A stretch of 64,000 nucleotides of DNA. Origin: Pseudomonas sp. GGS8. Its GTDB lineage: Bacteria > Pseudomonadota > Gammaproteobacteria > Pseudomonadales > Pseudomonadaceae. Positions 1 through 64,000 of the stretch are shown piece after piece (the stretch's first letter is position 1; the number at the start of each line of letters is the position of its first letter). A program made the position numbers and the translations under genes. The stretch lies in assembly GCF_024168645.1 (NCBI RefSeq), contig NZ_JALJWF010000001.1:3165501-3229500 (forward strand). Reading direction: 5' to 3'. Under the pieces are notes generated by a model. It did no database searches, was not told the origin of the DNA, and was given only the letters and a program-made list of their open reading frames with translations.

Positions 1-70
1 GAGCATGCTTGCGATGGCGAGATAACATCGGTTGCCTGGGAACCCGCGCTTTATGCAAGCCGGCTGCACC

Positions 71-203
71 ATGCTGATGCTGGTCGGCGTTTCACGCCTG
101 ATCGAACGACTTGAGCCGCCATCACCAGATTGGCGATGGCGTGCTGCGGGAAATGCAGGGGAAACTTAATTTAGGCGAGGCCTGTCTGGGGCAGGTCAAG
201 TAA
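71..203 (+). pseudogene. Decayed 3' end of an unidentified gene, possibly a cation/proton antiporter
   Basis: No intact reading frame covers the first 203 bases. Frame 2 reads ...LMLVGVSRLIERLEPP up to about base 120. The continuation HQIGDGVLREMQGKLN then appears in frame 3 and ends at a TAA at 201-203. Joining the two needs one frame change at about 115-122. The joined tail resembles the C-terminus of Na+/H+ antiporters (pattern VLREhQxxLsLxEA), but this is recalled resemblance over about 25 residues only. It may be a gene remnant that begins outside the window. The rest of 1-229 shows nothing I can name. Confidence 0.3.
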
Positions 204-229
204 CGGCACGCTGTGAAAAATCGGCTGAC

Positions 230-985
230 TCACTCGCTTTCGGGATACGGATAAGCCTTGGCCATAAAGGCTTTGTCTTTTTCGCTGAGAACAAAGTTAT
301 GGCGGATCTCGAAGTCACCGTGGGTCCATTGCTGACGGATCGGATAGTGCATGACCGACAGCGGGTCATAGGGTGAGAAATTGACCTCGCTTGCATCAAG
401 CAGATTGAAGTAACGATCGTCAACGGCACGCCGTTGACGATTGTTTTCGTCAGCGTCTTCGGGTACGCCATGCGCTGCGTAGACAGCCTGCTTGTTCCAG
501 GGAATGTTCGCCTCGGGATGCAGGTGTTCATGTTCGGCGCCCAATGCATGGCCAAACTCGTGCATGACATAGTGGTTGAACGTTGGAAGATGGAGCATCC
601 AGTCCCCGATCACCATGGTAGGCCCCTTATCCGTCAACAATGCGTCTGTCCCGATGTTGGACCAGTAGGTTGCGGGCTCGGTGCGAATTCGGATATCACC
701 TTCTTCGCCTTCGACGAAGTCGAACTTGAGGTTGATATGAGGCAGCCAGTGACTGGCCGCTGCCTTGACGCCGTCCTTGAACGCTTGATTGCCATTCAAA
801 AACGCAATGCGCAATGTGCGGCCTGGCGCCCAGAATTTGGTGTGTCGGGCCACTGCCAGGGCCACTGCCCCTTTTGTCCGATCAGAAGAAACGCTTTGGT
901 TCGCTGGGTTTTCAGTTATTGCCACGTTATATGAGGCAATCGGGTCTACCGATAGTTCGGCAAAGCATTGAGGTAAATCATTCAT
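230..985 (-). CDS. Astacin-like zinc metalloprotease (M12A-type), copy 1
   Basis: A predicted zinc endopeptidase of 251 residues. The metzincin zinc site HEFGHALGAEHEH lies at residues 142-154, giving zinc ligands H142, H146 and H152 with catalytic E143. A Met-turn, SVMHYP, follows at about 210-215. This spacing and the SxMHY form are those of astacins. The start at 985 (MNDLPQC) was chosen because GGAAG sits 8 bases upstream; a longer frame to 1069 has no such site. No Sec signal peptide or propeptide is evident, so the export route is unknown. It lies just downstream of a paralogue with the same orientation, about 50 bases away, so the two are probably co-transcribed. Its substrate is unknown. 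It could be a secreted virulence or competition protease, or a cytoplasmic one. Confidence 0.75.
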   Translation of the reverse strand: MNDLPQCFAELSVDPIASYNVAITENPANQSVSSDRTKGAVALAVARHTKFWAPGRTLRIAFLNGNQAFKDGVKAAASHWLPHINLKFDFVEGEEGDIRIRTEPATYWSNIGTDALLTDKGPTMVIGDWMLHLPTFNHYVMHEFGHALGAEHEHLHPEANIPWNKQAVYAAHGVPEDADENNRQRRAVDDRYFNLLDASEVNFSPYDPLSVMHYPIRQQWTHGDFEIRHNFVLSEKDKAFMAKAYPYPESE

Positions 986-1037
986 GTTTAAACTTCCGTG
1001 TTTGCTTGGTTTAAAGGGTGAGCAGCATGCGCTGAAA

Positions 1038-1772
1038 TCAATAGTTGTTTTTTGGGTAGAACTCGCCAACCGATGTTATGTCTTGTTCGCTAAGTTCCGT
1101 GTAGGTGCCTACTTCCCAGATGCCATCCGTAAACTCCTTGTCTACGGGGTAGTGCATAATCGACGTTTTGTCGTAGGGCGCGATTCGCAAGCTGTCTGTT
1201 CCTTTGGGTGTGAACAATTGATCATCAACCAGTTCTTTAGTCCAGCCAAATTGCGCCGCATACGCTTTATAAACTTTAGGCTTGTTCCATGGGATATTGG
1301 CGTGGGGGTGCTGGTGCTCGTGCTCCAGGCCCAGTGCGTGTCCGAACTCATGCAGCACCGTCACCTTGAAGTCTGGGTCTGAAGGTTTAAGGCCGATATA
1401 CATTGTCGGTTCCCCTGCTTCGACGGTCAGGGCGTCAGTGCCGATGGAGGAGCCGTTCAGCGTCGTGTTTGTCGAGATTCTGATGTCCGCGTTGGCGTCC
1501 TTGGACACTCCGAAGATAAGACTGACATGAGGATCCCATTGCCAGATAAGCTGTTCGATGGCGTCCTGCAATGCTGTAGGCGGATTGTCGACGAAAGATA
1601 TTGTAAGCCATCGATGTTCAGGCCATAACTTTGTATGGCTTGCGACAGCGTTAATAGAGAACTCGCCGGGGCTGCGTTTAGGTGCGTTGTTTGGGTTTAC
1701 TTTGATTGCTGCTTCATAAGAGGCTTCTTCGCTGGCAGGCTTAAGCGTTATGCACGATGATAGTTTGCGCAT
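1038..1772 (-). CDS. Astacin-like zinc metalloprotease (M12A-type), copy 2
   Basis: 244 residues, paralogous to the gene downstream. It has the zinc motif HEFGHALGLEHEH at residues 141-153 and the Met-turn SIMHYP at 204-209. Shared blocks outside the active site include NIPWNKxxVY after the zinc site, IGTDAL before it, and a C-terminal LSExD segment. The start at 1772 has an AAGGA site about 8 bases upstream. The N-terminus (MRKLSSCITLKP) is too polar for a clear Sec signal, although residues 1-10 are mildly hydrophobic. The sequence is richer in A+T than the housekeeping genes nearby and sits beside a decayed gene, which fits an acquired or fast-evolving locus. Activity is inferred from the motifs only. 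Confidence 0.75.
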   Translation of the reverse strand: MRKLSSCITLKPASEEASYEAAIKVNPNNAPKRSPGEFSINAVASHTKLWPEHRWLTISFVDNPPTALQDAIEQLIWQWDPHVSLIFGVSKDANADIRISTNTTLNGSSIGTDALTVEAGEPTMYIGLKPSDPDFKVTVLHEFGHALGLEHEHQHPHANIPWNKPKVYKAYAAQFGWTKELVDDQLFTPKGTDSLRIAPYDKTSIMHYPVDKEFTDGIWEVGTYTELSEQDITSVGEFYPKNNY

Positions 1773-1886
1773 TTAAAACGTCCTTGTTTTAGGTGATAGG
1801 GTCTAATGTTTTTAATGTGGGACGATATTATTATTAATTTTCGAGTGGATCAAAGTTGTATTTGAGGCGGGCTGTTGCAGCCAAGA

Positions 1887-1910
1887 CGCCCCCTCATTGC
1901 AAGGGGGCGC
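1887..1910 (-). terminator. Hairpin downstream of dapC
   Basis: CGCCCCCT, a short loop and AGGGGGCG form a strong GC stem about 10 bases past the dapC stop codon on the minus strand. There is no long U run after it, so it may be a weak terminator or an mRNA-stabilising hairpin. Confidence 0.55.
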
Positions 1911-1920
1911 TATTACAGTC

Positions 1921-3120
1921 TTATTGTCGACGTTTGATAAAGGCGCGAATACGTTCGGCGGCCTCTACACATTCAGCCAGCGGCGCGACCAGTGCCATGC
2001 GCACGCGTCCGGTGCCCGGATTGAAACCATCAACTTCACGGGAAAGATAAGAGCCCGGCACCACGGTCACATGCTCTTGCTCGAACAGATCCCGGCAGAA
2101 CGCCGCGTCGTCGCCTTCAACGTTTGGCCACAGGTAGAAGCCGCCATCCGGGCGCTGCACGTCCATTACCGGGCCAAGGATTTCCAGCACGGCATCGTAT
2201 TTCTCGCGATACAGCGCACGGTTGGCGCGTACATGCACTTCGTCATTCCATGCCGCGACGCTGGCCAATTGGGTTTGTACCGGCATCGCGCAACCGTGGT
2301 AAGTGCGATACAGCAGGAAACCCTTGAGGATGTCTGCATCACCGGCCACAAAGCCTGAACGCAGGCCAGGCAGGTTGGAGCGCTTGGACAGGCTATGAAA
2401 CACCACGCAACGCTTGAAGTCTTTGCGACCCAGTTCCACACAGGCGCTGAGCAGACCGGGTGGCGGGGTTTGTTCATCGAAGTACAGTTCGCTGTAGCAC
2501 TCGTCGGCGGCGATTACGAAGTCGTATTCGTCGGCCAGGGCGATCAGCTTTTTCAGGGTTTCAACCGGGATCAGCGCGCCGGTCGGGTTGCCCGGCGAGC
2601 ACAGGAACAGGATCTGGCAGTGTTTCCAGATGTCTGGCGAAACAGCGTCGAAATCCGGGTTGAAGCCGTTTTCATCCAGGCATGGCAGGTAATGCGGCTT
2701 GGCTCCGGCCAGGAACGCCGCGCCTTCGTAGATCTGATAGAACGGGTTCGGGCTGACCACCAGCGCGTCTTCACCACGGTTGACCACGGTCTGGGTGAAT
2801 GCGAACAACGCTTCGCGGGTGCCGTTGACCGGCAGCACGTTGCGCGCGGGGTCGAGCCAGCCATTTGGAACGCTGAAACGGCGTTCGCACCATGCGGCGA
2901 TCGCTTCACGCAGGGCCGGGATGCCGAGGGTGGTCGGGTACACGGCCATCTGATCCAGATTGCTTGCCAGGGCTTCGGCGACAAAGCTTGGCGAGCGATG
3001 CTTCGGTTCGCCGATGGACAGCGCGATGGCGCGTTTGTCCGGGTTTGGCGTGACGCTGCCGAGCAGGGCGCGGAGCTTTTCGAACGGGTAGGGCTGCAAC
3101 TGGTTCAGAGCGTTGTTCAT
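1921..3120 (-). CDS. dapC: Succinyldiaminopimelate aminotransferase
   Basis: A PLP-dependent class I/II aminotransferase of 399 residues. It converts N-succinyl-2-amino-6-oxopimelate to N-succinyl-LL-diaminopimelate in lysine and peptidoglycan-precursor synthesis. Visible fold-type I landmarks are SPGNPTG at 175-181, AADECYSELYF at about 205-214 (PLP-contacting Asp and Tyr), and the Schiff-base lysine in SLSKRSN (K246). The start at 3120 (MNNALNQ) gives the family length; the open frame continues upstream only through repeat DNA. Adjacency to glnD and map is the normal Pseudomonas order and separates it from other aminotransferases of the same fold. Confidence in the exact substrate rests on that context. 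Confidence 0.88.
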   Translation of the reverse strand: MNNALNQLQPYPFEKLRALLGSVTPNPDKRAIALSIGEPKHRSPSFVAEALASNLDQMAVYPTTLGIPALREAIAAWCERRFSVPNGWLDPARNVLPVNGTREALFAFTQTVVNRGEDALVVSPNPFYQIYEGAAFLAGAKPHYLPCLDENGFNPDFDAVSPDIWKHCQILFLCSPGNPTGALIPVETLKKLIALADEYDFVIAADECYSELYFDEQTPPPGLLSACVELGRKDFKRCVVFHSLSKRSNLPGLRSGFVAGDADILKGFLLYRTYHGCAMPVQTQLASVAAWNDEVHVRANRALYREKYDAVLEILGPVMDVQRPDGGFYLWPNVEGDDAAFCRDLFEQEHVTVVPGSYLSREVDGFNPGTGRVRMALVAPLAECVEAAERIRAFIKRRQ

Positions 3121-3158
3121 GGGGGCCTCGTTCAAAGTGGGAGGACTAATGTGGTGCA

Positions 3159-3314
3159 GGGGGCTTGTTGTGGTGAGGGGGCTTGCCCCCGTTCGGCTGC
3201 GCAGCAGTCGTAAAACCATTGTATGCGGTATACCTGAAACACCGCGGCAGCAGGTTTTGGGGCCGCTTCGCAGCCCAACGGGGGCAAGCCCCCTCGCCAC
3301 AACAAGCCCCCTCC
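3159..3314. repeat. Long imperfect inverted repeat (REP/BIME-like) between dapC and glnD
   Basis: The left arm (about 3159-3205) contains GGGGGCTTGTTGTGGTGAGG and GCTTGCCCCCGTTCGGCTGC. The right arm (about 3271-3314) is its near-complete reverse complement, with about 65 bases between them. The core GGGGGCTTGCCCCCGTTCGG is a known Pseudomonas intergenic repeat type. The transcript could fold into a large cruciform-like hairpin between two co-directional genes. Confidence 0.85.
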
Positions 3315-3335
3315 CACAGGAGGGGAATTGTTGAT

Positions 3336-6038
3336 TCAGATGCTGATGTGCGAATGTTTGATATGGGGTTCCAGGTTGACGCTCAGCTGCTTGACGATTG
3401 CATCCTGCAAACGGCTGCACAGCAACGGATCGGAAAGCGGCTGATTGTTTGCGTCGGTGATGAAGAACACGTCTTCTACGCGCTCGCCCAAGGTGGCGAT
3501 CTTGGCGTTCTGCAGCGACAGGTCGAACTCGAGGAAGATCGTGCCGATTCGCGCCAGCAACCCAGGACGGTCGGGTGCACTGAGTTCCAGCACGGTCACC
3601 GGACGCTGGGCATCGTTGTGGATCGTCACCTGTGGCGCAAAGGCAAAATGTTTGAGCTGACGCGGCACCCGACGCTGGATAATCGTTGGGTAGTTGTCCG
3701 GATTGCGCAGGGCTTCGGTCAGGCCTTCACGAATCTGCTTGACCCGCGCCGGGTTGTCGCCGATCGAGTCGCCATCGGTGTCGAGCACAATATAGGTGTC
3801 GAGGGTGAACTGGCTGCTGGAGGTGATGACCCGGGCGTCGTGAATGTTCAGGTTGAGCTGGTCCATCGCCGCCACGGTCACGGCGAAGAAGTCGTGTTGG
3901 TCCGGCGCATAAATGAAGATCTGCGTACCGCCCTCGAACTCGCGCTGGGTAGTTTCCTTGATCAGCACCAGCGGGCCGCCGTCGGCCGGCTGCTGCAAAA
4001 TTGCATCAGTGTGCCAGGCCACATCGCCGGCGGTATGACGCAAGAAGTAGTCATCGCCCAGTTGTGCCCACAACTGCTCGACGTCGTCCGGGTCGGTGCC
4101 GCCGCGTACCAGAATGTCCAACGCAGCGCTTTGGGTCTGGCGGATCTGCTCTTCGCGATCCACCGGGTTTTCCAGGCCGCGACGCAAGGCACGCTTGGTC
4201 TCGGTGTAGAGCTGGCGCAACAGACTCGCGCGCCATGAATTCCACAGCGTCGGGTTGGTGGCGTTGATGTCGGCTACGGTCAGCACGTACAGATAATCGA
4301 GGCGGGTTTCATCGCCGACAATCTGTGCGAAATCGTGGATCACGTGTGGGTCGGACAAGTCCTTGCGCTGGGCGGTGGTCGACATCACCAGGTGGTTTTG
4401 CACCAGCCAGACGATCAGGCGGCTGTCCCAGATCGGCAACTGATGGCGCTGGCAAAAGGCTTCGGCATCCACTGCGCCAATTTCCGAGTGATCGCCATAC
4501 CGGCCCTTGCCGATGTCGTGGTACAGGCCGGCCAGGTAAATCAACTCCGGCTTGGGCAGTTTGGCCATGAGCTTGCTGGCCAGCGGGAATTTTTCCGACA
4601 CTTGGGTGTACTGCAACTTACGCAGGTGCTTGATCAGGTTCAGGGTGTGCGCATCGACCGTATAGATGTGAAACAGGTCGTGCTGCATTTGCCCGACAAT
4701 AAAGCCGAACTCCGGCAGATAACGCCCAAGAATCCCGTAACGATTCATCCGCCGCAGGTTGCGGTGGACGCCGATCTTGCACTTGAACAATTCGATGAAC
4801 AGGCTGGTATTGCGAATATCGTTGCGGAAGTCGTCGTCGATCAAATGACGGTACTCGCGCAGCAGGCGGATGGTGTCGGCGCGTACGCCTTTGATTTCCG
4901 GCTGCTGGGCCATCAGCACGAAGATTTCGAGCATGGCGAAGGGCGTGCGACGGAACACATTGTTGTTGCGCGCCTCGATGTAGCCGTCGTGCAGCTGGAA
5001 TCGCGAGTTGATCGGTTGTGGCGGTGCTTCGTCTTCGGGGGCCAGGATCACTTCTTCGAAGTGCTGGATGATCAGGTCGCTGAGCTGGGCAATGCTCATG
5101 ACCACCCGGTAGTACTGCTGCATGAAATTTTCGATGGCGTGCTTGGCGTCATTGCCGACGAAACCCAGCAGCCCGGCAATCGTGCGCTGGTGATCGAACA
5201 GCAGACGATCTTCGGCGCGGCCGGCGAGCATGTGTAGTGCGTAACGCACTTTCCACAGAAATTCCTGGGACGAAGCCAGCAGGGCATTCTCACTTTCCAC
5301 CAGGAAACCTTCGCCCGCCAGGGCTCGCAGGTTCAGCGTGCCGTACTCACGACGGGCGACCCACAAAATCGTCTGAATATCCCGCAGGCCGCCGGGCGAG
5401 CCTTTGACGTTGGGTTCCAGGTTGTACTCGGTGTCGTTGTACTTGTGGTGACGGGCTTTCTGCTCGGCGCGCTTGGCCAGGAAGAACTCCTTGCTGGGCC
5501 ACATGTGCGCGGTGCTGGTCACGTCGAGCATGCGCTGGCGCAGGCGTTCGGGGCCGGCAATGGTGCGGCTTTCCATCAGGTTGGTGATCACCGTCAGGTC
5601 GGCGCGGGCTTCCTCGGCGCATTCGTCCACCGAGCGAACGCTCTGACCGACTTCCAGGCCGATGTCCCACAGCAACGTCAGAAAACGCTCGATGGAATCG
5701 CGGAAAATTTCGTGATCGGCGCCATCCAGCAGGATCAGCAGGTCGATGTCGGAGTAGGGGTGCAACTCGCCACGACCGTAGCCGCCGACCGCGACCAGTG
5801 CGATGTCGGCTTCGGAACTCAAGCTGAACTGTTCCCAGGCCTTTTGCAGGATGTTATCGACGAACCAGGCACGATCCTCGATCAACCGGCGAATCTCCCG
5901 GCCGCTGCGAAACCGCTCGTCGAGCACTTCGCGGGCCTGACGGATCGCCTTCTTGAAAGCAGCGATAGGGCTTGCCTTCAGGGCCAGTTCAGCCTGGAAC
6001 TGGCCGCGGTCGAAGAGTTCGGGATCCACCTGCGGCAT
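3336..6038 (-). CDS. glnD: Bifunctional [protein-PII] uridylyltransferase/uridylyl-removing enzyme
   Basis: A 900-residue nitrogen sensor that uridylylates PII (GlnB/GlnK) when glutamine is low and removes UMP when it is high. Domains in order: nucleotidyltransferase with [16 protein letters not shown] at 85-100 (metal-binding Asp pair); a PII-UTase helical linker; an HD phosphohydrolase domain with [16 protein letters not shown] in the middle of the protein; and two C-terminal ACT domains that bind glutamine ([11 protein letters not shown]... and [17 protein letters not shown]...). Length matches the Pseudomonas family. It sits between dapC and map on the same strand, about 45 bases from map. 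Confidence 0.96.
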
Positions 6039-6083
6039 CGATTGGCTTTCCTTTCTATAAGGCTGGGAACGGAGCGGGCGGGA

Positions 6084-6866
6084 TCAGGCCGAAACGCGCG
6101 GGATGGTGTCGTCGCTGCGCAGGGTGAAGATCTCGTAGCCGGTATCGGTCACCAGCAGGGTGTGTTCCCATTGCGCCGACAACTTGCGGTCCTTGGTGAT
6201 CGCGGTCCAGCCATCGCCCAGCACCTTGGTGTCGGCTTTGCCCTGGTTGATCATCGGCTCGATGGTGAAGGTCATGCCGGCTTTCAGTTCCATGCCGGTG
6301 CCGGCGCGGCCGTAGTGCAGGATCTGTGGTTCTTCGTGGAACACCTTGCCGATGCCATGGCCGCAGAACTCGCGAACCACCGAGAAACCGTTTTTTTCAG
6401 CGTGTTTCTGGATGACTTCGCCGATGTCACCCAGGCGGCAGCCAGGCTTGACCAGTTCGATGGCCTTGTACATGCATTCCTGAGTCACCTGGGACAGACG
6501 CTCGGCCCAGACCGGCACGGTGCCGACGTGGAACATGCGGCTGGTGTCGCCGTGGTAGCCGTCCTTGATGACGGTGACGTCGATGTTCAGCGTGTCGCCA
6601 TCCTTCAACGGTTTCTCGTTCGGGATGCCGTGGCAGACCACGTGGTTGATCGAGGTGCAGATCGACTTGGGGAAGCCCTTGTAGTTGAGCGGGGCAGGGA
6701 TGGCTTTCTGCTCGTTGACGATGTAGTCGTGGCAGATGCGGTCCAGTTCTTCGGTGGTGACGCCCGGTTTGACATAATCGGCAATCATTTCCAGCACATC
6801 GGCGGCCAATTTGCCGGCGATCCGCATTTTTGCGATGTCCTCTGGGGTTTTGAGGGTGACGGTCAT
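6084..6866 (-). CDS. map: Methionine aminopeptidase, type I
   Basis: A 260-residue cytosolic enzyme that removes the initiator methionine from nascent proteins. The pita-bread metal-site landmarks are all present: the His in INHVVCHGIP, the Asp pair in LNIDVTV and HGDTSRMF, the His in FCGHGIGKVFHEEP, and Glu residues in TIEPMIN and QWEHTLLV. The start at 6866 (MTVTLKTPED) has an AGAGAG ribosome site 6-8 bases upstream and agrees with the family N-terminus. A longer frame to 6887 adds residues not expected. It is divergent from rpsB, the classical map/rpsB pairing. Confidence 0.96.
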   Translation of the reverse strand: MTVTLKTPEDIAKMRIAGKLAADVLEMIADYVKPGVTTEELDRICHDYIVNEQKAIPAPLNYKGFPKSICTSINHVVCHGIPNEKPLKDGDTLNIDVTVIKDGYHGDTSRMFHVGTVPVWAERLSQVTQECMYKAIELVKPGCRLGDIGEVIQKHAEKNGFSVVREFCGHGIGKVFHEEPQILHYGRAGTGMELKAGMTFTIEPMINQGKADTKVLGDGWTAITKDRKLSAQWEHTLLVTDTGYEIFTLRSDDTIPRVSA

Positions 6867-7238
6867 ACAGGCTCTCTCTGCGCTCAATGGCGCCTTCTAA
6901 AACGAAATGGGCACTGCGCGAACGATTGTCGCGGCCCTGAAAAACGCGATTCTACCAGACGATCAGGGCAAATCTGAGCTTCTGTGCATCGCTTCTCTCT
7001 ATAGGATGGCGCATTCTTGGGGGATTCCAAGGGTGGGATCAAAAGCATTCGCCAGGTTTTCAGAATCCGGGTTCCGTTTTTTCCGGCCTTGTGATATAAA
7101 ATGCGCCGCTTTCCGGGGTTGCCCTGGAAGCTTAAATCCACACACGTGTCGACACGATGACCTGGGTGCCTTCAGCTGATGCTGCTGGTTGGTCATTGGG
7201 ATACGTGGAGGCCAAACCCGACTTATTAAGGAACTATC
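6867..7238. promoter_or_regulatory. map/rpsB divergent intergenic region with rpsB promoter and leader
   Basis: 372 bases without a gene. An extended -10 (TGATATAAA; hexamer TATAAA at 7095-7100) with a weak -35 (TTCCGT, 7072-7077, 17-base spacer) predicts an rpsB start near 7107 and a leader of about 130 bases. In gamma-proteobacteria the rpsB leader is a target of autogenous repression by S2; the GC-rich leader (7100-7200) could serve this, but I cannot prove the fold. The map promoter must lie in the left part; no clear hexamers were seen there. Confidence 0.5.
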
Positions 7239-7976
7239 ATGTCCCAAGTCAATATGCGCGATATGCTGAAGGCCGGTGTGCACTTCGGTCACCAAACCCG
7301 TTACTGGAATCCGAAAATGGGTAAGTACATTTTCGGCGCGCGTAACAAGATTCACATCATCAACCTTGAAAAAACCCTGCCAATGTTCAACGAAGCTCTG
7401 ACTTTCGTAGAGCGTCTGGCCCAGGGCAAAAACAAGATTCTGTTCGTCGGCACCAAGCGTTCCGCTGGCAAGATCGTTGCTGAAGAAGCAGCACGTTGCG
7501 GTTCGCCGTACGTCGATCACCGCTGGTTGGGCGGCATGCTGACCAACTTCAAAACCATCCGTGCTTCCATCAAGCGTCTGCGTGACCTTGAAGTGCAAGC
7601 TGAAGACGGTACTTTCGCCAAGCTGACCAAGAAAGAAGCGCTGATGCGCACTCGCGATCTTGAGAAGCTGGATCGTTCCCTGGGTGGTATCAAGGACATG
7701 GGCGGTCTGCCAGACGCTCTGTTCGTTATCGACGTTGATCACGAGCGCATCGCGATCACCGAAGCCAACAAGCTGGGCATCCCGGTTATCGGCGTAGTCG
7801 ATACCAACAGCAGCCCGGAAGGCGTTGACTACATCATCCCAGGCAACGATGACGCAATCCGCGCTATCCAGCTGTACATGGGTTCGATGGCTGACGCTGT
7901 TATCCGTGGTCGCAACAATGTTGCTGGCGGCACTGTAGAATTCGTTGCTGAAGAAACTCAGGCTGCAGCTGAGTAA
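7239..7976 (+). CDS. rpsB: 30S ribosomal protein S2
   Basis: 245 residues, full length. The N-terminus [20 protein letters not shown] and the block [20 protein letters not shown] are the family signatures; [15 protein letters not shown] is near invariant. It contacts 16S rRNA on the back of the small subunit and is needed to recruit S1. The start has AAGGA 8 bases upstream. It is first in an rpsB-tsf pair, separated from tsf by a strong hairpin, so part of its transcripts should end before tsf. S2 normally represses its own operon through the leader. Confidence 0.98.
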
Positions 7977-8002
7977 TTGACGCCCTGGCGTTGACTCAGT
8001 AA

Positions 8003-8032
8003 GCAAAAAGGGGGCTTGGCCCCCTTTTTGCC
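8003..8032 (+). terminator. Terminator/attenuator between rpsB and tsf
   Basis: A perfect 13-base stem, GCAAAAAGGGGGC, with a 3- to 4-base loop and the complementary arm ending in TTTTTGC. It lies 27 bases after the rpsB stop. It probably cuts rpsB transcription so that S2 and EF-Ts are not made one to one. Confidence 0.85.
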
Positions 8033-8166
8033 ACCTCGAAAACCATTTGTCGGCGCCCACTGCTTTACCTGTAATGTGCGGCAGCTGACAAGGGTGGTTC
8101 GGGAAGAATTGATCGCCCGTTCGATCGGGTGGAATGGTTGAAAACCTATCCAAGAGGAATTTGAAA

Positions 8167-9030
8167 ATGGCAGAGATTACTGCAGCGTTGGTCAAAGAAC
8201 TGCGCGAGCGTACCGGCGAAGGCATGATGGACTGCAAAAAAGCCTTGACCAAGGCTGGCGGCGACATCGAAAAAGCCATTGATGACATGCGCGCTTCGGG
8301 CGCCATCAAGGCTGCCAAGAAAGCTGGCAACGTTGCCGCTGAAGGCGCAATCGCTCTCAAGGAAGACGGTAAATCCGCCGTCCTGCTGGAAGTGAACTCG
8401 CAGACCGACTTCCTGGCTCTGCAGGACGACTTTAAGGCATTCGTTGCTAAAAGCGTTGAACAGGCTTTTGCTGACAAACTGACCGATGCTGCTCCGCTGA
8501 TCGAAGCGCGTGAAGCTGATCGTCTGGTTCTGGTTGGCAAGGTTGGCGAAAACGTCAACATTCGTCGCCTGGCTCGCGTTGAAGGCGATGTTGTTGGTGG
8601 CTACCTGCACGGCAACAAGATTGGTGTTGCGGTTGTTCTCAAGGGCGGCAACGTTGAGCTGGCCAAAGACATCGCTATGCACGTAGCGGCGACCAACCCT
8701 GAATTCCTGCTGCCGTCGGAAGTTTCCGCTGAAGCGATCGAGCGCGAGAAAGGCGTGTTCCTGACCCTCAACGCTGACAAGATCGCCGGCAAGCCAGAAA
8801 ACATCGTTGAAAACATGGTCAAAGGCCGTATCAGCAAGTTCCTGGCTGAAGCGAGCCTGGTTGAGCAGGCGTTCGTCAAGAACCCTGAAATCAAGGTCGG
8901 CGACCTGGCCAAGAAAGCCGGTGCTGAAATCGTTTCTTTCACCTACTTCAAAGTAGGCGAAGGCATCGAGAAGCCAGTAGACAACTTCGCAGAAGAAGTT
9001 GCTGCTCAGCTGGCTGCCAGCAAGCAATAA
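8167..9030 (+). CDS. tsf: Elongation factor Ts
   Basis: 287 residues; the guanine-nucleotide exchange factor that regenerates EF-Tu-GTP. The N-terminal UBA-like domain reads VKELRERTGEGMMDCKKALT, and the EF-Tu-contacting TDF motif is in NSQTDFLALQDDF. The start at 8167 (MAEITAAL) follows an AGAGGA site; an upstream in-frame ATG at 8134 would add 11 residues not found in the family. It is followed by a strong terminator, so pyrH downstream needs its own promoter. Confidence 0.97.
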   Translation: MAEITAALVKELRERTGEGMMDCKKALTKAGGDIEKAIDDMRASGAIKAAKKAGNVAAEGAIALKEDGKSAVLLEVNSQTDFLALQDDFKAFVAKSVEQAFADKLTDAAPLIEAREADRLVLVGKVGENVNIRRLARVEGDVVGGYLHGNKIGVAVVLKGGNVELAKDIAMHVAATNPEFLLPSEVSAEAIEREKGVFLTLNADKIAGKPENIVENMVKGRISKFLAEASLVEQAFVKNPEIKVGDLAKKAGAEIVSFTYFKVGEGIEKPVDNFAEEVAAQLAASKQ

Positions 9031-9053
9031 GACGGTTTTTTAACTGTCGCCCT

Positions 9054-9089
9054 GAAGAGGCTGCCCGCTTACGCGCGCAGCCTCTTTTC
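9054..9089 (+). terminator. Intrinsic terminator after tsf
   Basis: GAAGAGGCTGC pairs with GCAGCCTCTTTTC, followed by a U-rich end, 23 bases after the tsf stop codon. It closes the rpsB-tsf unit. Confidence 0.85.
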
Positions 9090-9240
9090 AGATGGGGTTG
9101 CCAATTTTATTTGGTTTCCTTTTGGAACTGGCTTACAAAGCCATGTTCCGATGGCGCTGAAGCAGCGCCAAGCTAGAGTGAACGCCAGCTGTAAACAGCT
9201 CGCAAAGAATTTTTAAAATACGCCGCAGGAGAGATTCGCA

Positions 9241-9984
9241 ATGGCTCAGCAGGGCAGTGGTTATCAGGCTCGCTATAAACGCATTCTACTCAAGCTTAGC
9301 GGCGAGGCCCTGATGGGCTCGGAAGAGTTCGGGATCGATCCGAAAGTTCTGGATCGCATGGCACTGGAAGTTGGCCAGCTGGTTGGCATCGGTGTTCAGG
9401 TCGGTCTGGTGATCGGCGGGGGTAACCTGTTCCGCGGCGCAGCGCTCAGCGCAGCCGGCATGGATCGGGTCACTGGCGACCACATGGGCATGCTGGCCAC
9501 TGTGATGAACGCCCTGGCGATGCGCGATGCGCTGGAACGTGCCAATATCTCGGCCATCGTGATGTCGGCCATTTCCATGGTTGGCGTGACCGATCACTAT
9601 GATCGCCGCAAAGCCATGCGCCACCTGAACTCCAAGGAAGTCGTGATTTTCGCGGCCGGTACTGGCAACCCGTTCTTCACTACGGACTCGGCTGCCTGTC
9701 TGCGCGCAATCGAAATCGATGCCGATGTCGTGCTCAAGGCAACGAAGGTTGATGGCGTCTACACCGCTGACCCGTTCAAAGACCCGCATGCCGAGAAGTT
9801 CGATCATCTGACCTACGATGAAGTCCTGGATCGCAAGCTGGGTGTGATGGATCTGACGGCCATTTGCCTGTGCCGCGACCACAAGATGCCGCTGCGCGTG
9901 TTTAATATGAACAAACCCGGTGCCCTGTTGAATATCGTACATGGCGGCGCTGAAGGAACCCTGATCGAGGAAGTTCAACAATGA
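9241..9984 (+). CDS. pyrH: Uridylate kinase (UMP kinase)
   Basis: 247 residues, amino-acid-kinase fold. It phosphorylates UMP to UDP with ATP and is a hexameric enzyme activated by GTP and inhibited by UTP. Landmarks: the N-terminal phosphate loop [14 protein letters not shown], the glycine-rich [10 protein letters not shown], and the acceptor region [13 protein letters not shown]. The start has AGGAGA 8 bases upstream. It overlaps frr by 4 bases, so the two are translationally coupled. It heads a run through frr, uppS, cdsA, dxr and rseP with gaps of 0-55 bases. Confidence 0.98.
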
Positions 9985-10538
9985 TCAACGAAATCAAGAA
10001 AGACGCTAAAGAGCGCATGCAGAAATCCGTAGAATCGCTGGCGCACAACTTCGGCCGTATCCGTACCGGCCAGGCGCACCCAAGCATTCTGGAAGGCGTG
10101 ATGGTTCCGTACTACGGCGCCGACACTCCGATCAAGCAAGTGGCGAACATCACCGTTAAAGACGCCCGTACCCTGCAAGTCGTTGCCTTTGAGCGCAACA
10201 TGCTGGGCGCGGTCGACAAGGCCATTGGTAGCGCTGGTCTGAACCTTAACCCGACCAACCTGGGTGAGTTGCTGCTGATTTCCATGCCGGCCCTGACCGA
10301 AGAAACCCGCCGGGGCTTCACCAAGCAGGCTCGTGATGTGGCTGAGGATGCCCGTGTTGCCGTGCGCAACATCCGTCGCGATGCAAACAGCTCGCTGAAG
10401 GACCTGGTCAAGGAAAAGGAAATCAGCGAAGACGAAGAGCGTCGTGCCACTGGCGAGATCGACGATCTGACCAAGAAATTCGTGGCTGAAATCGACGCTA
10501 AGTTGGCGGAAAAAGAAAAAGACCTGATGGCCGTATAA
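9981..10538 (+). CDS. frr: Ribosome recycling factor
   Basis: 185 residues, the standard length. With EF-G it splits the post-termination ribosome. The three-helix-bundle signatures are present: [16 protein letters not shown] near the N-terminus and [19 protein letters not shown] followed by VRNIRRDAN in the tip-domain and long-helix region. The start overlaps the pyrH stop (ATGA). uppS begins 14 bases downstream. Confidence 0.98.
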
Positions 10539-10552
10539 GGGTCGAGTTTCAA

Positions 10553-11308
10553 ATGGACAAGACCAAGCAGACTGCGCCGTCCGCGGTGCCGCGCCATGTC
10601 GCGATCATCATGGATGGTAATAATCGTTGGGCGAAAAAACGCTTTATGCCGGGTGTCGCCGGCCATAAAGCGGGTGTGGATGCTGTTCGTGCGGTCATCG
10701 AGGTGTGTGCGGAGTCCGGGGTTGAGGTATTGACCCTGTTCGCATTCTCCAGCGAGAACTGGCAACGCCCGGCCGATGAGGTCAGTGCCTTGATGGATCT
10801 GTTCTTCAAGGCATTGCGTCGCGAGGCCAAGCGCCTGAATGACAACAACATCAGTTTGCGCATCATCGGCGACCGTTCGCGTTTTCATCCGGAACTTCAA
10901 GCTGCCATGCGTGAAGCCGAGGCGATGACCGCCGGTGTCAACCGCTTTATCCTGCAGATCGCCGCCAACTACGGTGGCCAGTGGGATATCGCGCAAGCCG
11001 CGCAACGTCTGGCACGCGAAGTTCAGGCTGGGCATCTGCGCCCGGAAGACATCACCCCCGAGCTGTTGCAAACCTGTCTGGCGACCGGTGATCTGCCGTT
11101 GCCGGACTTGTGCATCCGTACCGGTGGCGAGCATCGCATCAGCAACTTCCTGTTGTGGCAACTGGCTTACGCCGAGTTGTACTTCTCCGACCTGTTCTGG
11201 CCGGACTTCAAACACGACGCCATGCGCAATGCGCTGGCCGATTTCGCTTCTCGCCAGCGTCGCTTCGGTAAAACGAGCGAGCAGGTCGAGTCTGGAGCCC
11301 GGGTTTAA
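10553..11308 (+). CDS. uppS: Undecaprenyl diphosphate synthase (cis-prenyltransferase)
   Basis: 251 residues. It condenses eight IPP units onto farnesyl-PP to make the C55 carrier for cell-wall and O-antigen synthesis. Landmarks: HVAIIMDGNNRWAKKR with catalytic D21, FAFSSENWQRP, and the C-terminal RTGGEHRISNFLLWQ and AYAELYF blocks. The last base of its stop is the first base of the cdsA start. Its placement before cdsA and dxr joins isoprenoid supply to membrane-lipid synthesis in one unit. Confidence 0.97.
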   Translation: MDKTKQTAPSAVPRHVAIIMDGNNRWAKKRFMPGVAGHKAGVDAVRAVIEVCAESGVEVLTLFAFSSENWQRPADEVSALMDLFFKALRREAKRLNDNNISLRIIGDRSRFHPELQAAMREAEAMTAGVNRFILQIAANYGGQWDIAQAAQRLAREVQAGHLRPEDITPELLQTCLATGDLPLPDLCIRTGGEHRISNFLLWQLAYAELYFSDLFWPDFKHDAMRNALADFASRQRRFGKTSEQVESGARV

Positions 11309-12114
11309 TGCTTAAACAACGAATCATCACGGCATTGATTCTGCTGCCGATTGCCCTGTGCGGGTTTTTCCTGCTTGAAGGGTCCGGTTTTGCGCTGTTC
11401 ATCGGGCTGGTGGTGACGCTGGGAGCATGGGAATGGGCACGCTTGGCGGGTTTCGCTACCCAGTCGATCCGTGTTGCTTTTGCGGCTGTGGTCGCGTTGA
11501 TGTTGTTTGTCATGCACATCCTGCCGGGGCTCGCGCCTTGGGTGCTGGGTGCCTCGGTGCTCTGGTGGGGCGTGGCCACTTATCTGGTGCTGACTTATCC
11601 ACGGTCCAGCGAACACTGGGCCAGCGCCGCCTGCAAACTGGCGATCGGGTTGTTGATTCTGTTGCCAGCCTGGCAAGGTCTGATCCTGATCAAGCAGGAG
11701 CCTTTGGGTAACTGGCTGATCATGGCCGTGATGGTGCTGGTCTGGGGCGCCGATATTGGTGCGTACTTTTCCGGCCGAGCCTTCGGCAAGCGCAAGCTGG
11801 CACCACAGGTCAGCCCTGGCAAGAGCTGGGAGGGCGTGTACGGCGGTTTGCTGCTGAGCCTGGTGATCACGGCAATCGTCGGTTTTGCGCGGGGCTGGAG
11901 TTTCGCTCAAATGCTGATGGGCCTGTTCGGTGCCGCGATCATCGTGTTCATTTCGGTGGTGGGCGACCTCACCGAAAGCATGTTCAAGCGCCAATCGGGG
12001 ATCAAGGACAGCAGTAATCTGCTGCCTGGGCACGGCGGTGTGCTAGACCGCATCGACAGTCTGACAGCGGCGATTCCGGTGTTCGCCGTGCTGCTGTGGA
12101 TGGCGGCATCGTGA
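11308..12114 (+). CDS. cdsA: Phosphatidate cytidylyltransferase (CDP-diglyceride synthase)
   Basis: 268 residues, an inner-membrane enzyme that makes CDP-diacylglycerol from phosphatidate and CTP, the branch point for all phospholipids. Six to eight hydrophobic segments run through the sequence. The C-terminal family signature is clear: [12 protein letters not shown] and later [18 protein letters not shown]...[11 protein letters not shown], holding the metal-binding acidic residues. It begins on the last base of uppS (TAATG) and its stop overlaps the dxr GTG start. Confidence 0.97.
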
Positions 12115-13301
12115 GCCGCCCACAACAGATTACCGTGTTGGGGGCGACCGGCTCGATTGGCCTGAGCACTCTCGACGTCATCGCTCGTCATCCCGAGCGC
12201 TATCAAGTATTCGCCTTGAGCGGTTTCACTCGTTTGAGTGAGCTGCTGGCGCTGTGCGTGCGTCATAGGCCACGTTTCGCGGTTGTGCCGGAATCTGGCG
12301 CTGCCCGAGGCTTGCAGGACGAGTTGCGCGCGGCCGGCCTGTCGACCCGTGTTCTGGTGGGGGAGGAGGGCTTGTGTCAGGTCGCCTCGGATCCAGAAGT
12401 CAATGCGGTGATGGCGGCGATCGTCGGGGCGGCGGGTTTGCGTCCAACCCTGGCGGCAGTCGAGGCCGGCAAAAAGATTCTTTTGGCCAATAAAGAAGCA
12501 CTGGTGATGTCCGGTGCGCTGTTCATGCAGGCCGTGCGTAAAAGCGGTTCGGTACTGCTGCCGATCGACAGCGAACACAACGCGATTTTCCAATGCATGC
12601 CGCAGGATTTCTCTCGTGGTTTGGGCGCGGTCGGTGTACGCCGGATTCTACTGACAGCCTCTGGTGGCCCGTTCCGGCAGACGCCTCTGGCCGAACTGGC
12701 GCATGTTTCCCCTGAGCAAGCGTGTGCTCACCCGAATTGGTCCATGGGGCGAAAAATTTCGGTGGATTCGGCCAGCATGATGAACAAAGGGCTCGAGTTG
12801 ATCGAGGCCTGCTGGCTGTTCGACGCCACGCCCTCTCAGGTCGAAGTGGTGGTTCACCCGCAAAGCGTGATTCATTCGCTGGTCGACTATGTCGATGGTT
12901 CGGTGCTGGCGCAGTTGGGCAATCCGGATATGCGCACGCCGATTGCCAATGCCCTGGCCTGGCCAGAGCGGATCGACTCGGGTGTTGCGCCGTTGGACCT
13001 GTTCGCCATCGCTCGTCTGGATTTTCAGGCACCTGACGAAGAACGTTTCCCTTGCCTGCGCCTTGCGCGTCAAGCCGCCGAGGCGGGTAACAGCGCGCCG
13101 GCCATGCTCAATGCCGCGAATGAAGTGGCTGTGGCGGCCTTTCTCGACGGACGGGTTCGCTATCTGGAAATCGCGAGTATTATCGAGGAAGTGCTGAACC
13201 TCGAGCCTGTGGTTGCGGTTGATGATCTCGAGGCAGTGTTTACGGCCGATGCGAAAGCACGGGTACTGGCCGGGCAATGGTTGAGTCGTCACGGGCGATA
13301 A
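12111..13301 (+). CDS. dxr: 1-deoxy-D-xylulose 5-phosphate reductoisomerase
   Basis: 396 residues. It catalyses the first committed step of the MEP isoprenoid pathway (DXP to MEP, NADPH-dependent) and is the fosmidomycin target. Landmarks: the NADPH loop [27 protein letters not shown], the metal site DSEHNAIFQ, and [17 protein letters not shown]. The start is a GTG at 12111, overlapping the cdsA stop as GTGA. An upstream ATG at 12096 would lie inside cdsA and adds five residues before the conserved N-terminus. Confidence 0.96.
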
Positions 13302-13353
13302 GTGCTGCAATACGTTGGCCCATGCAGCACCGATAGGATTGCGGAGAAAGTAG

Positions 13354-14706
13354 ATGAGCGCGCTCTATATGATTGTCGGCACCCTGGTAGCGCTGGGCGT
13401 GCTGGTCACCTTCCACGAATTCGGCCATTTCTGGGTCGCACGTCGCTGTGGGGTCAAAGTGCTGCGTTTTTCCGTGGGCTTCGGCATGCCGCTGCTGCGC
13501 TGGCACGACAGTAAAGGCACTGAATTCGTAGTCGCCGCCATCCCGTTGGGTGGCTACGTAAAAATGCTCGACGAGCGCGAAGGCGAGGTTCCGGCCGATC
13601 AGCTCGATCACGCCTTCAATCGCAAATCCGTCCGTCAACGCGTTGCTATCGTGGCGGCCGGTCCGATCGCCAACTTTCTATTGGCGATGGTGTTTTTCTG
13701 GGTATTGGCAATGCTGGGCAGCGAGCAGGTGCGCCCGGTTATCGGTGCGGTCGAATCCGGCAGTATCGCCTCCAAGGCAGGTTTGAGTCCGGGGCAGGAA
13801 ATTATTGCCATCGATGGCGAGCCAACTTCCGGCTGGGCTGCGGTGAACCTGCAACTGGTCCGCCGTCTGGGCGAGAGCGGTTCCCTGCAATTGCTGGTTC
13901 GCGAACAGGGCTCCACAGTGGATTCGCCTCGTGAGCTGGCGCTGGACAAGTGGCTCAAGAGCGCTGACGAGCCAGATCCGATTCGCTCGCTGGGTATTCG
14001 TCCCTGGCGTCCGGCATTGCCGCCGGTGCTGGCCGAATTTGATCCGAAAGGGCCGGCGAAGGCTGCGGGCCTGAAGGCCGGTGACCGGTTGTTGGCCCTT
14101 GATGGCAAGGCACTGGATGACTGGCAGCAAGTGGTCGACATCGTCCGTATGCATCCGGATACCAAAATCATGCTGCGTGTTGAGCGCGATGGTGCTCAAA
14201 TCGACGTCCCTGTGACGTTGGCCGCGCGCGGCGAGAGCAAGGCGCCCAGTGGTTATCTGGGTGCAGGGGTGAAAGCGGTCGATTGGCCACCAGAGATGAT
14301 TCGCGAAGTCAGTTACGGTCCGGTGGCCGCGATTGGGGAGGGTGCCCGGCGCACCTGGACCATGAGCGTACTGACCCTCGACTCGCTCAAGAAAATGTTG
14401 TTCGGCGAGCTCTCGGTAAAAAACTTGAGTGGACCGATAACCATTGCTAAAGTGGCGGGCGCTTCTGCCCAGTCGGGCGTCGCTGATTTCCTGAATTTCC
14501 TTGCTTATCTGAGTATTAGCCTGGGTGTTCTGAATTTGCTGCCCATTCCTGTACTGGATGGGGGGCATTTGTTGTTTTATCTGATCGAGTGGGCGCGTGG
14601 TCGTCCCTTGTCGGATCGGGTGCAAGGTTGGGGGATACAGATCGGTATCAGTTTGGTGGTCGGGGTGATGTTGCTTGCTCTGGTCAATGATCTGGGTCGA
14701 CTGTAA
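13354..14706 (+). CDS. rseP: Site-2 zinc metalloprotease of the sigma-E/AlgU envelope stress cascade
   Basis: 450 residues (MucP in Pseudomonas). It cleaves the anti-sigma factor MucA/RseA inside the membrane after the first cut by AlgW/DegS. The zinc motif HEFGH lies about 22 residues in, within the first membrane helix. Two PDZ domains follow (ASKAGLSPGQEII and AAGLKAGDRLLAL mark their carboxylate-binding loops), and then the third metal ligand in NLLPIPVLDGGHLL. A GGAGA site precedes the ATG. It lies directly upstream of bamA, the usual order. Confidence 0.96.
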   Translation: MSALYMIVGTLVALGVLVTFHEFGHFWVARRCGVKVLRFSVGFGMPLLRWHDSKGTEFVVAAIPLGGYVKMLDEREGEVPADQLDHAFNRKSVRQRVAIVAAGPIANFLLAMVFFWVLAMLGSEQVRPVIGAVESGSIASKAGLSPGQEIIAIDGEPTSGWAAVNLQLVRRLGESGSLQLLVREQGSTVDSPRELALDKWLKSADEPDPIRSLGIRPWRPALPPVLAEFDPKGPAKAAGLKAGDRLLALDGKALDDWQQVVDIVRMHPDTKIMLRVERDGAQIDVPVTLAARGESKAPSGYLGAGVKAVDWPPEMIREVSYGPVAAIGEGARRTWTMSVLTLDSLKKMLFGELSVKNLSGPITIAKVAGASAQSGVADFLNFLAYLSISLGVLNLLPIPVLDGGHLLFYLIEWARGRPLSDRVQGWGIQIGISLVVGVMLLALVNDLGRL

Positions 14707-14778
14707 CGCTTCGCTGAATTGCGAATCTGCCGCATTTTGCGGCAGTTTTTATTGCCAGTTGGAATAAGAAAGGACTTC

Positions 14779-17157
14779 ATGAAACGTCTGCTGCTAACTG
14801 CGGTTCTCACCGTATTGATGATCGCCGAAGTTCACGCCGAGTCCTTCACTATCTCTGATATTCGCGTCAATGGCCTCCAGCGGGTCTCCGCGGGTAGTGT
14901 CTTTGGTGCCTTGCCGTTGAACGTCGGCGAGCAGGCGGATGATCGTCGCCTGGTGGAATCCACTCGTGCGCTGTTCAAAACCGGGTTCTTTCAAGATATC
15001 CAGCTGGGCCGTGAAGGCAATGTCCTGATCATCACTGTAGTCGAGCGTCCGTCGGTCGCCAGTATCGAGATCGAGGGCAACAAAGCGATCTCCACTGAAG
15101 ACCTGATGAAGGGCCTCAAACAGTCCGGTCTGGCCGAAGGCGAGATCTTCCAGCGCGCCACCCTCGAAGGTGTGCGTAACGAACTGCAGCGTCAATACGT
15201 CGCTCAGGGCCGCTACTCGGCGACCGTCGACACCGAAGTGGTGCCGCAGCCGCGTAACCGCGTTGCCCTGAAGGTCAACATCAACGAAGGCACCGTTGCG
15301 GCGATCCAGCACATCAACGTGGTCGGCAACACTGTCTTCCCTGATGAAGACCTGATCGACCTGTTCGAACTCAAGACCAGCAACTGGCTGTCGTTCTTCA
15401 AGAACGATGACAAGTACGCTCGTGAAAAACTCTCCGGTGACCTGGAGCGTCTGCGCTCCTATTACCTGGACCGTGGCTATATCAATATGGATATCGCTTC
15501 GACCCAGGTGTCGATCACCCCAGACAAGAAACACGTCTATATCACCGTTAACGTCAACGAAGGCGAGAAGTACACCGTTCGTGACGTGAAACTCAGCGGC
15601 GACCTGAAAGTGCCTGAAGACCAGGTCAAGTCCCTGCTGCTGGTGCAGAAAGGCCAGGTGTTCTCGCGCAAGCTGATGACCACCACCTCCGAACTGATCA
15701 CCCGCCGCCTGGGTAACGAGGGTTACACCTTCGCCAACGTCAACGGCGTGCCTCAGCCTCATGATGAAGACCACACGGTCGATATCACCTTCGCTGTCGA
15801 TCCGGGCAAGCGTGCTTACGTGAACCGCATCAACTTCCGTGGCAACACCAAGTCCGAAGACGAAGTGCTGCGCCGTGAAATGCGTCAGATGGAAGGCGGC
15901 TGGGCTTCGACCTACCTGATCGACCAATCCAAGACCCGCCTGGAGCGTCTGGGCTTCTTCAAGGAAGTCAACGTCGAAACGCCGGCCGTGCCGGGTGTCG
16001 ATGATCAGGTCGACGTGAACTACAGCGTTGAAGAGCAGGCTTCCGGGTCGATTACCGCCAGCGTCGGTTTCGCCCAGAGCGCCGGTCTGATCCTTGGTGG
16101 TTCGATCACTCAGAACAACTTCCTGGGTACCGGTAACAAGGTCAGCATCGGCTTGACTCGCAGTCAGTATCAAAGCCGTTATAACTTCGGTTATGTCGAC
16201 CCGTACTGGACTGCTGACGGTGTAAGCCTGGGTTACAACGCTTTCTATCGTACGACCGACTACAAAGACCTCGATGTCAACGTAGCCAGCTACGCCGTAG
16301 ACAGCCTGGGTGCAGGTGTCAGCGTTGGTTACCCGATCAGCGAGACTTCGCGGCTGACGTTTGGTTTGTCTGCACAACAAGACAAGATCAAGACGGGTCT
16401 TTACACCGTCGACGAAATCTTCGACTTCGTTAACAAGGAAGGTGATCAGTACCTCAACTTCAAGGCGTCGGCCGGTTGGTCTGAATCCACCTTGAACAAA
16501 GGGGTACTGGCGACCCGTGGTCATTCCCAGAGCTTGACCGCGGAAGCCACGACGCCGGGCAGCGACTTGTCGTTCTTCAAGCTCGATTATCGCGGTCAAT
16601 TGTTCCAGCCGTTGTCTGAAAACTACACCATGCGCCTCCACACCGAGCTGGGCTATGGCGATGGCTATGGTTCGACCGACGGCTTGCCGTTCTATGAAAA
16701 CTATTACGCCGGTGGTTTCAACTCGGTTCGTGGCTTCAAGGACAGCACCCTGGGGCCTCGTAGTACGCCGAGCCGGGGCGTGAACCCGGGCACCGCAACC
16801 GACCCGGACCAGGATCCACTACCGTTTGGTGGTAACGTCCTGATTCAGGGTGGTGTAGAAGTTCTGTTCCCTCTGCCGTTCGTGAAAGATCAGCGTTCCT
16901 TGCGCACTTCGGTATTCTGGGACGTGGGTAATGTGTTCGATTCGACTTGCAAGCAGAGCACCAACGCCGATGGTTCCAAGTCCAACACTCAGTGTAACGA
17001 CGTCAGCCTGAGCAATATGGCCAGTTCGGTGGGTGTCGGTGTGACATGGGTTACCGCCCTTGGTCCGTTGAGCTTCGCCTTGGCGATGCCAGTCAAAAAA
17101 CCGGACAGCAATGCCGAGACTCAAGTGTTCCAATTCTCCCTCGGCCAGACGTTCTAA
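14779..17157 (+). CDS. bamA: Outer-membrane protein assembly factor BamA
   Basis: 792 residues. It is the central subunit of the BAM complex, which folds beta-barrel proteins into the outer membrane. The signal peptide MKRLLLTAVLTVLMIAEVHA is cut before ESFTISDIRV. Five POTRA domains follow (about residues 22-420), then the 16-strand barrel with the loop-6 VRGFKDSTLGPRS motif and the C-terminal aromatic signature ending FSLGQTF. The start at 14779 is taken because it begins the signal peptide; an upstream in-frame ATG at 14719 would bury it. The ompH/skp chaperone gene follows 45 bases later. Confidence 0.97.
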   Translation: MKRLLLTAVLTVLMIAEVHAESFTISDIRVNGLQRVSAGSVFGALPLNVGEQADDRRLVESTRALFKTGFFQDIQLGREGNVLIITVVERPSVASIEIEGNKAISTEDLMKGLKQSGLAEGEIFQRATLEGVRNELQRQYVAQGRYSATVDTEVVPQPRNRVALKVNINEGTVAAIQHINVVGNTVFPDEDLIDLFELKTSNWLSFFKNDDKYAREKLSGDLERLRSYYLDRGYINMDIASTQVSITPDKKHVYITVNVNEGEKYTVRDVKLSGDLKVPEDQVKSLLLVQKGQVFSRKLMTTTSELITRRLGNEGYTFANVNGVPQPHDEDHTVDITFAVDPGKRAYVNRINFRGNTKSEDEVLRREMRQMEGGWASTYLIDQSKTRLERLGFFKEVNVETPAVPGVDDQVDVNYSVEEQASGSITASVGFAQSAGLILGGSITQNNFLGTGNKVSIGLTRSQYQSRYNFGYVDPYWTADGVSLGYNAFYRTTDYKDLDVNVASYAVDSLGAGVSVGYPISETSRLTFGLSAQQDKIKTGLYTVDEIFDFVNKEGDQYLNFKASAGWSESTLNKGVLATRGHSQSLTAEATTPGSDLSFFKLDYRGQLFQPLSENYTMRLHTELGYGDGYGSTDGLPFYENYYAGGFNSVRGFKDSTLGPRSTPSRGVNPGTATDPDQDPLPFGGNVLIQGGVEVLFPLPFVKDQRSLRTSVFWDVGNVFDSTCKQSTNADGSKSNTQCNDVSLSNMASSVGVGVTWVTALGPLSFALAMPVKKPDSNAETQVFQFSLGQTF

Positions 17158-17202
17158 GCGTCTGACCCAAGATAACGACAATGGATTTTGTAGGAGTGCA
17201 TC

Positions 17203-17706
17203 GTGCGTAAGTTGACTCAATTGGTTCTCCTGGCGACCGTGCTGGTTGCAGGTCCGGCTTTTGCCGACATGAAAATCGCCGTTCTGAACTATCAGATGGC
17301 GCTGCTGGAATCCGACGCGGCGAAGAAGTACGCAGTGGATGCCGAGAAAAAGTTCGGCCCGCAACTGACCAAGCTCAAGAGCCTGGAAAGCAGTGCCAAG
17401 GGTATCCAGGACCGCCTGATGGCCGGTGGCGACAAAATGCAGCAAGGCGAGCGTGAACGTCTGGAACTCGAGTTCAAGCAAAAGGCCCGTGATTTCCAGT
17501 TCCAGTCCAAGGAACTGAACGAAGCTAAAGCCGTTGCCGACCGTGAAATGCTGAAGCAGCTCAAGCCGAAACTGGACAGCGCTGTGGAAGAAGTCATCAA
17601 GAAAGGTGCTTATGACCTGGTCTTCGAGCGTGGCGCAGTGATTGATGTCAAGCCTCAGTACGACATCACTCGCCAGGTTATCGAGCGCATGAATCAGCTG
17701 AAGTAA
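17203..17706 (+). CDS. ompH: Periplasmic OmpH/Skp-family chaperone
   Basis: 167 residues. It holds unfolded outer-membrane proteins in the periplasm for delivery to BamA. The signal peptide (about residues 1-22) ends GPAFA-DMKIAV. A long charged helical region rich in K, E, Q and R (about residues 45-120) gives the tentacle coiled coils. GTG start with TAGGAG 7 bases upstream. It sits between bamA and lpxD, as in most gamma-proteobacteria. Also called hlpA or skp. Confidence 0.94.
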   Translation: MRKLTQLVLLATVLVAGPAFADMKIAVLNYQMALLESDAAKKYAVDAEKKFGPQLTKLKSLESSAKGIQDRLMAGGDKMQQGERERLELEFKQKARDFQFQSKELNEAKAVADREMLKQLKPKLDSAVEEVIKKGAYDLVFERGAVIDVKPQYDITRQVIERMNQLK

Positions 17707-17709
17707 CCC

Positions 17710-18765
17710 ATGACAGTGACTATAAAGCTCGGCCAGTTGGCCGAGTTCCTCGGCGCCACCTTACGTGGCGACCCGAACAAAGAAATTACTGGGCTAGCCA
17801 CTTTGCAAGAGGCTGGCCCAGCTCAGTTGAGCTTTCTGGCAAATCCTCAATACCGTAAATACCTGGCTGACAGTCAGGCTGCAGCTGTATTACTGAAGAC
17901 TGCTGACGCTGAAGGTTTTGCCGGTGATGCACTGGTGGTGCCTGATCCGTATTTGGCCTATGCGCGCATTTCCCATCTATTCGATCCCAAGCCCAAGGCG
18001 CCTGCCGGTATTCATCCGACAGCGGTAGTGGCGGCGGATGCGGTAGTGGATCCGGCGGCGAGCATCGGTGCCTTCGCGGTCATCGAAAGTGCCGCGCGTA
18101 TTGGCGCCGGTGTGACCGTTGGGGCTCATTGCTTCATCGGCGCACGCAGCGAAATCGGTGAGGGCGGCTGGTTGGCCCCGCGCGTCACGCTGTATCACGA
18201 TGTGCGCGTCGGCAAACGGGTGGTGATTCAATCCGGTGCCGTGCTCGGTGGTGAAGGCTTCGGTTTTGCCAACGAGAAGGGTGTCTGGCAGAAAATCGCC
18301 CAGATCGGCGGCGTCTCGATCGGAGACGACGTGGAAATAGGCGTAAATACGGCTATCGATCGTGGCGCGCTGGCCGATACCGTCATCGGTAATGGTGTGA
18401 AGCTCGACAACCAGATTCAGATTGCCCACAACGTCCAGGTCGGTGACCACACTGCCATGGCCGCGTGCGTGGGAATTTCCGGCAGCACCAAAATCGGCAA
18501 GCATTGCATGCTCGCCGGTGGCGTAGGGCTGGTGGGGCATATCGACATTTGCGACAACGTTTTCCTGACCGGGATGACCATGGTGACCCACTCGATTACC
18601 GAGCCGGGCTCCTATTCTTCCGGTACGGCGATGCAACCGGCAGCCGAATGGCGCAAAAGCGCGGCACGTATCCGTCAGCTCGATGACATCGCGCGACGTC
18701 TGCGACAGCTGGAAAAGCGTGTAGGGGACGTGACCCCTGACGGTAATGCTTCATCAGATGGCTGA
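17710..18765 (+). CDS. lpxD: UDP-3-O-(3-hydroxyacyl)glucosamine N-acyltransferase
   Basis: 351 residues; the third step of lipid A synthesis, adding the N-linked hydroxyacyl chain from acyl-ACP. The N-terminal uridine-binding domain (about 1-100) is followed by a left-handed beta-helix of hexapeptide repeats. The catalytic His is expected in the segment [17 protein letters not shown]. The C-terminus is a polar helical tail. It starts 3 bases after ompH and is followed 108 bases later by fabZ. Confidence 0.97.
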
Positions 18766-18873
18766 TACCATTTCCATATCAAGTGTGCACAGCCGTTAGA
18801 CTGCCTCCTTGATTTGCTAGAGGAGTGCGCGTCAATCGCGCGCTCCCAATCTTTACATAGGCTTCCCCCCGAA

Positions 18874-19314
18874 ATGATGGACATCAACGAGATTCGCGAA
18901 TACCTGCCTCACCGTTACCCGTTCCTGCTGGTGGATCGGGTCGTGGATCTGGATGTGGAAGGCAAGCGCATTCGCGCCTACAAGAATGTCAGCATCAACG
19001 AACCGTTCTTCAATGGTCACTTCCCTGCGCATCCAATCATGCCGGGCGTACTGATCATCGAAGCGATGGCTCAGGCTGCCGGGATCCTTGGTTTCAAAAT
19101 GCTCGACGTGAAACCGGCTGACGGCACCCTTTACTACTTCGTCGGCTCCGACAAGCTGCGCTTCCGTCAGCCTGTGCTGCCGGGCGATCAATTGATCCTT
19201 GAAGCCAAGTTCATCAGTTGCAAGCGTCAGATCTGGAAGTTCGAATGCCAGGCTTCGGTCGATGGCAAGCCAGTCTGCTCCGCTGAAATCATCTGTGCGG
19301 AACGCAAACTATGA
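18874..19314 (+). CDS. fabZ: (3R)-hydroxyacyl-[acyl-carrier-protein] dehydratase
   Basis: 146 residues, hot-dog fold. It dehydrates 3-hydroxyacyl-ACP in fatty-acid elongation. The active-site helix contains [21 protein letters not shown] with catalytic His and Glu. The start at 18874 ([17 protein letters not shown]) matches the family; ATG at 18877 is equally possible. A longer frame from 18814 adds 20 unrelated residues. It competes with LpxA for 3-hydroxyacyl-ACP, and the two genes overlap by 4 bases, a usual arrangement for balancing lipid A against phospholipid. Confidence 0.96.
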
Positions 19315-20087
19315 GTTTGATTGACCCTCGCGCAATCATCGATCCGACGGCCATCCTGGCCGACGACGTCGAAGTCGGCCCTTGGTCGATCATCGGCGCA
19401 GGTGTGGAAATCGGCGAGGGAACAGTGATCGGGCCGCATGTGATTCTCAAGGGCCCGACCCGAATCGGTAAGCACAACCGCATCTACCAGTTTTCTTCGG
19501 TAGGCGAGGACACGCCCGATCTGAAATACAAGGGCGAAGAAACCCGTCTGGTCATCGGTGATCACAACGTCATCCGCGAAGGCGTGACGATTCACCGCGG
19601 GACCGTTCAGGACCGTTCGGAAACTACCCTGGGCGATCACAACCTGATCATGGCCTATGCCCATATCGGTCACGACAGCGTTATCGGCAACCACTGCATC
19701 CTGGTCAACAACACTGCGTTGGCGGGCCATGTGCACGTTGAAGACTGGGCGATCCTGTCCGGCTTCACCCTGGTTCACCAGTATTGCCACATTGGTGCCC
19801 ACAGCTTTTCCGGCATGGGCACTGCCATTGGCAAAGATGTTCCAGCTTACGTCACGGTATTCGGCAATCCGGCCGAAGCGCGCAGCATGAACTTCGAAGG
19901 CATGCGCCGTCGCGGTTTCAGCGAAGATGCGATCCACGCGTTGCGTCGTGCCTACAAAGTGGTTTACCGCCAGGGCCTGACGGTCGAGCAAGCGCTCGCC
20001 GAGCTGGCCGAACCCTCGCTGCAGTTCCCGGAAGTCGCGGTATTCCGTGACTCCATCCAGTCTTCGACCCGCGGCATCACCCGCTAA
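19311..20087 (+). CDS. lpxA: UDP-N-acetylglucosamine O-acyltransferase
   Basis: 258 residues; the first step of lipid A synthesis. A left-handed parallel beta-helix of hexapeptide repeats ([20 protein letters not shown] onward) covers about residues 5-190, with the catalytic His region in [19 protein letters not shown]-terminal helical domain contains [24 protein letters not shown] overlap with fabZ; lpxB starts 2 bases after its stop. Confidence 0.97.
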
Positions 20088-20089
20088 TC

Positions 20090-21220
20090 ATGGCCAATCT
20101 GCGTATAGCGCTGGTGGCGGGTGAAGCTTCCGGTGACATTCTGGGTGCGGGTCTCATGCGTGCGCTCAAGGCTCAGCATCCGGCGGTGGAGTTCATCGGT
20201 GTCGGTGGTCCGCTGATGCAAGCCGAAGGGCTGGCTTCCTGTTTCCCGATGGAACGCCTTTCTGTCATGGGGCTGGTGGAAGTGCTGGGCCGTTTGCGCG
20301 AGCTATTGGCGCGTCGCAAGAAACTGGTCGCCGATCTGATCGCCGCAAAGCCGGACGTGTTCATCGGTATCGATGCTCCGGACTTCAATCTCAATATCGA
20401 ACTCAAGCTGCGTCAGGCCGGGATCAAGACCGTGCATTACGTTAGCCCGTCGGTCTGGGCCTGGCGGCAGAAGCGGGTGCTGAAGATCCGTGAAGGCTGC
20501 GATCTGATGCTGACACTGTTCCCGTTCGAAGCTAAATTTTATGAAGAGAAGGGCGTGCCGGTACGGTTTGTTGGGCATTCCCTGGCCGATGCGATCCCGC
20601 TTGAGGCCGATCGCGCCGCCGCGCGGGCCGAACTCGGTTTGCCGGACGGGCCGCTGGTCGCCCTGATGCCGGGCAGCCGCGGCGGTGAAGTCGGACGCCT
20701 CGGTGCGTTGTTCCTCGACACCGCCCAGCGCCTGCGGGCCCTGCGTCCGGGCGTGCGGTTCGTCGTGCCGTGCGCCAGCCCGGAACGCCGGGCCCAGCTT
20801 GAAGAGTTGCTGGTCGGGCGCGATCTGCCGTTGACCTTGCTCGACGGCAAATCCCATCTGGCGCTGGCGGCCTGCGACGCGGTGTTAATCGCTTCGGGAA
20901 CCGCCACGCTGGAAGCATTGCTGTACAAGCGGCCGATGGTAGTCGCTTATCGCTTGGCGCCGCTGACGTTCTGGATTCTCAAACGGATGGTGAAGAGTCC
21001 CTACGTCTCGTTGCCGAATCTGCTGGCCCAGCGCCTGCTGGTGCCGGAGTTGTTGCAGGACGATGCGACAGTCGAAGCCCTGGCTCAGACTCTGTCGCCG
21101 CTGATCGAAGGTGGCGAGGAGCAGACCCGAGGCTTTGACGAAATCCACCGAACCCTGCGCCTGGACGCCTCCAATCAGGCAGCGGACGCGGTACTGAACC
21201 TGATTGGCAGAGCGCAATGA
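20090..21220 (+). CDS. lpxB: Lipid-A-disaccharide synthase
   Basis: 376 residues, a GT-B-like glycosyltransferase (family GT19). It joins UDP-diacylglucosamine and lipid X to form the lipid A disaccharide at the inner face of the membrane. Landmarks: the N-terminal [43 protein letters not shown] and [11 protein letters not shown] in the donor-binding half. The stop overlaps the rnhB start by 4 bases. Confidence 0.97.
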
Positions 21221-21858
21221 GCAAAACAAGTAGGCAGATGGGCCTGGATTTTATGCTGGTCGATGAAGTTGAAGATCTGGTGGCAGGTGTCGATGAAGTC
21301 GGTCGCGGCCCGCTGTGCGGTGCCGTGGTGACCGCGGCGGTGATCCTTGATCCGAGCCGGCCGATTCTCGGCCTCAACGATTCGAAGAAACTCACTGAAG
21401 CCCGCCGCGAAAAACTCTACGACGAAATTTGCGAAAAAGCCCTGAGCTGGTGCATTGCCCGCGCCGAAGTCGAAGAAATCGACGAATTGAACATTCTCCA
21501 TGCCACCATGCTAGCCATGCAGCGAGCGGTCGAGGGCCTGCACATTCAGCCGAAGCTGGCGATGATTGACGGCAACCGTTGTCCGAAACTCGCGATGCGC
21601 GCCGAAGCCGTGGTGCAAGGCGACAGCAAAGTGCCAGCCATCGCTGCGGCGTCGATTCTGGCCAAGGTCAGCCGTGATCGTGAAATGGCGGCGTTCGAAC
21701 TGATTTACCCGGGCTACGGCATCGGTGGCCACAAAGGCTACCCGACGCCCGTTCATCTGGAAGCGCTGACGCGTCTGGGGCCGACACCGATTCACCGCCG
21801 CTCGTTCGCCCCGGTACGCCTGGCGTATGAAGCGCGGGAAAGCCTGATCGAGGGTTAG
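21217..21858 (+). CDS. rnhB: Ribonuclease HII
   Basis: 213 residues. It removes ribonucleotides misincorporated in DNA and cuts RNA/DNA hybrids. The type 2 RNase H acidic site is seen in [12 protein letters not shown] (Asp-Glu) and [10 protein letters not shown], with the later Asp within [12 protein letters not shown]. The ATGA overlap with lpxB supports the start at 21217; the next ATG at 21238 (MGLDFMLV) is also close to the family N-terminus. It is followed by dnaE after 82 bases. Confidence 0.95.
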
Positions 21859-21940
21859 TCGCAGGCTGATGTTTTGCTCAAGGCCCGGTACAATCCGGGC
21901 CTTGTTGTCTTCACGTTTCTAGTTTCTAGACAGGATCACT

Positions 21941-25462
<3,522 letters not shown>

Positions 25463-25612
25463 CGGTCAGGCGTCATTCCTTGCCATTGGAACGTGCCTGA
25501 TCCCGACCCGAATTTTTAATCTCGACCTGAACGCGCCTGTCCCTTAAGGTAGGGCGCGAATAGACAACCGGCCGGCCCAAGTTCTCTTGGACGCGACCCT
25601 AGACGGACGCCT

Positions 25613-26560
25613 ATGAACCCGAATTTTCTAGATTTCGAACAGCCGATCGCCGACCTGCAAGCCAAGATCGAAGAGTTGCGCTTGGTCGGTAATGACAATT
25701 CGCTGAATATCGGCGATGAGATCTCCCGCCTTCAGGACAAGAGCAGCACGTTGACCGAAGACATCTTCGGCAAGCTGACCAGTTGGCAGATCGCGCGTCT
25801 GGCGCGTCACCCGAAACGTCCATATACCCTGGACTACATCGAACACATCTTCACCGAGTTCGATGAACTGCACGGCGACCGTCACTTCTCCGACGACGCT
25901 GCCATCGTTGGCGGTGTTGCCCGTCTGGACGACCAGCCGGTGATGATCATCGGCCACCAGAAAGGCCGTGAAGTGCGCGAGAAGGTTCGCCGCAACTTCG
26001 GCATGCCACGTCCTGAGGGCTACCGCAAGGCGTGTCGCCTGATGGAAATGGCCGAGCGTTTCAAAATGCCGATCCTGACCTTCATCGACACCCCGGGCGC
26101 TTACCCTGGCATCGACGCCGAAGAGCGCAACCAGAGCGAAGCGATTGCCTGGAACCTGCGCGTCATGGCTCGCCTGAAAACCCCAATCATCGCCACCGTG
26201 ATCGGTGAGGGTGGTTCTGGTGGTGCGCTGGCAATCGGCGTCTGCGATCAGCTGAACATGCTGCAATATTCGACCTACGCGGTGATTTCGCCGGAAGGTT
26301 GCGCCTCGATTCTGTGGAAAACATCCGAGAAAGCTCCGGATGCCGCAGAGGCGATGGGTATTACTGCCGAGCGCCTGAAGGGCCTGGGCATTGTCGATAA
26401 AGTGATCAGCGAGCCGTTGGGCGGCGCTCATCGTGATCCGGCCGCTGCCGCTGCCTCGATCCGCGCCGAGCTGAGCTCGCAACTGGCGATGTTGAAGAAG
26501 TTCGACAACGACGCGCTGCTGGCCCGTCGTTACGAGCGTCTGATGAGCTACGGTCTCTGA
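25613..26560 (+). CDS. accA: Acetyl-CoA carboxylase carboxyltransferase subunit alpha
   Basis: 315 residues. With AccD it transfers the carboxyl group from biotin to acetyl-CoA, the committed step of fatty-acid synthesis. The N-terminus [20 protein letters not shown] is family-typical. The crotonase-fold core includes [20 protein letters not shown] and the oxyanion glycines in [16 protein letters not shown]. It stands downstream of dnaE, as in many gamma-proteobacteria. Confidence 0.98.
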
Positions 26561-26593
26561 TCTGACGCAGATTCGGCTGACAATAGAAAAAAC

Positions 26594-26699
26594 TGTGGGA
26601 GCGGGCTTGCCCGCGAAAGCGATGTAACATTCAACGAATTTGTTGGCTGTTCCGCCGCCTTCGCGGGCAAGTCGAATCGTCGCACCGCCGCTCCCACAT
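26594..26699. repeat. REP pair between accA and tilS
   Basis: The left element GTGGGAGCGGGCTTGCCCGC starts at 26595. The right element (26657-26699) contains TTCGCGGGCAAGTCG and ends GCTCCCACA in inverted orientation. Together they form a BIME-like pair of about 105 bases; the right arm is interrupted by about 15 bases (around 26673-26688). Confidence 0.85.
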
Positions 26700-26722
26700 T
26701 TGATTTGTGCAAAGTGATCGAT

Positions 26723-28051
26723 ATGAGTCAGCCCGCGATTGATCTGTCTACCAGACTCCTGCACAACCTCGCGTCTTGGCGCAACGCCACAACCTGGCGC
26801 ATCGCCTTCTCCGGTGGTCTCGATTCCACCGTCCTGCTGCACCTTCTCGCACACCTCGCAAAAACCGAATCCTTGCCAGCGCTGACCGCCATTCATGTCC
26901 ACCACGGTCTTCAGGCTGCGGCTGATGCGTGGCCGGAGCATTGTCAGTCGGTCTGTGATGCGTTGGGTGTACCGCTGGAGGTTGTACGTGTTCAGGTTGA
27001 GCCCGGCGCCAGCCTTGAGCGTGCGGCGCGAGATGCGCGTTACGGCGCCTTCGTCGCGGCGACTCACGCCGGTGAAGTGCTGCTCACTGGCCAGCACCGT
27101 GACGATCAAGCGGAAACCCTGTTGTTTCGGCTGATGCGTGGGGCGGGGGTGAGAGGCTTGTCGGGAATGCCGAGCGAGCGTCCGTTGGGGCGGGGGCATC
27201 TGCTGCGACCATTGCTTGATGTCACTCGCGCCGAGCTTGAGGTCTACGCCACTGAGCATCGGCTGAGCTGGATCGAAGATCCGTCGAATCAGGATCGGCA
27301 GTTCTCGCGCAATTACCTGCGTCACCAGGTGTTTCCGGCATTGACCGCTCGCTGGCCGCAAGCGGTGGCGACCATGGCTCGCAGTGCTGCGCATCTGAGT
27401 GAAGCGCAGGGGTTGCTCGACGACTTGGCACAAATTGATCTGGCCCGGGCCAGCACGCACAGTGATTTCGATTGGCTGGGTTTGCGGTCGCTGGAGCTGG
27501 CACCGCTGCAATTCCTCTCTGACGCTCGTCAACGCAATGCGTTAAGTCATTGGCTCAAACCGCTGACATCTTTGCCAGACAGTGACCATTGGTCGGGTTG
27601 GGAGGATTTGCGCGATGCGACCAACGATGCGCGTCCGGTCTGGCGGCTGGCGGCGGGCGAACTGCACCGGGCCGGTGGGCGTCTTTGGTGGTTGTCAGGT
27701 GGTTGGTTGCGTACTCCGCCATCCCCGGTGTCTTGGGTTGACCCCACGGTATTGCTGGCGTTGCCGGATAATGGCGCGCTCACACTCACCGGTAAGATCC
27801 CCGATGGCCCGTTGCAGATCCGCTATCGTGAGGGCGGCGAAGTCATGAATTTGCCCGATCGCGGCCACCGGGACTTGAAGCGTTTGCTCAACGAAAGCGG
27901 TGTGCCGGGTTTCGCCCGTGGCAGATTGCCGCTGGTCTACAGAGACGAGCAATTGCTGGGGGTGGCGAACCTGCAGGGGCTAAATGGCAGTGAGCGCAGT
28001 GGCTGGTATTTGCATTGGCAGCCGCCGATCGAAGATCAAGGTTTGAGCTGA
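26723..28051 (+). CDS. tilS: tRNA(Ile)-lysidine synthase
   Basis: 442 residues. It converts C34 of the CAU-anticodon tRNA(Ile) to lysidine, using ATP and lysine, so that AUA is read correctly. The N-type ATP pyrophosphatase loop is FSGGLDSTVLLHLL, followed by HVHHGL and TGQHRDDQAETLLFRLMRGAG. TilS-specific substrate-binding and C-terminal domains fill the rest (for example GGEVMNLPDRGHRDLKRLL). The start at 26723 (MSQPAIDL) is preferred over 26705, which has no better ribosome site. Its N-terminus is somewhat variable in the family. Confidence 0.94.
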   Translation: MSQPAIDLSTRLLHNLASWRNATTWRIAFSGGLDSTVLLHLLAHLAKTESLPALTAIHVHHGLQAAADAWPEHCQSVCDALGVPLEVVRVQVEPGASLERAARDARYGAFVAATHAGEVLLTGQHRDDQAETLLFRLMRGAGVRGLSGMPSERPLGRGHLLRPLLDVTRAELEVYATEHRLSWIEDPSNQDRQFSRNYLRHQVFPALTARWPQAVATMARSAAHLSEAQGLLDDLAQIDLARASTHSDFDWLGLRSLELAPLQFLSDARQRNALSHWLKPLTSLPDSDHWSGWEDLRDATNDARPVWRLAAGELHRAGGRLWWLSGGWLRTPPSPVSWVDPTVLLALPDNGALTLTGKIPDGPLQIRYREGGEVMNLPDRGHRDLKRLLNESGVPGFARGRLPLVYRDEQLLGVANLQGLNGSERSGWYLHWQPPIEDQGLS

Positions 28052-28304
28052 AAGGGGCTTTCCGGTAGACTACGCTCCCTTCTTGATACAACTTCTGTGG
28101 ATTCGCCTGAATCGCAGGAGTTGCCGATTACCAAGCAGTCTTTGCTGGGCGATTCCAAAAAATGTGTAGCGAGCAACCTACCGGTGTTTCATCTTCCGGT
28201 CTGTCCCAACGCGGCGGTTTTTTTGAAAGGTGCACTGTGATTAATGCAGGTGATCGGGGGCTTCGGCCTTCCTTCGCTTTCCCCGGCGGCTCGGACCGCT
28301 TTAA

Positions 28305-30808
<2,504 letters not shown>

Positions 30809-30914
30809 ACCTCAATTCTCCGGTAAAGTACCGCACGGTTTAATTGCTCAGGCCCTCGGGCTTGAGCCTTATCGTCCGCAAGCCTGCCCGCTGTCTGTCA
30901 CTTGCCGACGATAA

Positions 30915-32255
<1,341 letters not shown>

Positions 32256-32341
32256 GTGGTAAACGATAAAAAGACACCGGATTGTGTCGGAAAAATCGCG
32301 ACAGCGACGGATTTGTCACTAATCTGATGCCTTAAGAGCAC

Positions 32342-32362
32342 AAGCCTGGTTCTTCCAGGCTT
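32342..32362 (+). terminator. Hairpin between eno and ftsB
   Basis: AAGCCTGG, a 5-base loop and CCAGGCTT form a perfect 8-base stem. No U run follows, so termination is uncertain. Confidence 0.45.
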
Positions 32363-32425
32363 CGTGCTATCAGAAGCTTCAAAGTTTGGCATGGCTGTCT
32401 TTTTTCACTGGATACCTGATATTCG

Positions 32426-32704
32426 ATGCGCAGTCCCAATTGGTTGTTCCTCGTCTTGCTCTTGCTGCTGGCCGGCCTGCAGTACCGCCTGTGGGTGGGT
32501 AATGGCAGTCTGGCGCAAGTGGCCGAGCTGAAGCAGCAGATTGCGGATCAACACGCCGAAAACGAGGCGTTGCTGGAGCGCAACCGAGTGATGGATGCCG
32601 AAGTCAGTGAGCTGAAAAAAGGCATGGAGACCGTTGAAGAGCGGGCTCGCCATGAGTTGGGCATGGTCAAGGATGGTGAAACCCTTTACCAGTTGGCCCA
32701 ATGA
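32426..32704 (+). CDS. ftsB: Cell division protein FtsB
   Basis: 92 residues, a bitopic inner-membrane protein of the FtsQLB complex, which signals the divisome to start septal wall synthesis. One N-terminal membrane helix (NWLFLVLLLLLAGLQYRLW, about residues 5-23) is followed by a periplasmic leucine-zipper-like coiled coil (about 30-65). The conserved end EERARHELGMVKDGETLYQ is typical. The start has no strong ribosome site. It overlaps ispD by 4 bases (ATGA), the conserved eno-ftsB-ispD order. Confidence 0.95.
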   Translation: MRSPNWLFLVLLLLLAGLQYRLWVGNGSLAQVAELKQQIADQHAENEALLERNRVMDAEVSELKKGMETVEERARHELGMVKDGETLYQLAQ

Positions 32705-33408
32705 TTGAGTCGTTACCGGCCTTCTGGGCCGTAATTCCTGCCGCGGGCGTCGGTGCCCGTATGGCTGCGGACCGTCCCAAGCAATACTTGCAGCTGGGCG
32801 GGCGCACTATTCTCGAACACAGCCTCGGCTGTTTCCTCGATCATCCAGCCCTGAAGGGATTGGTGGTCAGTCTTGCTATCGACGATCCTTACTGGCCGAA
32901 CCTGGCCTGTGCTGCCGATCCGCGTATTCAGCGGGTTGAAGGCGGCGCCGAGCGTTCCGGGTCAGTGCTCAACGCCTTGCTGCATCTGCATGCCCAGGGC
33001 GCTGACGATGAGGATTGGGTGTTGGTTCACGATGCCGCGCGACCGAATCTGGCGCGTGATGATCTCGATAAATTGCTCAGTGAACTGGCTGACGATTCGG
33101 TGGGCGGTCTATTGGCGGTGCCTGCGCGCGACACCCTCAAACGGGTCGACAAGCATGGGCGAGTGCTGGAAACCGTGGATCGCAGCGTGATCTGGCAGGC
33201 GTATACGCCGCAGATGTTTCGCCTTGGAGCATTGCATCGGGCGTTGGCGGACAGCCTGGTGGCAGATGTTGTCATCACCGATGAAGCCTCGGCGATGGAG
33301 TGGGCAGGTATGGCACCCCGTTTGATCGAAGGTCGATCCGATAACATCAAAGTCACTCGCCCCGAAGACCTGGAGTGGTTGCGCCAGCGTTGGGCGAACC
33401 GCCGTTAA
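32701..33408 (+). CDS. ispD: 2-C-methyl-D-erythritol 4-phosphate cytidylyltransferase
   Basis: 235 residues; the third MEP-pathway step, CTP + MEP to CDP-ME. The nucleotide-binding loop is IPAAGVGARMAADRPKQYL. VHDAARPNLARDDL and the late ITDEASAMEWAG complete the active site. It is coupled to ftsB by a 4-base overlap. In many genomes ispF follows directly; here a formaldehyde-detoxification module and a LysR gene separate them, with ispF at 36470. Confidence 0.96.
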   Translation: MIESLPAFWAVIPAAGVGARMAADRPKQYLQLGGRTILEHSLGCFLDHPALKGLVVSLAIDDPYWPNLACAADPRIQRVEGGAERSGSVLNALLHLHAQGADDEDWVLVHDAARPNLARDDLDKLLSELADDSVGGLLAVPARDTLKRVDKHGRVLETVDRSVIWQAYTPQMFRLGALHRALADSLVADVVITDEASAMEWAGMAPRLIEGRSDNIKVTRPEDLEWLRQRWANRR

Positions 33409-33410
33409 AA

Positions 33411-33448
33411 GATCGCAGGCTATGTGGGCGCTGCCGCAGGCTGCGATC
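33411..33448. terminator. Bidirectional hairpin between convergent ispD and LysR genes
   Basis: GATCGCAG (33411-33418) pairs with CTGCGATC (33441-33448) around GCCGCAGG-like inner sequence. It has a run of A before and T-rich sequence after, so it could end both convergent transcripts. The GATCGCAGCCTGCGGCAGC type is also a dispersed Pseudomonas repeat. Confidence 0.6.
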
Positions 33449-33456
33449 GTTTGCTC

Positions 33457-34353
33457 TTAAACCCGATACTCAGGCCGTTCGGCCAACCCTTCCTTTAAAT
33501 AATCCACCAACTTGCGCACCTTCGGCGACAGATGTCGCTGCTGCGGATAAAGCGCCCAAACCGCTGTGTTCGGTGGTTGGTGGGCTTCCAGCAGCGAAAT
33601 CAATTCGCCATTTTTCAGGTGCTCCAGCACGTAGTAATCCGGCAACTGACACAGCCCAACCCCTTGTAGCGCGGCATCCAGCACGGCCTGCCCACTGTTG
33701 CAGCGCCAGTTTCCCTGTACTCGCTGGGAAAATTCCCGCCCGTTCTGTTCCAGTTGCCAGATATCCGAGCTGCCGATGAGGCAGTTATGACGACTCAGTT
33801 CCGACAAGCTGTGTGGGCGACCATACCGTTCCAGGTAGGACGGTGAGGCGCACAGGTACATGCGCCGTGGTGCCAAACGGGTCGCGACCAATCTTGAATC
33901 CTGTAGACGGCCAAGTCGGATGGCCAGGTCCAGCCCTTCATGCACCAGATCGAGCGGGCGGTTGCTCAGTTCGATATCGACACGCAGTTGCGGATACATG
34001 CCCATGAAGCGAGTCACCAGCGGCACGATAAATCGTTCGCCGTAGGCCACGGCACACGTCATGCGCAGCATGCCCTTGGGCTCGCTGGTCAGGTCGCCGA
34101 CAGCGCGCAACGCCTCTTCACGACCATCCTGCAAACGCTGGCAATGTTGCAGAAAGGTTTGCCCGGCCTCGGTCAGCGTGACCCGGCGGGTACTGCGATA
34201 GAGCAAGCGGGTCTGCAGGCGCTCTTCCAGTCGTACGATTTGGCGACTGATGTGGGAGGAAGACACTCCAAGGCGTTCAGCCGCGGCGGTGAATTGGTTG
34301 CACTCGGCGACGGCGACGAACTCGTCGATGCCTTCCCAGCGGTTTTCGGACAT
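33457..34353 (-). CDS. LysR-family transcriptional regulator
   Basis: 298 residues. The N-terminal winged HTH is seen in AVAECNQFTAAAERLGVSSS followed by HISRQIVRLEERLQTRL. The C-terminal effector-binding domain runs from about residue 90 (GMLRMTCAVAYGERFIVPLV). It is divergent from frmA with 106 bases between them, the classic layout for a LysR protein controlling its neighbour, so regulation of frmA-fghA is likely but not shown. The effector is unknown. The subgroup features (SSxHISRQIxRLE, RSTRRVxLTEAG) are those of the many AaeR/DsdC-unrelated TFs typical of Pseudomonas. Confidence 0.85.
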   Translation of the reverse strand: MSENRWEGIDEFVAVAECNQFTAAAERLGVSSSHISRQIVRLEERLQTRLLYRSTRRVTLTEAGQTFLQHCQRLQDGREEALRAVGDLTSEPKGMLRMTCAVAYGERFIVPLVTRFMGMYPQLRVDIELSNRPLDLVHEGLDLAIRLGRLQDSRLVATRLAPRRMYLCASPSYLERYGRPHSLSELSRHNCLIGSSDIWQLEQNGREFSQRVQGNWRCNSGQAVLDAALQGVGLCQLPDYYVLEHLKNGELISLLEAHQPPNTAVWALYPQQRHLSPKVRKLVDYLKEGLAERPEYRV

Positions 34354-34378
34354 CGGGATTATCCCTGCATGGCAATAA

Positions 34379-35572
<1,194 letters not shown>

Positions 35573-35580
35573 GGTCGGTC

Positions 35581-36426
35581 ATGAGCCTGGAAAATATCTC
35601 CTGCCAGAAAAGCTTCGGCGGCTGGCACAAGCGCTACCGGCACCGCTCCGACGTGCTCGGTTGCGACATGGTGTTTGCCGTGTACCTGCCGCCGCAAGCG
35701 GAGCAGGGCGGTAAACTGCCGGTGCTGTACTGGTTGTCTGGCCTGACCTGCACCGACGAGAACTTCATGCAGAAGGCCGGCGCCATGCGCATGGCCGCCG
35801 AGCTGGGGCTGATCGTCGTCGCACCGGACACCAGCCCGCGCGGTCCCGAAGTGCCGGGTGATCCGGACGGTGCCTGGGACTTCGGCCTCGGTGCCGGGTT
35901 TTATCTCAATGCCACGCAGGAACCGTGGTCGCGGCACTATCGGATGCACGACTATGTCGTGCAGGAATTGCCGGCATTGGTCGAGGCGCATTTCCCGGCG
36001 TCGGACAAACGCGGCATAAGTGGCCATTCCATGGGCGGTCACGGCGCGCTGGTCTGCGCGTTGCGCAATCCGGGGCGTTATCAGTCGGTGTCGGCATTCT
36101 CACCGATCAACAACCCGATCGATTGCCCGTGGGGCCAAAAGGCCTTTTCCCGCTACTTGGGTGAAGACCGGTCGAAATGGCGCGAGTGGGATGCCTGTGC
36201 ATTGATCGCCGAGGCCGACGAAAAGCTGCCGCTGCTGGTGGATCAGGGGGATCGCGACGATTTCCTCGCCACCCAGCTCAAGCCTGAAACCCTGCAACAG
36301 GCGGCGAAACTTGCCGGTCATCCGCTGACGTTGCGTTTGCAACCCGGCTACGACCACAGTTATTTCTTCATCGCGAGTTTCATCGACGACCACTTGCAGC
36401 ATCACGGACGCGCTCTAGGCGTTTAA
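35581..36426 (+). CDS. fghA: S-formylglutathione hydrolase
   Basis: 281 residues, an esterase-D-type alpha/beta hydrolase. It hydrolyses S-formylglutathione to formate and glutathione, finishing the pathway begun by FrmA. The nucleophile elbow is [12 protein letters not shown]; the catalytic Asp is in DQGDRDDFL and the His in GYDHSYFFI. The N-terminal block [17 protein letters not shown] is typical. It is followed at once by a terminator whose U run reaches the ispF start codon. Confidence 0.96.
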
Positions 36427-36439
36427 TGCAGGTAGAATC

Positions 36440-36468
36440 ACGCCCTGACAAAAATCGGGGCGTTTTTT
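36440..36468 (+). terminator. Intrinsic terminator after fghA, abutting the ispF start codon
   Basis: CGCCC...GGGGCG stem with a loop of about 9-10 bases followed by seven T (36463-36469). The ispF ATG begins at 36470, directly after the U tract, so any ribosome site for ispF falls inside the hairpin's right arm (GGGGCG). A possible -10 (TAGAAT, 36433-36438) sits just upstream. Confidence 0.75.
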
Positions 36469-36469
36469 T

Positions 36470-36943
36470 ATGCGTATTGGCCACGGCTATGATGTGCACC
36501 GTTTCGGTGAGGGCGATTTCATCACGCTGGGCGGTGTGCGGATTGCACACAGCTTCGGGCTGCTTGCCCATTCCGACGGTGATGTCCTGCTGCACGCCTT
36601 GAGCGATGCGTTGCTCGGCGCTGCCGCGCTGGGTGATATCGGCAAGCATTTTCCAGACACCGACCCGCAATTCAAGGGTGCCGACAGCCGTGCGCTGTTG
36701 CGTCATGTCGTCGCACTGATCCACGCCAAGGGCTGGAAAGTCGGCAACGTCGATAACACCATCGTCGCCCAGGCCCCAAAAATGGCCCCGCATATCGAAT
36801 CGATGCGCGCGCTGATTGCCGCGGATCTTCAAGTTGAGTTGGATCAAGTGAACGTGAAAGCTACCACCACCGAAAAGCTTGGCTTTGTCGGTCGCGAAGA
36901 AGGTATTGCCGTGCATTCCGTTGCCCTGTTGTTGCGCGCATGA
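36470..36943 (+). CDS. ispF: 2-C-methyl-D-erythritol 2,4-cyclodiphosphate synthase
   Basis: 157 residues, a trimeric zinc enzyme of the MEP pathway. Metal ligands are in GHGYDVHRF near the N-terminus and in the [13 protein letters not shown] block; the family signature [17 protein letters not shown] is at the C-terminus. The start codon immediately follows a terminator U tract, so either it is read from an internal promoter or from readthrough. It overlaps truD by 4 bases. Confidence 0.96.
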
Positions 36944-37985
36944 ACGAGGCGCAATTGCTCGGCCCACGGGCCTATGGTCAAGCCCTCGGCACCGCAGTGC
37001 TGAAAGCCACGGCGGAAGATTTCCAGGTCGATGAAGTCCTCGATATTCCCCTGAGCGGCGATGGCGAACACCTGTGGATCTGGGTGGAAAAGCGCGGTTT
37101 GAATACCGAAGAAGCGGCACGACGGATTGCCAAGGCCGCGGGCGTGCCGTTGCGGACTGTCAGCTACGCGGGTCTCAAGGACCGTCAGGCGCTGACTCGC
37201 CAGTGGTTCAGCGTGCAACTGCCCGGCAAGGCCGATCCTGATCTGTCGGCGGCGGAAAACGACACGCTGAAAATCCTCAAGACCGGTCGGCACAGACGCA
37301 AGCTGCAGCGCGGTGCCCATTCGGCCAACGGCTTCACCTTGCGCCTGACCCAGTTCGCAGGCGACAAGGCGGCGATCGAAGAGCGGCTGCTGTTGATCGC
37401 CAGGCAAGGTATTCCCAATTATTTCGGCGCCCAGCGTTTCGGGCATGACGGCGGCAATGTCGTCGACGCCCGTGCCTGGGCAGCACGCAAGGCCCTGCCG
37501 GAACAACGCAACGTGCGTTCGCGCCTGCTCTCCACCGCGCGCAGTTTTCTGTTTAATCAGGTGCTGGCGGCACGTGTCACCGATGGTACCTGGCAGCGTG
37601 CTCAGGTCGGCGATCTGCTGGCTTTCACCGACAGTCGCAGTTTCTTCCCGGCAGGTGAAGCCGAGTGCAGTGACCCGCGTCTGGCGATTCTCGACTTGCA
37701 CCCGACCGGCCCGCAGTGGGGCGAAGGTGACTCGCCGGCGTCAGGCGCTGTCCATGAACTGGAGCAGGCAATCGCCGCGCGCGAAGCGGACCTGCGCGAT
37801 TGGTTGATTAACGCCGGAATGAGCCACGAACGTCGCATCCTGCGGCTGCCCATTGGCGGGTTGACGTGGCATTATCCCGAGCCTGACATTCTGCAACTGG
37901 AATTCGTCCTCCCGGCCGGATGCTTCGCCACCGTATTGGTGCGTGAACTCGTCGATCTGGTGCCGGTGGGGCAGACGGACAGCCC

Positions 37986-37998
<13 letters not shown>
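36940..37998 (+). CDS. truD: tRNA pseudouridine(13) synthase
   Basis: 352 residues; it makes pseudouridine 13 in tRNA(Glu). The catalytic aspartate is in [19 protein letters not shown]. Other TruD blocks are [10 protein letters not shown] near the N-terminus and [19 protein letters not shown] TruD-specific insertion domain occupies roughly residues 155-300. It overlaps ispF by 4 bases and surE by 13 bases in another frame, so the ispF-truD-surE-pcm set is tightly coupled. Confidence 0.95.
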
Positions 37999-39412
<1,414 letters not shown>

Positions 39413-39623
39413 GCATTTGTTTCAGCGCGCTGAATTCTCTTCGATTGCCCGGGTCTTACAGCGGCATCGATGGGTTAAACGCAATTCATCCTCAGGCAGC
39501 TAACGTGTGCGTGAAACGAGTTCGCTTCATTAAAGGTAAAGCCTGTTCGGCCCGTTATACTTGCGACATTTCGTGCCGAAACACGGCAATTCATATTTTC
39601 AGCCACCACAAAGGGAGCGGCGG

Positions 39624-40481
39624 GTGAGTCTCACAGTCGTTGCGCAGCGAATGGGTATAACGAGCTTTCAGCGTCTGGTGACTGGTCTTGTCTTGAGTAC
39701 CTTGCTGGTCGGTTGCTCCAGCACCAAATCGAGTAGCGTGGGAGTTGTCGAACGCAACAATGCGGTCGCCCAGCGTCCCGCCGTAACCACCGGCCAGTAC
39801 GTTGTTCGGCCCAAGGACACATTGTTCTCCATCGCCTTTCGCTATGGCTGGGACTACAAAGCCCTCGCGGCAAGGAACAACATTCCTACGCCTTACACGA
39901 TCCATCCGGGTCAGACGATTCGCTTTGACGGTCGCAATGATTCAACGCCGACAGCGGTGGTGAGTTCGTCCAGTTCCTCGCCTTCGTCGTCGAGCAAAAC
40001 CACGGTAATTCGGCGCCAGGCAAACGGCACGACGACCAGTACAACAGTGCTCGCACCGTCCGTCGCCAGCAAGCCGGCACCCGCTCCACTGCCTCCTGCC
40101 GGTCCGGCCCCGACGGGCTGGGGGTGGCCTTCTAGTGGCATTCTGATTGGAAAATTCTCTTCAAACGGTAGTTTGAATAAAGGAATTGATATCGCCGGGG
40201 ATTTGGGACAGCCTGTTTTAGCTGCGTCTGATGGGACGGTGGTATACGCCGGGAGTGGCTTAAGGGGCTACGGCGAATTAGTCATCATCAAACACAGCGA
40301 TACCTACGTCAGTGCCTACGGTCATAACCGCAGGCTGTTGGTTCGGGAGGGGCAGCAGGTCAAAGTCGGACAGACAATTGCCGAAATGGGGTCAACGGGT
40401 ACAGACCGGGTGAAACTGCATTTTGAGATTCGCCGACAAGGTAAACCTGTAGATCCGCTGCAGTTCCTGCCACGTCGTTGA
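39624..40481 (+). CDS. nlpD: LysM/M23 lipoprotein NlpD (amidase activator type)
   Basis: 285 residues. A GTG start with GGGAG upstream gives a lipoprotein signal whose lipobox is LLVGC (Cys at about residue 32). A LysM peptidoglycan-binding domain follows (YVVRPKDTLFSIAFRYGWDY, about 53-98), then a low-complexity Ser/Thr/Pro/Ala linker (about 108-160) and a C-terminal M23 domain. The M23 zinc site is degenerate: GIDIAGD replaces the usual HxGxD ligand motif, while YGH and LHFEIR remain. This fits the NlpD/EnvC class, which activates amidases without cutting peptidoglycan itself. The rpoS promoter of pseudomonads lies within this gene. Confidence 0.92.
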   Translation: MSLTVVAQRMGITSFQRLVTGLVLSTLLVGCSSTKSSSVGVVERNNAVAQRPAVTTGQYVVRPKDTLFSIAFRYGWDYKALAARNNIPTPYTIHPGQTIRFDGRNDSTPTAVVSSSSSSPSSSSKTTVIRRQANGTTTSTTVLAPSVASKPAPAPLPPAGPAPTGWGWPSSGILIGKFSSNGSLNKGIDIAGDLGQPVLAASDGTVVYAGSGLRGYGELVIIKHSDTYVSAYGHNRRLLVREGQQVKVGQTIAEMGSTGTDRVKLHFEIRRQGKPVDPLQFLPRR

Positions 40482-40587
40482 TTTGTTAGCCAGCCTGTTC
40501 CGTCACGTAGAGGGAACAGGCTCCAGCGTTGCCAAGGATCAAGGCGCCGCTTGAGCTTGAGGTCGAACTCACCAAAGGACTATAACA

Positions 40588-41592
40588 ATGGCTCTCAGTA
40601 AAGAAGTGCCGGAGTTTGACATCGACGATGAGGTTCTCCTTATGGAGACCGGCATCGCTATGGATTCGATGTCGAATGATGAAGGGGATGCACCTTCCGT
40701 TCGTGCCAAATCCAGACACTCCGCTTCGTTAAAGCAACACAAGTACATCGACTACACCCGGGCACTCGATGCCACGCAGCTGTACCTCAACGAAATCGGC
40801 TTTTCCCCATTGCTCTCCCCGGAAGAAGAAGTTCATTTTGCGCGCTTGTCGCAAAGTGGTGATCCGGCCGGACGCAAGCGCATGATTGAAAGCAACCTGC
40901 GGCTGGTGGTGAAAATCGCCCGGCGTTACGTCAATCGTGGGCTGTCGCTGCTGGACCTGATCGAAGAGGGTAACCTCGGCCTGATCCGGGCAGTGGAAAA
41001 GTTCGATCCAGAACGCGGCTTCCGCTTTTCGACCTACGCCACCTGGTGGATTCGTCAGACCATCGAACGCGCGATCATGAATCAGACCCGGACCATCCGG
41101 TTACCTATCCATGTGGTCAAAGAGCTCAACGTGTACTTGCGGGCTGCACGGGAGCTGACTCAAAAGCTCGACCATGAACCCTCACCCGAAGAAATCGCCA
41201 ACCTGCTGGAAAAACCGGTAGGCGAGGTCAAGCGCATGCTCGGCCTGAATGAGCGGGTTTCTTCGGTCGACGTCTCGCTGGGTCCGGATTCGGATAAAAC
41301 CCTGTTGGACACCCTGACCGATGACCGCCCGACCGATCCATGCGAGTTGTTACAGGATGACGACCTGTCGCAGAGCATCGATCAATGGCTCTCGGAGCTG
41401 ACCGACAAGCAACGCGAGGTGGTCGTACGCCGCTTCGGCTTGCGAGGTCACGAGAGCAGCACGCTTGAAGATGTCGGCTTGGAAATCGGCCTTACCCGGG
41501 AGCGGGTCAGGCAAATCCAGGTGGAAGGCCTCAAGCGTCTTCGGGAGATTCTCGAGAAAAACGGCCTGTCGAGTGAGTCGCTGTTCCAATAA
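40588..41592 (+). CDS. rpoS: RNA polymerase sigma factor RpoS (stationary phase)
   Basis: 334 residues, a sigma70-family group 2 factor. Region 1.2/2 includes [44 protein letters not shown] and the promoter-melting block [19 protein letters not shown]. Region 4 has the [23 protein letters not shown]. It controls stationary-phase and stress genes, in fluorescent pseudomonads also secondary metabolites. A terminator follows, then rsmZ. Confidence 0.98.
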
Positions 41593-41617
41593 GCCATTCG
41601 CTCAACCAGCAACAAAA

Positions 41618-41645
41618 GCCCCGACTGGTTCGGGGCTTTTTGCTG
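41618..41645 (+). terminator. Intrinsic terminator of rpoS
   Basis: AGCCCCGA, a short loop (CTGGT) and TCGGGGCT followed by TTTT, 26 bases after the rpoS stop. Confidence 0.88.
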
Positions 41646-41701
41646 TTGGGAAGATGAAGGTGCGTTGGTATTGGCGCCACCTCAGGTTTGTAGTCTCGTG
41701 G

Positions 41702-41719
41702 TGTAAGTCTTTGCTTACT
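41702..41719 (+). promoter_or_regulatory. GacA-type upstream activating sequence of rsmZ
   Basis: TGTAAG-TCTTTG-CTTACT matches the known GacA box TGTAAG-N6-CTTACA with one mismatch. It lies about 180 bases upstream of the predicted rsmZ start, the distance established for rsmZ in fluorescent pseudomonads. A possible core promoter is TTGCTC (41856-41861) with TAGTAT (41878-41883), 16-base spacer. Confidence 0.85.
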
Positions 41720-41890
41720 CTTTCGTAAGTGTTCATTATTTTTACACCCTGGCAGTTGTCTATTCGAAGCGTGTAGTAATTATAAGTTATTGATTTATAT
41801 GCTTATTTTATTAAGTTAACAGCATATTACAGATGATTTCAGCCATGGAGGCCGATTGCTCTTGGTGGGGAATCCTCTAGTATTTGAACT

Positions 41891-42021
41891 GTGTCGACGG
41901 ATAGACACGCCCTTCAAGGAAGAGGGGAACGGACATCGCAGGATGCGATTCATCAGGACGATGAAAAGGAACACATGGAATAGGGAAAAAATGTGGGCGG
42001 GTCAAACCGCCCCTTTTTTTT
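41891..42021 (+). ncRNA. rsmZ: Regulatory RNA RsmZ (RsmA/RsmE sponge)
   Basis: An untranslated RNA of about 130 bases between rpoS and fdxA, the conserved rsmZ position. It begins TGTCGACGGATAGACAC, a stem exposing a GGA, and contains further exposed GGA motifs: CAAGGAAG, ACGGACAT, CAGGATGC, CATCAGGACGATG, AAGGAACAC and ATGGAAT. It ends in a terminator, GGGCGG-GTCAAA-CCGCCC plus eight T (41995-42021). Known role: under GacS/GacA it titrates the translational repressors RsmA/RsmE and so releases exoproduct and biocontrol genes. Exact 5' end is inferred from the promoter and from recalled homologues. Confidence 0.93.
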
Positions 42022-42033
42022 GCCTGCAGAAAA

Positions 42034-42061
42034 GCAAAAAGGCCCGCAAGGGGCCTTTTCG
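42034..42061 (-). terminator. Terminator of fdxA (convergent with rsmZ)
   Basis: On the minus strand AAAAGGCCCC-TTGC-GGGCCTTTTTGC forms a GC stem with a U run, about 16 bases after the fdxA stop. It lies only 13 bases from the end of rsmZ on the other strand. Confidence 0.85.
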
Positions 42062-42076
42062 GGAACGCGAGGGAAA

Positions 42077-42400
42077 TCAGCGTTCGAGGTGTTCGATTTT
42101 GCCTGGCTTGCCATCCCATTCAGCGGAATCGGGCAATGGATCTTTCCGTTCAGTGATGTTTGGCCATACCTCGGCCAATTCCATGTTCAGCTGAATGAAG
42201 TTTTCCATGCCGGTGGGAACTTCATCTTCGGAGAAGATGGCCACGGCAGGGCATTCGGGTTCGCACAGTGCGCAGTCGATGCACTCATCCGGGTGAATCA
42301 CCAGGAAGTTCGGGCCTTCGTAAAAGCAGTCCACCGGACAGACTTCTACGCAGTCGGTGTACTTGCACTTGATGCAGTTGTCGGTGACGACGAAGGTCAT
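42077..42400 (-). CDS. fdxA: 7Fe ferredoxin FdxA
   Basis: 107 residues, a small acidic electron carrier with one [3Fe-4S] and one [4Fe-4S] cluster. The N-terminal cysteines are in [20 protein letters not shown], and the second set is in [18 protein letters not shown]. The C-terminal extension of about 50 residues is the Azotobacter/Pseudomonas FdI type. It lies between rsmZ and mutS, as in other pseudomonads. Confidence 0.96.
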
Positions 42401-42542
42401 TTCTAATTTTCTCCTCAGGCGGCGGCAGCGGAGCCCCTTCAGGACGGGGTCGCCAGGTTCGGGAGCGATAGTCTGCAGGCCAGGCTATGAGCCTGCAGCA
42501 TCCCAAACCGCGCGAGATTCTAACAGCTTGCAGGCAAGTGCG

Positions 42543-45122
42543 TTAGATCCGTGTCTTTAATGTATAGAGCATTTCCAACGCCTTGCGCGGTGTCAGGTCA
42601 TCCAGGTCGAGCTTGGCCAGTTCATCCAGCACCGGGTGCGGCAGGCTGGCGAACATGTCGCTCTGCTGAGGCGCCACAGGCTTGCCTTTGGCCGGCGCTG
42701 GCATTTCATGAGGCAGCGCCGTGGATTCCAGTCGGCTCAAGTGTTCACGGGCACGCACGATCACTTCGCTCGGCACACCGGCCAACTGCGCAACCGCCAA
42801 GCCATAGCTCTGGCTGGCAGGCCCAGGCAGCACGTGGTGCAGGAACACGATGCGTTCGTTGTGCTCGGTGGCATTGAGGTGCACGTTGGCTACTAGCGGT
42901 TGGGCTTCCGGCAGCACCGTCAGCTCGAAATAGTGAGTGGCGAACAGTGTATAGGCCCGCAGCTGTGCCAGACGTTCGGCCGCGGCCCACGCCAGGGACA
43001 AGCCGTCGAAAGTGCTGGTGCCGCGACCGACTTCGTCCATCAGCACCAGGCTGCGCTCGGTGGCATTGTGCAGGATGTTCGCGGTTTCGCTCATTTCGAC
43101 CATGAAGGTCGAACGCCCGCCCGCCAAGTCATCGCTGGAACCGATCCGGGTAAATATCCGGTCGACCAGGGACAACTCGCAACTGGCCGCCGGCACGAAG
43201 CTACCGATGTGCGCCAGCAGCACGACCAACGCGGTCTGGCGCATGTAGGTGGATTTACCGCCCATGTTCGGACCGGTGATCACCAGCATGCGGGTGCTGT
43301 CATCGAGGCTCAGGTCGTTGGCCACGAACGGTGTGGTGAGTACTTGCTCGACCACCGGGTGACGACCCTGGCTGATGCGCATGCAGGGCTCGCTGACGAA
43401 GCGCGGGCAGTTCAGGTCCAGATTCAGTGCACGCTCGGCGAGGTTGCTCAGTACGTCCAGTTCGGCCAGTGCGGCGGCTGTGTCTTGCAGGGGGGGCAAC
43501 TGGGCGATCAGGTCTTCGAGCAGCGCTTCGTAGAGCATCTTCTCGCGCGCCAGGGCGCGGCTCTTGGCTGACAGCGCCTTGTCTTCGAACGCTTTCAGTT
43601 CCGGGGTGATGAAGCGCTCGGCGCCCTTGAGGGTCTGGCGACGGATATAGTCCGCCGGTGCCGACTCGGCCTGCTTGCTCGGCAGTTCAATGAAATAGCC
43701 GTGAATGCGGTTGTAACCGACCTTGAGGTTGGCCAGGCCGGTGCGGGTCTTTTCGCGGGCTTCCAGATCGATGAGGAACTGCCCGGCGTTTTCGCTGAGC
43801 GATTGCAGCTCGTCGAGTTCGCTGTCGTAACCGGTTTTCAACACACCGCCATCACGGATCACCGCTGGCGGGTTGTCGATGATGGCTTTTTCCAGCAGTG
43901 CTGCCAGTTCCGGGTAGGTGCTGGTGGTCGTTGCCAGTTGAATGATGTGCGGAGCTTCAAGCTCGGCCATCGCCACCTGCAACTCTGGTAGGGCGCCGAG
44001 GGCATCGCGCAGACGCGCCAGGTCACGAGGACGGGCATTGCGCAGGCCGATCCGCGCCAGAATCCGCTCGATGTCACCGATTTCCTTGAGCTGCGGTTGC
44101 AGTTTCTCGAAACGATAACGGTCAAGCAGGCAGGTAATCGACGTCTGACGCGCCAGCAATACGGTCAAATCCCGCAGCGGACGATTCAGCCAGCGGGTCA
44201 GCAAACGGCTGCCCATGGCGGTCTGGCAGCGATCGACCACCGATTGCAACGTGTTGTCGCGACCACCGGCCAGGTTGGTATCCAGTTCCAGGTTGCGACG
44301 GCTGGCGCCGTCCAGCACCACGGTGTCGTCCAGGCGTTCATGACGCAGGCTGCGCAAGTGCGGCAGGGCAGTGCGCTGGGTTTCCTTGGCGTAGCTGAGC
44401 AGGCAGCCAGCAGCGCCGATCGCCAGGGTCAGATTCTCGCAGCCGAAACCTTTCAGGTCCTGGGTAGAAAACTGCTGGCAAAGACTTTTCAACGCCGAGT
44501 CACGCTCGAAATCCCACGGCGCACGGCGACGTACCCCACGACGTTTCTCCGCCGGCAGGTCTTTCGGCCAGTCGTCCGGGATCATCAGCTCAACCGGATT
44601 GACCCGCTCCAGCTCCGCCAGCAGATTTTCCCAGCCCTTGATCTCCAGCACGGTGAAGTTGCCGCTGGTGATGTCCAGCACCGCCAGACCGAACAGACGC
44701 TCGTCACCCAGCACCGCCGCGATCAGGTTGTCCCGACGCTCATCCAGCAGCGCTTCATCGCTGACCGTGCCGGGCGTGATGATCCGCACCACCTGACGAT
44801 CCACTGGGCCTTTGCTGGTGGCCGGGTCGCCGACCTGCTCACAGATCACCACCGATTCGCCGAGCTTCACCAGTTTCGCCAGGTAACCTTCCGCGGCGTG
44901 GTAAGGAATCCCACACATCGGAATCGCCTGACCCGCCGATTGCCCACGAGCCGTCAGGGTGATGTCCAGCAACTTGGCGGCCTTCTTCGCATCTTCATAG
45001 AAGATCTCGTAGAAGTCGCCCATGCGATAGAACATCAGCTGGTCGGGGTGCTGATTCTTCAGGCGCCAGTACTGCTGCATCATTGGCGTGTGGGAGGACA
45101 GATCGGAGACGGCTTTATTCAT
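42543..45122 (-). CDS. mutS: DNA mismatch repair protein MutS
   Basis: 859 residues. It recognises mismatches and recruits MutL. The mismatch-reading motif is [15 protein letters not shown] near the N-terminus. The C-terminal ABC-type ATPase has Walker [15 protein letters not shown], Walker [17 protein letters not shown] and the dimer-interface THYFEL. The start at 45122 ([10 protein letters not shown]) gives family length; the frame is open further upstream to 45266 but would run through the repressor promoter region. The mutS-cinA interval downstream is a known insertion site for tailocin loci in the P. fluorescens group. Confidence 0.96.
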
Positions 45123-45261
45123 TGGATATAGGCAAATTCGTTGAAAGGTGTGGGGCAAAGGAGGGGCATCGGCCCGGCTTTTCCGCGATGGGCGCAAGGT
45201 TACCATGGGCGGTCCGCCCGACGCAGGCATGAAAACCCCAAGGCAATTTATCGTGGGTTTA

Positions 45262-45285
45262 TGCACAAATTATGCAATTTGGCAT
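45262..45285. promoter_or_regulatory. Candidate autoregulatory operator upstream of the tailocin repressor
   Basis: TGCAC-AAATT-ATGCA (45262-45276) has the same architecture as the first operator of the tailocin promoter (TGCAT-N5-ATGCA), with one mismatch. A further half-site pair, TGCA-ATTTG-GCAT, overlaps it to 45285. TTATGCA occurs three times between 45259 and 45326, the last overlapping the repressor start codon. This suggests self-repression. Confidence 0.55.
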
Positions 45286-45321
45286 TTGTCTTCCGAAAAA
45301 AGATCAAGCACTATTCGCGTT

Positions 45322-46056
45322 ATGCAAAAACGCAATGTTTCTACCGTCTTAAGAGCGCTGCTCGATCAGCACGGGATCTCCCCCACGGAGCTTCACCGTC
45401 GCACCGGCGTGCCTCAATCCACTCTCTCGCGCATCCTCAGCGGGAAGATCGTCGATCCTTCGGATAAACATATCTCGAAGATTGCCGAATACTTTTCTGT
45501 GAGCACCGATCAGTTGCGGGGCCGCGCGGATGTCGCGCCGGCCGCCAGCGCCGGGCGCGATGAATTGCATTCGGAGCTCAAGGACATAAGCCTGTGGGAC
45601 GACGATACGCCTGTCGATGACGACGAGGTATCTGTCCCCTTTCTTCGCGAGGTTGAATTGGCTGCTGGATCAGGAAGATTCGTCATCGAAGAGAGCGAGC
45701 GCTCTAGCCTGCGCTTCGGCAAGCGCAGCTTGCGCCACAACGGTGTGCAGTTCGACCAGGCCAAATGCGTGACCGTGCGTGGCAACAGCATGTTGCCGGT
45801 ACTGCGCGACGGCGCCACGGTGGGGGTGAATGCCGGTAAATGCGGGATTGGCGACATCATCGACGGCGACCTGTACGCCATCAACCACAACGGCCAGTTG
45901 CGGGTGAAACAGCTTTATCGCCTGCCTACCGGGATTCGCCTGCGCAGCTTCAATCGCGATGAGCATCCGGATGAGGACTACAGCTTCCAGGAAATCCAGG
46001 AAGAGCAAATCGTCATCCTTGGTCACGTCTTCTGGTGGGGCATGTACGCCCGCTAA
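45322..46056 (+). CDS. LexA/CI-like SOS-cleavable repressor (PrtR-type) of the tailocin locus
   Basis: 244 residues. N-terminal XRE HTH (about 5-60: ISPTELHRRTGVPQSTLSRI). An acidic linker follows, then an S24 (LexA-type) peptidase domain with the probable self-cleavage bond A115-G116 in ELAAGSG, nucleophile S156 in RGNSMLPVL and base K196 in LRVKQLY. By analogy with PrtR and lambda CI, RecA filaments formed after DNA damage trigger self-cleavage and release the tail genes. The start at 45322 was chosen because likely operators lie just upstream; longer frames (45148 or 45229) would place them in the coding sequence. Ribosome site is weak. It is divergent from mutS and followed by a terminator. 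Confidence 0.85.
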   Translation: MQKRNVSTVLRALLDQHGISPTELHRRTGVPQSTLSRILSGKIVDPSDKHISKIAEYFSVSTDQLRGRADVAPAASAGRDELHSELKDISLWDDDTPVDDDEVSVPFLREVELAAGSGRFVIEESERSSLRFGKRSLRHNGVQFDQAKCVTVRGNSMLPVLRDGATVGVNAGKCGIGDIIDGDLYAINHNGQLRVKQLYRLPTGIRLRSFNRDEHPDEDYSFQEIQEEQIVILGHVFWWGMYAR

Positions 46057-46073
46057 CCTCACCGCTGTCAGAT

Positions 46074-46101
46074 AAAACCCGTCGCCCGACGGGTTTTTTT
46101 T
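46074..46101 (+). terminator. Intrinsic terminator of the repressor gene
   Basis: AAACCCGTC-GCCC-GACGGG followed by eight T, 18 bases after the stop. It separates the repressor transcript from the tailocin promoter 90 bases further on. Confidence 0.9.
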
Positions 46102-46152
46102 CGCCTGCCGAAAACCGCCAACGCCTTTGTCTGTGGGCCTTTCATGCGCCTG

Positions 46153-46216
46153 TGCATTTTCAATGCATAAACAAATGCATTTATGCATTGACTGTATATG
46201 CATACATGCATATTCT
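46153..46216 (+). promoter_or_regulatory. Tailocin promoter with three-operator array
   Basis: Core promoter: TTGACT (46188-46193), 17-base spacer, TATTCT (46211-46216). Three palindromes of the form TGCAT-n-ATGCA overlap it: 46153-46167 (5-base centre), 46176-46187 (2-base centre) and 46199-46210 (2-base centre, wholly in the spacer). Their centres are about 21.5 and 23 bases apart, roughly two helical turns. This is the layout expected for cooperative binding of a CI/LexA-like dimer. The spacer also holds CTGTATATGCATACAT (46192-46207), one base from a LexA box CTG-N10-CAG. Confidence 0.75.
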
Positions 46217-46566
46217 TTGTCTCAAGCCGCTCAACAAAGCGGCTCGAAACGAAGCTCTTTAGTTCCACCACAAAGGCAGCGATGAACCGGCCTCAACGGT
46301 TCAGAGGGTTGGCAACTGACCCGGGTGTGCAGCGTAAAGCACCAGAAGCAGTTATCCGGCGGGCAGGGACCGCGGTCGGAAAAACAATTTGAATCGATCC
46401 GTACCGCGCCAGTAGCGCCGAAAGATCACGCAAGCGCATTACTGAAAAGCCTGGGTGACCGGGCTTTTTGGAATGCCTGCCTACATCAGGCATATCAACC
46501 CTCATCCGGGACCGTAATTCCAGCAAACCGCTGTGCAATCCATTCATTCGACTCAATAGGTAAAAC
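46217..46566 (+). promoter_or_regulatory. Structured leader of the tailocin transcript
   Basis: About 345 bases separate the promoter from the first large gene. The region has several hairpins: AAGCCGCT/AGCGGCT (46223-46245), GAACCG/CGGTTC (about 46285-46305), GGGT...ACCC next to it, and a terminator-like stem AAAAGCC-TGGGTGACC-GGGCTTTT followed by a T at 46445-46468. A 36-codon ORF lies inside (see separate entry). The layout suggests attenuation or antitermination, but no known riboswitch or antiterminator was recognised. No PrtN activator gene is present in this gap. Confidence 0.45.
46282..46392 (+). CDS. Short ORF in the tailocin leader (possible leader peptide)
   Basis: 36 codons, ATG at 46282 preceded by AAAGG 8 bases upstream, ending TGA at 46392. 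The product is basic (about nine Arg/Lys) and has no recognised domain (MNRPQRFRGLATDPGVQRKA...). It overlaps the leader hairpins, so its translation could influence the downstream terminator-like stem. It may equally be chance. Confidence 0.3.
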   Translation: MNRPQRFRGLATDPGVQRKAPEAVIRRAGTAVGKTI

Positions 46567-47148
46567 ATGAACGTATTCAACAAAATCATTGGCCCGCTGA
46601 TGCTGACCATGGCTCTGTCCGGCGCTGCGGGCAGCGCTACTGCCGCAAACCTCCTGGTCAACGGCAGCTTTGAACAACCGGGTTGCAGCGACAGTTGCAT
46701 TCTGGACACGACGGCGAAAGCCAACTTCATCACCGGCTGGACGACCTTTCTGTCGGGCGCCGAATACTTCAACGTGCGCGCCTCGATTCCAGGCTCCGCC
46801 GCAGCGGAAGGCGCGGTGATTGTCGATCTGGCTAACAATATTTATGGCAACGGCGGCGGCATTCAGCAGAATTTCGCCACCGTAGTAGGGGCCAAGTATC
46901 GATTGACCTTCAGCCTGGGCAATTCGGTGTACGCCAGCCGCTCCGGTGATGGTGTCGTGCAAGTGAAGGTCGCCGGTCAGACCGCCACCTTCAACACGCC
47001 AACGGTCAAGGGTAGCGTTGTCGAGTGGAACACTGTGACTTATGACTTCACTGCGACCACGGCCCAAACCACTCTGGCCTTTTCCAATGAGCAGAACCCA
47101 TACGTCAACTTCGCTTTCATCGACAACGTGATCGTTGAAAAGCTGTAG
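46567..47148 (+). CDS. Secreted DUF642-like (galactose-binding-fold) protein
   Basis: 193 residues. A Sec signal peptide covers about residues 1-27 (KIIGPLMLTMALSGAAGSATA, cut before ANLLVNGSFE). The mature start NLLVNGSFEQPG and the pattern ending FAFIDNVIVEKL are typical of the DUF642/choice-of-anchor jelly-roll family, which binds carbohydrate in plants and bacteria. One Cys pair (CSDSC) may form a disulphide. No PEP-CTERM or other anchor is seen. It is the first large gene after the SOS-type promoter and lies just before the holin, which is unusual for a tailocin locus. Role unknown: it could bind glycans on the target, or be a passenger gene. Confidence 0.7.
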   Translation: MNVFNKIIGPLMLTMALSGAAGSATAANLLVNGSFEQPGCSDSCILDTTAKANFITGWTTFLSGAEYFNVRASIPGSAAAEGAVIVDLANNIYGNGGGIQQNFATVVGAKYRLTFSLGNSVYASRSGDGVVQVKVAGQTATFNTPTVKGSVVEWNTVTYDFTATTAQTTLAFSNEQNPYVNFAFIDNVIVEKL

Positions 47149-47218
47149 TTCTTCATCGATCAAAACCAGGCGGCTCATTTTCGAGAGGCCCATCTCATCG
47201 ATCCCAAGGAGGCGGGAC

Positions 47219-47569
47219 ATGACAAACGAGCAACAAGCGTTGCTGGACATGCCGATCTGGCTGGTCATCCTCCTCGCGGTGGCGGGCGGGGTGTCCGGCG
47301 AAATGTGGCGCGCCGACAAGGAGGGCGCCCGTGGCTGGTCGCTGTTGCGGCGCCTGGCCCTGCGGTCCGGAGCCTGCATGATCTGCGGGGTCTCGGCAAT
47401 CATGCTGCTGTACGCCGCCGGCTTGTCGATCTGGGCCGCCGGTGCCTTTGGCTGCCTGACGGCGATGGCGGGGGCGGACGTGGCCATCGGGCTTTACGAA
47501 CGCTGGGCCGCCAAGCGGATTGGCGTTTGCGAAGTGCCACCGCGCGATTCTCGTCCCGATCAACAGTGA
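47219..47569 (+). CDS. Tailocin holin
   Basis: 116 residues with an N-terminal hydrophobic helix (PIWLVILLAVAGGVSGEMW, about 11-29) and two closely spaced helices (about 50-95: CMICGVSAIMLLYAAGLSIW and AAGAFGCLTAMAGADVAIG), then a charged tail. Position and topology match the holin that opens R-pyocin clusters (PA0614 in P. aeruginosa, recalled). The start at 47219 has GGAGGCGGG 6-8 bases upstream. It would open the inner membrane to an endolysin at the end of induction. No endolysin is seen in this window. Confidence 0.8.
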   Translation: MTNEQQALLDMPIWLVILLAVAGGVSGEMWRADKEGARGWSLLRRLALRSGACMICGVSAIMLLYAAGLSIWAAGAFGCLTAMAGADVAIGLYERWAAKRIGVCEVPPRDSRPDQQ

Positions 47570-47616
47570 GCCGGCGTCGCTGATCTTCGCATTGCTATAG
47601 GAACAGGAGGCCATTA

Positions 47617-48129
47617 ATGCCCGCCGCTATCGAAAAACCATCGCAGGTGCTTTCCGCCATTGCCGAGACGTTGCGCAGCGCCATCCCCGGTTTGAACGTC
47701 GGGACTCATCAAGACTTCGACGGCATCGTCGATCAGCCCTGGGTGTTGATCGCCATCGAGCGAGATGCGCCGGGCATCCGGGCCAACGACGGACGTATCG
47801 CTCATGTCCTGACGGTTTCCTTGCAAGCCGTGTTGCCCGGCGCAGGGTTGGCGGCGTGCGATCTGGCCAGTGAGTTGAAAAGCCTGGTCGTCGATAACCG
47901 CTGGAAACTGCCGGGCGAGCAATGCGATCTGCCGATGAACATTGAGGGCATCCCGTCCACGTTCATTAGCGAGGCACGGGAGTACACCGCCTGGACCGTT
48001 TCATTTACCCAAACCCTGTACCTCGGCCCGACGCTGCTCGAAGACCCGTTGGGCATCCCGAAATTCGCCCGTACCTGGGAAGTGTCGAACATCGACGACC
48101 CGGATCAATACACCGCACTTGAGGGTTGA
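47617..48129 (+). CDS. Conserved R-type tailocin protein upstream of baseplate V (PA0615-like)
   Basis: 170 residues. By position (holin, this gene, gpV, gpW, gpJ) it corresponds to the uncharacterised gene PA0615 of the R-pyocin cluster. Visible features are the N-terminal helix EKPSQVLSAIAETLRSAIPGL, a beta-rich middle (PWVLIAIERDAPG, HVLTVSLQAVLPG) and the C-terminal segment AWTVSFTQTLYLG. The pattern resembles tail terminator/completion proteins of phage tails (gpU/gp37-like folds), so a role in ending the tail tube is possible. An AACAGGAGG site lies 8 bases upstream. Function is inferred from context. Confidence 0.65.
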   Translation: MPAAIEKPSQVLSAIAETLRSAIPGLNVGTHQDFDGIVDQPWVLIAIERDAPGIRANDGRIAHVLTVSLQAVLPGAGLAACDLASELKSLVVDNRWKLPGEQCDLPMNIEGIPSTFISEAREYTAWTVSFTQTLYLGPTLLEDPLGIPKFARTWEVSNIDDPDQYTALEG

Positions 48130-48132
48130 CCC

Positions 48133-48744
48133 ATGTTTGATGCGCTTTTACGTATGCAATTGGGGCCGATCATCGAGCGTCTGGCCGAGATGGAAACCGA
48201 ACTCGAAGACCTGCACCGGCGTGCCGACAGTTTTTGTCGCATCGGCATGTGTCAGGAAGTCGATGCGGCCAGCAATACCTGCAAGGTCCGTCATGGGGAA
48301 CTGCTCACCCCGGCGATCCGGTTTTTCAACCCAAGCGCTGGCGCACAGAGCGAGTCGCGGATTCCTTCCGTGGGGGAGCAGTGTTTGTTGCTGAACCACG
48401 GCGGCGGCGAGGGCGGCGGGCAGTCGGTGGCGTTGTTCGGCCTCAACGGCGGTCAGTTTCCGCCCGTCTCGACGCAGGCATCGCTGACGCGTCGCCTCTA
48501 TCAGGACGGCACGGAAAACGGTTACGACGACGCCAGTCATGTCCTGCACTGGAAGAACGGCCCGGCGGCGTTCACCGGTTCCCGTGAATCCCTCGAGTTG
48601 AACATCGGCCCGGCACGACTGGCGATGACGCCTGAGGCCATCGAATTGCAACTGGGCGCCGTCGGCCTGCGGCTCGACGCCTCCGGTGTGCATCTGAGCG
48701 GCCCATTGGTGGATCACCAGGGTCGCGTCATCAGTACCGCATAA
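48133..48744 (+). CDS. Baseplate assembly protein V (central spike)
   Basis: 203 residues, P2 gpV-like. The N-terminal helical segment (RMQLGPIIERLAEMETELED) is followed by an OB-fold domain (RIGMCQEVDAASNTCKVRHG, VGEQCLLLNHGGGEGGG) and a C-terminal beta-helix with repeated LxLxxxxxxLxxxG elements (SLELNIGPARLAMTPEAIEL...), which forms the membrane-piercing tip. The family's terminal HxH iron site is represented at best by LVDHQGRV, so the apex may differ. It starts 3 bases after the preceding gene and is followed by gpW. Confidence 0.88.
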   Translation: MFDALLRMQLGPIIERLAEMETELEDLHRRADSFCRIGMCQEVDAASNTCKVRHGELLTPAIRFFNPSAGAQSESRIPSVGEQCLLLNHGGGEGGGQSVALFGLNGGQFPPVSTQASLTRRLYQDGTENGYDDASHVLHWKNGPAAFTGSRESLELNIGPARLAMTPEAIELQLGAVGLRLDASGVHLSGPLVDHQGRVISTA

Positions 48745-48754
48745 AGAGCTCCCC

Positions 48755-49087
48755 ATGATCGGAATCGATAGAAACACCGGCGCGACGGTCGACGACTGGC
48801 AGCAGTTTGTGCAGCGCGCCACCCGAGCCCTGACCACGCCGTTAGGCACGCGTCAAAAGCGCCCTTTGTATGGCTGCGCACTCACTGAATTGCTGGGGCA
48901 GAACCTCGGCGACGACCTGCTGATTCTCGCCCAGAGTCATGCGGCCCAAGCGTTTTACAACAAGTACAACGGCATCGACGATTTCGAGCCGCAGGTCATT
49001 GTGGCCAGCCGCTACGGTGCCGGGTTGTTGTTGCGTTTCGCCGGCACCTGGAAAAACCGCCAACAGACCTTCGAGGTGGTGGCATGA
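48755..49087 (+). CDS. Baseplate wedge protein W (gp25-like)
   Basis: 110 residues, P2 gpW/T4 gp25 family. It sits at the sheath-baseplate junction and starts sheath polymerisation. The motif TPLGTRQKRPLYGCALTELL includes the conserved PxGxR near the N-terminus. It overlaps gpJ by 4 bases (ATGA). Length is typical. Confidence 0.92.
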   Translation: MIGIDRNTGATVDDWQQFVQRATRALTTPLGTRQKRPLYGCALTELLGQNLGDDLLILAQSHAAQAFYNKYNGIDDFEPQVIVASRYGAGLLLRFAGTWKNRQQTFEVVA

Positions 49088-50079
49088 GTATGTTGATACC
49101 TGGCCAGAACCAGTTGGCCGAACCGACCATCGTCACAGTCGAAGCGTTCGAGGATCTGCTCGCAGAGTTCAAGACTTTCGTCGTCGAGTACGTCGGTGCC
49201 CGTGCTCCCGAGAGCGCGGCCAAGCTTGTGGTCAGCCTGGAAAACGAAAGCGAGTTGCTGACCCTGGCCCTTGAGGCGTTTTGTGTACGGCTGCAAACCC
49301 ACGAACGCAAATACAACGCCCGCATCAAGCAGATGCTGGCGTGGTGGGCCACCGGCACCAACCTCGATGCGCGGCTGGCGGACATGGGGCTTGAGCGCCA
49401 GTTGCTGGACCCGGGCGATCCGGCGGCATTCCCGCCGATCGATCCGGTCTACGAGAGCGATGACGACGCCCGGTTGCGTTATTACCTGGCGCCGCATGCC
49501 CCGGCGGCGGGCTCGCGGATGCAGTATCGGCGCGAGATTTTCACCCTTGGCGAACGGCCTGTCGTGAAGGTGGAAACCACCGCGGCGGGTGTGGTGACGG
49601 TCACTTACACCTTCGACCCGGACGGCTATGTCGCACAGGTCAAGGACGGCAACGGGCGCCGGACCGCGCCAGGCGAAGTCACGGTTACGGTGCTTTCCCG
49701 AGAGGGCGACGGCACGCCATCCCAAGCGCTGCTCGACGGTGTTCGCCAACATTTCGCCCGGCCTGATGTCCGGCCCGAAACGGACCTGGTTACCGTGCAG
49801 GCTGCGCAAATCAAGAACTACAAAATCCGGGTGATCGCGAAGATCAATCCGGGTCCCGATTCAGGGCTCACCAAAGTCGCCGCGCAACAGCAGTTGCAGG
49901 CGTACGCCGATGCCTGTCATCGCCTGGAAGGGCGGGTGGACCCGAGCTGGATCGACTACACGCTGCACAGCGCTGGCGCGGTTCAACTGCAAATCCTTGA
50001 GCCGGTCGCGCCGATTGTCACGAGCGTTTTTCAAGCGCCGTATTGCACGGGCGTCGAGGTCGAGGTGGACACGTTATGA
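49084..50079 (+). CDS. Baseplate wedge protein J
   Basis: 331 residues, P2 gpJ / T4 gp6-like. It forms the outer ring of the baseplate. The central region APAAGSRMQYRREIFTLGE and the YTFDPDGYVAQVKDGNGRRT insertion fit the Baseplate_J domain, and the C-terminal part (ITSVFQAPYCTGVEVEVDTL) is the usual end. It is coupled to gpW and gpI by 4-base overlaps. Confidence 0.92.
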   Translation: MSMLIPGQNQLAEPTIVTVEAFEDLLAEFKTFVVEYVGARAPESAAKLVVSLENESELLTLALEAFCVRLQTHERKYNARIKQMLAWWATGTNLDARLADMGLERQLLDPGDPAAFPPIDPVYESDDDARLRYYLAPHAPAAGSRMQYRREIFTLGERPVVKVETTAAGVVTVTYTFDPDGYVAQVKDGNGRRTAPGEVTVTVLSREGDGTPSQALLDGVRQHFARPDVRPETDLVTVQAAQIKNYKIRVIAKINPGPDSGLTKVAAQQQLQAYADACHRLEGRVDPSWIDYTLHSAGAVQLQILEPVAPIVTSVFQAPYCTGVEVEVDTL

Positions 50080-50711
50080 GTGACGACATACCTCGCCCGA
50101 GCCTGTTGCCAGCCAACAGCTCTCCACTGGAAAGGGCACTTGATCTCGGTTTCGCCCGGTTGCTTGAGCGCATTGACCCGCCGTTCCCCGAGCTGATGAA
50201 CCCCGCCGAAACACCGCTGGCATTCTTGCCGTATCTGGGCGCGGATCGCGGGGTCGGCGAATGGAGCTCCGAGGCAGCCGAGTCTGAAAAACGTTTGACG
50301 GTAGAACTCGCCTGGCCCACCGCACGGCAGGCCGGGACGCGAAAAGCACTGGAAAACGCGGCCAAGGGTTTGCAATTGATGCCCGAGGTGCGCGCCTGGT
50401 ACGAGCAAACACCACCCGGCCCGCCTTACAGCTTTTCCGTCAGGGCCTTCACCGAACAGCCCTACAGCGAAGCAATCGACGCCCGTCTCGATCGACGCCT
50501 GGCCGATGCCAAAAGCGAACGTGACACCTTGACGGTTTCTGTTGGCTTGAGCGCATTCGGCAGTCACGTCATCGGCGCCGCCACCGTCTGCGGCGAGCTG
50601 ACCACGGTTTATCCGATCGTCGTCGAAGGACTTGAAGCCTCGGGTCAGGCCTTCATGGCCGCCGGGCTCTACACCGTCGAAACCTCCACTATTTATCCTC
50701 AGGGGTCCTAA
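50076..50711 (+). CDS. Baseplate/tail protein I
   Basis: 211 residues, P2 gpI-like. It joins J in the wedge and links to the fibres. Typical block: ALDLGFARLLERIDPPFPEL followed by NPAETPLAFLPYLGADRGV. The start at 50076 (MSDDIPRPSLLPAN) overlaps the gpJ stop as ATGA; a longer frame from 50043 would lie inside gpJ. The fibre gene starts at the next base after its stop. Confidence 0.92.
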   Translation: MSDDIPRPSLLPANSSPLERALDLGFARLLERIDPPFPELMNPAETPLAFLPYLGADRGVGEWSSEAAESEKRLTVELAWPTARQAGTRKALENAAKGLQLMPEVRAWYEQTPPGPPYSFSVRAFTEQPYSEAIDARLDRRLADAKSERDTLTVSVGLSAFGSHVIGAATVCGELTTVYPIVVEGLEASGQAFMAAGLYTVETSTIYPQGS

Positions 50712-52613
50712 ATGGCCGACTATTACACCCTGCTCACCAATGCGGGGATCGCCTACGAAACCGCCTGCAAGGCAGCGGGCACACCGATCAAACTGTCGCA
50801 GATTTCCGTCGGGGACGGCGGCGGCGCGGTTTACAACCCGGCTGCCACTGCCACGGCACTGAAACGCGAAGTGTGGCGCGGGCCACTCAATGCACTGTTC
50901 CAGGATGAGAAAAACCCGAGCTGGCTGCTGGCCGAAGTGACTATCCCGCCTGAAGTGGGCGGCTGGTATGTGCGTGAGGCTGGGATCTGGACTGATACCG
51001 GGATTCTGTATGCGATCGTCAAATATCCGGAGTCGTTCAAGCCGGTGCTGGCGACTTCAGGGTCGGGGAAAGAGTTTTACATTCGTTCGATTTTCGAGAC
51101 CAGTAATGCGGCGTTGGTGACGTTGTTGATTGACGACACTGTGGTCAAGGCGACGCGTGCGTGGGTGATGAGTTACCTCGCTGAAGAACTCGGCAAACTC
51201 GACGGCAAGCAGTCGGTGCGGGTTGCCGCTGCTGCTAACGTGGTGTTGAACGGTGCTCAGCAGATTGACGGTGTTGCGGTAGTGGCGGGGGATCGGGTGT
51301 TGTTGCCGAACCAGACGCTGGCCAAAGACAACGGCTTGTGGGTGGTTAGCAATGGCAACTGGGTTCGGACAAGCGATGCCAGCACCAGTGCGAAAGTTAC
51401 TCCAGCCCTGACTGTGATGGTCGAAGAGGGCACGGTGAATGGTGATTCGCTGTGGCACCTGACCACCAACGGGCCGATTACCCTGGGCACGACGGCGCTG
51501 ACGTTTGAGATGTTGGCCGGGCGGACGGGGATTCAGCCGGGGACTTATAAGAGTCTGACTGTGGATAAGTACGGTCGGGCAACCGGCGGTTCGAATCCTG
51601 AAACGTTAGCCGGGTTTGGTATCAAGGACACGTACACCAAGGCTGAAATCGAGGCGATGATTGCCGAGGCTTCGGCGCTTCCGGTTGGCGCGATGGTGCC
51701 GTTTCCTTTGAATAAAGTCCCGCCGGGGTTTCTTGAGATTGATGGCAGTGTGAAGAGCATTGCGGTCTATCCGGATCTGGCAGCGTTCCTCGGCACGGTA
51801 TTCAACAAGGGGGATGAGGGGGCCGGTAATTTCCGTTTGCCTGAATCGCGCGGTGAGTTTTTGCGTGGTTGGGACCATGGGCGCGGTATTGATGCTGGCC
51901 GGGCGATTGGTAGTTGGCAGAAAGGTACGATGGTTAGCGCTGATACCACTGGCTCAGGTGATGGATCTACAGTCATCGGCCTCGGTGCAGCCGCCGCACT
52001 GCCTCTGGCGAGTTACGGTGTCGATCCTATCGCTCTTGCAGACTACCCGTCGCAGGTTACAGCTCTCTCAAGTGCTGCGACTGCGGCAAGCAATGTGGCG
52101 GTGAGTGGCTCGACTCGACCTCGAAACTTGGCGGTCATGTGGTGCATCAAGGCCTGGAATGCGCCGATCAATCAGGGAAACATCGATATCGCCGCGCTGG
52201 CTGCGTTGGCTGCTCCCGCTACTGAAACCAATCAGGGTACGGCCAAGGTCGCTACACAGAATCAGGCGGATGTCGGAACCGATGACACGACCTTTATCAC
52301 GCCTAAAAAAATGCGTTGGGGAATTACGGCCAACCTTAACGCTAACGGCTACATCATTTTCCCGACGTGGATGTTCAGCTTCATTATCCAGTGGACCACT
52401 GTCGGTAATATTCCAGCGGGTGCATCAGGGTCTGTTGCCTGGCCTATTGCTTTCCGAGCTGCGTGTCTTTTTGGGGGGGCTTGTCCTGTTGGGGTAGCCT
52501 CTAACAATTCGGCGGGAAATATCGTGCCCGGTGCCGTTTCAACCACGGGTATCAATTTATATAACTGGGGGGTGATTAGCGCGTCTTCCCGGGCATGGGG
52601 GTTTGGAGTTTGA
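50712..52613 (+). CDS. Tail fibre (receptor-binding) protein
   Basis: 633 residues; it decides which strains the particle kills. The N-terminal phage-collar fibre domain that docks to the baseplate covers about residues 1-155. A shaft follows with a phage module around AVVAGDRVLLPNQTLAKDNG (about 195) and the VDKYGRATGG repeat. A phage tail-collar domain lies at about 323-480 (LPVGAMVPFPLNKVPPGFLEIDG). The C-terminal domain, from about residue 546 (GYIIFPTWMFSFIIQW...), resembles gp53-type receptor-binding tips. From about 51050 on, the DNA is visibly richer in T and in rarer codons than the baseplate genes, as expected for exchangeable specificity segments. Confidence 0.92.
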   Translation: MADYYTLLTNAGIAYETACKAAGTPIKLSQISVGDGGGAVYNPAATATALKREVWRGPLNALFQDEKNPSWLLAEVTIPPEVGGWYVREAGIWTDTGILYAIVKYPESFKPVLATSGSGKEFYIRSIFETSNAALVTLLIDDTVVKATRAWVMSYLAEELGKLDGKQSVRVAAAANVVLNGAQQIDGVAVVAGDRVLLPNQTLAKDNGLWVVSNGNWVRTSDASTSAKVTPALTVMVEEGTVNGDSLWHLTTNGPITLGTTALTFEMLAGRTGIQPGTYKSLTVDKYGRATGGSNPETLAGFGIKDTYTKAEIEAMIAEASALPVGAMVPFPLNKVPPGFLEIDGSVKSIAVYPDLAAFLGTVFNKGDEGAGNFRLPESRGEFLRGWDHGRGIDAGRAIGSWQKGTMVSADTTGSGDGSTVIGLGAAAALPLASYGVDPIALADYPSQVTALSSAATAASNVAVSGSTRPRNLAVMWCIKAWNAPINQGNIDIAALAALAAPATETNQGTAKVATQNQADVGTDDTTFITPKKMRWGITANLNANGYIIFPTWMFSFIIQWTTVGNIPAGASGSVAWPIAFRAACLFGGACPVGVASNNSAGNIVPGAVSTTGINLYNWGVISASSRAWGFGV

Positions 52614-52615
52614 AC

Positions 52616-53038
52616 ATGCAGCGATTTTACAGCCAATCTACCGGTTGCACTTATCTCCAGGGCTTTCATACGCAAATGCCCGAGGACGCAAAGCCCATTG
52701 CCGACGAGCACTATCAAGCTGTTTTGGCAAATCCGGTGCCGGGAAAGGTTCGCGGTCATGATGCTGACGGGTTGCCGATGCTGGTCGATCCGTCACCCGA
52801 AGATCTGGCCGCTACGGAGAGAGCCTGGCGGAACTGCGAAATTCTGCGGGTGCAATGGATTCGTGACCGGTACCGAGACGAGCAGGAACTGAGCCGGCCG
52901 CCCTCGATCACGTCGGAACAATATTCGGGGTTGCTGGATTACATGCAGATGTTGCGCGACTGGCCAGAACAGCAGGAGTTTCCCGCTGAACAGTTCCGTC
53001 CGGTACCCCCCGCCTGGATCGTCAAGCAAACCCAGTAA
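52616..53038 (+). CDS. Tail fibre assembly chaperone
   Basis: 140 residues. It lies directly after the fibre gene, as expected for the chaperone that folds the fibre tip. The N-terminus MQRFYSQSTGCTYLQGFHTQ and a C-terminal half rich in aromatic and acidic residues are typical of this class; it contains IRDRYRDEQELSRPP. It probably coevolves with the fibre tip. It is followed by two hairpin terminators before the sheath operon. Confidence 0.88.
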   Translation: MQRFYSQSTGCTYLQGFHTQMPEDAKPIADEHYQAVLANPVPGKVRGHDADGLPMLVDPSPEDLAATERAWRNCEILRVQWIRDRYRDEQELSRPPSITSEQYSGLLDYMQMLRDWPEQQEFPAEQFRPVPPAWIVKQTQ

Positions 53039-53070
53039 ACGCCCCGCACCGCCGGGGCGTTTTCTTTTCC
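53037..53070 (+). terminator. Intrinsic terminator between fibre chaperone and sheath genes
   Basis: AACGCCCCG-CACCGC-CGGGGCGTT followed by TTCTTTT, starting at the chaperone stop codon. It divides the tail operon in the middle. Confidence 0.88.
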
Positions 53071-53080
53071 TCAACACCTG

Positions 53081-53107
53081 AAAGTCCCTTCCTCAAGGGG
53101 CTTTTTT
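53081..53107 (+). terminator. Second hairpin upstream of the sheath operon
   Basis: AAAGTCCCTT-CCTC-AAGGGGCTTT followed by TTT. A weaker second stem 11 bases after the first. Together they would strongly reduce readthrough into the sheath genes unless antiterminated. Confidence 0.6.
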
Positions 53108-53126
53108 CATTTCTGGAGAAACCCAA

Positions 53127-53336
53127 ATGGCACTACGCCAAACCTACACCGTGCTCCTCCCATTCCCCACTGGAGGTGGCCACTGGTCGAGCATCGGCCA
53201 AGAACTCGACCTGCTTGACGTAGAGGCCAGTGCGTTGCGCAGCGCTGGTCGTCTGGAGCTGAAAAAAACCGAGGCCGTCGAGTCGGCCTCTACATCCATC
53301 CCGGCCAAAAAGGCCGCTGCCAAGAAGGCTGAATAA
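53127..53336 (+). CDS. Small tailocin protein upstream of the sheath, Lys/Ala-rich tail
   Basis: 69 residues. It has a good GGAGA ribosome site 7-9 bases upstream and ends 2 bases before the sheath ATG. The N-terminal 45 residues are folded-looking (QTYTVLLPFPTGGGHWSSIG...ALRSAGRLEL); the end is AKKAAAKKAE. No domain is recognised. The Mu-like cluster also has a small protein (DUF2635) directly before its sheath, so this may be a functional counterpart. Coding is supported by the ribosome site, position and codon use. Confidence 0.65.
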   Translation: MALRQTYTVLLPFPTGGGHWSSIGQELDLLDVEASALRSAGRLELKKTEAVESASTSIPAKKAAAKKAE

Positions 53337-53338
53337 CC

Positions 53339-54505
53339 ATGGCTGAGGTTTTGAACTTCGAGCACAACGGCATTACCGTCAATGCCACTGAATCTCCCGA
53401 GGCCATGGGTGGCCTGGGTGACAACGTCATCGGTCTGGTCGGCACCGCGCCGAAAGCGGATCTGTTGATCCCGCGTAACGCCCCGTTCCGCATCAACAGC
53501 TTCACCACCCAGGCACTGCTGGACCCGACCGGTACCGAGTCGGGCACGCTGTTTCACGCGGTGTTCCAGATCCTGAAAGTGGTCAAGGTGCCGGTCTACG
53601 TGGTCATCGTCGAAGAGGGCGCTACCCCGGCCGACACCGTGAACAACGTGATTGGCGGCATCGAGCCGTCGACCGGTCGCAAACTGGGTCTGGCCGCACT
53701 TGGCAGTGTGCCGGAAGACTTGACCATCATCGGTGCACCGGGTTTCACCGGCACCAAAGCGGTGGCCAGCGAGTTCGCCTCGTTCGGCAAGCGCATCAAG
53801 GCTCGGGTGGTACTCGACGGCAAGGATGCCGCAGTCGCCGATCAAGTGACTTACAGCCAGGAGCTGGGCGGCGCGGACCTCGGTTTCGACCGCTGCCTGC
53901 TGGTGCACAACATGCCGTCGGTGTACTCCAAAGCCGCGAAGAAAAACGTGTTCCTGGCGCCGTCGAGCCTGGCCATCGCCGCGCTCGCCAAGGTCAAGCA
54001 ATGGGAGAGCCCGGGCAACCAAGTGACCTATGCCGAAGACGTTTCGCGAGTTGTGGAATACAACATCCTCGACACCTCCACCGAAGGCGATCTGCTCAAC
54101 CGCTACGGTATCAGCTACTACGCCCGGACCATCCTCGGCGGCTTCTCGCTGCTGGGTAACCGCTCCGTTACCGGCAAGTTCATCAGCTACGTCGGTCTTG
54201 AAGATGCAATCAGCCGCAAGCTGGTGAAGGCCGGTCAGAAGGCCATGGCCAAGAACCTGACCAAGTCGTTCATGGATCAGGAGGTCAAGCGCATCAACGA
54301 CTGGCTGCAAACCCTGGTCGCCGACGAAACCATCCCTGGCGGCAGCGTGTACCTGCACCCTGAGTTGAACAGCGTCGAGAAGTACAAAAACGGTACCTGG
54401 TACGTGGTGATCGACTACGGCCGCTACGCACCGAACGAACACATGATTTATCAACTCAACGCCCGCGATGAAATCATCGAGCAGTTCCTGGAGGACGTTC
54501 TCTAA
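53339..54505 (+). CDS. Contractile tail sheath protein (P2 FI-like)
   Basis: 388 residues. It forms the outer sheath whose contraction drives the tube through the target envelope. The N-terminal half contains the variable surface domain; the conserved C-terminal handshake region includes FMDQEVKRINDWLQTLVADE, GGSVYLHPELNSVEKYKNG and the last block IDYGRYAPNEHMIYQLNARDEI. The stop shares one base with the tube ATG. It is about 110 residues shorter than, and clearly unlike, the second sheath at 60563. Confidence 0.95.
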   Translation: MAEVLNFEHNGITVNATESPEAMGGLGDNVIGLVGTAPKADLLIPRNAPFRINSFTTQALLDPTGTESGTLFHAVFQILKVVKVPVYVVIVEEGATPADTVNNVIGGIEPSTGRKLGLAALGSVPEDLTIIGAPGFTGTKAVASEFASFGKRIKARVVLDGKDAAVADQVTYSQELGGADLGFDRCLLVHNMPSVYSKAAKKNVFLAPSSLAIAALAKVKQWESPGNQVTYAEDVSRVVEYNILDTSTEGDLLNRYGISYYARTILGGFSLLGNRSVTGKFISYVGLEDAISRKLVKAGQKAMAKNLTKSFMDQEVKRINDWLQTLVADETIPGGSVYLHPELNSVEKYKNGTWYVVIDYGRYAPNEHMIYQLNARDEIIEQFLEDVL

Positions 54506-55011
54506 TGTTTACCAACCGCGTAAGACAGGCCATCGCGGCCACCTTGCAAGGCCTGCCGTTGTCGGCGACCGTGGAAGAGTTCACCCCGCCGAAAATAGAG
54601 TTCGACATGGAACCGATGGCCGGCGGACGCTTTATCGCCGAGGAAATGGCCAAGAGCGGCAAAGTGCTGGGCGCCACCCTCATCCTGCAAGGTGCCGGTC
54701 CGGAAATCATGCTCGCCCTGGGCGTGAAACTGGGCGACGACATTCTGCTGAACGTCCGGGAAGCCGGTCAGGATCAGGACGGCAACACCTGGTTCACCTA
54801 CCACACCGTCGGCGGCAAGCTGAAATCCCTTGGGGAAGCCGCGCTGAAAATGGGCGAAAAACCCAAGACCACCCTTGAGCTGTCCTGCCGCACCTACAAC
54901 CGTCTGGAGAATGGCATCCCGGTGATCGACATCGACGTGCGCACCCAGAAGTTCGTACTCAACGGCGTCGACATCCTCGGCGACGCCCGCCGCGCTGTGT
55001 TGCTGCCGTAA
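54505..55011 (+). CDS. Tail tube protein (P2 FII-like)
   Basis: 168 residues; it polymerises into the inner tube inside the sheath. The N-terminal block EEFTPPKIEFDMEPMAGGRF and the C-terminal IDIDVRTQKFVLNGVDIL are recognisable P2 FII features. It starts on the last base of the sheath gene, which fits the one-to-one stoichiometry of sheath and tube. It is followed by a REP pair and then the tail assembly gene. Confidence 0.95.
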   Translation: MFTNRVRQAIAATLQGLPLSATVEEFTPPKIEFDMEPMAGGRFIAEEMAKSGKVLGATLILQGAGPEIMLALGVKLGDDILLNVREAGQDQDGNTWFTYHTVGGKLKSLGEAALKMGEKPKTTLELSCRTYNRLENGIPVIDIDVRTQKFVLNGVDILGDARRAVLLP

Positions 55012-55053
55012 CACCTCAACACCCTCAATGCCAGTCTGTTAAACGCAGTCCAT

Positions 55054-55140
55054 GTGGGAGCGGGCTTGCCCGCGATACAGGCGCCTTGGAGAGTCAGGTA
55101 CACCGAGGTGATGCTATCGCAGGCAAGCCAGCTCCCACAG
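55054..55140. repeat. REP pair inside the first tailocin operon
   Basis: GTGGGAGCGGGCTTGCCCGC (from 55054) and an inverted partner ATCGCAGGCAAGCCAGCTCCCAC (to 55140; split here as ATCGCAGGCAAGCC and AGCTCCCAC), 43 bases after the tube gene. The right copy has several substitutions. It may stabilise the upstream sheath-tube mRNA. Confidence 0.85.
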
Positions 55141-55205
55141 GTTGCACACCTTGACTGACCGGCATTGCGCAACACCTCCCCATGATCCACCAAGGAATTC
55201 ATTTC

Positions 55206-55787
55206 ATGTCCTGGACGCCTCCTGTTCACGCCTTGTTGTCGCCGATTACCGGTGATGACGGATCCGACATCGAGCAGATCCAACTCAAACCGTTGTACTA
55301 CGCCGCGCAGAAAGAGGCCCTGGCCCGTGCCGGCGATGATGAGGACGATCAGTTCTTCGAGCTGGCCAAATTGGCCACGGGGTTGTCGGTCAAGGAACTC
55401 GACCAGCTCAAACGCCCGGACTACGTAAGCATCGCGCAGTACGTGCATGAGATGTCGACTCGCCCTGCTTCGTACTTTCTGGAACAGCAAGCGCAGGGCG
55501 AACAATCGCTAGACGCCGATCAAGTGCAACTGCTGCAACCGCTCAACGTGGCCGGCCGCAGCATGACCTCGCTGACCCTGGAAATGCCGGTGCTGCGCGC
55601 CACCAAGGCGATGAAAAAACTGAAGACGGCCAAAGAACGCGCCGAGTTCATCACCGCCCATTGCACCGGGCTGATGCTGCCCGATCTGGACCTGCTGACC
55701 GTGCCCGACTGGACACAGCTTCAGGTACGCATCGACGATTTTTTAAACAAACCGGCGGACTTCTTTCGGAGCGCGACATCGAGGTGA
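55206..55787 (+). CDS. Tail assembly chaperone, zero-frame product (P2 gpE-like)
   Basis: 193 residues. With its frameshifted form it coats the tape measure during tail assembly. The start at 55206 (MSWTPPVHAL) has AAGGAAT about 10 bases upstream; 55182 is an alternative. The sequence is mostly helical and acidic (ARAGDDEDDQFFELAKLATG). It is longer than P2 gpE; the N-terminal part may be a fused or added domain. It ends in an overlap with the -1 frame. Confidence 0.85.
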   Translation: MSWTPPVHALLSPITGDDGSDIEQIQLKPLYYAAQKEALARAGDDEDDQFFELAKLATGLSVKELDQLKRPDYVSIAQYVHEMSTRPASYFLEQQAQGEQSLDADQVQLLQPLNVAGRSMTSLTLEMPVLRATKAMKKLKTAKERAEFITAHCTGLMLPDLDLLTVPDWTQLQVRIDDFLNKPADFFRSATSR

Positions 55788-55909
55788 TCCTCGATGTGGT
55801 GCCGCTCATTTACCCGGTAAGTGAGGCGGAAATTCTGGAGTGGGACGCCGGCAAGGCCTTGCGCCGCTACGACATTGCGATTAATCGCCTTGGCGTGAAA
55901 CAGGAGTAG
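55206..55909 (+). CDS. Tail assembly chaperone, -1 frameshift product (gpE+E'-like)
   Basis: About 234 residues if ribosomes slip back one base at 55739-55748. The extension (QTGGLLSERDIEVILDVVPL...INRLGVKQE, about 54 residues) has no start codon of its own suitably placed; the nearest ATG at 55661 lies within the zero-frame gene and has no ribosome site. The stop lies 6 bases before the tape-measure start. A -1 frameshift at this exact position is conserved in long-tailed phages, including P2 (E/E'). Confidence 0.82.
55739..55748 (+). other. Programmed -1 ribosomal frameshift site (first tailocin)
   Basis: Zero frame reads GAT TTT TTA AAC AAA. Two overlapping canonical slippery heptamers are present: T TTT TTA (55739-55745) and T TTA AAC (55742-55748). 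The -1 frame then stays open to 55909. Confidence 0.82.
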
Positions 55910-55915
55910 AGCGGG

Positions 55916-58048
55916 ATGGCAGACAGTAAGTATTCGCTGTCCGGTGCGGCGAGCATCGAGTTGCCGCAACTGGGCAGCACGTCTGAAGCGTCGGGGCTGA
56001 ACCTGGCACTGACCACGGCCAGCCTCGACATCCGTCTGCTGGTGTCGGAACAGGTAAAGCTTCGCGAAGCGCTGGCGTTGCTGAACATTGCCTTGTCGTC
56101 GCAGCAGTCGCTGCTCAAGGCGAATGCTTCGGTGCCTGCGGCAAGCAGTGAACCAAAGTCCAAGTTAAAGGCTGAGGTCGATCAGCGCACGCCGCCGGAT
56201 TTGCTCAAGTCGGCGATGGCGACCGAGTTGGCGATGGTTGAGCTCAACCAGGTACTGAAACTGGACAACGTCCAGTTGCAGAAACTGTCGGAGGCCAATC
56301 TGAAAATGGCCACTGACAAGCAGGTTGCCCCGAGCGGTGCAACGGCGGTTCAACTGGCCCAGGTCGAGTTGGCGGCGGCGAAGGCAGGTATCGGGGACGG
56401 GCTTGAGCCGGCCAAAAAACAGGATGAGCTGCTGAACTTCACCCGCGATAGCGCGGTAACAGCGTCGGCGTTCAATCTCGATGTCAAGGCTGCCAGCGAG
56501 ATGCTGTTGGGCTGGCGCACCTCAATGAAGCTGGATCGCGGACAAAGCCTGAGTCTGGCGGATGCAGCCAACCATCTCGGCAACAGCGGTCTGAAGGTCA
56601 AAGCGGCAGACATCGGATCTGTCGTGCAACGCAGTGGCGAGGCGGGCATCGCCGCGGGAATGACCCCGGAACAGATGGCGGCGCTCGCGGCGGCGTTCTT
56701 GAACAGCGGCGCGGACAAGGCCGGTGCCGGTGAGGCTTTGAAAGGTTTCGCCACGGTTTTGGCCAAGGGAGACGCGGCCTCACCGCAACAGCGTAAGGCC
56801 TGGGCTGACCTGGACGGCACATTTAATCCCGGGATGTTGGCTGATGGCCTGCGCAAGGACGCACCGGGAACGATCAACCTGGTGCTTGAAGCACTGAAGA
56901 AAAAACCTGCAGAAGAACAGCAGTCACTGACCAAGACATTGTTCGGTGATAACGCGGCGATTCTTGAACTGCTGAAAAAACCGGAAGACGTTCAAAAGGC
57001 TTTTTTACTGGTGTCCGAGCGGACATCCGACGGGACGTTGCCGAAATTCAACGGTTCCGTAGCGAAATCCGCCGAGGCGCTGGGTGAAACCTCGCAAGGG
57101 CGCTGGAATGCGCTGGATGCGAGTAAGAACCGGATGTTCGCGGCGGGCGGCAATGCCCTGGCGCCGTTGACTGATGGTTTGATGGTGTCGCTCGGCGCAT
57201 TGGCCGATGGCTTGAGCGGGGTCGCTGAAGCACAACCGAAAGCCACTGCAGGATTGCTGGTGCTCGCGGGAGCCGTTGCGTTGGCGCGCGGCGCTGAAAT
57301 CAAGGTTGCGATGGCGTCCGCGATCACTGCTGCTGCGACAAAACTTCTGGCTCTGGCCGGCGCGCGACAGATTCCCGAGGCGGGGGATCTGACAGCTGAT
57401 GCCAAGGAGCGTGGCCGTAAGGGTAAAAAGCAACCCCGAGGCGCAAGGGCCGGAAAAAGCGCCATCCCCAAAAGCGCTACCAGGCTGCCACGCATGTCTA
57501 CCGGGAGTCGCTTGCTGGGTGCCGCCAGAATGGGCTCGGCAGTCACCAGACGGGTCGCGCCGCTGATGCTGCTCAGTGCTGGTTACGATGCCGTCAAAGG
57601 CTTGCAGGCCGGTGATACCAAAGCGGTCGGCGGGGCGCTGGGCTCAGCCGGTGGCGGGCTCGCCGGTACTTATGCTGGCGCTGCTGCCGGCGCCATGATT
57701 GGCAGCGTAGTGCCTGTTCTGGGCACGGCGGTCGGTGGTGTGATCGGTGGTTTGTTGGGGGGGATGGCGGGCAGTTGGGGAGGGGAATGGCTGGGTGAAA
57801 AACTCGCCGCGCCCGCCGATAAGCTCGCCGCTCCAGATCAAGTCAGCAAAGACCTGACCAACGCGCAGACAAGCAATCAACAGAACACGGTTAACGCGAA
57901 CATCTACATCAACGGCCAGGACCAGGCCAGCGCCAGCCAGTTGGCGAACCTGGTGGTGCAACAGATTTCCGGCCAATTCGGACTCATGACCATGCCCAAC
58001 TCACTCGCCATGCGAAGTGATGCGGCCCTGACTGACGGAGGTACGTGA
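55916..58048 (+). CDS. Tail tape measure protein (first tailocin)
   Basis: 710 residues; its length sets the tail length. The N-terminal third is helical and rich in Ala, Leu, Glu, Lys. The middle resembles the TP901-type tape-measure domain (NLDVKAASEMLLGWRTSMKL, LSLADAANHLGNSGLKVKAA). A very basic patch (KERGRKGKKQPRGARAGKS, about 500-520) precedes a hydrophobic glycine-zipper region (about 560-625: GAAAGAMIGSVVPVLGTAVG...) that could insert into the target membrane. It starts 6 bases after the E' stop and overlaps gpU by one base. Confidence 0.93.
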   Translation: MADSKYSLSGAASIELPQLGSTSEASGLNLALTTASLDIRLLVSEQVKLREALALLNIALSSQQSLLKANASVPAASSEPKSKLKAEVDQRTPPDLLKSAMATELAMVELNQVLKLDNVQLQKLSEANLKMATDKQVAPSGATAVQLAQVELAAAKAGIGDGLEPAKKQDELLNFTRDSAVTASAFNLDVKAASEMLLGWRTSMKLDRGQSLSLADAANHLGNSGLKVKAADIGSVVQRSGEAGIAAGMTPEQMAALAAAFLNSGADKAGAGEALKGFATVLAKGDAASPQQRKAWADLDGTFNPGMLADGLRKDAPGTINLVLEALKKKPAEEQQSLTKTLFGDNAAILELLKKPEDVQKAFLLVSERTSDGTLPKFNGSVAKSAEALGETSQGRWNALDASKNRMFAAGGNALAPLTDGLMVSLGALADGLSGVAEAQPKATAGLLVLAGAVALARGAEIKVAMASAITAAATKLLALAGARQIPEAGDLTADAKERGRKGKKQPRGARAGKSAIPKSATRLPRMSTGSRLLGAARMGSAVTRRVAPLMLLSAGYDAVKGLQAGDTKAVGGALGSAGGGLAGTYAGAAAGAMIGSVVPVLGTAVGGVIGGLLGGMAGSWGGEWLGEKLAAPADKLAAPDQVSKDLTNAQTSNQQNTVNANIYINGQDQASASQLANLVVQQISGQFGLMTMPNSLAMRSDAALTDGGT

Positions 58049-58431
58049 TGCGTCAGCAAATGGCACTCGGCAGTTTCATTTTCGGCCTGTCCAGAAACTT
58101 CGCTTACCACACCCTGCTGCGCACCTCGGACGGTGGCTGGAAGAACATCGACATCCTCACCAGCAAACCCAAATCCAGTCAGGTCGGCCAAGGCCTGCAA
58201 GGGCTGACGATAACGGGCAAGTCCATGTACGCGACGGGCATGGATCGTCTTGATGAGTTGCGTGCCTTGCAGGCGCTGCGCATCCCTTTGCCCTTGGTTG
58301 ACGGCATCGGCCGCAACTGGGGCCTGTGGCAGATCAACAAGGTGACAGAAACCCAAAACAACATCCTTGATGACGGCACCGCGATGGTGGTCGATTGGAT
58401 TATCGAGTTGACGGAGTTCGCCAATGCGTAG
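58048..58431 (+). CDS. Tail protein U (tail terminator/tube completion)
   Basis: 127 residues, P2 gpU-like. Typical features: MALGSFIFGLSRNFAYHTLL, WKNIDILTSKPKSSQVGQGL, and the C-terminal VDWIIELTEF. ATG at 58048 is preferred, with ACGGAGG 6 bases upstream; a GTG three bases earlier is possible. It overlaps gpX by 8 bases. Confidence 0.92.
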   Translation: MRQQMALGSFIFGLSRNFAYHTLLRTSDGGWKNIDILTSKPKSSQVGQGLQGLTITGKSMYATGMDRLDELRALQALRIPLPLVDGIGRNWGLWQINKVTETQNNILDDGTAMVVDWIIELTEFANA

Positions 58432-58636
58432 GGTTCGAAGTATCGCCGGTGACTCGGTAAATCTGTTGCTCTACCGCGAGCTTGAACGTTGTGACGATGC
58501 CACCGAGGAAGCCCTTTGGCGTCTTAATCCGGGGCTTGCCGAATGGGGGCCGATATTGCCGGCGGGCGTGTGGGTTGTGCTGCCGGAAGTGGATTCGAAA
58601 CCCGTCGCACCCACACCGGTTTCGGCCTGGGATTAA
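58424..58636 (+). CDS. Tail protein X (LysM-like)
   Basis: 70 residues, P2 gpX-like. It contains the short pattern GDSVNLLLYRELERCDDATE followed by LWRLNPGLAEWGPILPAGVWVVLPE, a minimal LysM-like fold that joins tube and baseplate hub. Followed 9 bases later by gpD, with AAGGAGGCAG before the next ATG. Confidence 0.92.
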   Translation: MRRVRSIAGDSVNLLLYRELERCDDATEEALWRLNPGLAEWGPILPAGVWVVLPEVDSKPVAPTPVSAWD

Positions 58637-58645
58637 GGAGGCAGC

Positions 58646-59662
58646 ATGTCACTGGGTTTCACGCCTGCGGTAGAAATTTACGGCGCAAACGCTGCGCTGC
58701 TCAACGAACGATTGCTCAGTTGGACGCACATCGACGCAGCGGGGATCGAGTCAGATCAACTGACGCTCCTCATCAGTCTGGATGGGCTTGAAGGGTTGCC
58801 CAGCCTGGGCGGGAAAATCGGTCTGCGGGTCGGTTATCTGGAGTCGGGGCTGGTGGATAAAGGCGAGTTCGTCATTACCCGACGCACGCCGACGCTGTTC
58901 CCTCTGCGTCTGACGCTGGTGGCCACGGCGGCGCCGTTCAGTGCGGCGGATCAGACCGGATTCAAACAGCGCCGATCGGCCAGCCATGGTCCGACGACCT
59001 TGGGTGCGCTGTTTCGTCAGTTGACGTCCAGGCATGGGTTTTCCCCTCGTGTGGCCCCGGACCTGTCACTGATAAAAATCGCGCACATCGACCAGTCCAA
59101 CGAAACCGACATGGGTTTTCTGACGCGACTGGCCTACTTGCATGACGCCGTCGCCAAACCGGTCAACGAGCTGTATGTGCTGGCACGGCGCGGTCAGGCG
59201 AAGTCGTTATCGGGCAAAGTTCTGCCGACCATAAAGCTGTCGGTGACGACGAACAATCGCCCAGGGGATCACGCCTTTATCTCCGCCGTTCTGGATGAAA
59301 CTGCCCGGGCGAAATACCAGGGCTGCAAGACCAGCTGGTGGGATGCGGCGGCCGGCAAAGTGCGTGTCGAGGAGAGCGGCATCGCGCCATTCAAGACCCT
59401 CCGCCAGCGTTTTCAGAGCGCAGACGATGCCCGGGCCGCCGCCGAAGGCGAGACCCGCCGGATGATGCGCGAAGCACTCAAGGTGACGATCGAATGCCCC
59501 GGCAATCCGGGACTGTCTGCTGAAGGGATCGTGCTGCTGGACCCTACCTGGCCGGATTTCATGCGCGGTCGTTGGTCGATCGACAAGGTCACCGCCAGCG
59601 GCGACCGGGAAAAAAGCTATCGCTGCAAGATTGACGCGACCTGCCTGGACGCTAGGGCATAA
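58646..59662 (+). CDS. Baseplate hub protein D (late control D family)
   Basis: 338 residues, P2 gpD/T4 gp27-like hub that connects the spike V to the tube. Blocks: SLGFTPAVEIYGANAALLNE at the start, the linker KIAHIDQSNETDMGFLTRLA, and WSIDKVTASGDREKSYRCKI near the end. In the R-pyocin locus the next genes are the endolysin and Rz-type spanins; here a REP pair and a second tail cluster follow. Confidence 0.93.
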   Translation: MSLGFTPAVEIYGANAALLNERLLSWTHIDAAGIESDQLTLLISLDGLEGLPSLGGKIGLRVGYLESGLVDKGEFVITRRTPTLFPLRLTLVATAAPFSAADQTGFKQRRSASHGPTTLGALFRQLTSRHGFSPRVAPDLSLIKIAHIDQSNETDMGFLTRLAYLHDAVAKPVNELYVLARRGQAKSLSGKVLPTIKLSVTTNNRPGDHAFISAVLDETARAKYQGCKTSWWDAAAGKVRVEESGIAPFKTLRQRFQSADDARAAAEGETRRMMREALKVTIECPGNPGLSAEGIVLLDPTWPDFMRGRWSIDKVTASGDREKSYRCKIDATCLDARA

Positions 59663-59675
59663 CGCACATCCCCTT

Positions 59676-59765
59676 GTGGGAGCGGGCTTGCCCGCGAAGA
59701 CGGTAGCACATTCAACATCAATGTTGCCTGACCCACCGCTATCGCGGGCAAGCCCGCTCCCACAG
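59676..59765. repeat. REP pair at the junction of the two tailocin clusters
   Basis: GTGGGAGCGGGCTTGCCCGC at 59676 and its exact inverted copy GCGGGCAAGCCCGCTCCCAC ending at 59763, about 48 bases apart. It fills the only gap (59663-59799) between gpD and the Mu-like cluster. No promoter was evident there. Confidence 0.9.
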
Positions 59766-59799
59766 GTTCAATCGCACCCCCAAATGTCGGAGCACCTCG

Positions 59800-60384
59800 A
59801 TGAAGATCACACCGATCCTCACGCAGCTGCGTGAGCAATGCCCAACCCTGGCCAATCGTGTGGCGGCGGGCATTGACCTCGCCACCCTGCAAGCCAACAC
59901 CCCGCTCACCACGCCTTGCGCCTACGTCGTCCCCATCGCCGATGTGGCGAGCAAAAGCGTGGCGCAAAACCTGATGCTGCAACCGATCCGCGACCGCTTC
60001 GAAATCACCCTGGTGCTCGACACCTCGGACGCCGTTGCAGCGCTGGATCAACTGCACGATTTACGCGCCGAACTATGGCGCGCACTGGTGGGTTTCAAGC
60101 CCGGCAACGACTACAGCGCCATCGCCTATGACGGCGGCGAAGTGGTTTCCATCAACAGCAGCCGCGTGCTCTATCGCCTGCGCTTTTTCGCCGAATTCCA
60201 GCTCGGCCGCAATCTGCCGGGGCAACCGGCGCAGAGCTGGCACGAGCGTGAACTGGACGGCTTGTCGTCCTTTACCGGGGTCACCGTACGGGTCGATGCG
60301 ATCGATCCGGCGGACCCCAATCTGCAACGCCCAGGCCCCGACGGGCGCCTGGAACTGACTTTCTCTGGAGACGTAACCCCATGA
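59800..60384 (+). CDS. Mu gp37-like tail protein (second tailocin)
   Basis: 194 residues. It resembles the Mu gp37 family by position (before the sheath) and by the blocks ANTPLTTPCAYVVPIADVAS and RFEITLVLDTSDAVAALDQL. It is probably a tail-completion or tail-terminator protein. It has AGCACC but no strong ribosome site upstream. It overlaps the following DUF2635 gene by 4 bases. Codon use matches the first cluster and the host. Confidence 0.75.
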   Translation: MKITPILTQLREQCPTLANRVAAGIDLATLQANTPLTTPCAYVVPIADVASKSVAQNLMLQPIRDRFEITLVLDTSDAVAALDQLHDLRAELWRALVGFKPGNDYSAIAYDGGEVVSINSSRVLYRLRFFAEFQLGRNLPGQPAQSWHERELDGLSSFTGVTVRVDAIDPADPNLQRPGPDGRLELTFSGDVTP

Positions 60385-60563
60385 GCAAACGCATCACCGT
60401 GCTGCCGGCCCCGGGCCGTGCCGTGCCGGACCCGGAAGCGGGCGATTTGTTGCCCTTCGAGGGCCGTGAAGTGCCGGACAACGCCTGGTGGCGTCGACGT
60501 CTGGCCGATGGCGATATCACTATCAAAGCCGTGAAAGCGGCGAAACCACAGGGAGCCAAATAA
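60381..60563 (+). CDS. DUF2635 family small tail protein
   Basis: 60 residues. The pattern RITVLPAPGRAVPDPEAG...LPFEGREVPDNAWWRRRLADGD is the DUF2635 family (Mu gp38-like), which always sits before Mu-type sheath genes. Role unknown. It overlaps its neighbours by 4 bases (ATGA) and 1 base (TAATG). Confidence 0.85.
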   Translation: MSKRITVLPAPGRAVPDPEAGDLLPFEGREVPDNAWWRRRLADGDITIKAVKAAKPQGAK

Positions 60564-62059
60564 TGGCGATCGGATTCAGCAACATCCCCGCGGACATTCG
60601 TGTTCCGCTGTTCTATGCCGAAATGGACAACTCGGCCGCCAATAGCGCGTCGTCGGCCATGCGCCGCCTGATCGTCGCTCAGGTCAACGACAACATTGCG
60701 CCAGCCGATGCCGGCAAACTGGTGTTGGTGTCCAGCGTGGCGCTGGCCAAAAGTATTGGCGGCCAGGGCTCGATGCTCGCCTCGATGTACGAAACCTGGC
60801 GCAAGACCGATCCGATCGGCGAGATCTGGTGCCTGCCGCTGCACAACACCGAAGGCAGCATTGCCAAAGGCGTGCTGACCCTGACCGGTGCCGCGACCCA
60901 AAGTGGCGTGCTCAACCTGTACGTCGGCGGCGTTCGCGTTCAGGCGGCCATCGTCAACGGCGCCACCGCGGCGCAAGCGGCCACCGCCCTGGCACTGAAA
61001 ATCAACGCCAGCGCCGATCTGCCAGTCATTGCGGCGGCGGCCGAAGGTGTGGTCACCCTGAGCGCCAAATGGACTGGCGACAGCGGCAACGACATCAGCC
61101 TGCAATTCAATCGCCTGGGCAAGAGCAACGGCGAAGAAACCCCGGCCGGCCTGACCTCGGCGATCACCGCCATGACCGGCGGCGCCGGTGTGCCGGATCA
61201 AGTGGCCGCCGTGGCGGCGCTGGGCGATGAACCGTTCGAGTTCATCTGCATGCCGTGGTCGGATCTGTCGACCCTCAACACCTGGCAAGCGGTCATGGAT
61301 GACAGCACCGGTCGTTGGTCCTGGGCCAAGCAATTGTTCGGTCACGTCTACAGCGCCAAACGCGGCACCGTCGGTACGCTGGTGGCGGCAGGGCAAGCGC
61401 GTAACGACCAGCACATGACCATTCAGGCGCTGGAACCGGGCGTGCCGCAACCGTTCTGGGTGCAGGCTGCCGCATTGGCCGCGCGCACTTCGGTGTTCAT
61501 CTCGGCCGATGCCAGCCGTCCGACCCAAAGCGGCAGCCTGCCAGGTCTCGACCCGGCTCCGGCGAGCGAGCGGTTCACCCTGACCGAGCGTCAGTCGCTG
61601 CTCAACTACGGCATCGCCACCGCGTACTACGAAGGCGGCTACGTGCGCATTCAGCGTTCGATCACCACCTATCAGAAGAACGCCTACGGCCAGGCAGACA
61701 ATTCCTACCTGGACAGCGAAACCATGCACCAGTCGGCGTTCATCGTGCGTCGTCTGCAAAGCGTGATCACCAGCAAATACGGTCGCCACAAACTGGCCTC
61801 CGACGGCACCCGTTTCGGCGCCGGCCAGCCAATCGTTACCCCGAGCACCCTTCGCGGTGAGCTGATCGCCCAGTACGCCAAGCTCGAACTGGAAGGCCAT
61901 GTGGAAAACGCCGAGCTGTTCGCCGAACACCTGATCGTCGAGCGCGACACCCAGGACCCGAGCCGGGTCAACGTGCTGTTCCCGCCGGACTACATCAACG
62001 GTCTGCGCGTGTTCGCGCTGCTCAACCAGTTCCGTCTGCAGTACGACGACGCAGCCTGA
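60563..62059 (+). CDS. Contractile tail sheath protein (Mu gpL-like, second tailocin)
   Basis: 498 residues. It shares the general sheath design but is Mu gpL-like: N-terminus IGFSNIPADIRVPLFYAEMD, an inserted domain (GSIAKGVLTLTGAATQSGVL...), and the C-terminal block ELIAQYAKLELEGHVENAEL. This is a sheath of different lineage from the P2-like one at 53339. The start at 60563 overlaps the DUF2635 stop. A hairpin terminator follows 27 bases after its stop, before the tube gene. Confidence 0.94.
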   Translation: MAIGFSNIPADIRVPLFYAEMDNSAANSASSAMRRLIVAQVNDNIAPADAGKLVLVSSVALAKSIGGQGSMLASMYETWRKTDPIGEIWCLPLHNTEGSIAKGVLTLTGAATQSGVLNLYVGGVRVQAAIVNGATAAQAATALALKINASADLPVIAAAAEGVVTLSAKWTGDSGNDISLQFNRLGKSNGEETPAGLTSAITAMTGGAGVPDQVAAVAALGDEPFEFICMPWSDLSTLNTWQAVMDDSTGRWSWAKQLFGHVYSAKRGTVGTLVAAGQARNDQHMTIQALEPGVPQPFWVQAAALAARTSVFISADASRPTQSGSLPGLDPAPASERFTLTERQSLLNYGIATAYYEGGYVRIQRSITTYQKNAYGQADNSYLDSETMHQSAFIVRRLQSVITSKYGRHKLASDGTRFGAGQPIVTPSTLRGELIAQYAKLELEGHVENAELFAEHLIVERDTQDPSRVNVLFPPDYINGLRVFALLNQFRLQYDDAA

Positions 62060-62085
62060 TCGCTGCCTCTGACTGTGTGAATTCG

Positions 62086-62107
62086 GCCCACCGCGCGTGG
62101 GCTTTTT
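62086..62107 (+). terminator. Terminator-like hairpin between sheath and tube (second tailocin)
   Basis: GCCCAC-CGCGC-GTGGGC followed by TTTTT. A perfect 6-base GC stem with U run, 20 bases before the tube start codon. Confidence 0.8.
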
Positions 62108-62126
62108 ATTTGAAGGGAGAAACACC

Positions 62127-62474
62127 ATGGGTCAACTGATTGCGGGCACCTGCTACGTCAAAGTGGACGGTGCTCAACTGACCATCAACGGTGGCTGCGA
62201 AGCACCATTGATGGCCGTTAAACGGGAAACCGTCGTGCCGGGCTTCTACAAGGAAACCGACATCGCGCCGTCGTTCAAAGTGACGGCGCTGCACACCGCG
62301 GACTTCCCGCTCAAGCAACTGATCGCAGGCTCCGACATGACCGTCACCTGCGAATTCAGCAACGGTAAAGTCTACGTACTGGCCGGCGCCTATCTGGTGG
62401 AAGAGCCGGTATCCAAAGGCGATGACGCCACCATCGAACTGAAATTCGAAGGCATCAAGGGGACCTGGCAATGA
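62127..62474 (+). CDS. Tail tube protein (Mu gpM-like, second tailocin)
   Basis: 115 residues, Phage_tail_tube/gpM family. Typical features are GTCYVKVDGAQLTINGGCEA near the start and AGAYLVEEPVSKGDDATIEL at the end. AAGGGAGA ribosome site 8 bases upstream; an in-frame ATG at 62097 lies in the terminator loop side and is rejected. It overlaps the next gene by 4 bases. Shorter than, and unlike, the first tube (168 residues). Confidence 0.92.
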   Translation: MGQLIAGTCYVKVDGAQLTINGGCEAPLMAVKRETVVPGFYKETDIAPSFKVTALHTADFPLKQLIAGSDMTVTCEFSNGKVYVLAGAYLVEEPVSKGDDATIELKFEGIKGTWQ

Positions 62475-62767
62475 GCAACGCCGTGAAGCTTCAAGTTGCG
62501 ATCGAAGCCCACGGCGAGCCCTTGACCGAGCTCAACCTGCGCCGTCCGACGGTGCAGGAAGTGCGGGCGATCAAGGCGTTGCCGTACAAGATCGACAAGA
62601 GCGAAGAGGTCAGCCTCGACATGGACGTCGCGGCCAAATACATCGCCGTGTGCGCCGGCATCCCGCCGTCGTCGGTCAACCAGCTGGATCTGGCTGACCT
62701 CAATACGCTGAGTTGGGCGGTCGCGAGTTTTTTCATGAGTGCGGCGTCGGCGCCATCACCGACCTGA
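62471..62767 (+). CDS. Tail assembly chaperone, zero-frame product (Mu gp41-like)
   Basis: 98 residues, phage tail E / gp41 family (LQVAIEAHGEPLTELNLRRP, EVRAIKALPYKIDKSEEVSL). It overlaps the tube gene by 4 bases. The slippery run T TTT TTC occurs 11 codons before the stop, and the -1 frame continues for about 54 codons to the tape-measure start. Confidence 0.88.
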   Translation: MSNAVKLQVAIEAHGEPLTELNLRRPTVQEVRAIKALPYKIDKSEEVSLDMDVAAKYIAVCAGIPPSSVNQLDLADLNTLSWAVASFFMSAASAPSPT

Positions 62768-62898
62768 TCGCAGTCGCCTATGACCTGGCCTGGTTCTGGA
62801 AGGTTGACCCCGAACAGATGATGGCCAGGCCACTGGATGTGCTCCGCGAATCGCTGGAGCACGCGCAACGGATCAATGCGATGCAGCAGGTGCAGTGA
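62471..62898 (+). CDS. Tail assembly chaperone, -1 frameshift product (Mu gp41/gp41'-like)
   Basis: About 142 residues if the ribosome slips at 62728-62734: ...LSWAVASFF then HECGVGAITDLIAVAYDLAW...HAQRINAMQQVQ. The extension overlaps nothing else and its stop (TGA 62896-62898) shares a base with the tape-measure ATG, as expected for a translated frame. Frameshifting here is established for Mu and many other tailed phages. Confidence 0.85.
62728..62734 (+). other. Programmed -1 ribosomal frameshift site (second tailocin)
   Basis: Zero frame reads AGT TTT TTC ATG. The heptamer T TTT TTC is a canonical X XXY YYZ slippery site, followed by GC-rich sequence (GCGGCGTCGGCGCC) able to form a stem. 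Confidence 0.82.
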
Positions 62899-64000
62899 TG
62901 GCAGACACACAAACCAAAGAGAAAACATCGGTGCTGCTCACGGGCATCGATGAACTGTCGCCCAAGCTCGGTGCCCTTCGGGCAAAAGTCGAGAGTTTCA
63001 AGAAAAACCTGGAGCAGACCGGCCTCGGCAAACTGGACATCAGCGGTCTGTTTAAGGGCGGTAGCGTGATCACGCCGTTCGTGGATGCAATCAAGGTGTC
63101 CGACGCGTTCAAGGGCAAATTGGCCGAAGTCAGTGAATCGGCCGAAGGTGTTGATTTGCCGAAAGCGCCAGTGAGCGCTACGCAAAACATGAATGTGTTC
63201 AGTCGCTCGATGGAGCAGGTATCGATCGCGGCCAACACGGCCTTGCAGCCTGCTGTTGCGACCGTAACGGCAGGTCTTCAACCTTTGTTGGTTGGATTTG
63301 GCAGCCTGCTCGATGACAACCCGAAATTGGTCGAGGGGTTGGCGGCCGGTGCCATCGCATTTTCGGCAATGCAAACGGCTGTGACTGGCGCGACGCAAGT
63401 GTTTGATCTGATGAGCATGGTGCTCAAGACCAATCCCATCATGCTGATTGCCATGGGCATTGCCATGGCGGCCGGTGTGATCATTGCCAACTGGGAGCCG
63501 ATTTCGACGTTTTTCGCCGGGCTCTGGCAAAAGATTGTCGGATATTGGGCGCCGATCAGCGGCGTTTTCTCGGCAATTTTTGATCAAGTCAAAGCAGTCG
63601 TGAGTGCAGGATTCGACTTCCTCAAGGCGTGGTTTGCCTGGACGCCCTACGGAATGATCTTGAACAACTGGGGGGCCGTTGTCGGTTTGTTTGCGGCGAT
63701 CTGGGATCTGCTCGTGGCGCTGACCGTGCCGGTGAAGGAGAAACTGCGCAGCCTGTTCGACTGGGTGCCGCTGGACGCCATTGCCGCGGCTTGGGATCAG
63801 GTGCCTGCCATGTTCTCGGGCTACTGGGAGTCAATCAAGCTTGGAGCGCAGGCGTTCTTTTCTTACCTCAGCGGCCTGTTCACTTGGTCGCCCTTGGACG
63901 CACTGAGCGAAACATGGGCATCTGTGGTTCAGTTTTTCAGTGAAAAAACGGAAAAGCTCCGGGCCATTCTGGCGCCCATCCAGGAGATGCTGGGCGGTAG
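62898..64000 (+). CDS. Tail tape measure protein (second tailocin), cut by the window end
   Basis: At least 367 residues, with no stop before the window ends. The N-terminal region is a coiled-coil-like helix (SPKLGALRAKVESFKKNLEQ). A hydrophobic stretch (MLIAMGIAMAAGVIIANW, about 175-195) follows, then repeating units with a Trp-Pro signature: NWEPISTFFAGLW, YWAPISGVFSAIF, FAWTPYGMILNNW, FDWVPLDAIAAAW and FTWSPLDALSETW. Such repeats are typical of Mu-type tape measures (gp42). The ATG overlaps the preceding stop by one base. Confidence 0.9.
   Translation, partial: MADTQTKEKTSVLLTGIDELSPKLGALRAKVESFKKNLEQTGLGKLDISGLFKGGSVITPFVDAIKVSDAFKGKLAEVSESAEGVDLPKAPVSATQNMNVFSRSMEQVSIAANTALQPAVATVTAGLQPLLVGFGSLLDDNPKLVEGLAAGAIAFSAMQTAVTGATQVFDLMSMVLKTNPIMLIAMGIAMAAGVIIANWEPISTFFAGLWQKIVGYWAPISGVFSAIFDQVKAVVSAGFDFLKAWFAWTPYGMILNNWGAVVGLFAAIWDLLVALTVPVKEKLRSLFDWVPLDAIAAAWDQVPAMFSGYWESIKLGAQAFFSYLSGLFTWSPLDALSETWASVVQFFSEKTEKLRAILAPIQEMLGG

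Follow-up and report, generated by a model that had tools for sequence, protein, structure and literature searches.

A conserved, structured leader RNA stands behind the single promoter of a Pseudomonas locus in which two contractile tail sets of different ancestry lie in tandem. The leader behind a tailocin promoter is new here; the tandem arrangement itself is already known, since an R-tailocin locus of this kind near mutS has been published for P. protegens CHA0 (PMC7815802, in excerpt), as the earlier note had said of multi-tailocin loci in the P. fluorescens group. We lean towards a reading in which the locus is one inducible unit whose leader acts in cis, by antitermination like that of put RNA, on one transcript of about 25 kb.

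Two contractile tail sets stand in one locus with a single regulator, promoter and set of lysis genes

The window is the whole 64,000-nucleotide stretch of Pseudomonas sp. GGS8 that was analysed; coordinates past 64000 continue its numbering, and adding 3165500 gives positions in the genome (C1). The locus lies between mutS and cinA/recA and contains the following features.

45322-46056, + strand: HTH and S24 peptidase repressor of cI/PrtR type (PF01381, PF00717)
46163-46216, + strand: promoter TTGACT-17-TATTCT within five ATGCAT boxes (sigma-70-like match at 46188-46216, and conservation)
46275-46385, + strand: leader RNA core with four hairpins and a probable pseudoknot (match to model R1 at 46275-46380)
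46386-46477, + strand: rest of the leader, a hairpin closed by GATC..GATC and then a terminal hairpin at 46436-46477
46567-47148, + strand: DUF642/choice-of-anchor C protein in a variable cargo slot (PF04862, phrog_18458, TIGR04362)
47219-47569, + strand: holin (PF16085, E 6e-55; the frame opens at 47135, the ATG at 47219 being the likelier start)
47617-48129, + strand: phrog_1072 protein
48133-59662, + strand: tail set 1, P2/R-pyocin type, by profile matches: gpV (PF04717), gpW (phrog_43), gpJ (PF04865), gpI (PF09684), fibre (PF12571), chaperone (PF16778), a phrog_6423 protein, sheath (phrog_23), tube (PF04985), E (PF10109), tape measure (PF10145), U (PF06995), X (PF05489), D (phrog_52)
53037-53112, + strand: two tandem intrinsic terminators ahead of sheath 1, T runs at 53062 and 53105
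59663-59799, no strand assigned: gene-free junction of the sets with a REP pair
59800-64000, on to 70490, + strand: tail set 2, Mu type, reaching the tape measure gene within the window, by profile matches: tail terminator (PF23840), DUF2635, sheath (PF04984), tube (PF10618), gp41-like (PF10109), tape measure (phrog_4200)
62085-62111, + strand: intrinsic terminator between sheath 2 and tube 2, present in 32 of 33 loci
70537-71103, + strand: GH19-type endolysin (profile match)
71085-71603, + strand: Rz with nested Rz1 (profile match)

By gene content this is an R-type (contractile) tailocin locus, predicted to make killing particles. Both sets carry sheath, tube, tape measure, baseplate and fibre genes, and no capsid, portal, terminase or integrase gene was found among the 33 scanned proteins of 45322-71603. 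The earlier note had claimed two tailocins of different ancestry in tandem, one in R-pyocin/P2 order and one Mu-like from 59800; the genes lie where it placed them, the families of set 1 agree gene by gene from V to D, and those of set 2 bear out the Mu-like assignment. The R-pyocin of P. aeruginosa has the same gene order as set 1. Neither the sheaths nor the tubes are copies of one another (no usable blastp match for either; E 0.37 and 4.3, respectively), whereas the two fibres have a collar region in common (E 3e-15). Past 64000, where the earlier note had expected the rest of the locus, we found open frames for gp43-, gp44-, gp45-, gp46-, gp47- and gp48-like genes and a fibre with a collar domain, followed in order by the endolysin, Rz/Rz1, cinA, recA and recX. 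We regard decay of set 2 to a remnant that yields no particle as very unlikely: its single fibre is short (382 residues), where multiple fibre pieces and chaperones are seen in most relatives, but its frames are open, matches other than that of the fibre cover >70% of length in most relatives, and two loci (G110 and G033) likewise have one fibre of the kind found in our set 2.

A single S24 repressor gene and a single promoter precede both sets; in EU982300 the gene at the equivalent place is annotated prtR. Of 14 ATGCAT boxes in 99.5 kb, five stand at 46163-46211, where they presumably serve as repressor operators, and none occurs from 46212 to 75424, hence there is no second cluster. The promoter call draws its weight from conservation, because the sigma-70-like scan of 45200-64000 on both strands gave one match (46188-46216) against 4.5 expected in shuffles, and the scan was dropped as stand-alone evidence. 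The cargo slot that follows the leader differs in content among loci, and the TIGR04362 match of its DUF642 protein falls under the curated cut-off.

The lysis genes are split, with the holin at the left end of the locus and the endolysin and Rz/Rz1 at the right. Thus the shared lysis cassette that the earlier note had placed beyond the window is there as regards endolysin and Rz/Rz1, but the holin lies within the window. In every locus that could be seen from end to end (41 of 41, ours among them) there are one or two tail sets and one full-length relative each of our regulator, holin and endolysin, counts from which an unrelated second regulator or lysis gene would escape; one locus (G039) additionally gives a partial match to the holin. 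Of these, the 15 tandem loci, again counting ours, all have one endolysin for both sets. A separate regulator or promoter, an endolysin for each set or a broken second set had been named beforehand as findings that would speak against the arrangement, and none was found, with promoters of sigma-70 type covered by the scan. This supports the earlier reading of shared control, with both sets probably on a shared transcript.

The junction holds no gene, and no regulator, holin, endolysin or sigma-70-type promoter, leaving only the REP pair, as the earlier note had it. The pair is not a special boundary, as it recurs at about 45 other places in the genome, one of them within set 2, and a fuzzy REP pattern is absent from three of 18 set 1-set 2 junctions. 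We think it quite improbable that set 2 is driven by a promoter of its own, lying for instance within gpD or the REP junction, with only the lysis genes shared. The pattern does part the sets in 15/18 junctions (the G048 instance looks by eye like a plain terminator), and promoter types other than sigma-70 fall outside the scan. However, from 46217 through the whole of the Mu-type fibre gene that scan picked up nothing promoter-like on the + strand, and short junctions of 51-73 nt occur (G048, G016, G082 and G029). Moreover, of the 12 loci that lack a P2-type first set, nine have a Mu-type set that begins at most 160 nt past the holin; the other three have a 1.9-kb gap (G074), 13.7 kb of unmapped sequence (G036) or a site not in view (G062).

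PrtN, the known activator of pyocins (PMC12796719, in part), appears to be missing from the control of this locus, as judged by profile. PF11112 had no match in our genome and matched in 54 of 119 genus genomes, a search that took the place of one with 14 control genomes that gave no matches anywhere. Comparison by eye of two result tables placed PrtN within 30 kb on the contig of 0/86 leader copies.

A conserved structured RNA is found in tailocins, phages and plasmids

The leader fold is stable (z -3.36) and supported by covariation. Across 38 diverse copies, 98.0% of 1026 cells were paired and both sides had changed in 15 of 27 pairs, giving a covariation score of 0.296; the score was 0.155 (sd 0.008) for shuffles and 0.02-0.07 after sliding. 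The pseudoknot, which would pair AACUG with CAGUU, is probable: its double changes are few (3 cells), and an extended H2 stem competes with it. DNA identity to our leader core averaged 97.5% (42 relatives), compared with 92.9% for recA (44 relatives) and 88.2% for the regulator gene (39 relatives). A coding role was rejected, the candidate frame being broken by indels (+2 in one copy, -1 in five). Rfam searches at E <= 1 and E <= 5 gave no covariance-model match, which rules out a known Rfam family; this is weak evidence of novelty because the HK022 early region also lacks an Rfam match.

The leader is present in 43 of 47 mapped loci; in the others the site lies beyond the sequence in view (G029, G062, G037) or the contig ends first (G067). 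Elsewhere, in phages, it is found next to repressor genes or downstream of them, and on P. syringae-group plasmids it occupies the head of type IV secretion operons, standing in pPla107-1 between cro and the operon. Among leader loci with tail genes downstream, 116/131 have a repressor match no more than 1.8 kb upstream; for the remaining 15, <900 nt of upstream sequence is available. Outside tailocins and type IV operons, 55/112 leader loci had no match to the query repressors. The matches listed in our search, which covered chiefly open-access literature and parts of its texts, contained no description of such a leader in tailocins, phages or plasmids.

A clear long terminal hairpin is seen in only part of the 38 diverse copies. 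In tailocin loci it closes with a T run, CCGGGCTTTTT, as it does in two viral contigs (L141 and L167), a feature that would suit an attenuator or riboswitch whose terminal hairpin halts transcription until a signal arrives. We give that idea little credence, because PseuP_224, two plasmids and two further copies (L115 and L170) keep a hairpin at this site with other letters and without the T run. PseuP_224 and the two plasmids likewise led us to reject the leader as a plain terminator.

Intrinsic terminators lie among the tail genes

The terminator between sheath 2 and tube 2 ends so close to tube 2 in our locus, 23 nt ahead of its start codon, that no promoter fits between them; therefore tube 2 must come from read-through. 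Where a stretch runs from holin to set 2, 7 of 10 loci have a terminator in it. Over the tail region of 42 loci we counted 129 terminators on the operon strand and 49 on the other, with little excess in the 12 loci that have set 1 only (20 and 11, G097 giving seven of the 20). For our own locus a loose scan gives eight on the operon strand, of which some are intragenic, and five on the other; a strict scan gives three and one. Only 1 of 18 set 1-set 2 junctions holds a terminator, and three phages have 0 or 1.

The leader may act in cis on RNA polymerase

Self-cleavage is established for S24/LexA-type repressors. In the model we propose, the repressor would hold the promoter at 46188-46216 until DNA damage led to its self-cleavage. 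RNA polymerase would then start near 46223 and make the structured leader (46275-46477) at once. The folded leader would most likely act in cis on the polymerase, like HK022 put RNA, so that terminators are ignored, a reading that builds on the conserved internal terminators. A single transcript of about 25 kb would run through the holin, set 1 with the terminators ahead of its sheath gene, the REP junction and set 2 with the terminator before tube 2, and end with the endolysin and Rz/Rz1. The outcome would be two particle types and one lysis event.

A different role for the leader, as a structured 5' end that stabilises a long mRNA or as a trans-acting RNA, with leaky terminators tuning protein ratios, strikes us as unlikely, though it deserves some weight. 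The stability of the fold would fit it, terminators could set sheath/tube ratios, and four plasmid type IV operons have the leader yet no terminators in their first 3.4-3.9 kb. Against it, the element adjoins regulator genes in the 11 annotated records examined and directly precedes a long operon in four plasmids, and the conserved terminator ahead of tube 2 leaves no space for a promoter.

Extending the antitermination reading, we suggest tentatively that tailocins, phages and conjugative plasmids of Pseudomonas share an RNA-only processive antitermination element, a counterpart of put with an unrelated, probably pseudoknotted fold. Such an element could explain how several tail sets can be stacked after a single promoter; it would also offer an alternative to activation by PrtN. 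The published accounts that we found, in the parts available, offer no explanation of how two unrelated tail sets, 25 kb together, are run from one switch; a conserved structured RNA at the operon head is a testable answer, and if correct it would show where tail modules may be gained or lost with control kept.

Comparison with known systems

P. chlororaphis 30-84, a name linked with Dorosky 2017, is reportedly a related system beside P. protegens CHA0. The CHA0 locus shares with ours the mutS-cinA/recA site, a PrtR-like regulator, two R-tailocins of separate prophage origin, and holin, endolysin and spanin genes, but is reported with two endolysins where we found one; the portions of that account available to us do not mention the leader RNA and internal terminators that are present here (PMC7815802). 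R-pyocins of P. aeruginosa likewise have lysis genes at the end. They also share an S24-type repressor, and differ in having PrtN, per the text available (PMC12796719); our locus has instead a leader RNA, and a second, Mu-type set ahead of the lysis genes.

HK022 put RNA resembles the leader by position only, as a cis RNA that opens a long operon and follows a promoter under repressor control, putR lying downstream of PR (PMC9378689, in part). The site of put action is the beta-prime zinc-binding domain of RNA polymerase. From sequence, the leader appears to have neither the fold nor the sequence of put: put is about 70 nt with two stem-loops (same source), whereas the core, about 105 nt long, has four hairpins plus a probable pseudoknot and is often followed by another, terminal hairpin, and model R1 did not match the HK022 early region (best E 5.4). 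The conAn RNA also stands at the start of conjugation operons, in Gram-positive plasmids, but these operons are described as rich in terminators, unlike the plasmid stretches here, and conAn requires the protein ConAn1, whereas no partner protein emerged for our leader; the hosts differ too (PMC8955417, excerpt). AlpA of P. aeruginosa likewise puts DNA-damage-induced lysis genes under the control of terminator read-through, but it is a protein and the element proposed here an RNA (PMC7969949, from the portion available). RNAs that work on RNA polymerase with no protein dedicated to the task are few, and the part of PMC8955417 available names two, put and EAR; if our reading holds, the leader would be a third, in three kinds of mobile element of Pseudomonas and relatives, and comparison among them could reveal rules of RNA-driven antitermination.

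Tail modules between constant locus ends

The window spans positions 3165501-3229500 in a single-contig genome of 6.72 Mb; numbering beyond 64000 is continued from it. The locus has the following layout.

Left flank, minus strand: mutS
45322-46056: S24/HTH repressor, to the right of mutS
46188-46216: promoter TTGACT-17-TATTCT, among five ATGCAT boxes (46163-46211), followed by the leader RNA
Next, in order: genes for a DUF642 protein, a holin and a phrog_1072 protein
After the phrog_1072 gene: set 1, in P2/R-pyocin gene order
137 nt: junction between sets 1 and 2
59800-70490: set 2, in Mu gene order
70537-71103: GH19-type endolysin, 3' of set 2
71085-71603: Rz, with an Rz1-like lipoprotein frame nested inside
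Right flank, in this order after Rz/Rz1: cinA, recA, recX

Gene content between mutS and cinA/recA bears out the tandem of two tail sets proposed in an earlier note. As it had held, the sheaths and tubes of the two sets are not copies, since neither pair gave a usable sequence match, and a REP pair lies in the 137-nt junction. The sequence beyond 64000, where it had suggested looking, continues set 2 to 70490 and then carries endolysin, Rz/Rz1 and cinA. Its prediction of a lysis cassette beyond the window was correct for endolysin and Rz/Rz1 at the right end but not for the holin, which lies at the left end, before set 1.

A second REP pair lies within set 2 (66679-66774), between the gp44- and gp45-like genes. 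In set 1 (55182-55909) and set 2 (62471-62898) alike, a second frame at -1 overlaps the chaperone gene, and T-rich runs occur around 55742 and 62728, an arrangement that we take to resemble the usual tail-chaperone frameshift. The genome also has a second endolysin homologue (C1 6188314-6188865; 66% identical, one TGA within the match), perhaps from another phage or tailocin region.

The tandem is real and already known as an arrangement: passages of PMC7815802 describe two distinct R-tailocins from two independent prophages between mutS and cinA/recA in P. protegens CHA0, together with holin, endolysins and spanins, this site as a tailocin hotspot across 25 genomes, and PrtR-like proteins encoded by the loci examined there. 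Passages of PMC8319346 report one to four tailocins in mutS-cinA clusters. The earlier note's statement that multi-tailocin loci occur near mutS agrees with both sources.

Sheath 2, sheath 1 and the endolysin served as queries against 119 genus genomes. Of 32 relatives with sheath 1 at ≥80% identity we took 30 (all but G035, in several contigs, and G063, where the contig ends), and of 37 with sheath 2 at ≥85% we took 33 (all but G035, G006, G070 and G078); 17 are common to both groups. The 46 loci fetched and our own were mapped with our own genes (47 in all; one, G037, was partly fetched). Both sets were present in 18 loci, own included, and set 1 alone in 13; set 2 lacked a recognised P2-type first set in 12 and followed a different P2-type set in 3. 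A single relative each of regulator, holin and endolysin was found in 41/41 loci with both ends visible (41 of the 47), a count that unrelated second genes would escape. The locus ends are thus constant, and the tail modules between them are gained and lost. One partial holin match, in G039, was excluded from the one-holin count. Two stretches without a match to our genes may hold further tail modules: in G036 (L075-L076), 13.7 kb separating the holin from set 2, and in G097 (L050-L051), 14 kb separating set 1 from the endolysin.

Between leader and holin (46478-47218) lies a cargo slot whose content varies among relatives. It is long in 19 loci, own included, and short in the remaining loci; long slots contain DUF642, a Com-like zinc-finger ORF, small tail-fibre-assembly-like ORFs or secreted proteins, the names other than DUF642 being assigned partly by eye.

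A conserved, structured leader RNA

The stretch that runs from the repressor stop to the following gene is better conserved than the surrounding genes. Mean DNA identity to our leader core (46275-46380) was 97.5% in 42 relatives, compared to 92.9% for recA (44 relatives), 89.2% for sheath 2 (32), 88.2% for the regulator (39) and 86.5% for the holin (43), after matches below 70% of query length were dropped. Across all 42 aligned sequences, 85 of 106 core positions were invariant. The leader folds better than shuffled sequences (z -3.36). After the promoter boxes, ATGCAT next occurs only at 75425.

From 163 distinct cores, 39 less than 93% alike were kept and L258, with a different 3' half, was dropped; the remaining 38 were aligned by sequence. 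The fold tested comprised four hairpins and a pseudoknot in which the loop of hairpin H2 (AACUG) pairs with CAGUU downstream. Pairing was present in 98.0% of 1026 cells, and 15 of 27 pairs changed on both sides, with at least one such pair in every hairpin and in the pseudoknot helix. The covariation score was 0.296 vs 0.155 (sd 0.008) in 500 shuffles and 0.02-0.07 in slid versions. The search pattern constrained the two outer pairs of hairpin H1 and one pyrimidine, leaving the remainder of its stem unconstrained. For the pseudoknot, both-side changes amount to 3 cells, with 4 cells unpaired, and RNAalifold favours a longer H2 stem instead; the AACUG/CAGUU pseudoknot is probable rather than proven.

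Indels of +2 and -1 break the candidate frame and rule out a coding role. Rfam gave no match at our leader (E ≤ 1) or at the element in five loci carrying it (E ≤ 5); this is no proof of novelty because the early region of phage HK022 likewise had no Rfam match. We found no description of the leader RNA in the literature searched.

The leader on tailocins, phages and plasmids

The leader is a real, structured RNA common to three kinds of mobile element. Its covariance model, R1, found one copy in our genome; of the 119 genus genomes, 70 were positive, with 86 copies in all. In larger samples, searched under stricter filters, 19 of 198 genomes of the family sample were positive, including four from three other genera; there were no matches in the order sample (144 other genomes) or the class sample (320 others), both with very few Pseudomonas. 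In a genome scan for the element, all 80 titled matches listed were Pseudomonas. The model also matched weakly (E 9e-7 to 4e-10) at G015:C1:869448 and G108:C1:2257365 and in G639, G678 and G657; these may be distant relatives and, if so, would broaden the structure model.

A blastn search of 50,697 phage records found the element in 11, and one of 72,556 plasmid records found it in 27; we examined 4 and 7 of these annotated records, respectively. EU982300 is the Q8r1-96 tailocin record, with prtR ahead of the element; the other three come from phages in which a cI- or repressor-type gene lies no more than ~1.2 kb away. Four plasmids carry the element directly at the head of an operon encoding a lytic transglycosylase, a small protein, VirB3 and a conjugal-transfer gene (VirB4 in one); in two of them cro immediately precedes the element and a divergent LexA-family gene is present, and in two an XRE gene precedes it. 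The other three plasmids are typed mobilizable; there a divergent HTH gene precedes the element, with an IS element within ~1.3 kb.

Among at least 246 loci from pattern scans, tail genes lay downstream in 131, a type IV operon in 3 and other genes in 112. A repressor match lay ≤1.8 kb upstream in 116 of the 131 listed tail-gene loci, the upstream sequence being too short in 15; the 112 others had a match in 51, none in 55 and incomplete sequence in 6. Nine upstream genes from these 55 loci were scanned, and five of them proved to be a DUF1654 neighbour. Some of the viral and genome loci (L110, L118, L160, L261) have the element next to an opposite-strand DUF1654 gene, in one such locus just ahead of a sigma-factor-like phrog_3282 gene.

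The pyocin activator family (PrtN, PF11112) was present in 54 of 119 genus genomes and was not found in our own. In tables compared by eye, none of the 86 leader copies had PrtN within 30 kb on the same contig; three (G033, G036, G067) had it 37-41 kb away. Where the Mu-type set is more distant (61-82% sheath identity), for example in G018, G092 and G050, PrtN lies within 7 kb, and these genomes have no leader. PrtN control and leader control therefore appear to be alternatives.

Internal terminators and predicted antitermination

On the operon strand of our locus a loose scan called 8 hairpin-plus-T signals, against 5 on the opposite strand; one follows the repressor gene and another falls in the operator region. 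The other clear ones are:

53062 and 53105, operon strand: before sheath 1
62104, operon strand: between sheath 2 and tube 2
70602: inside codons 1-25 of the endolysin frame

Under a strict rule, our locus had 3 on the operon strand and 1 opposite, and 42 loci (857 kb) had 129 vs 49, some within genes; set-1-only loci showed little excess. Terminators recurred at the junctions of sheath 2 and tube 2 (32/33), holin and set 2 (7/10) and fibre and phrog_6423 gene (14/20). They were rare between tube 1 and E (2/31), set 1 and set 2 (1/18) and set 1 and endolysin (1/12), and none was called between sheath 1 and tube 1 (0/31) or gp44 and gp45 (0/34). The sole sheath 2-tube 2 junction without a called terminator, in G044 (L089), holds a DUF642 gene. 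Tube 2 starts only 23 nt past its terminator, leaving no room for a promoter between them. The four plasmid operons had no terminator in the 3.4-3.9 kb scanned.

According to passages of PMC9378689, HK022 has its put RNA downstream of PL and PR, where it works in cis and needs no dedicated protein; passages of PMC8955417 place conAn at the head of conjugation operons rich in terminators. The position and fold of the leader and the terminators inside the operon fit this mode of action. The fold of the leader differs from that of the put family and, as far as R1 shows, sequence membership also fails; the HK022 early region had no match to R1. For the leader in tailocins, the likeliest function, and the one we infer, is antitermination.
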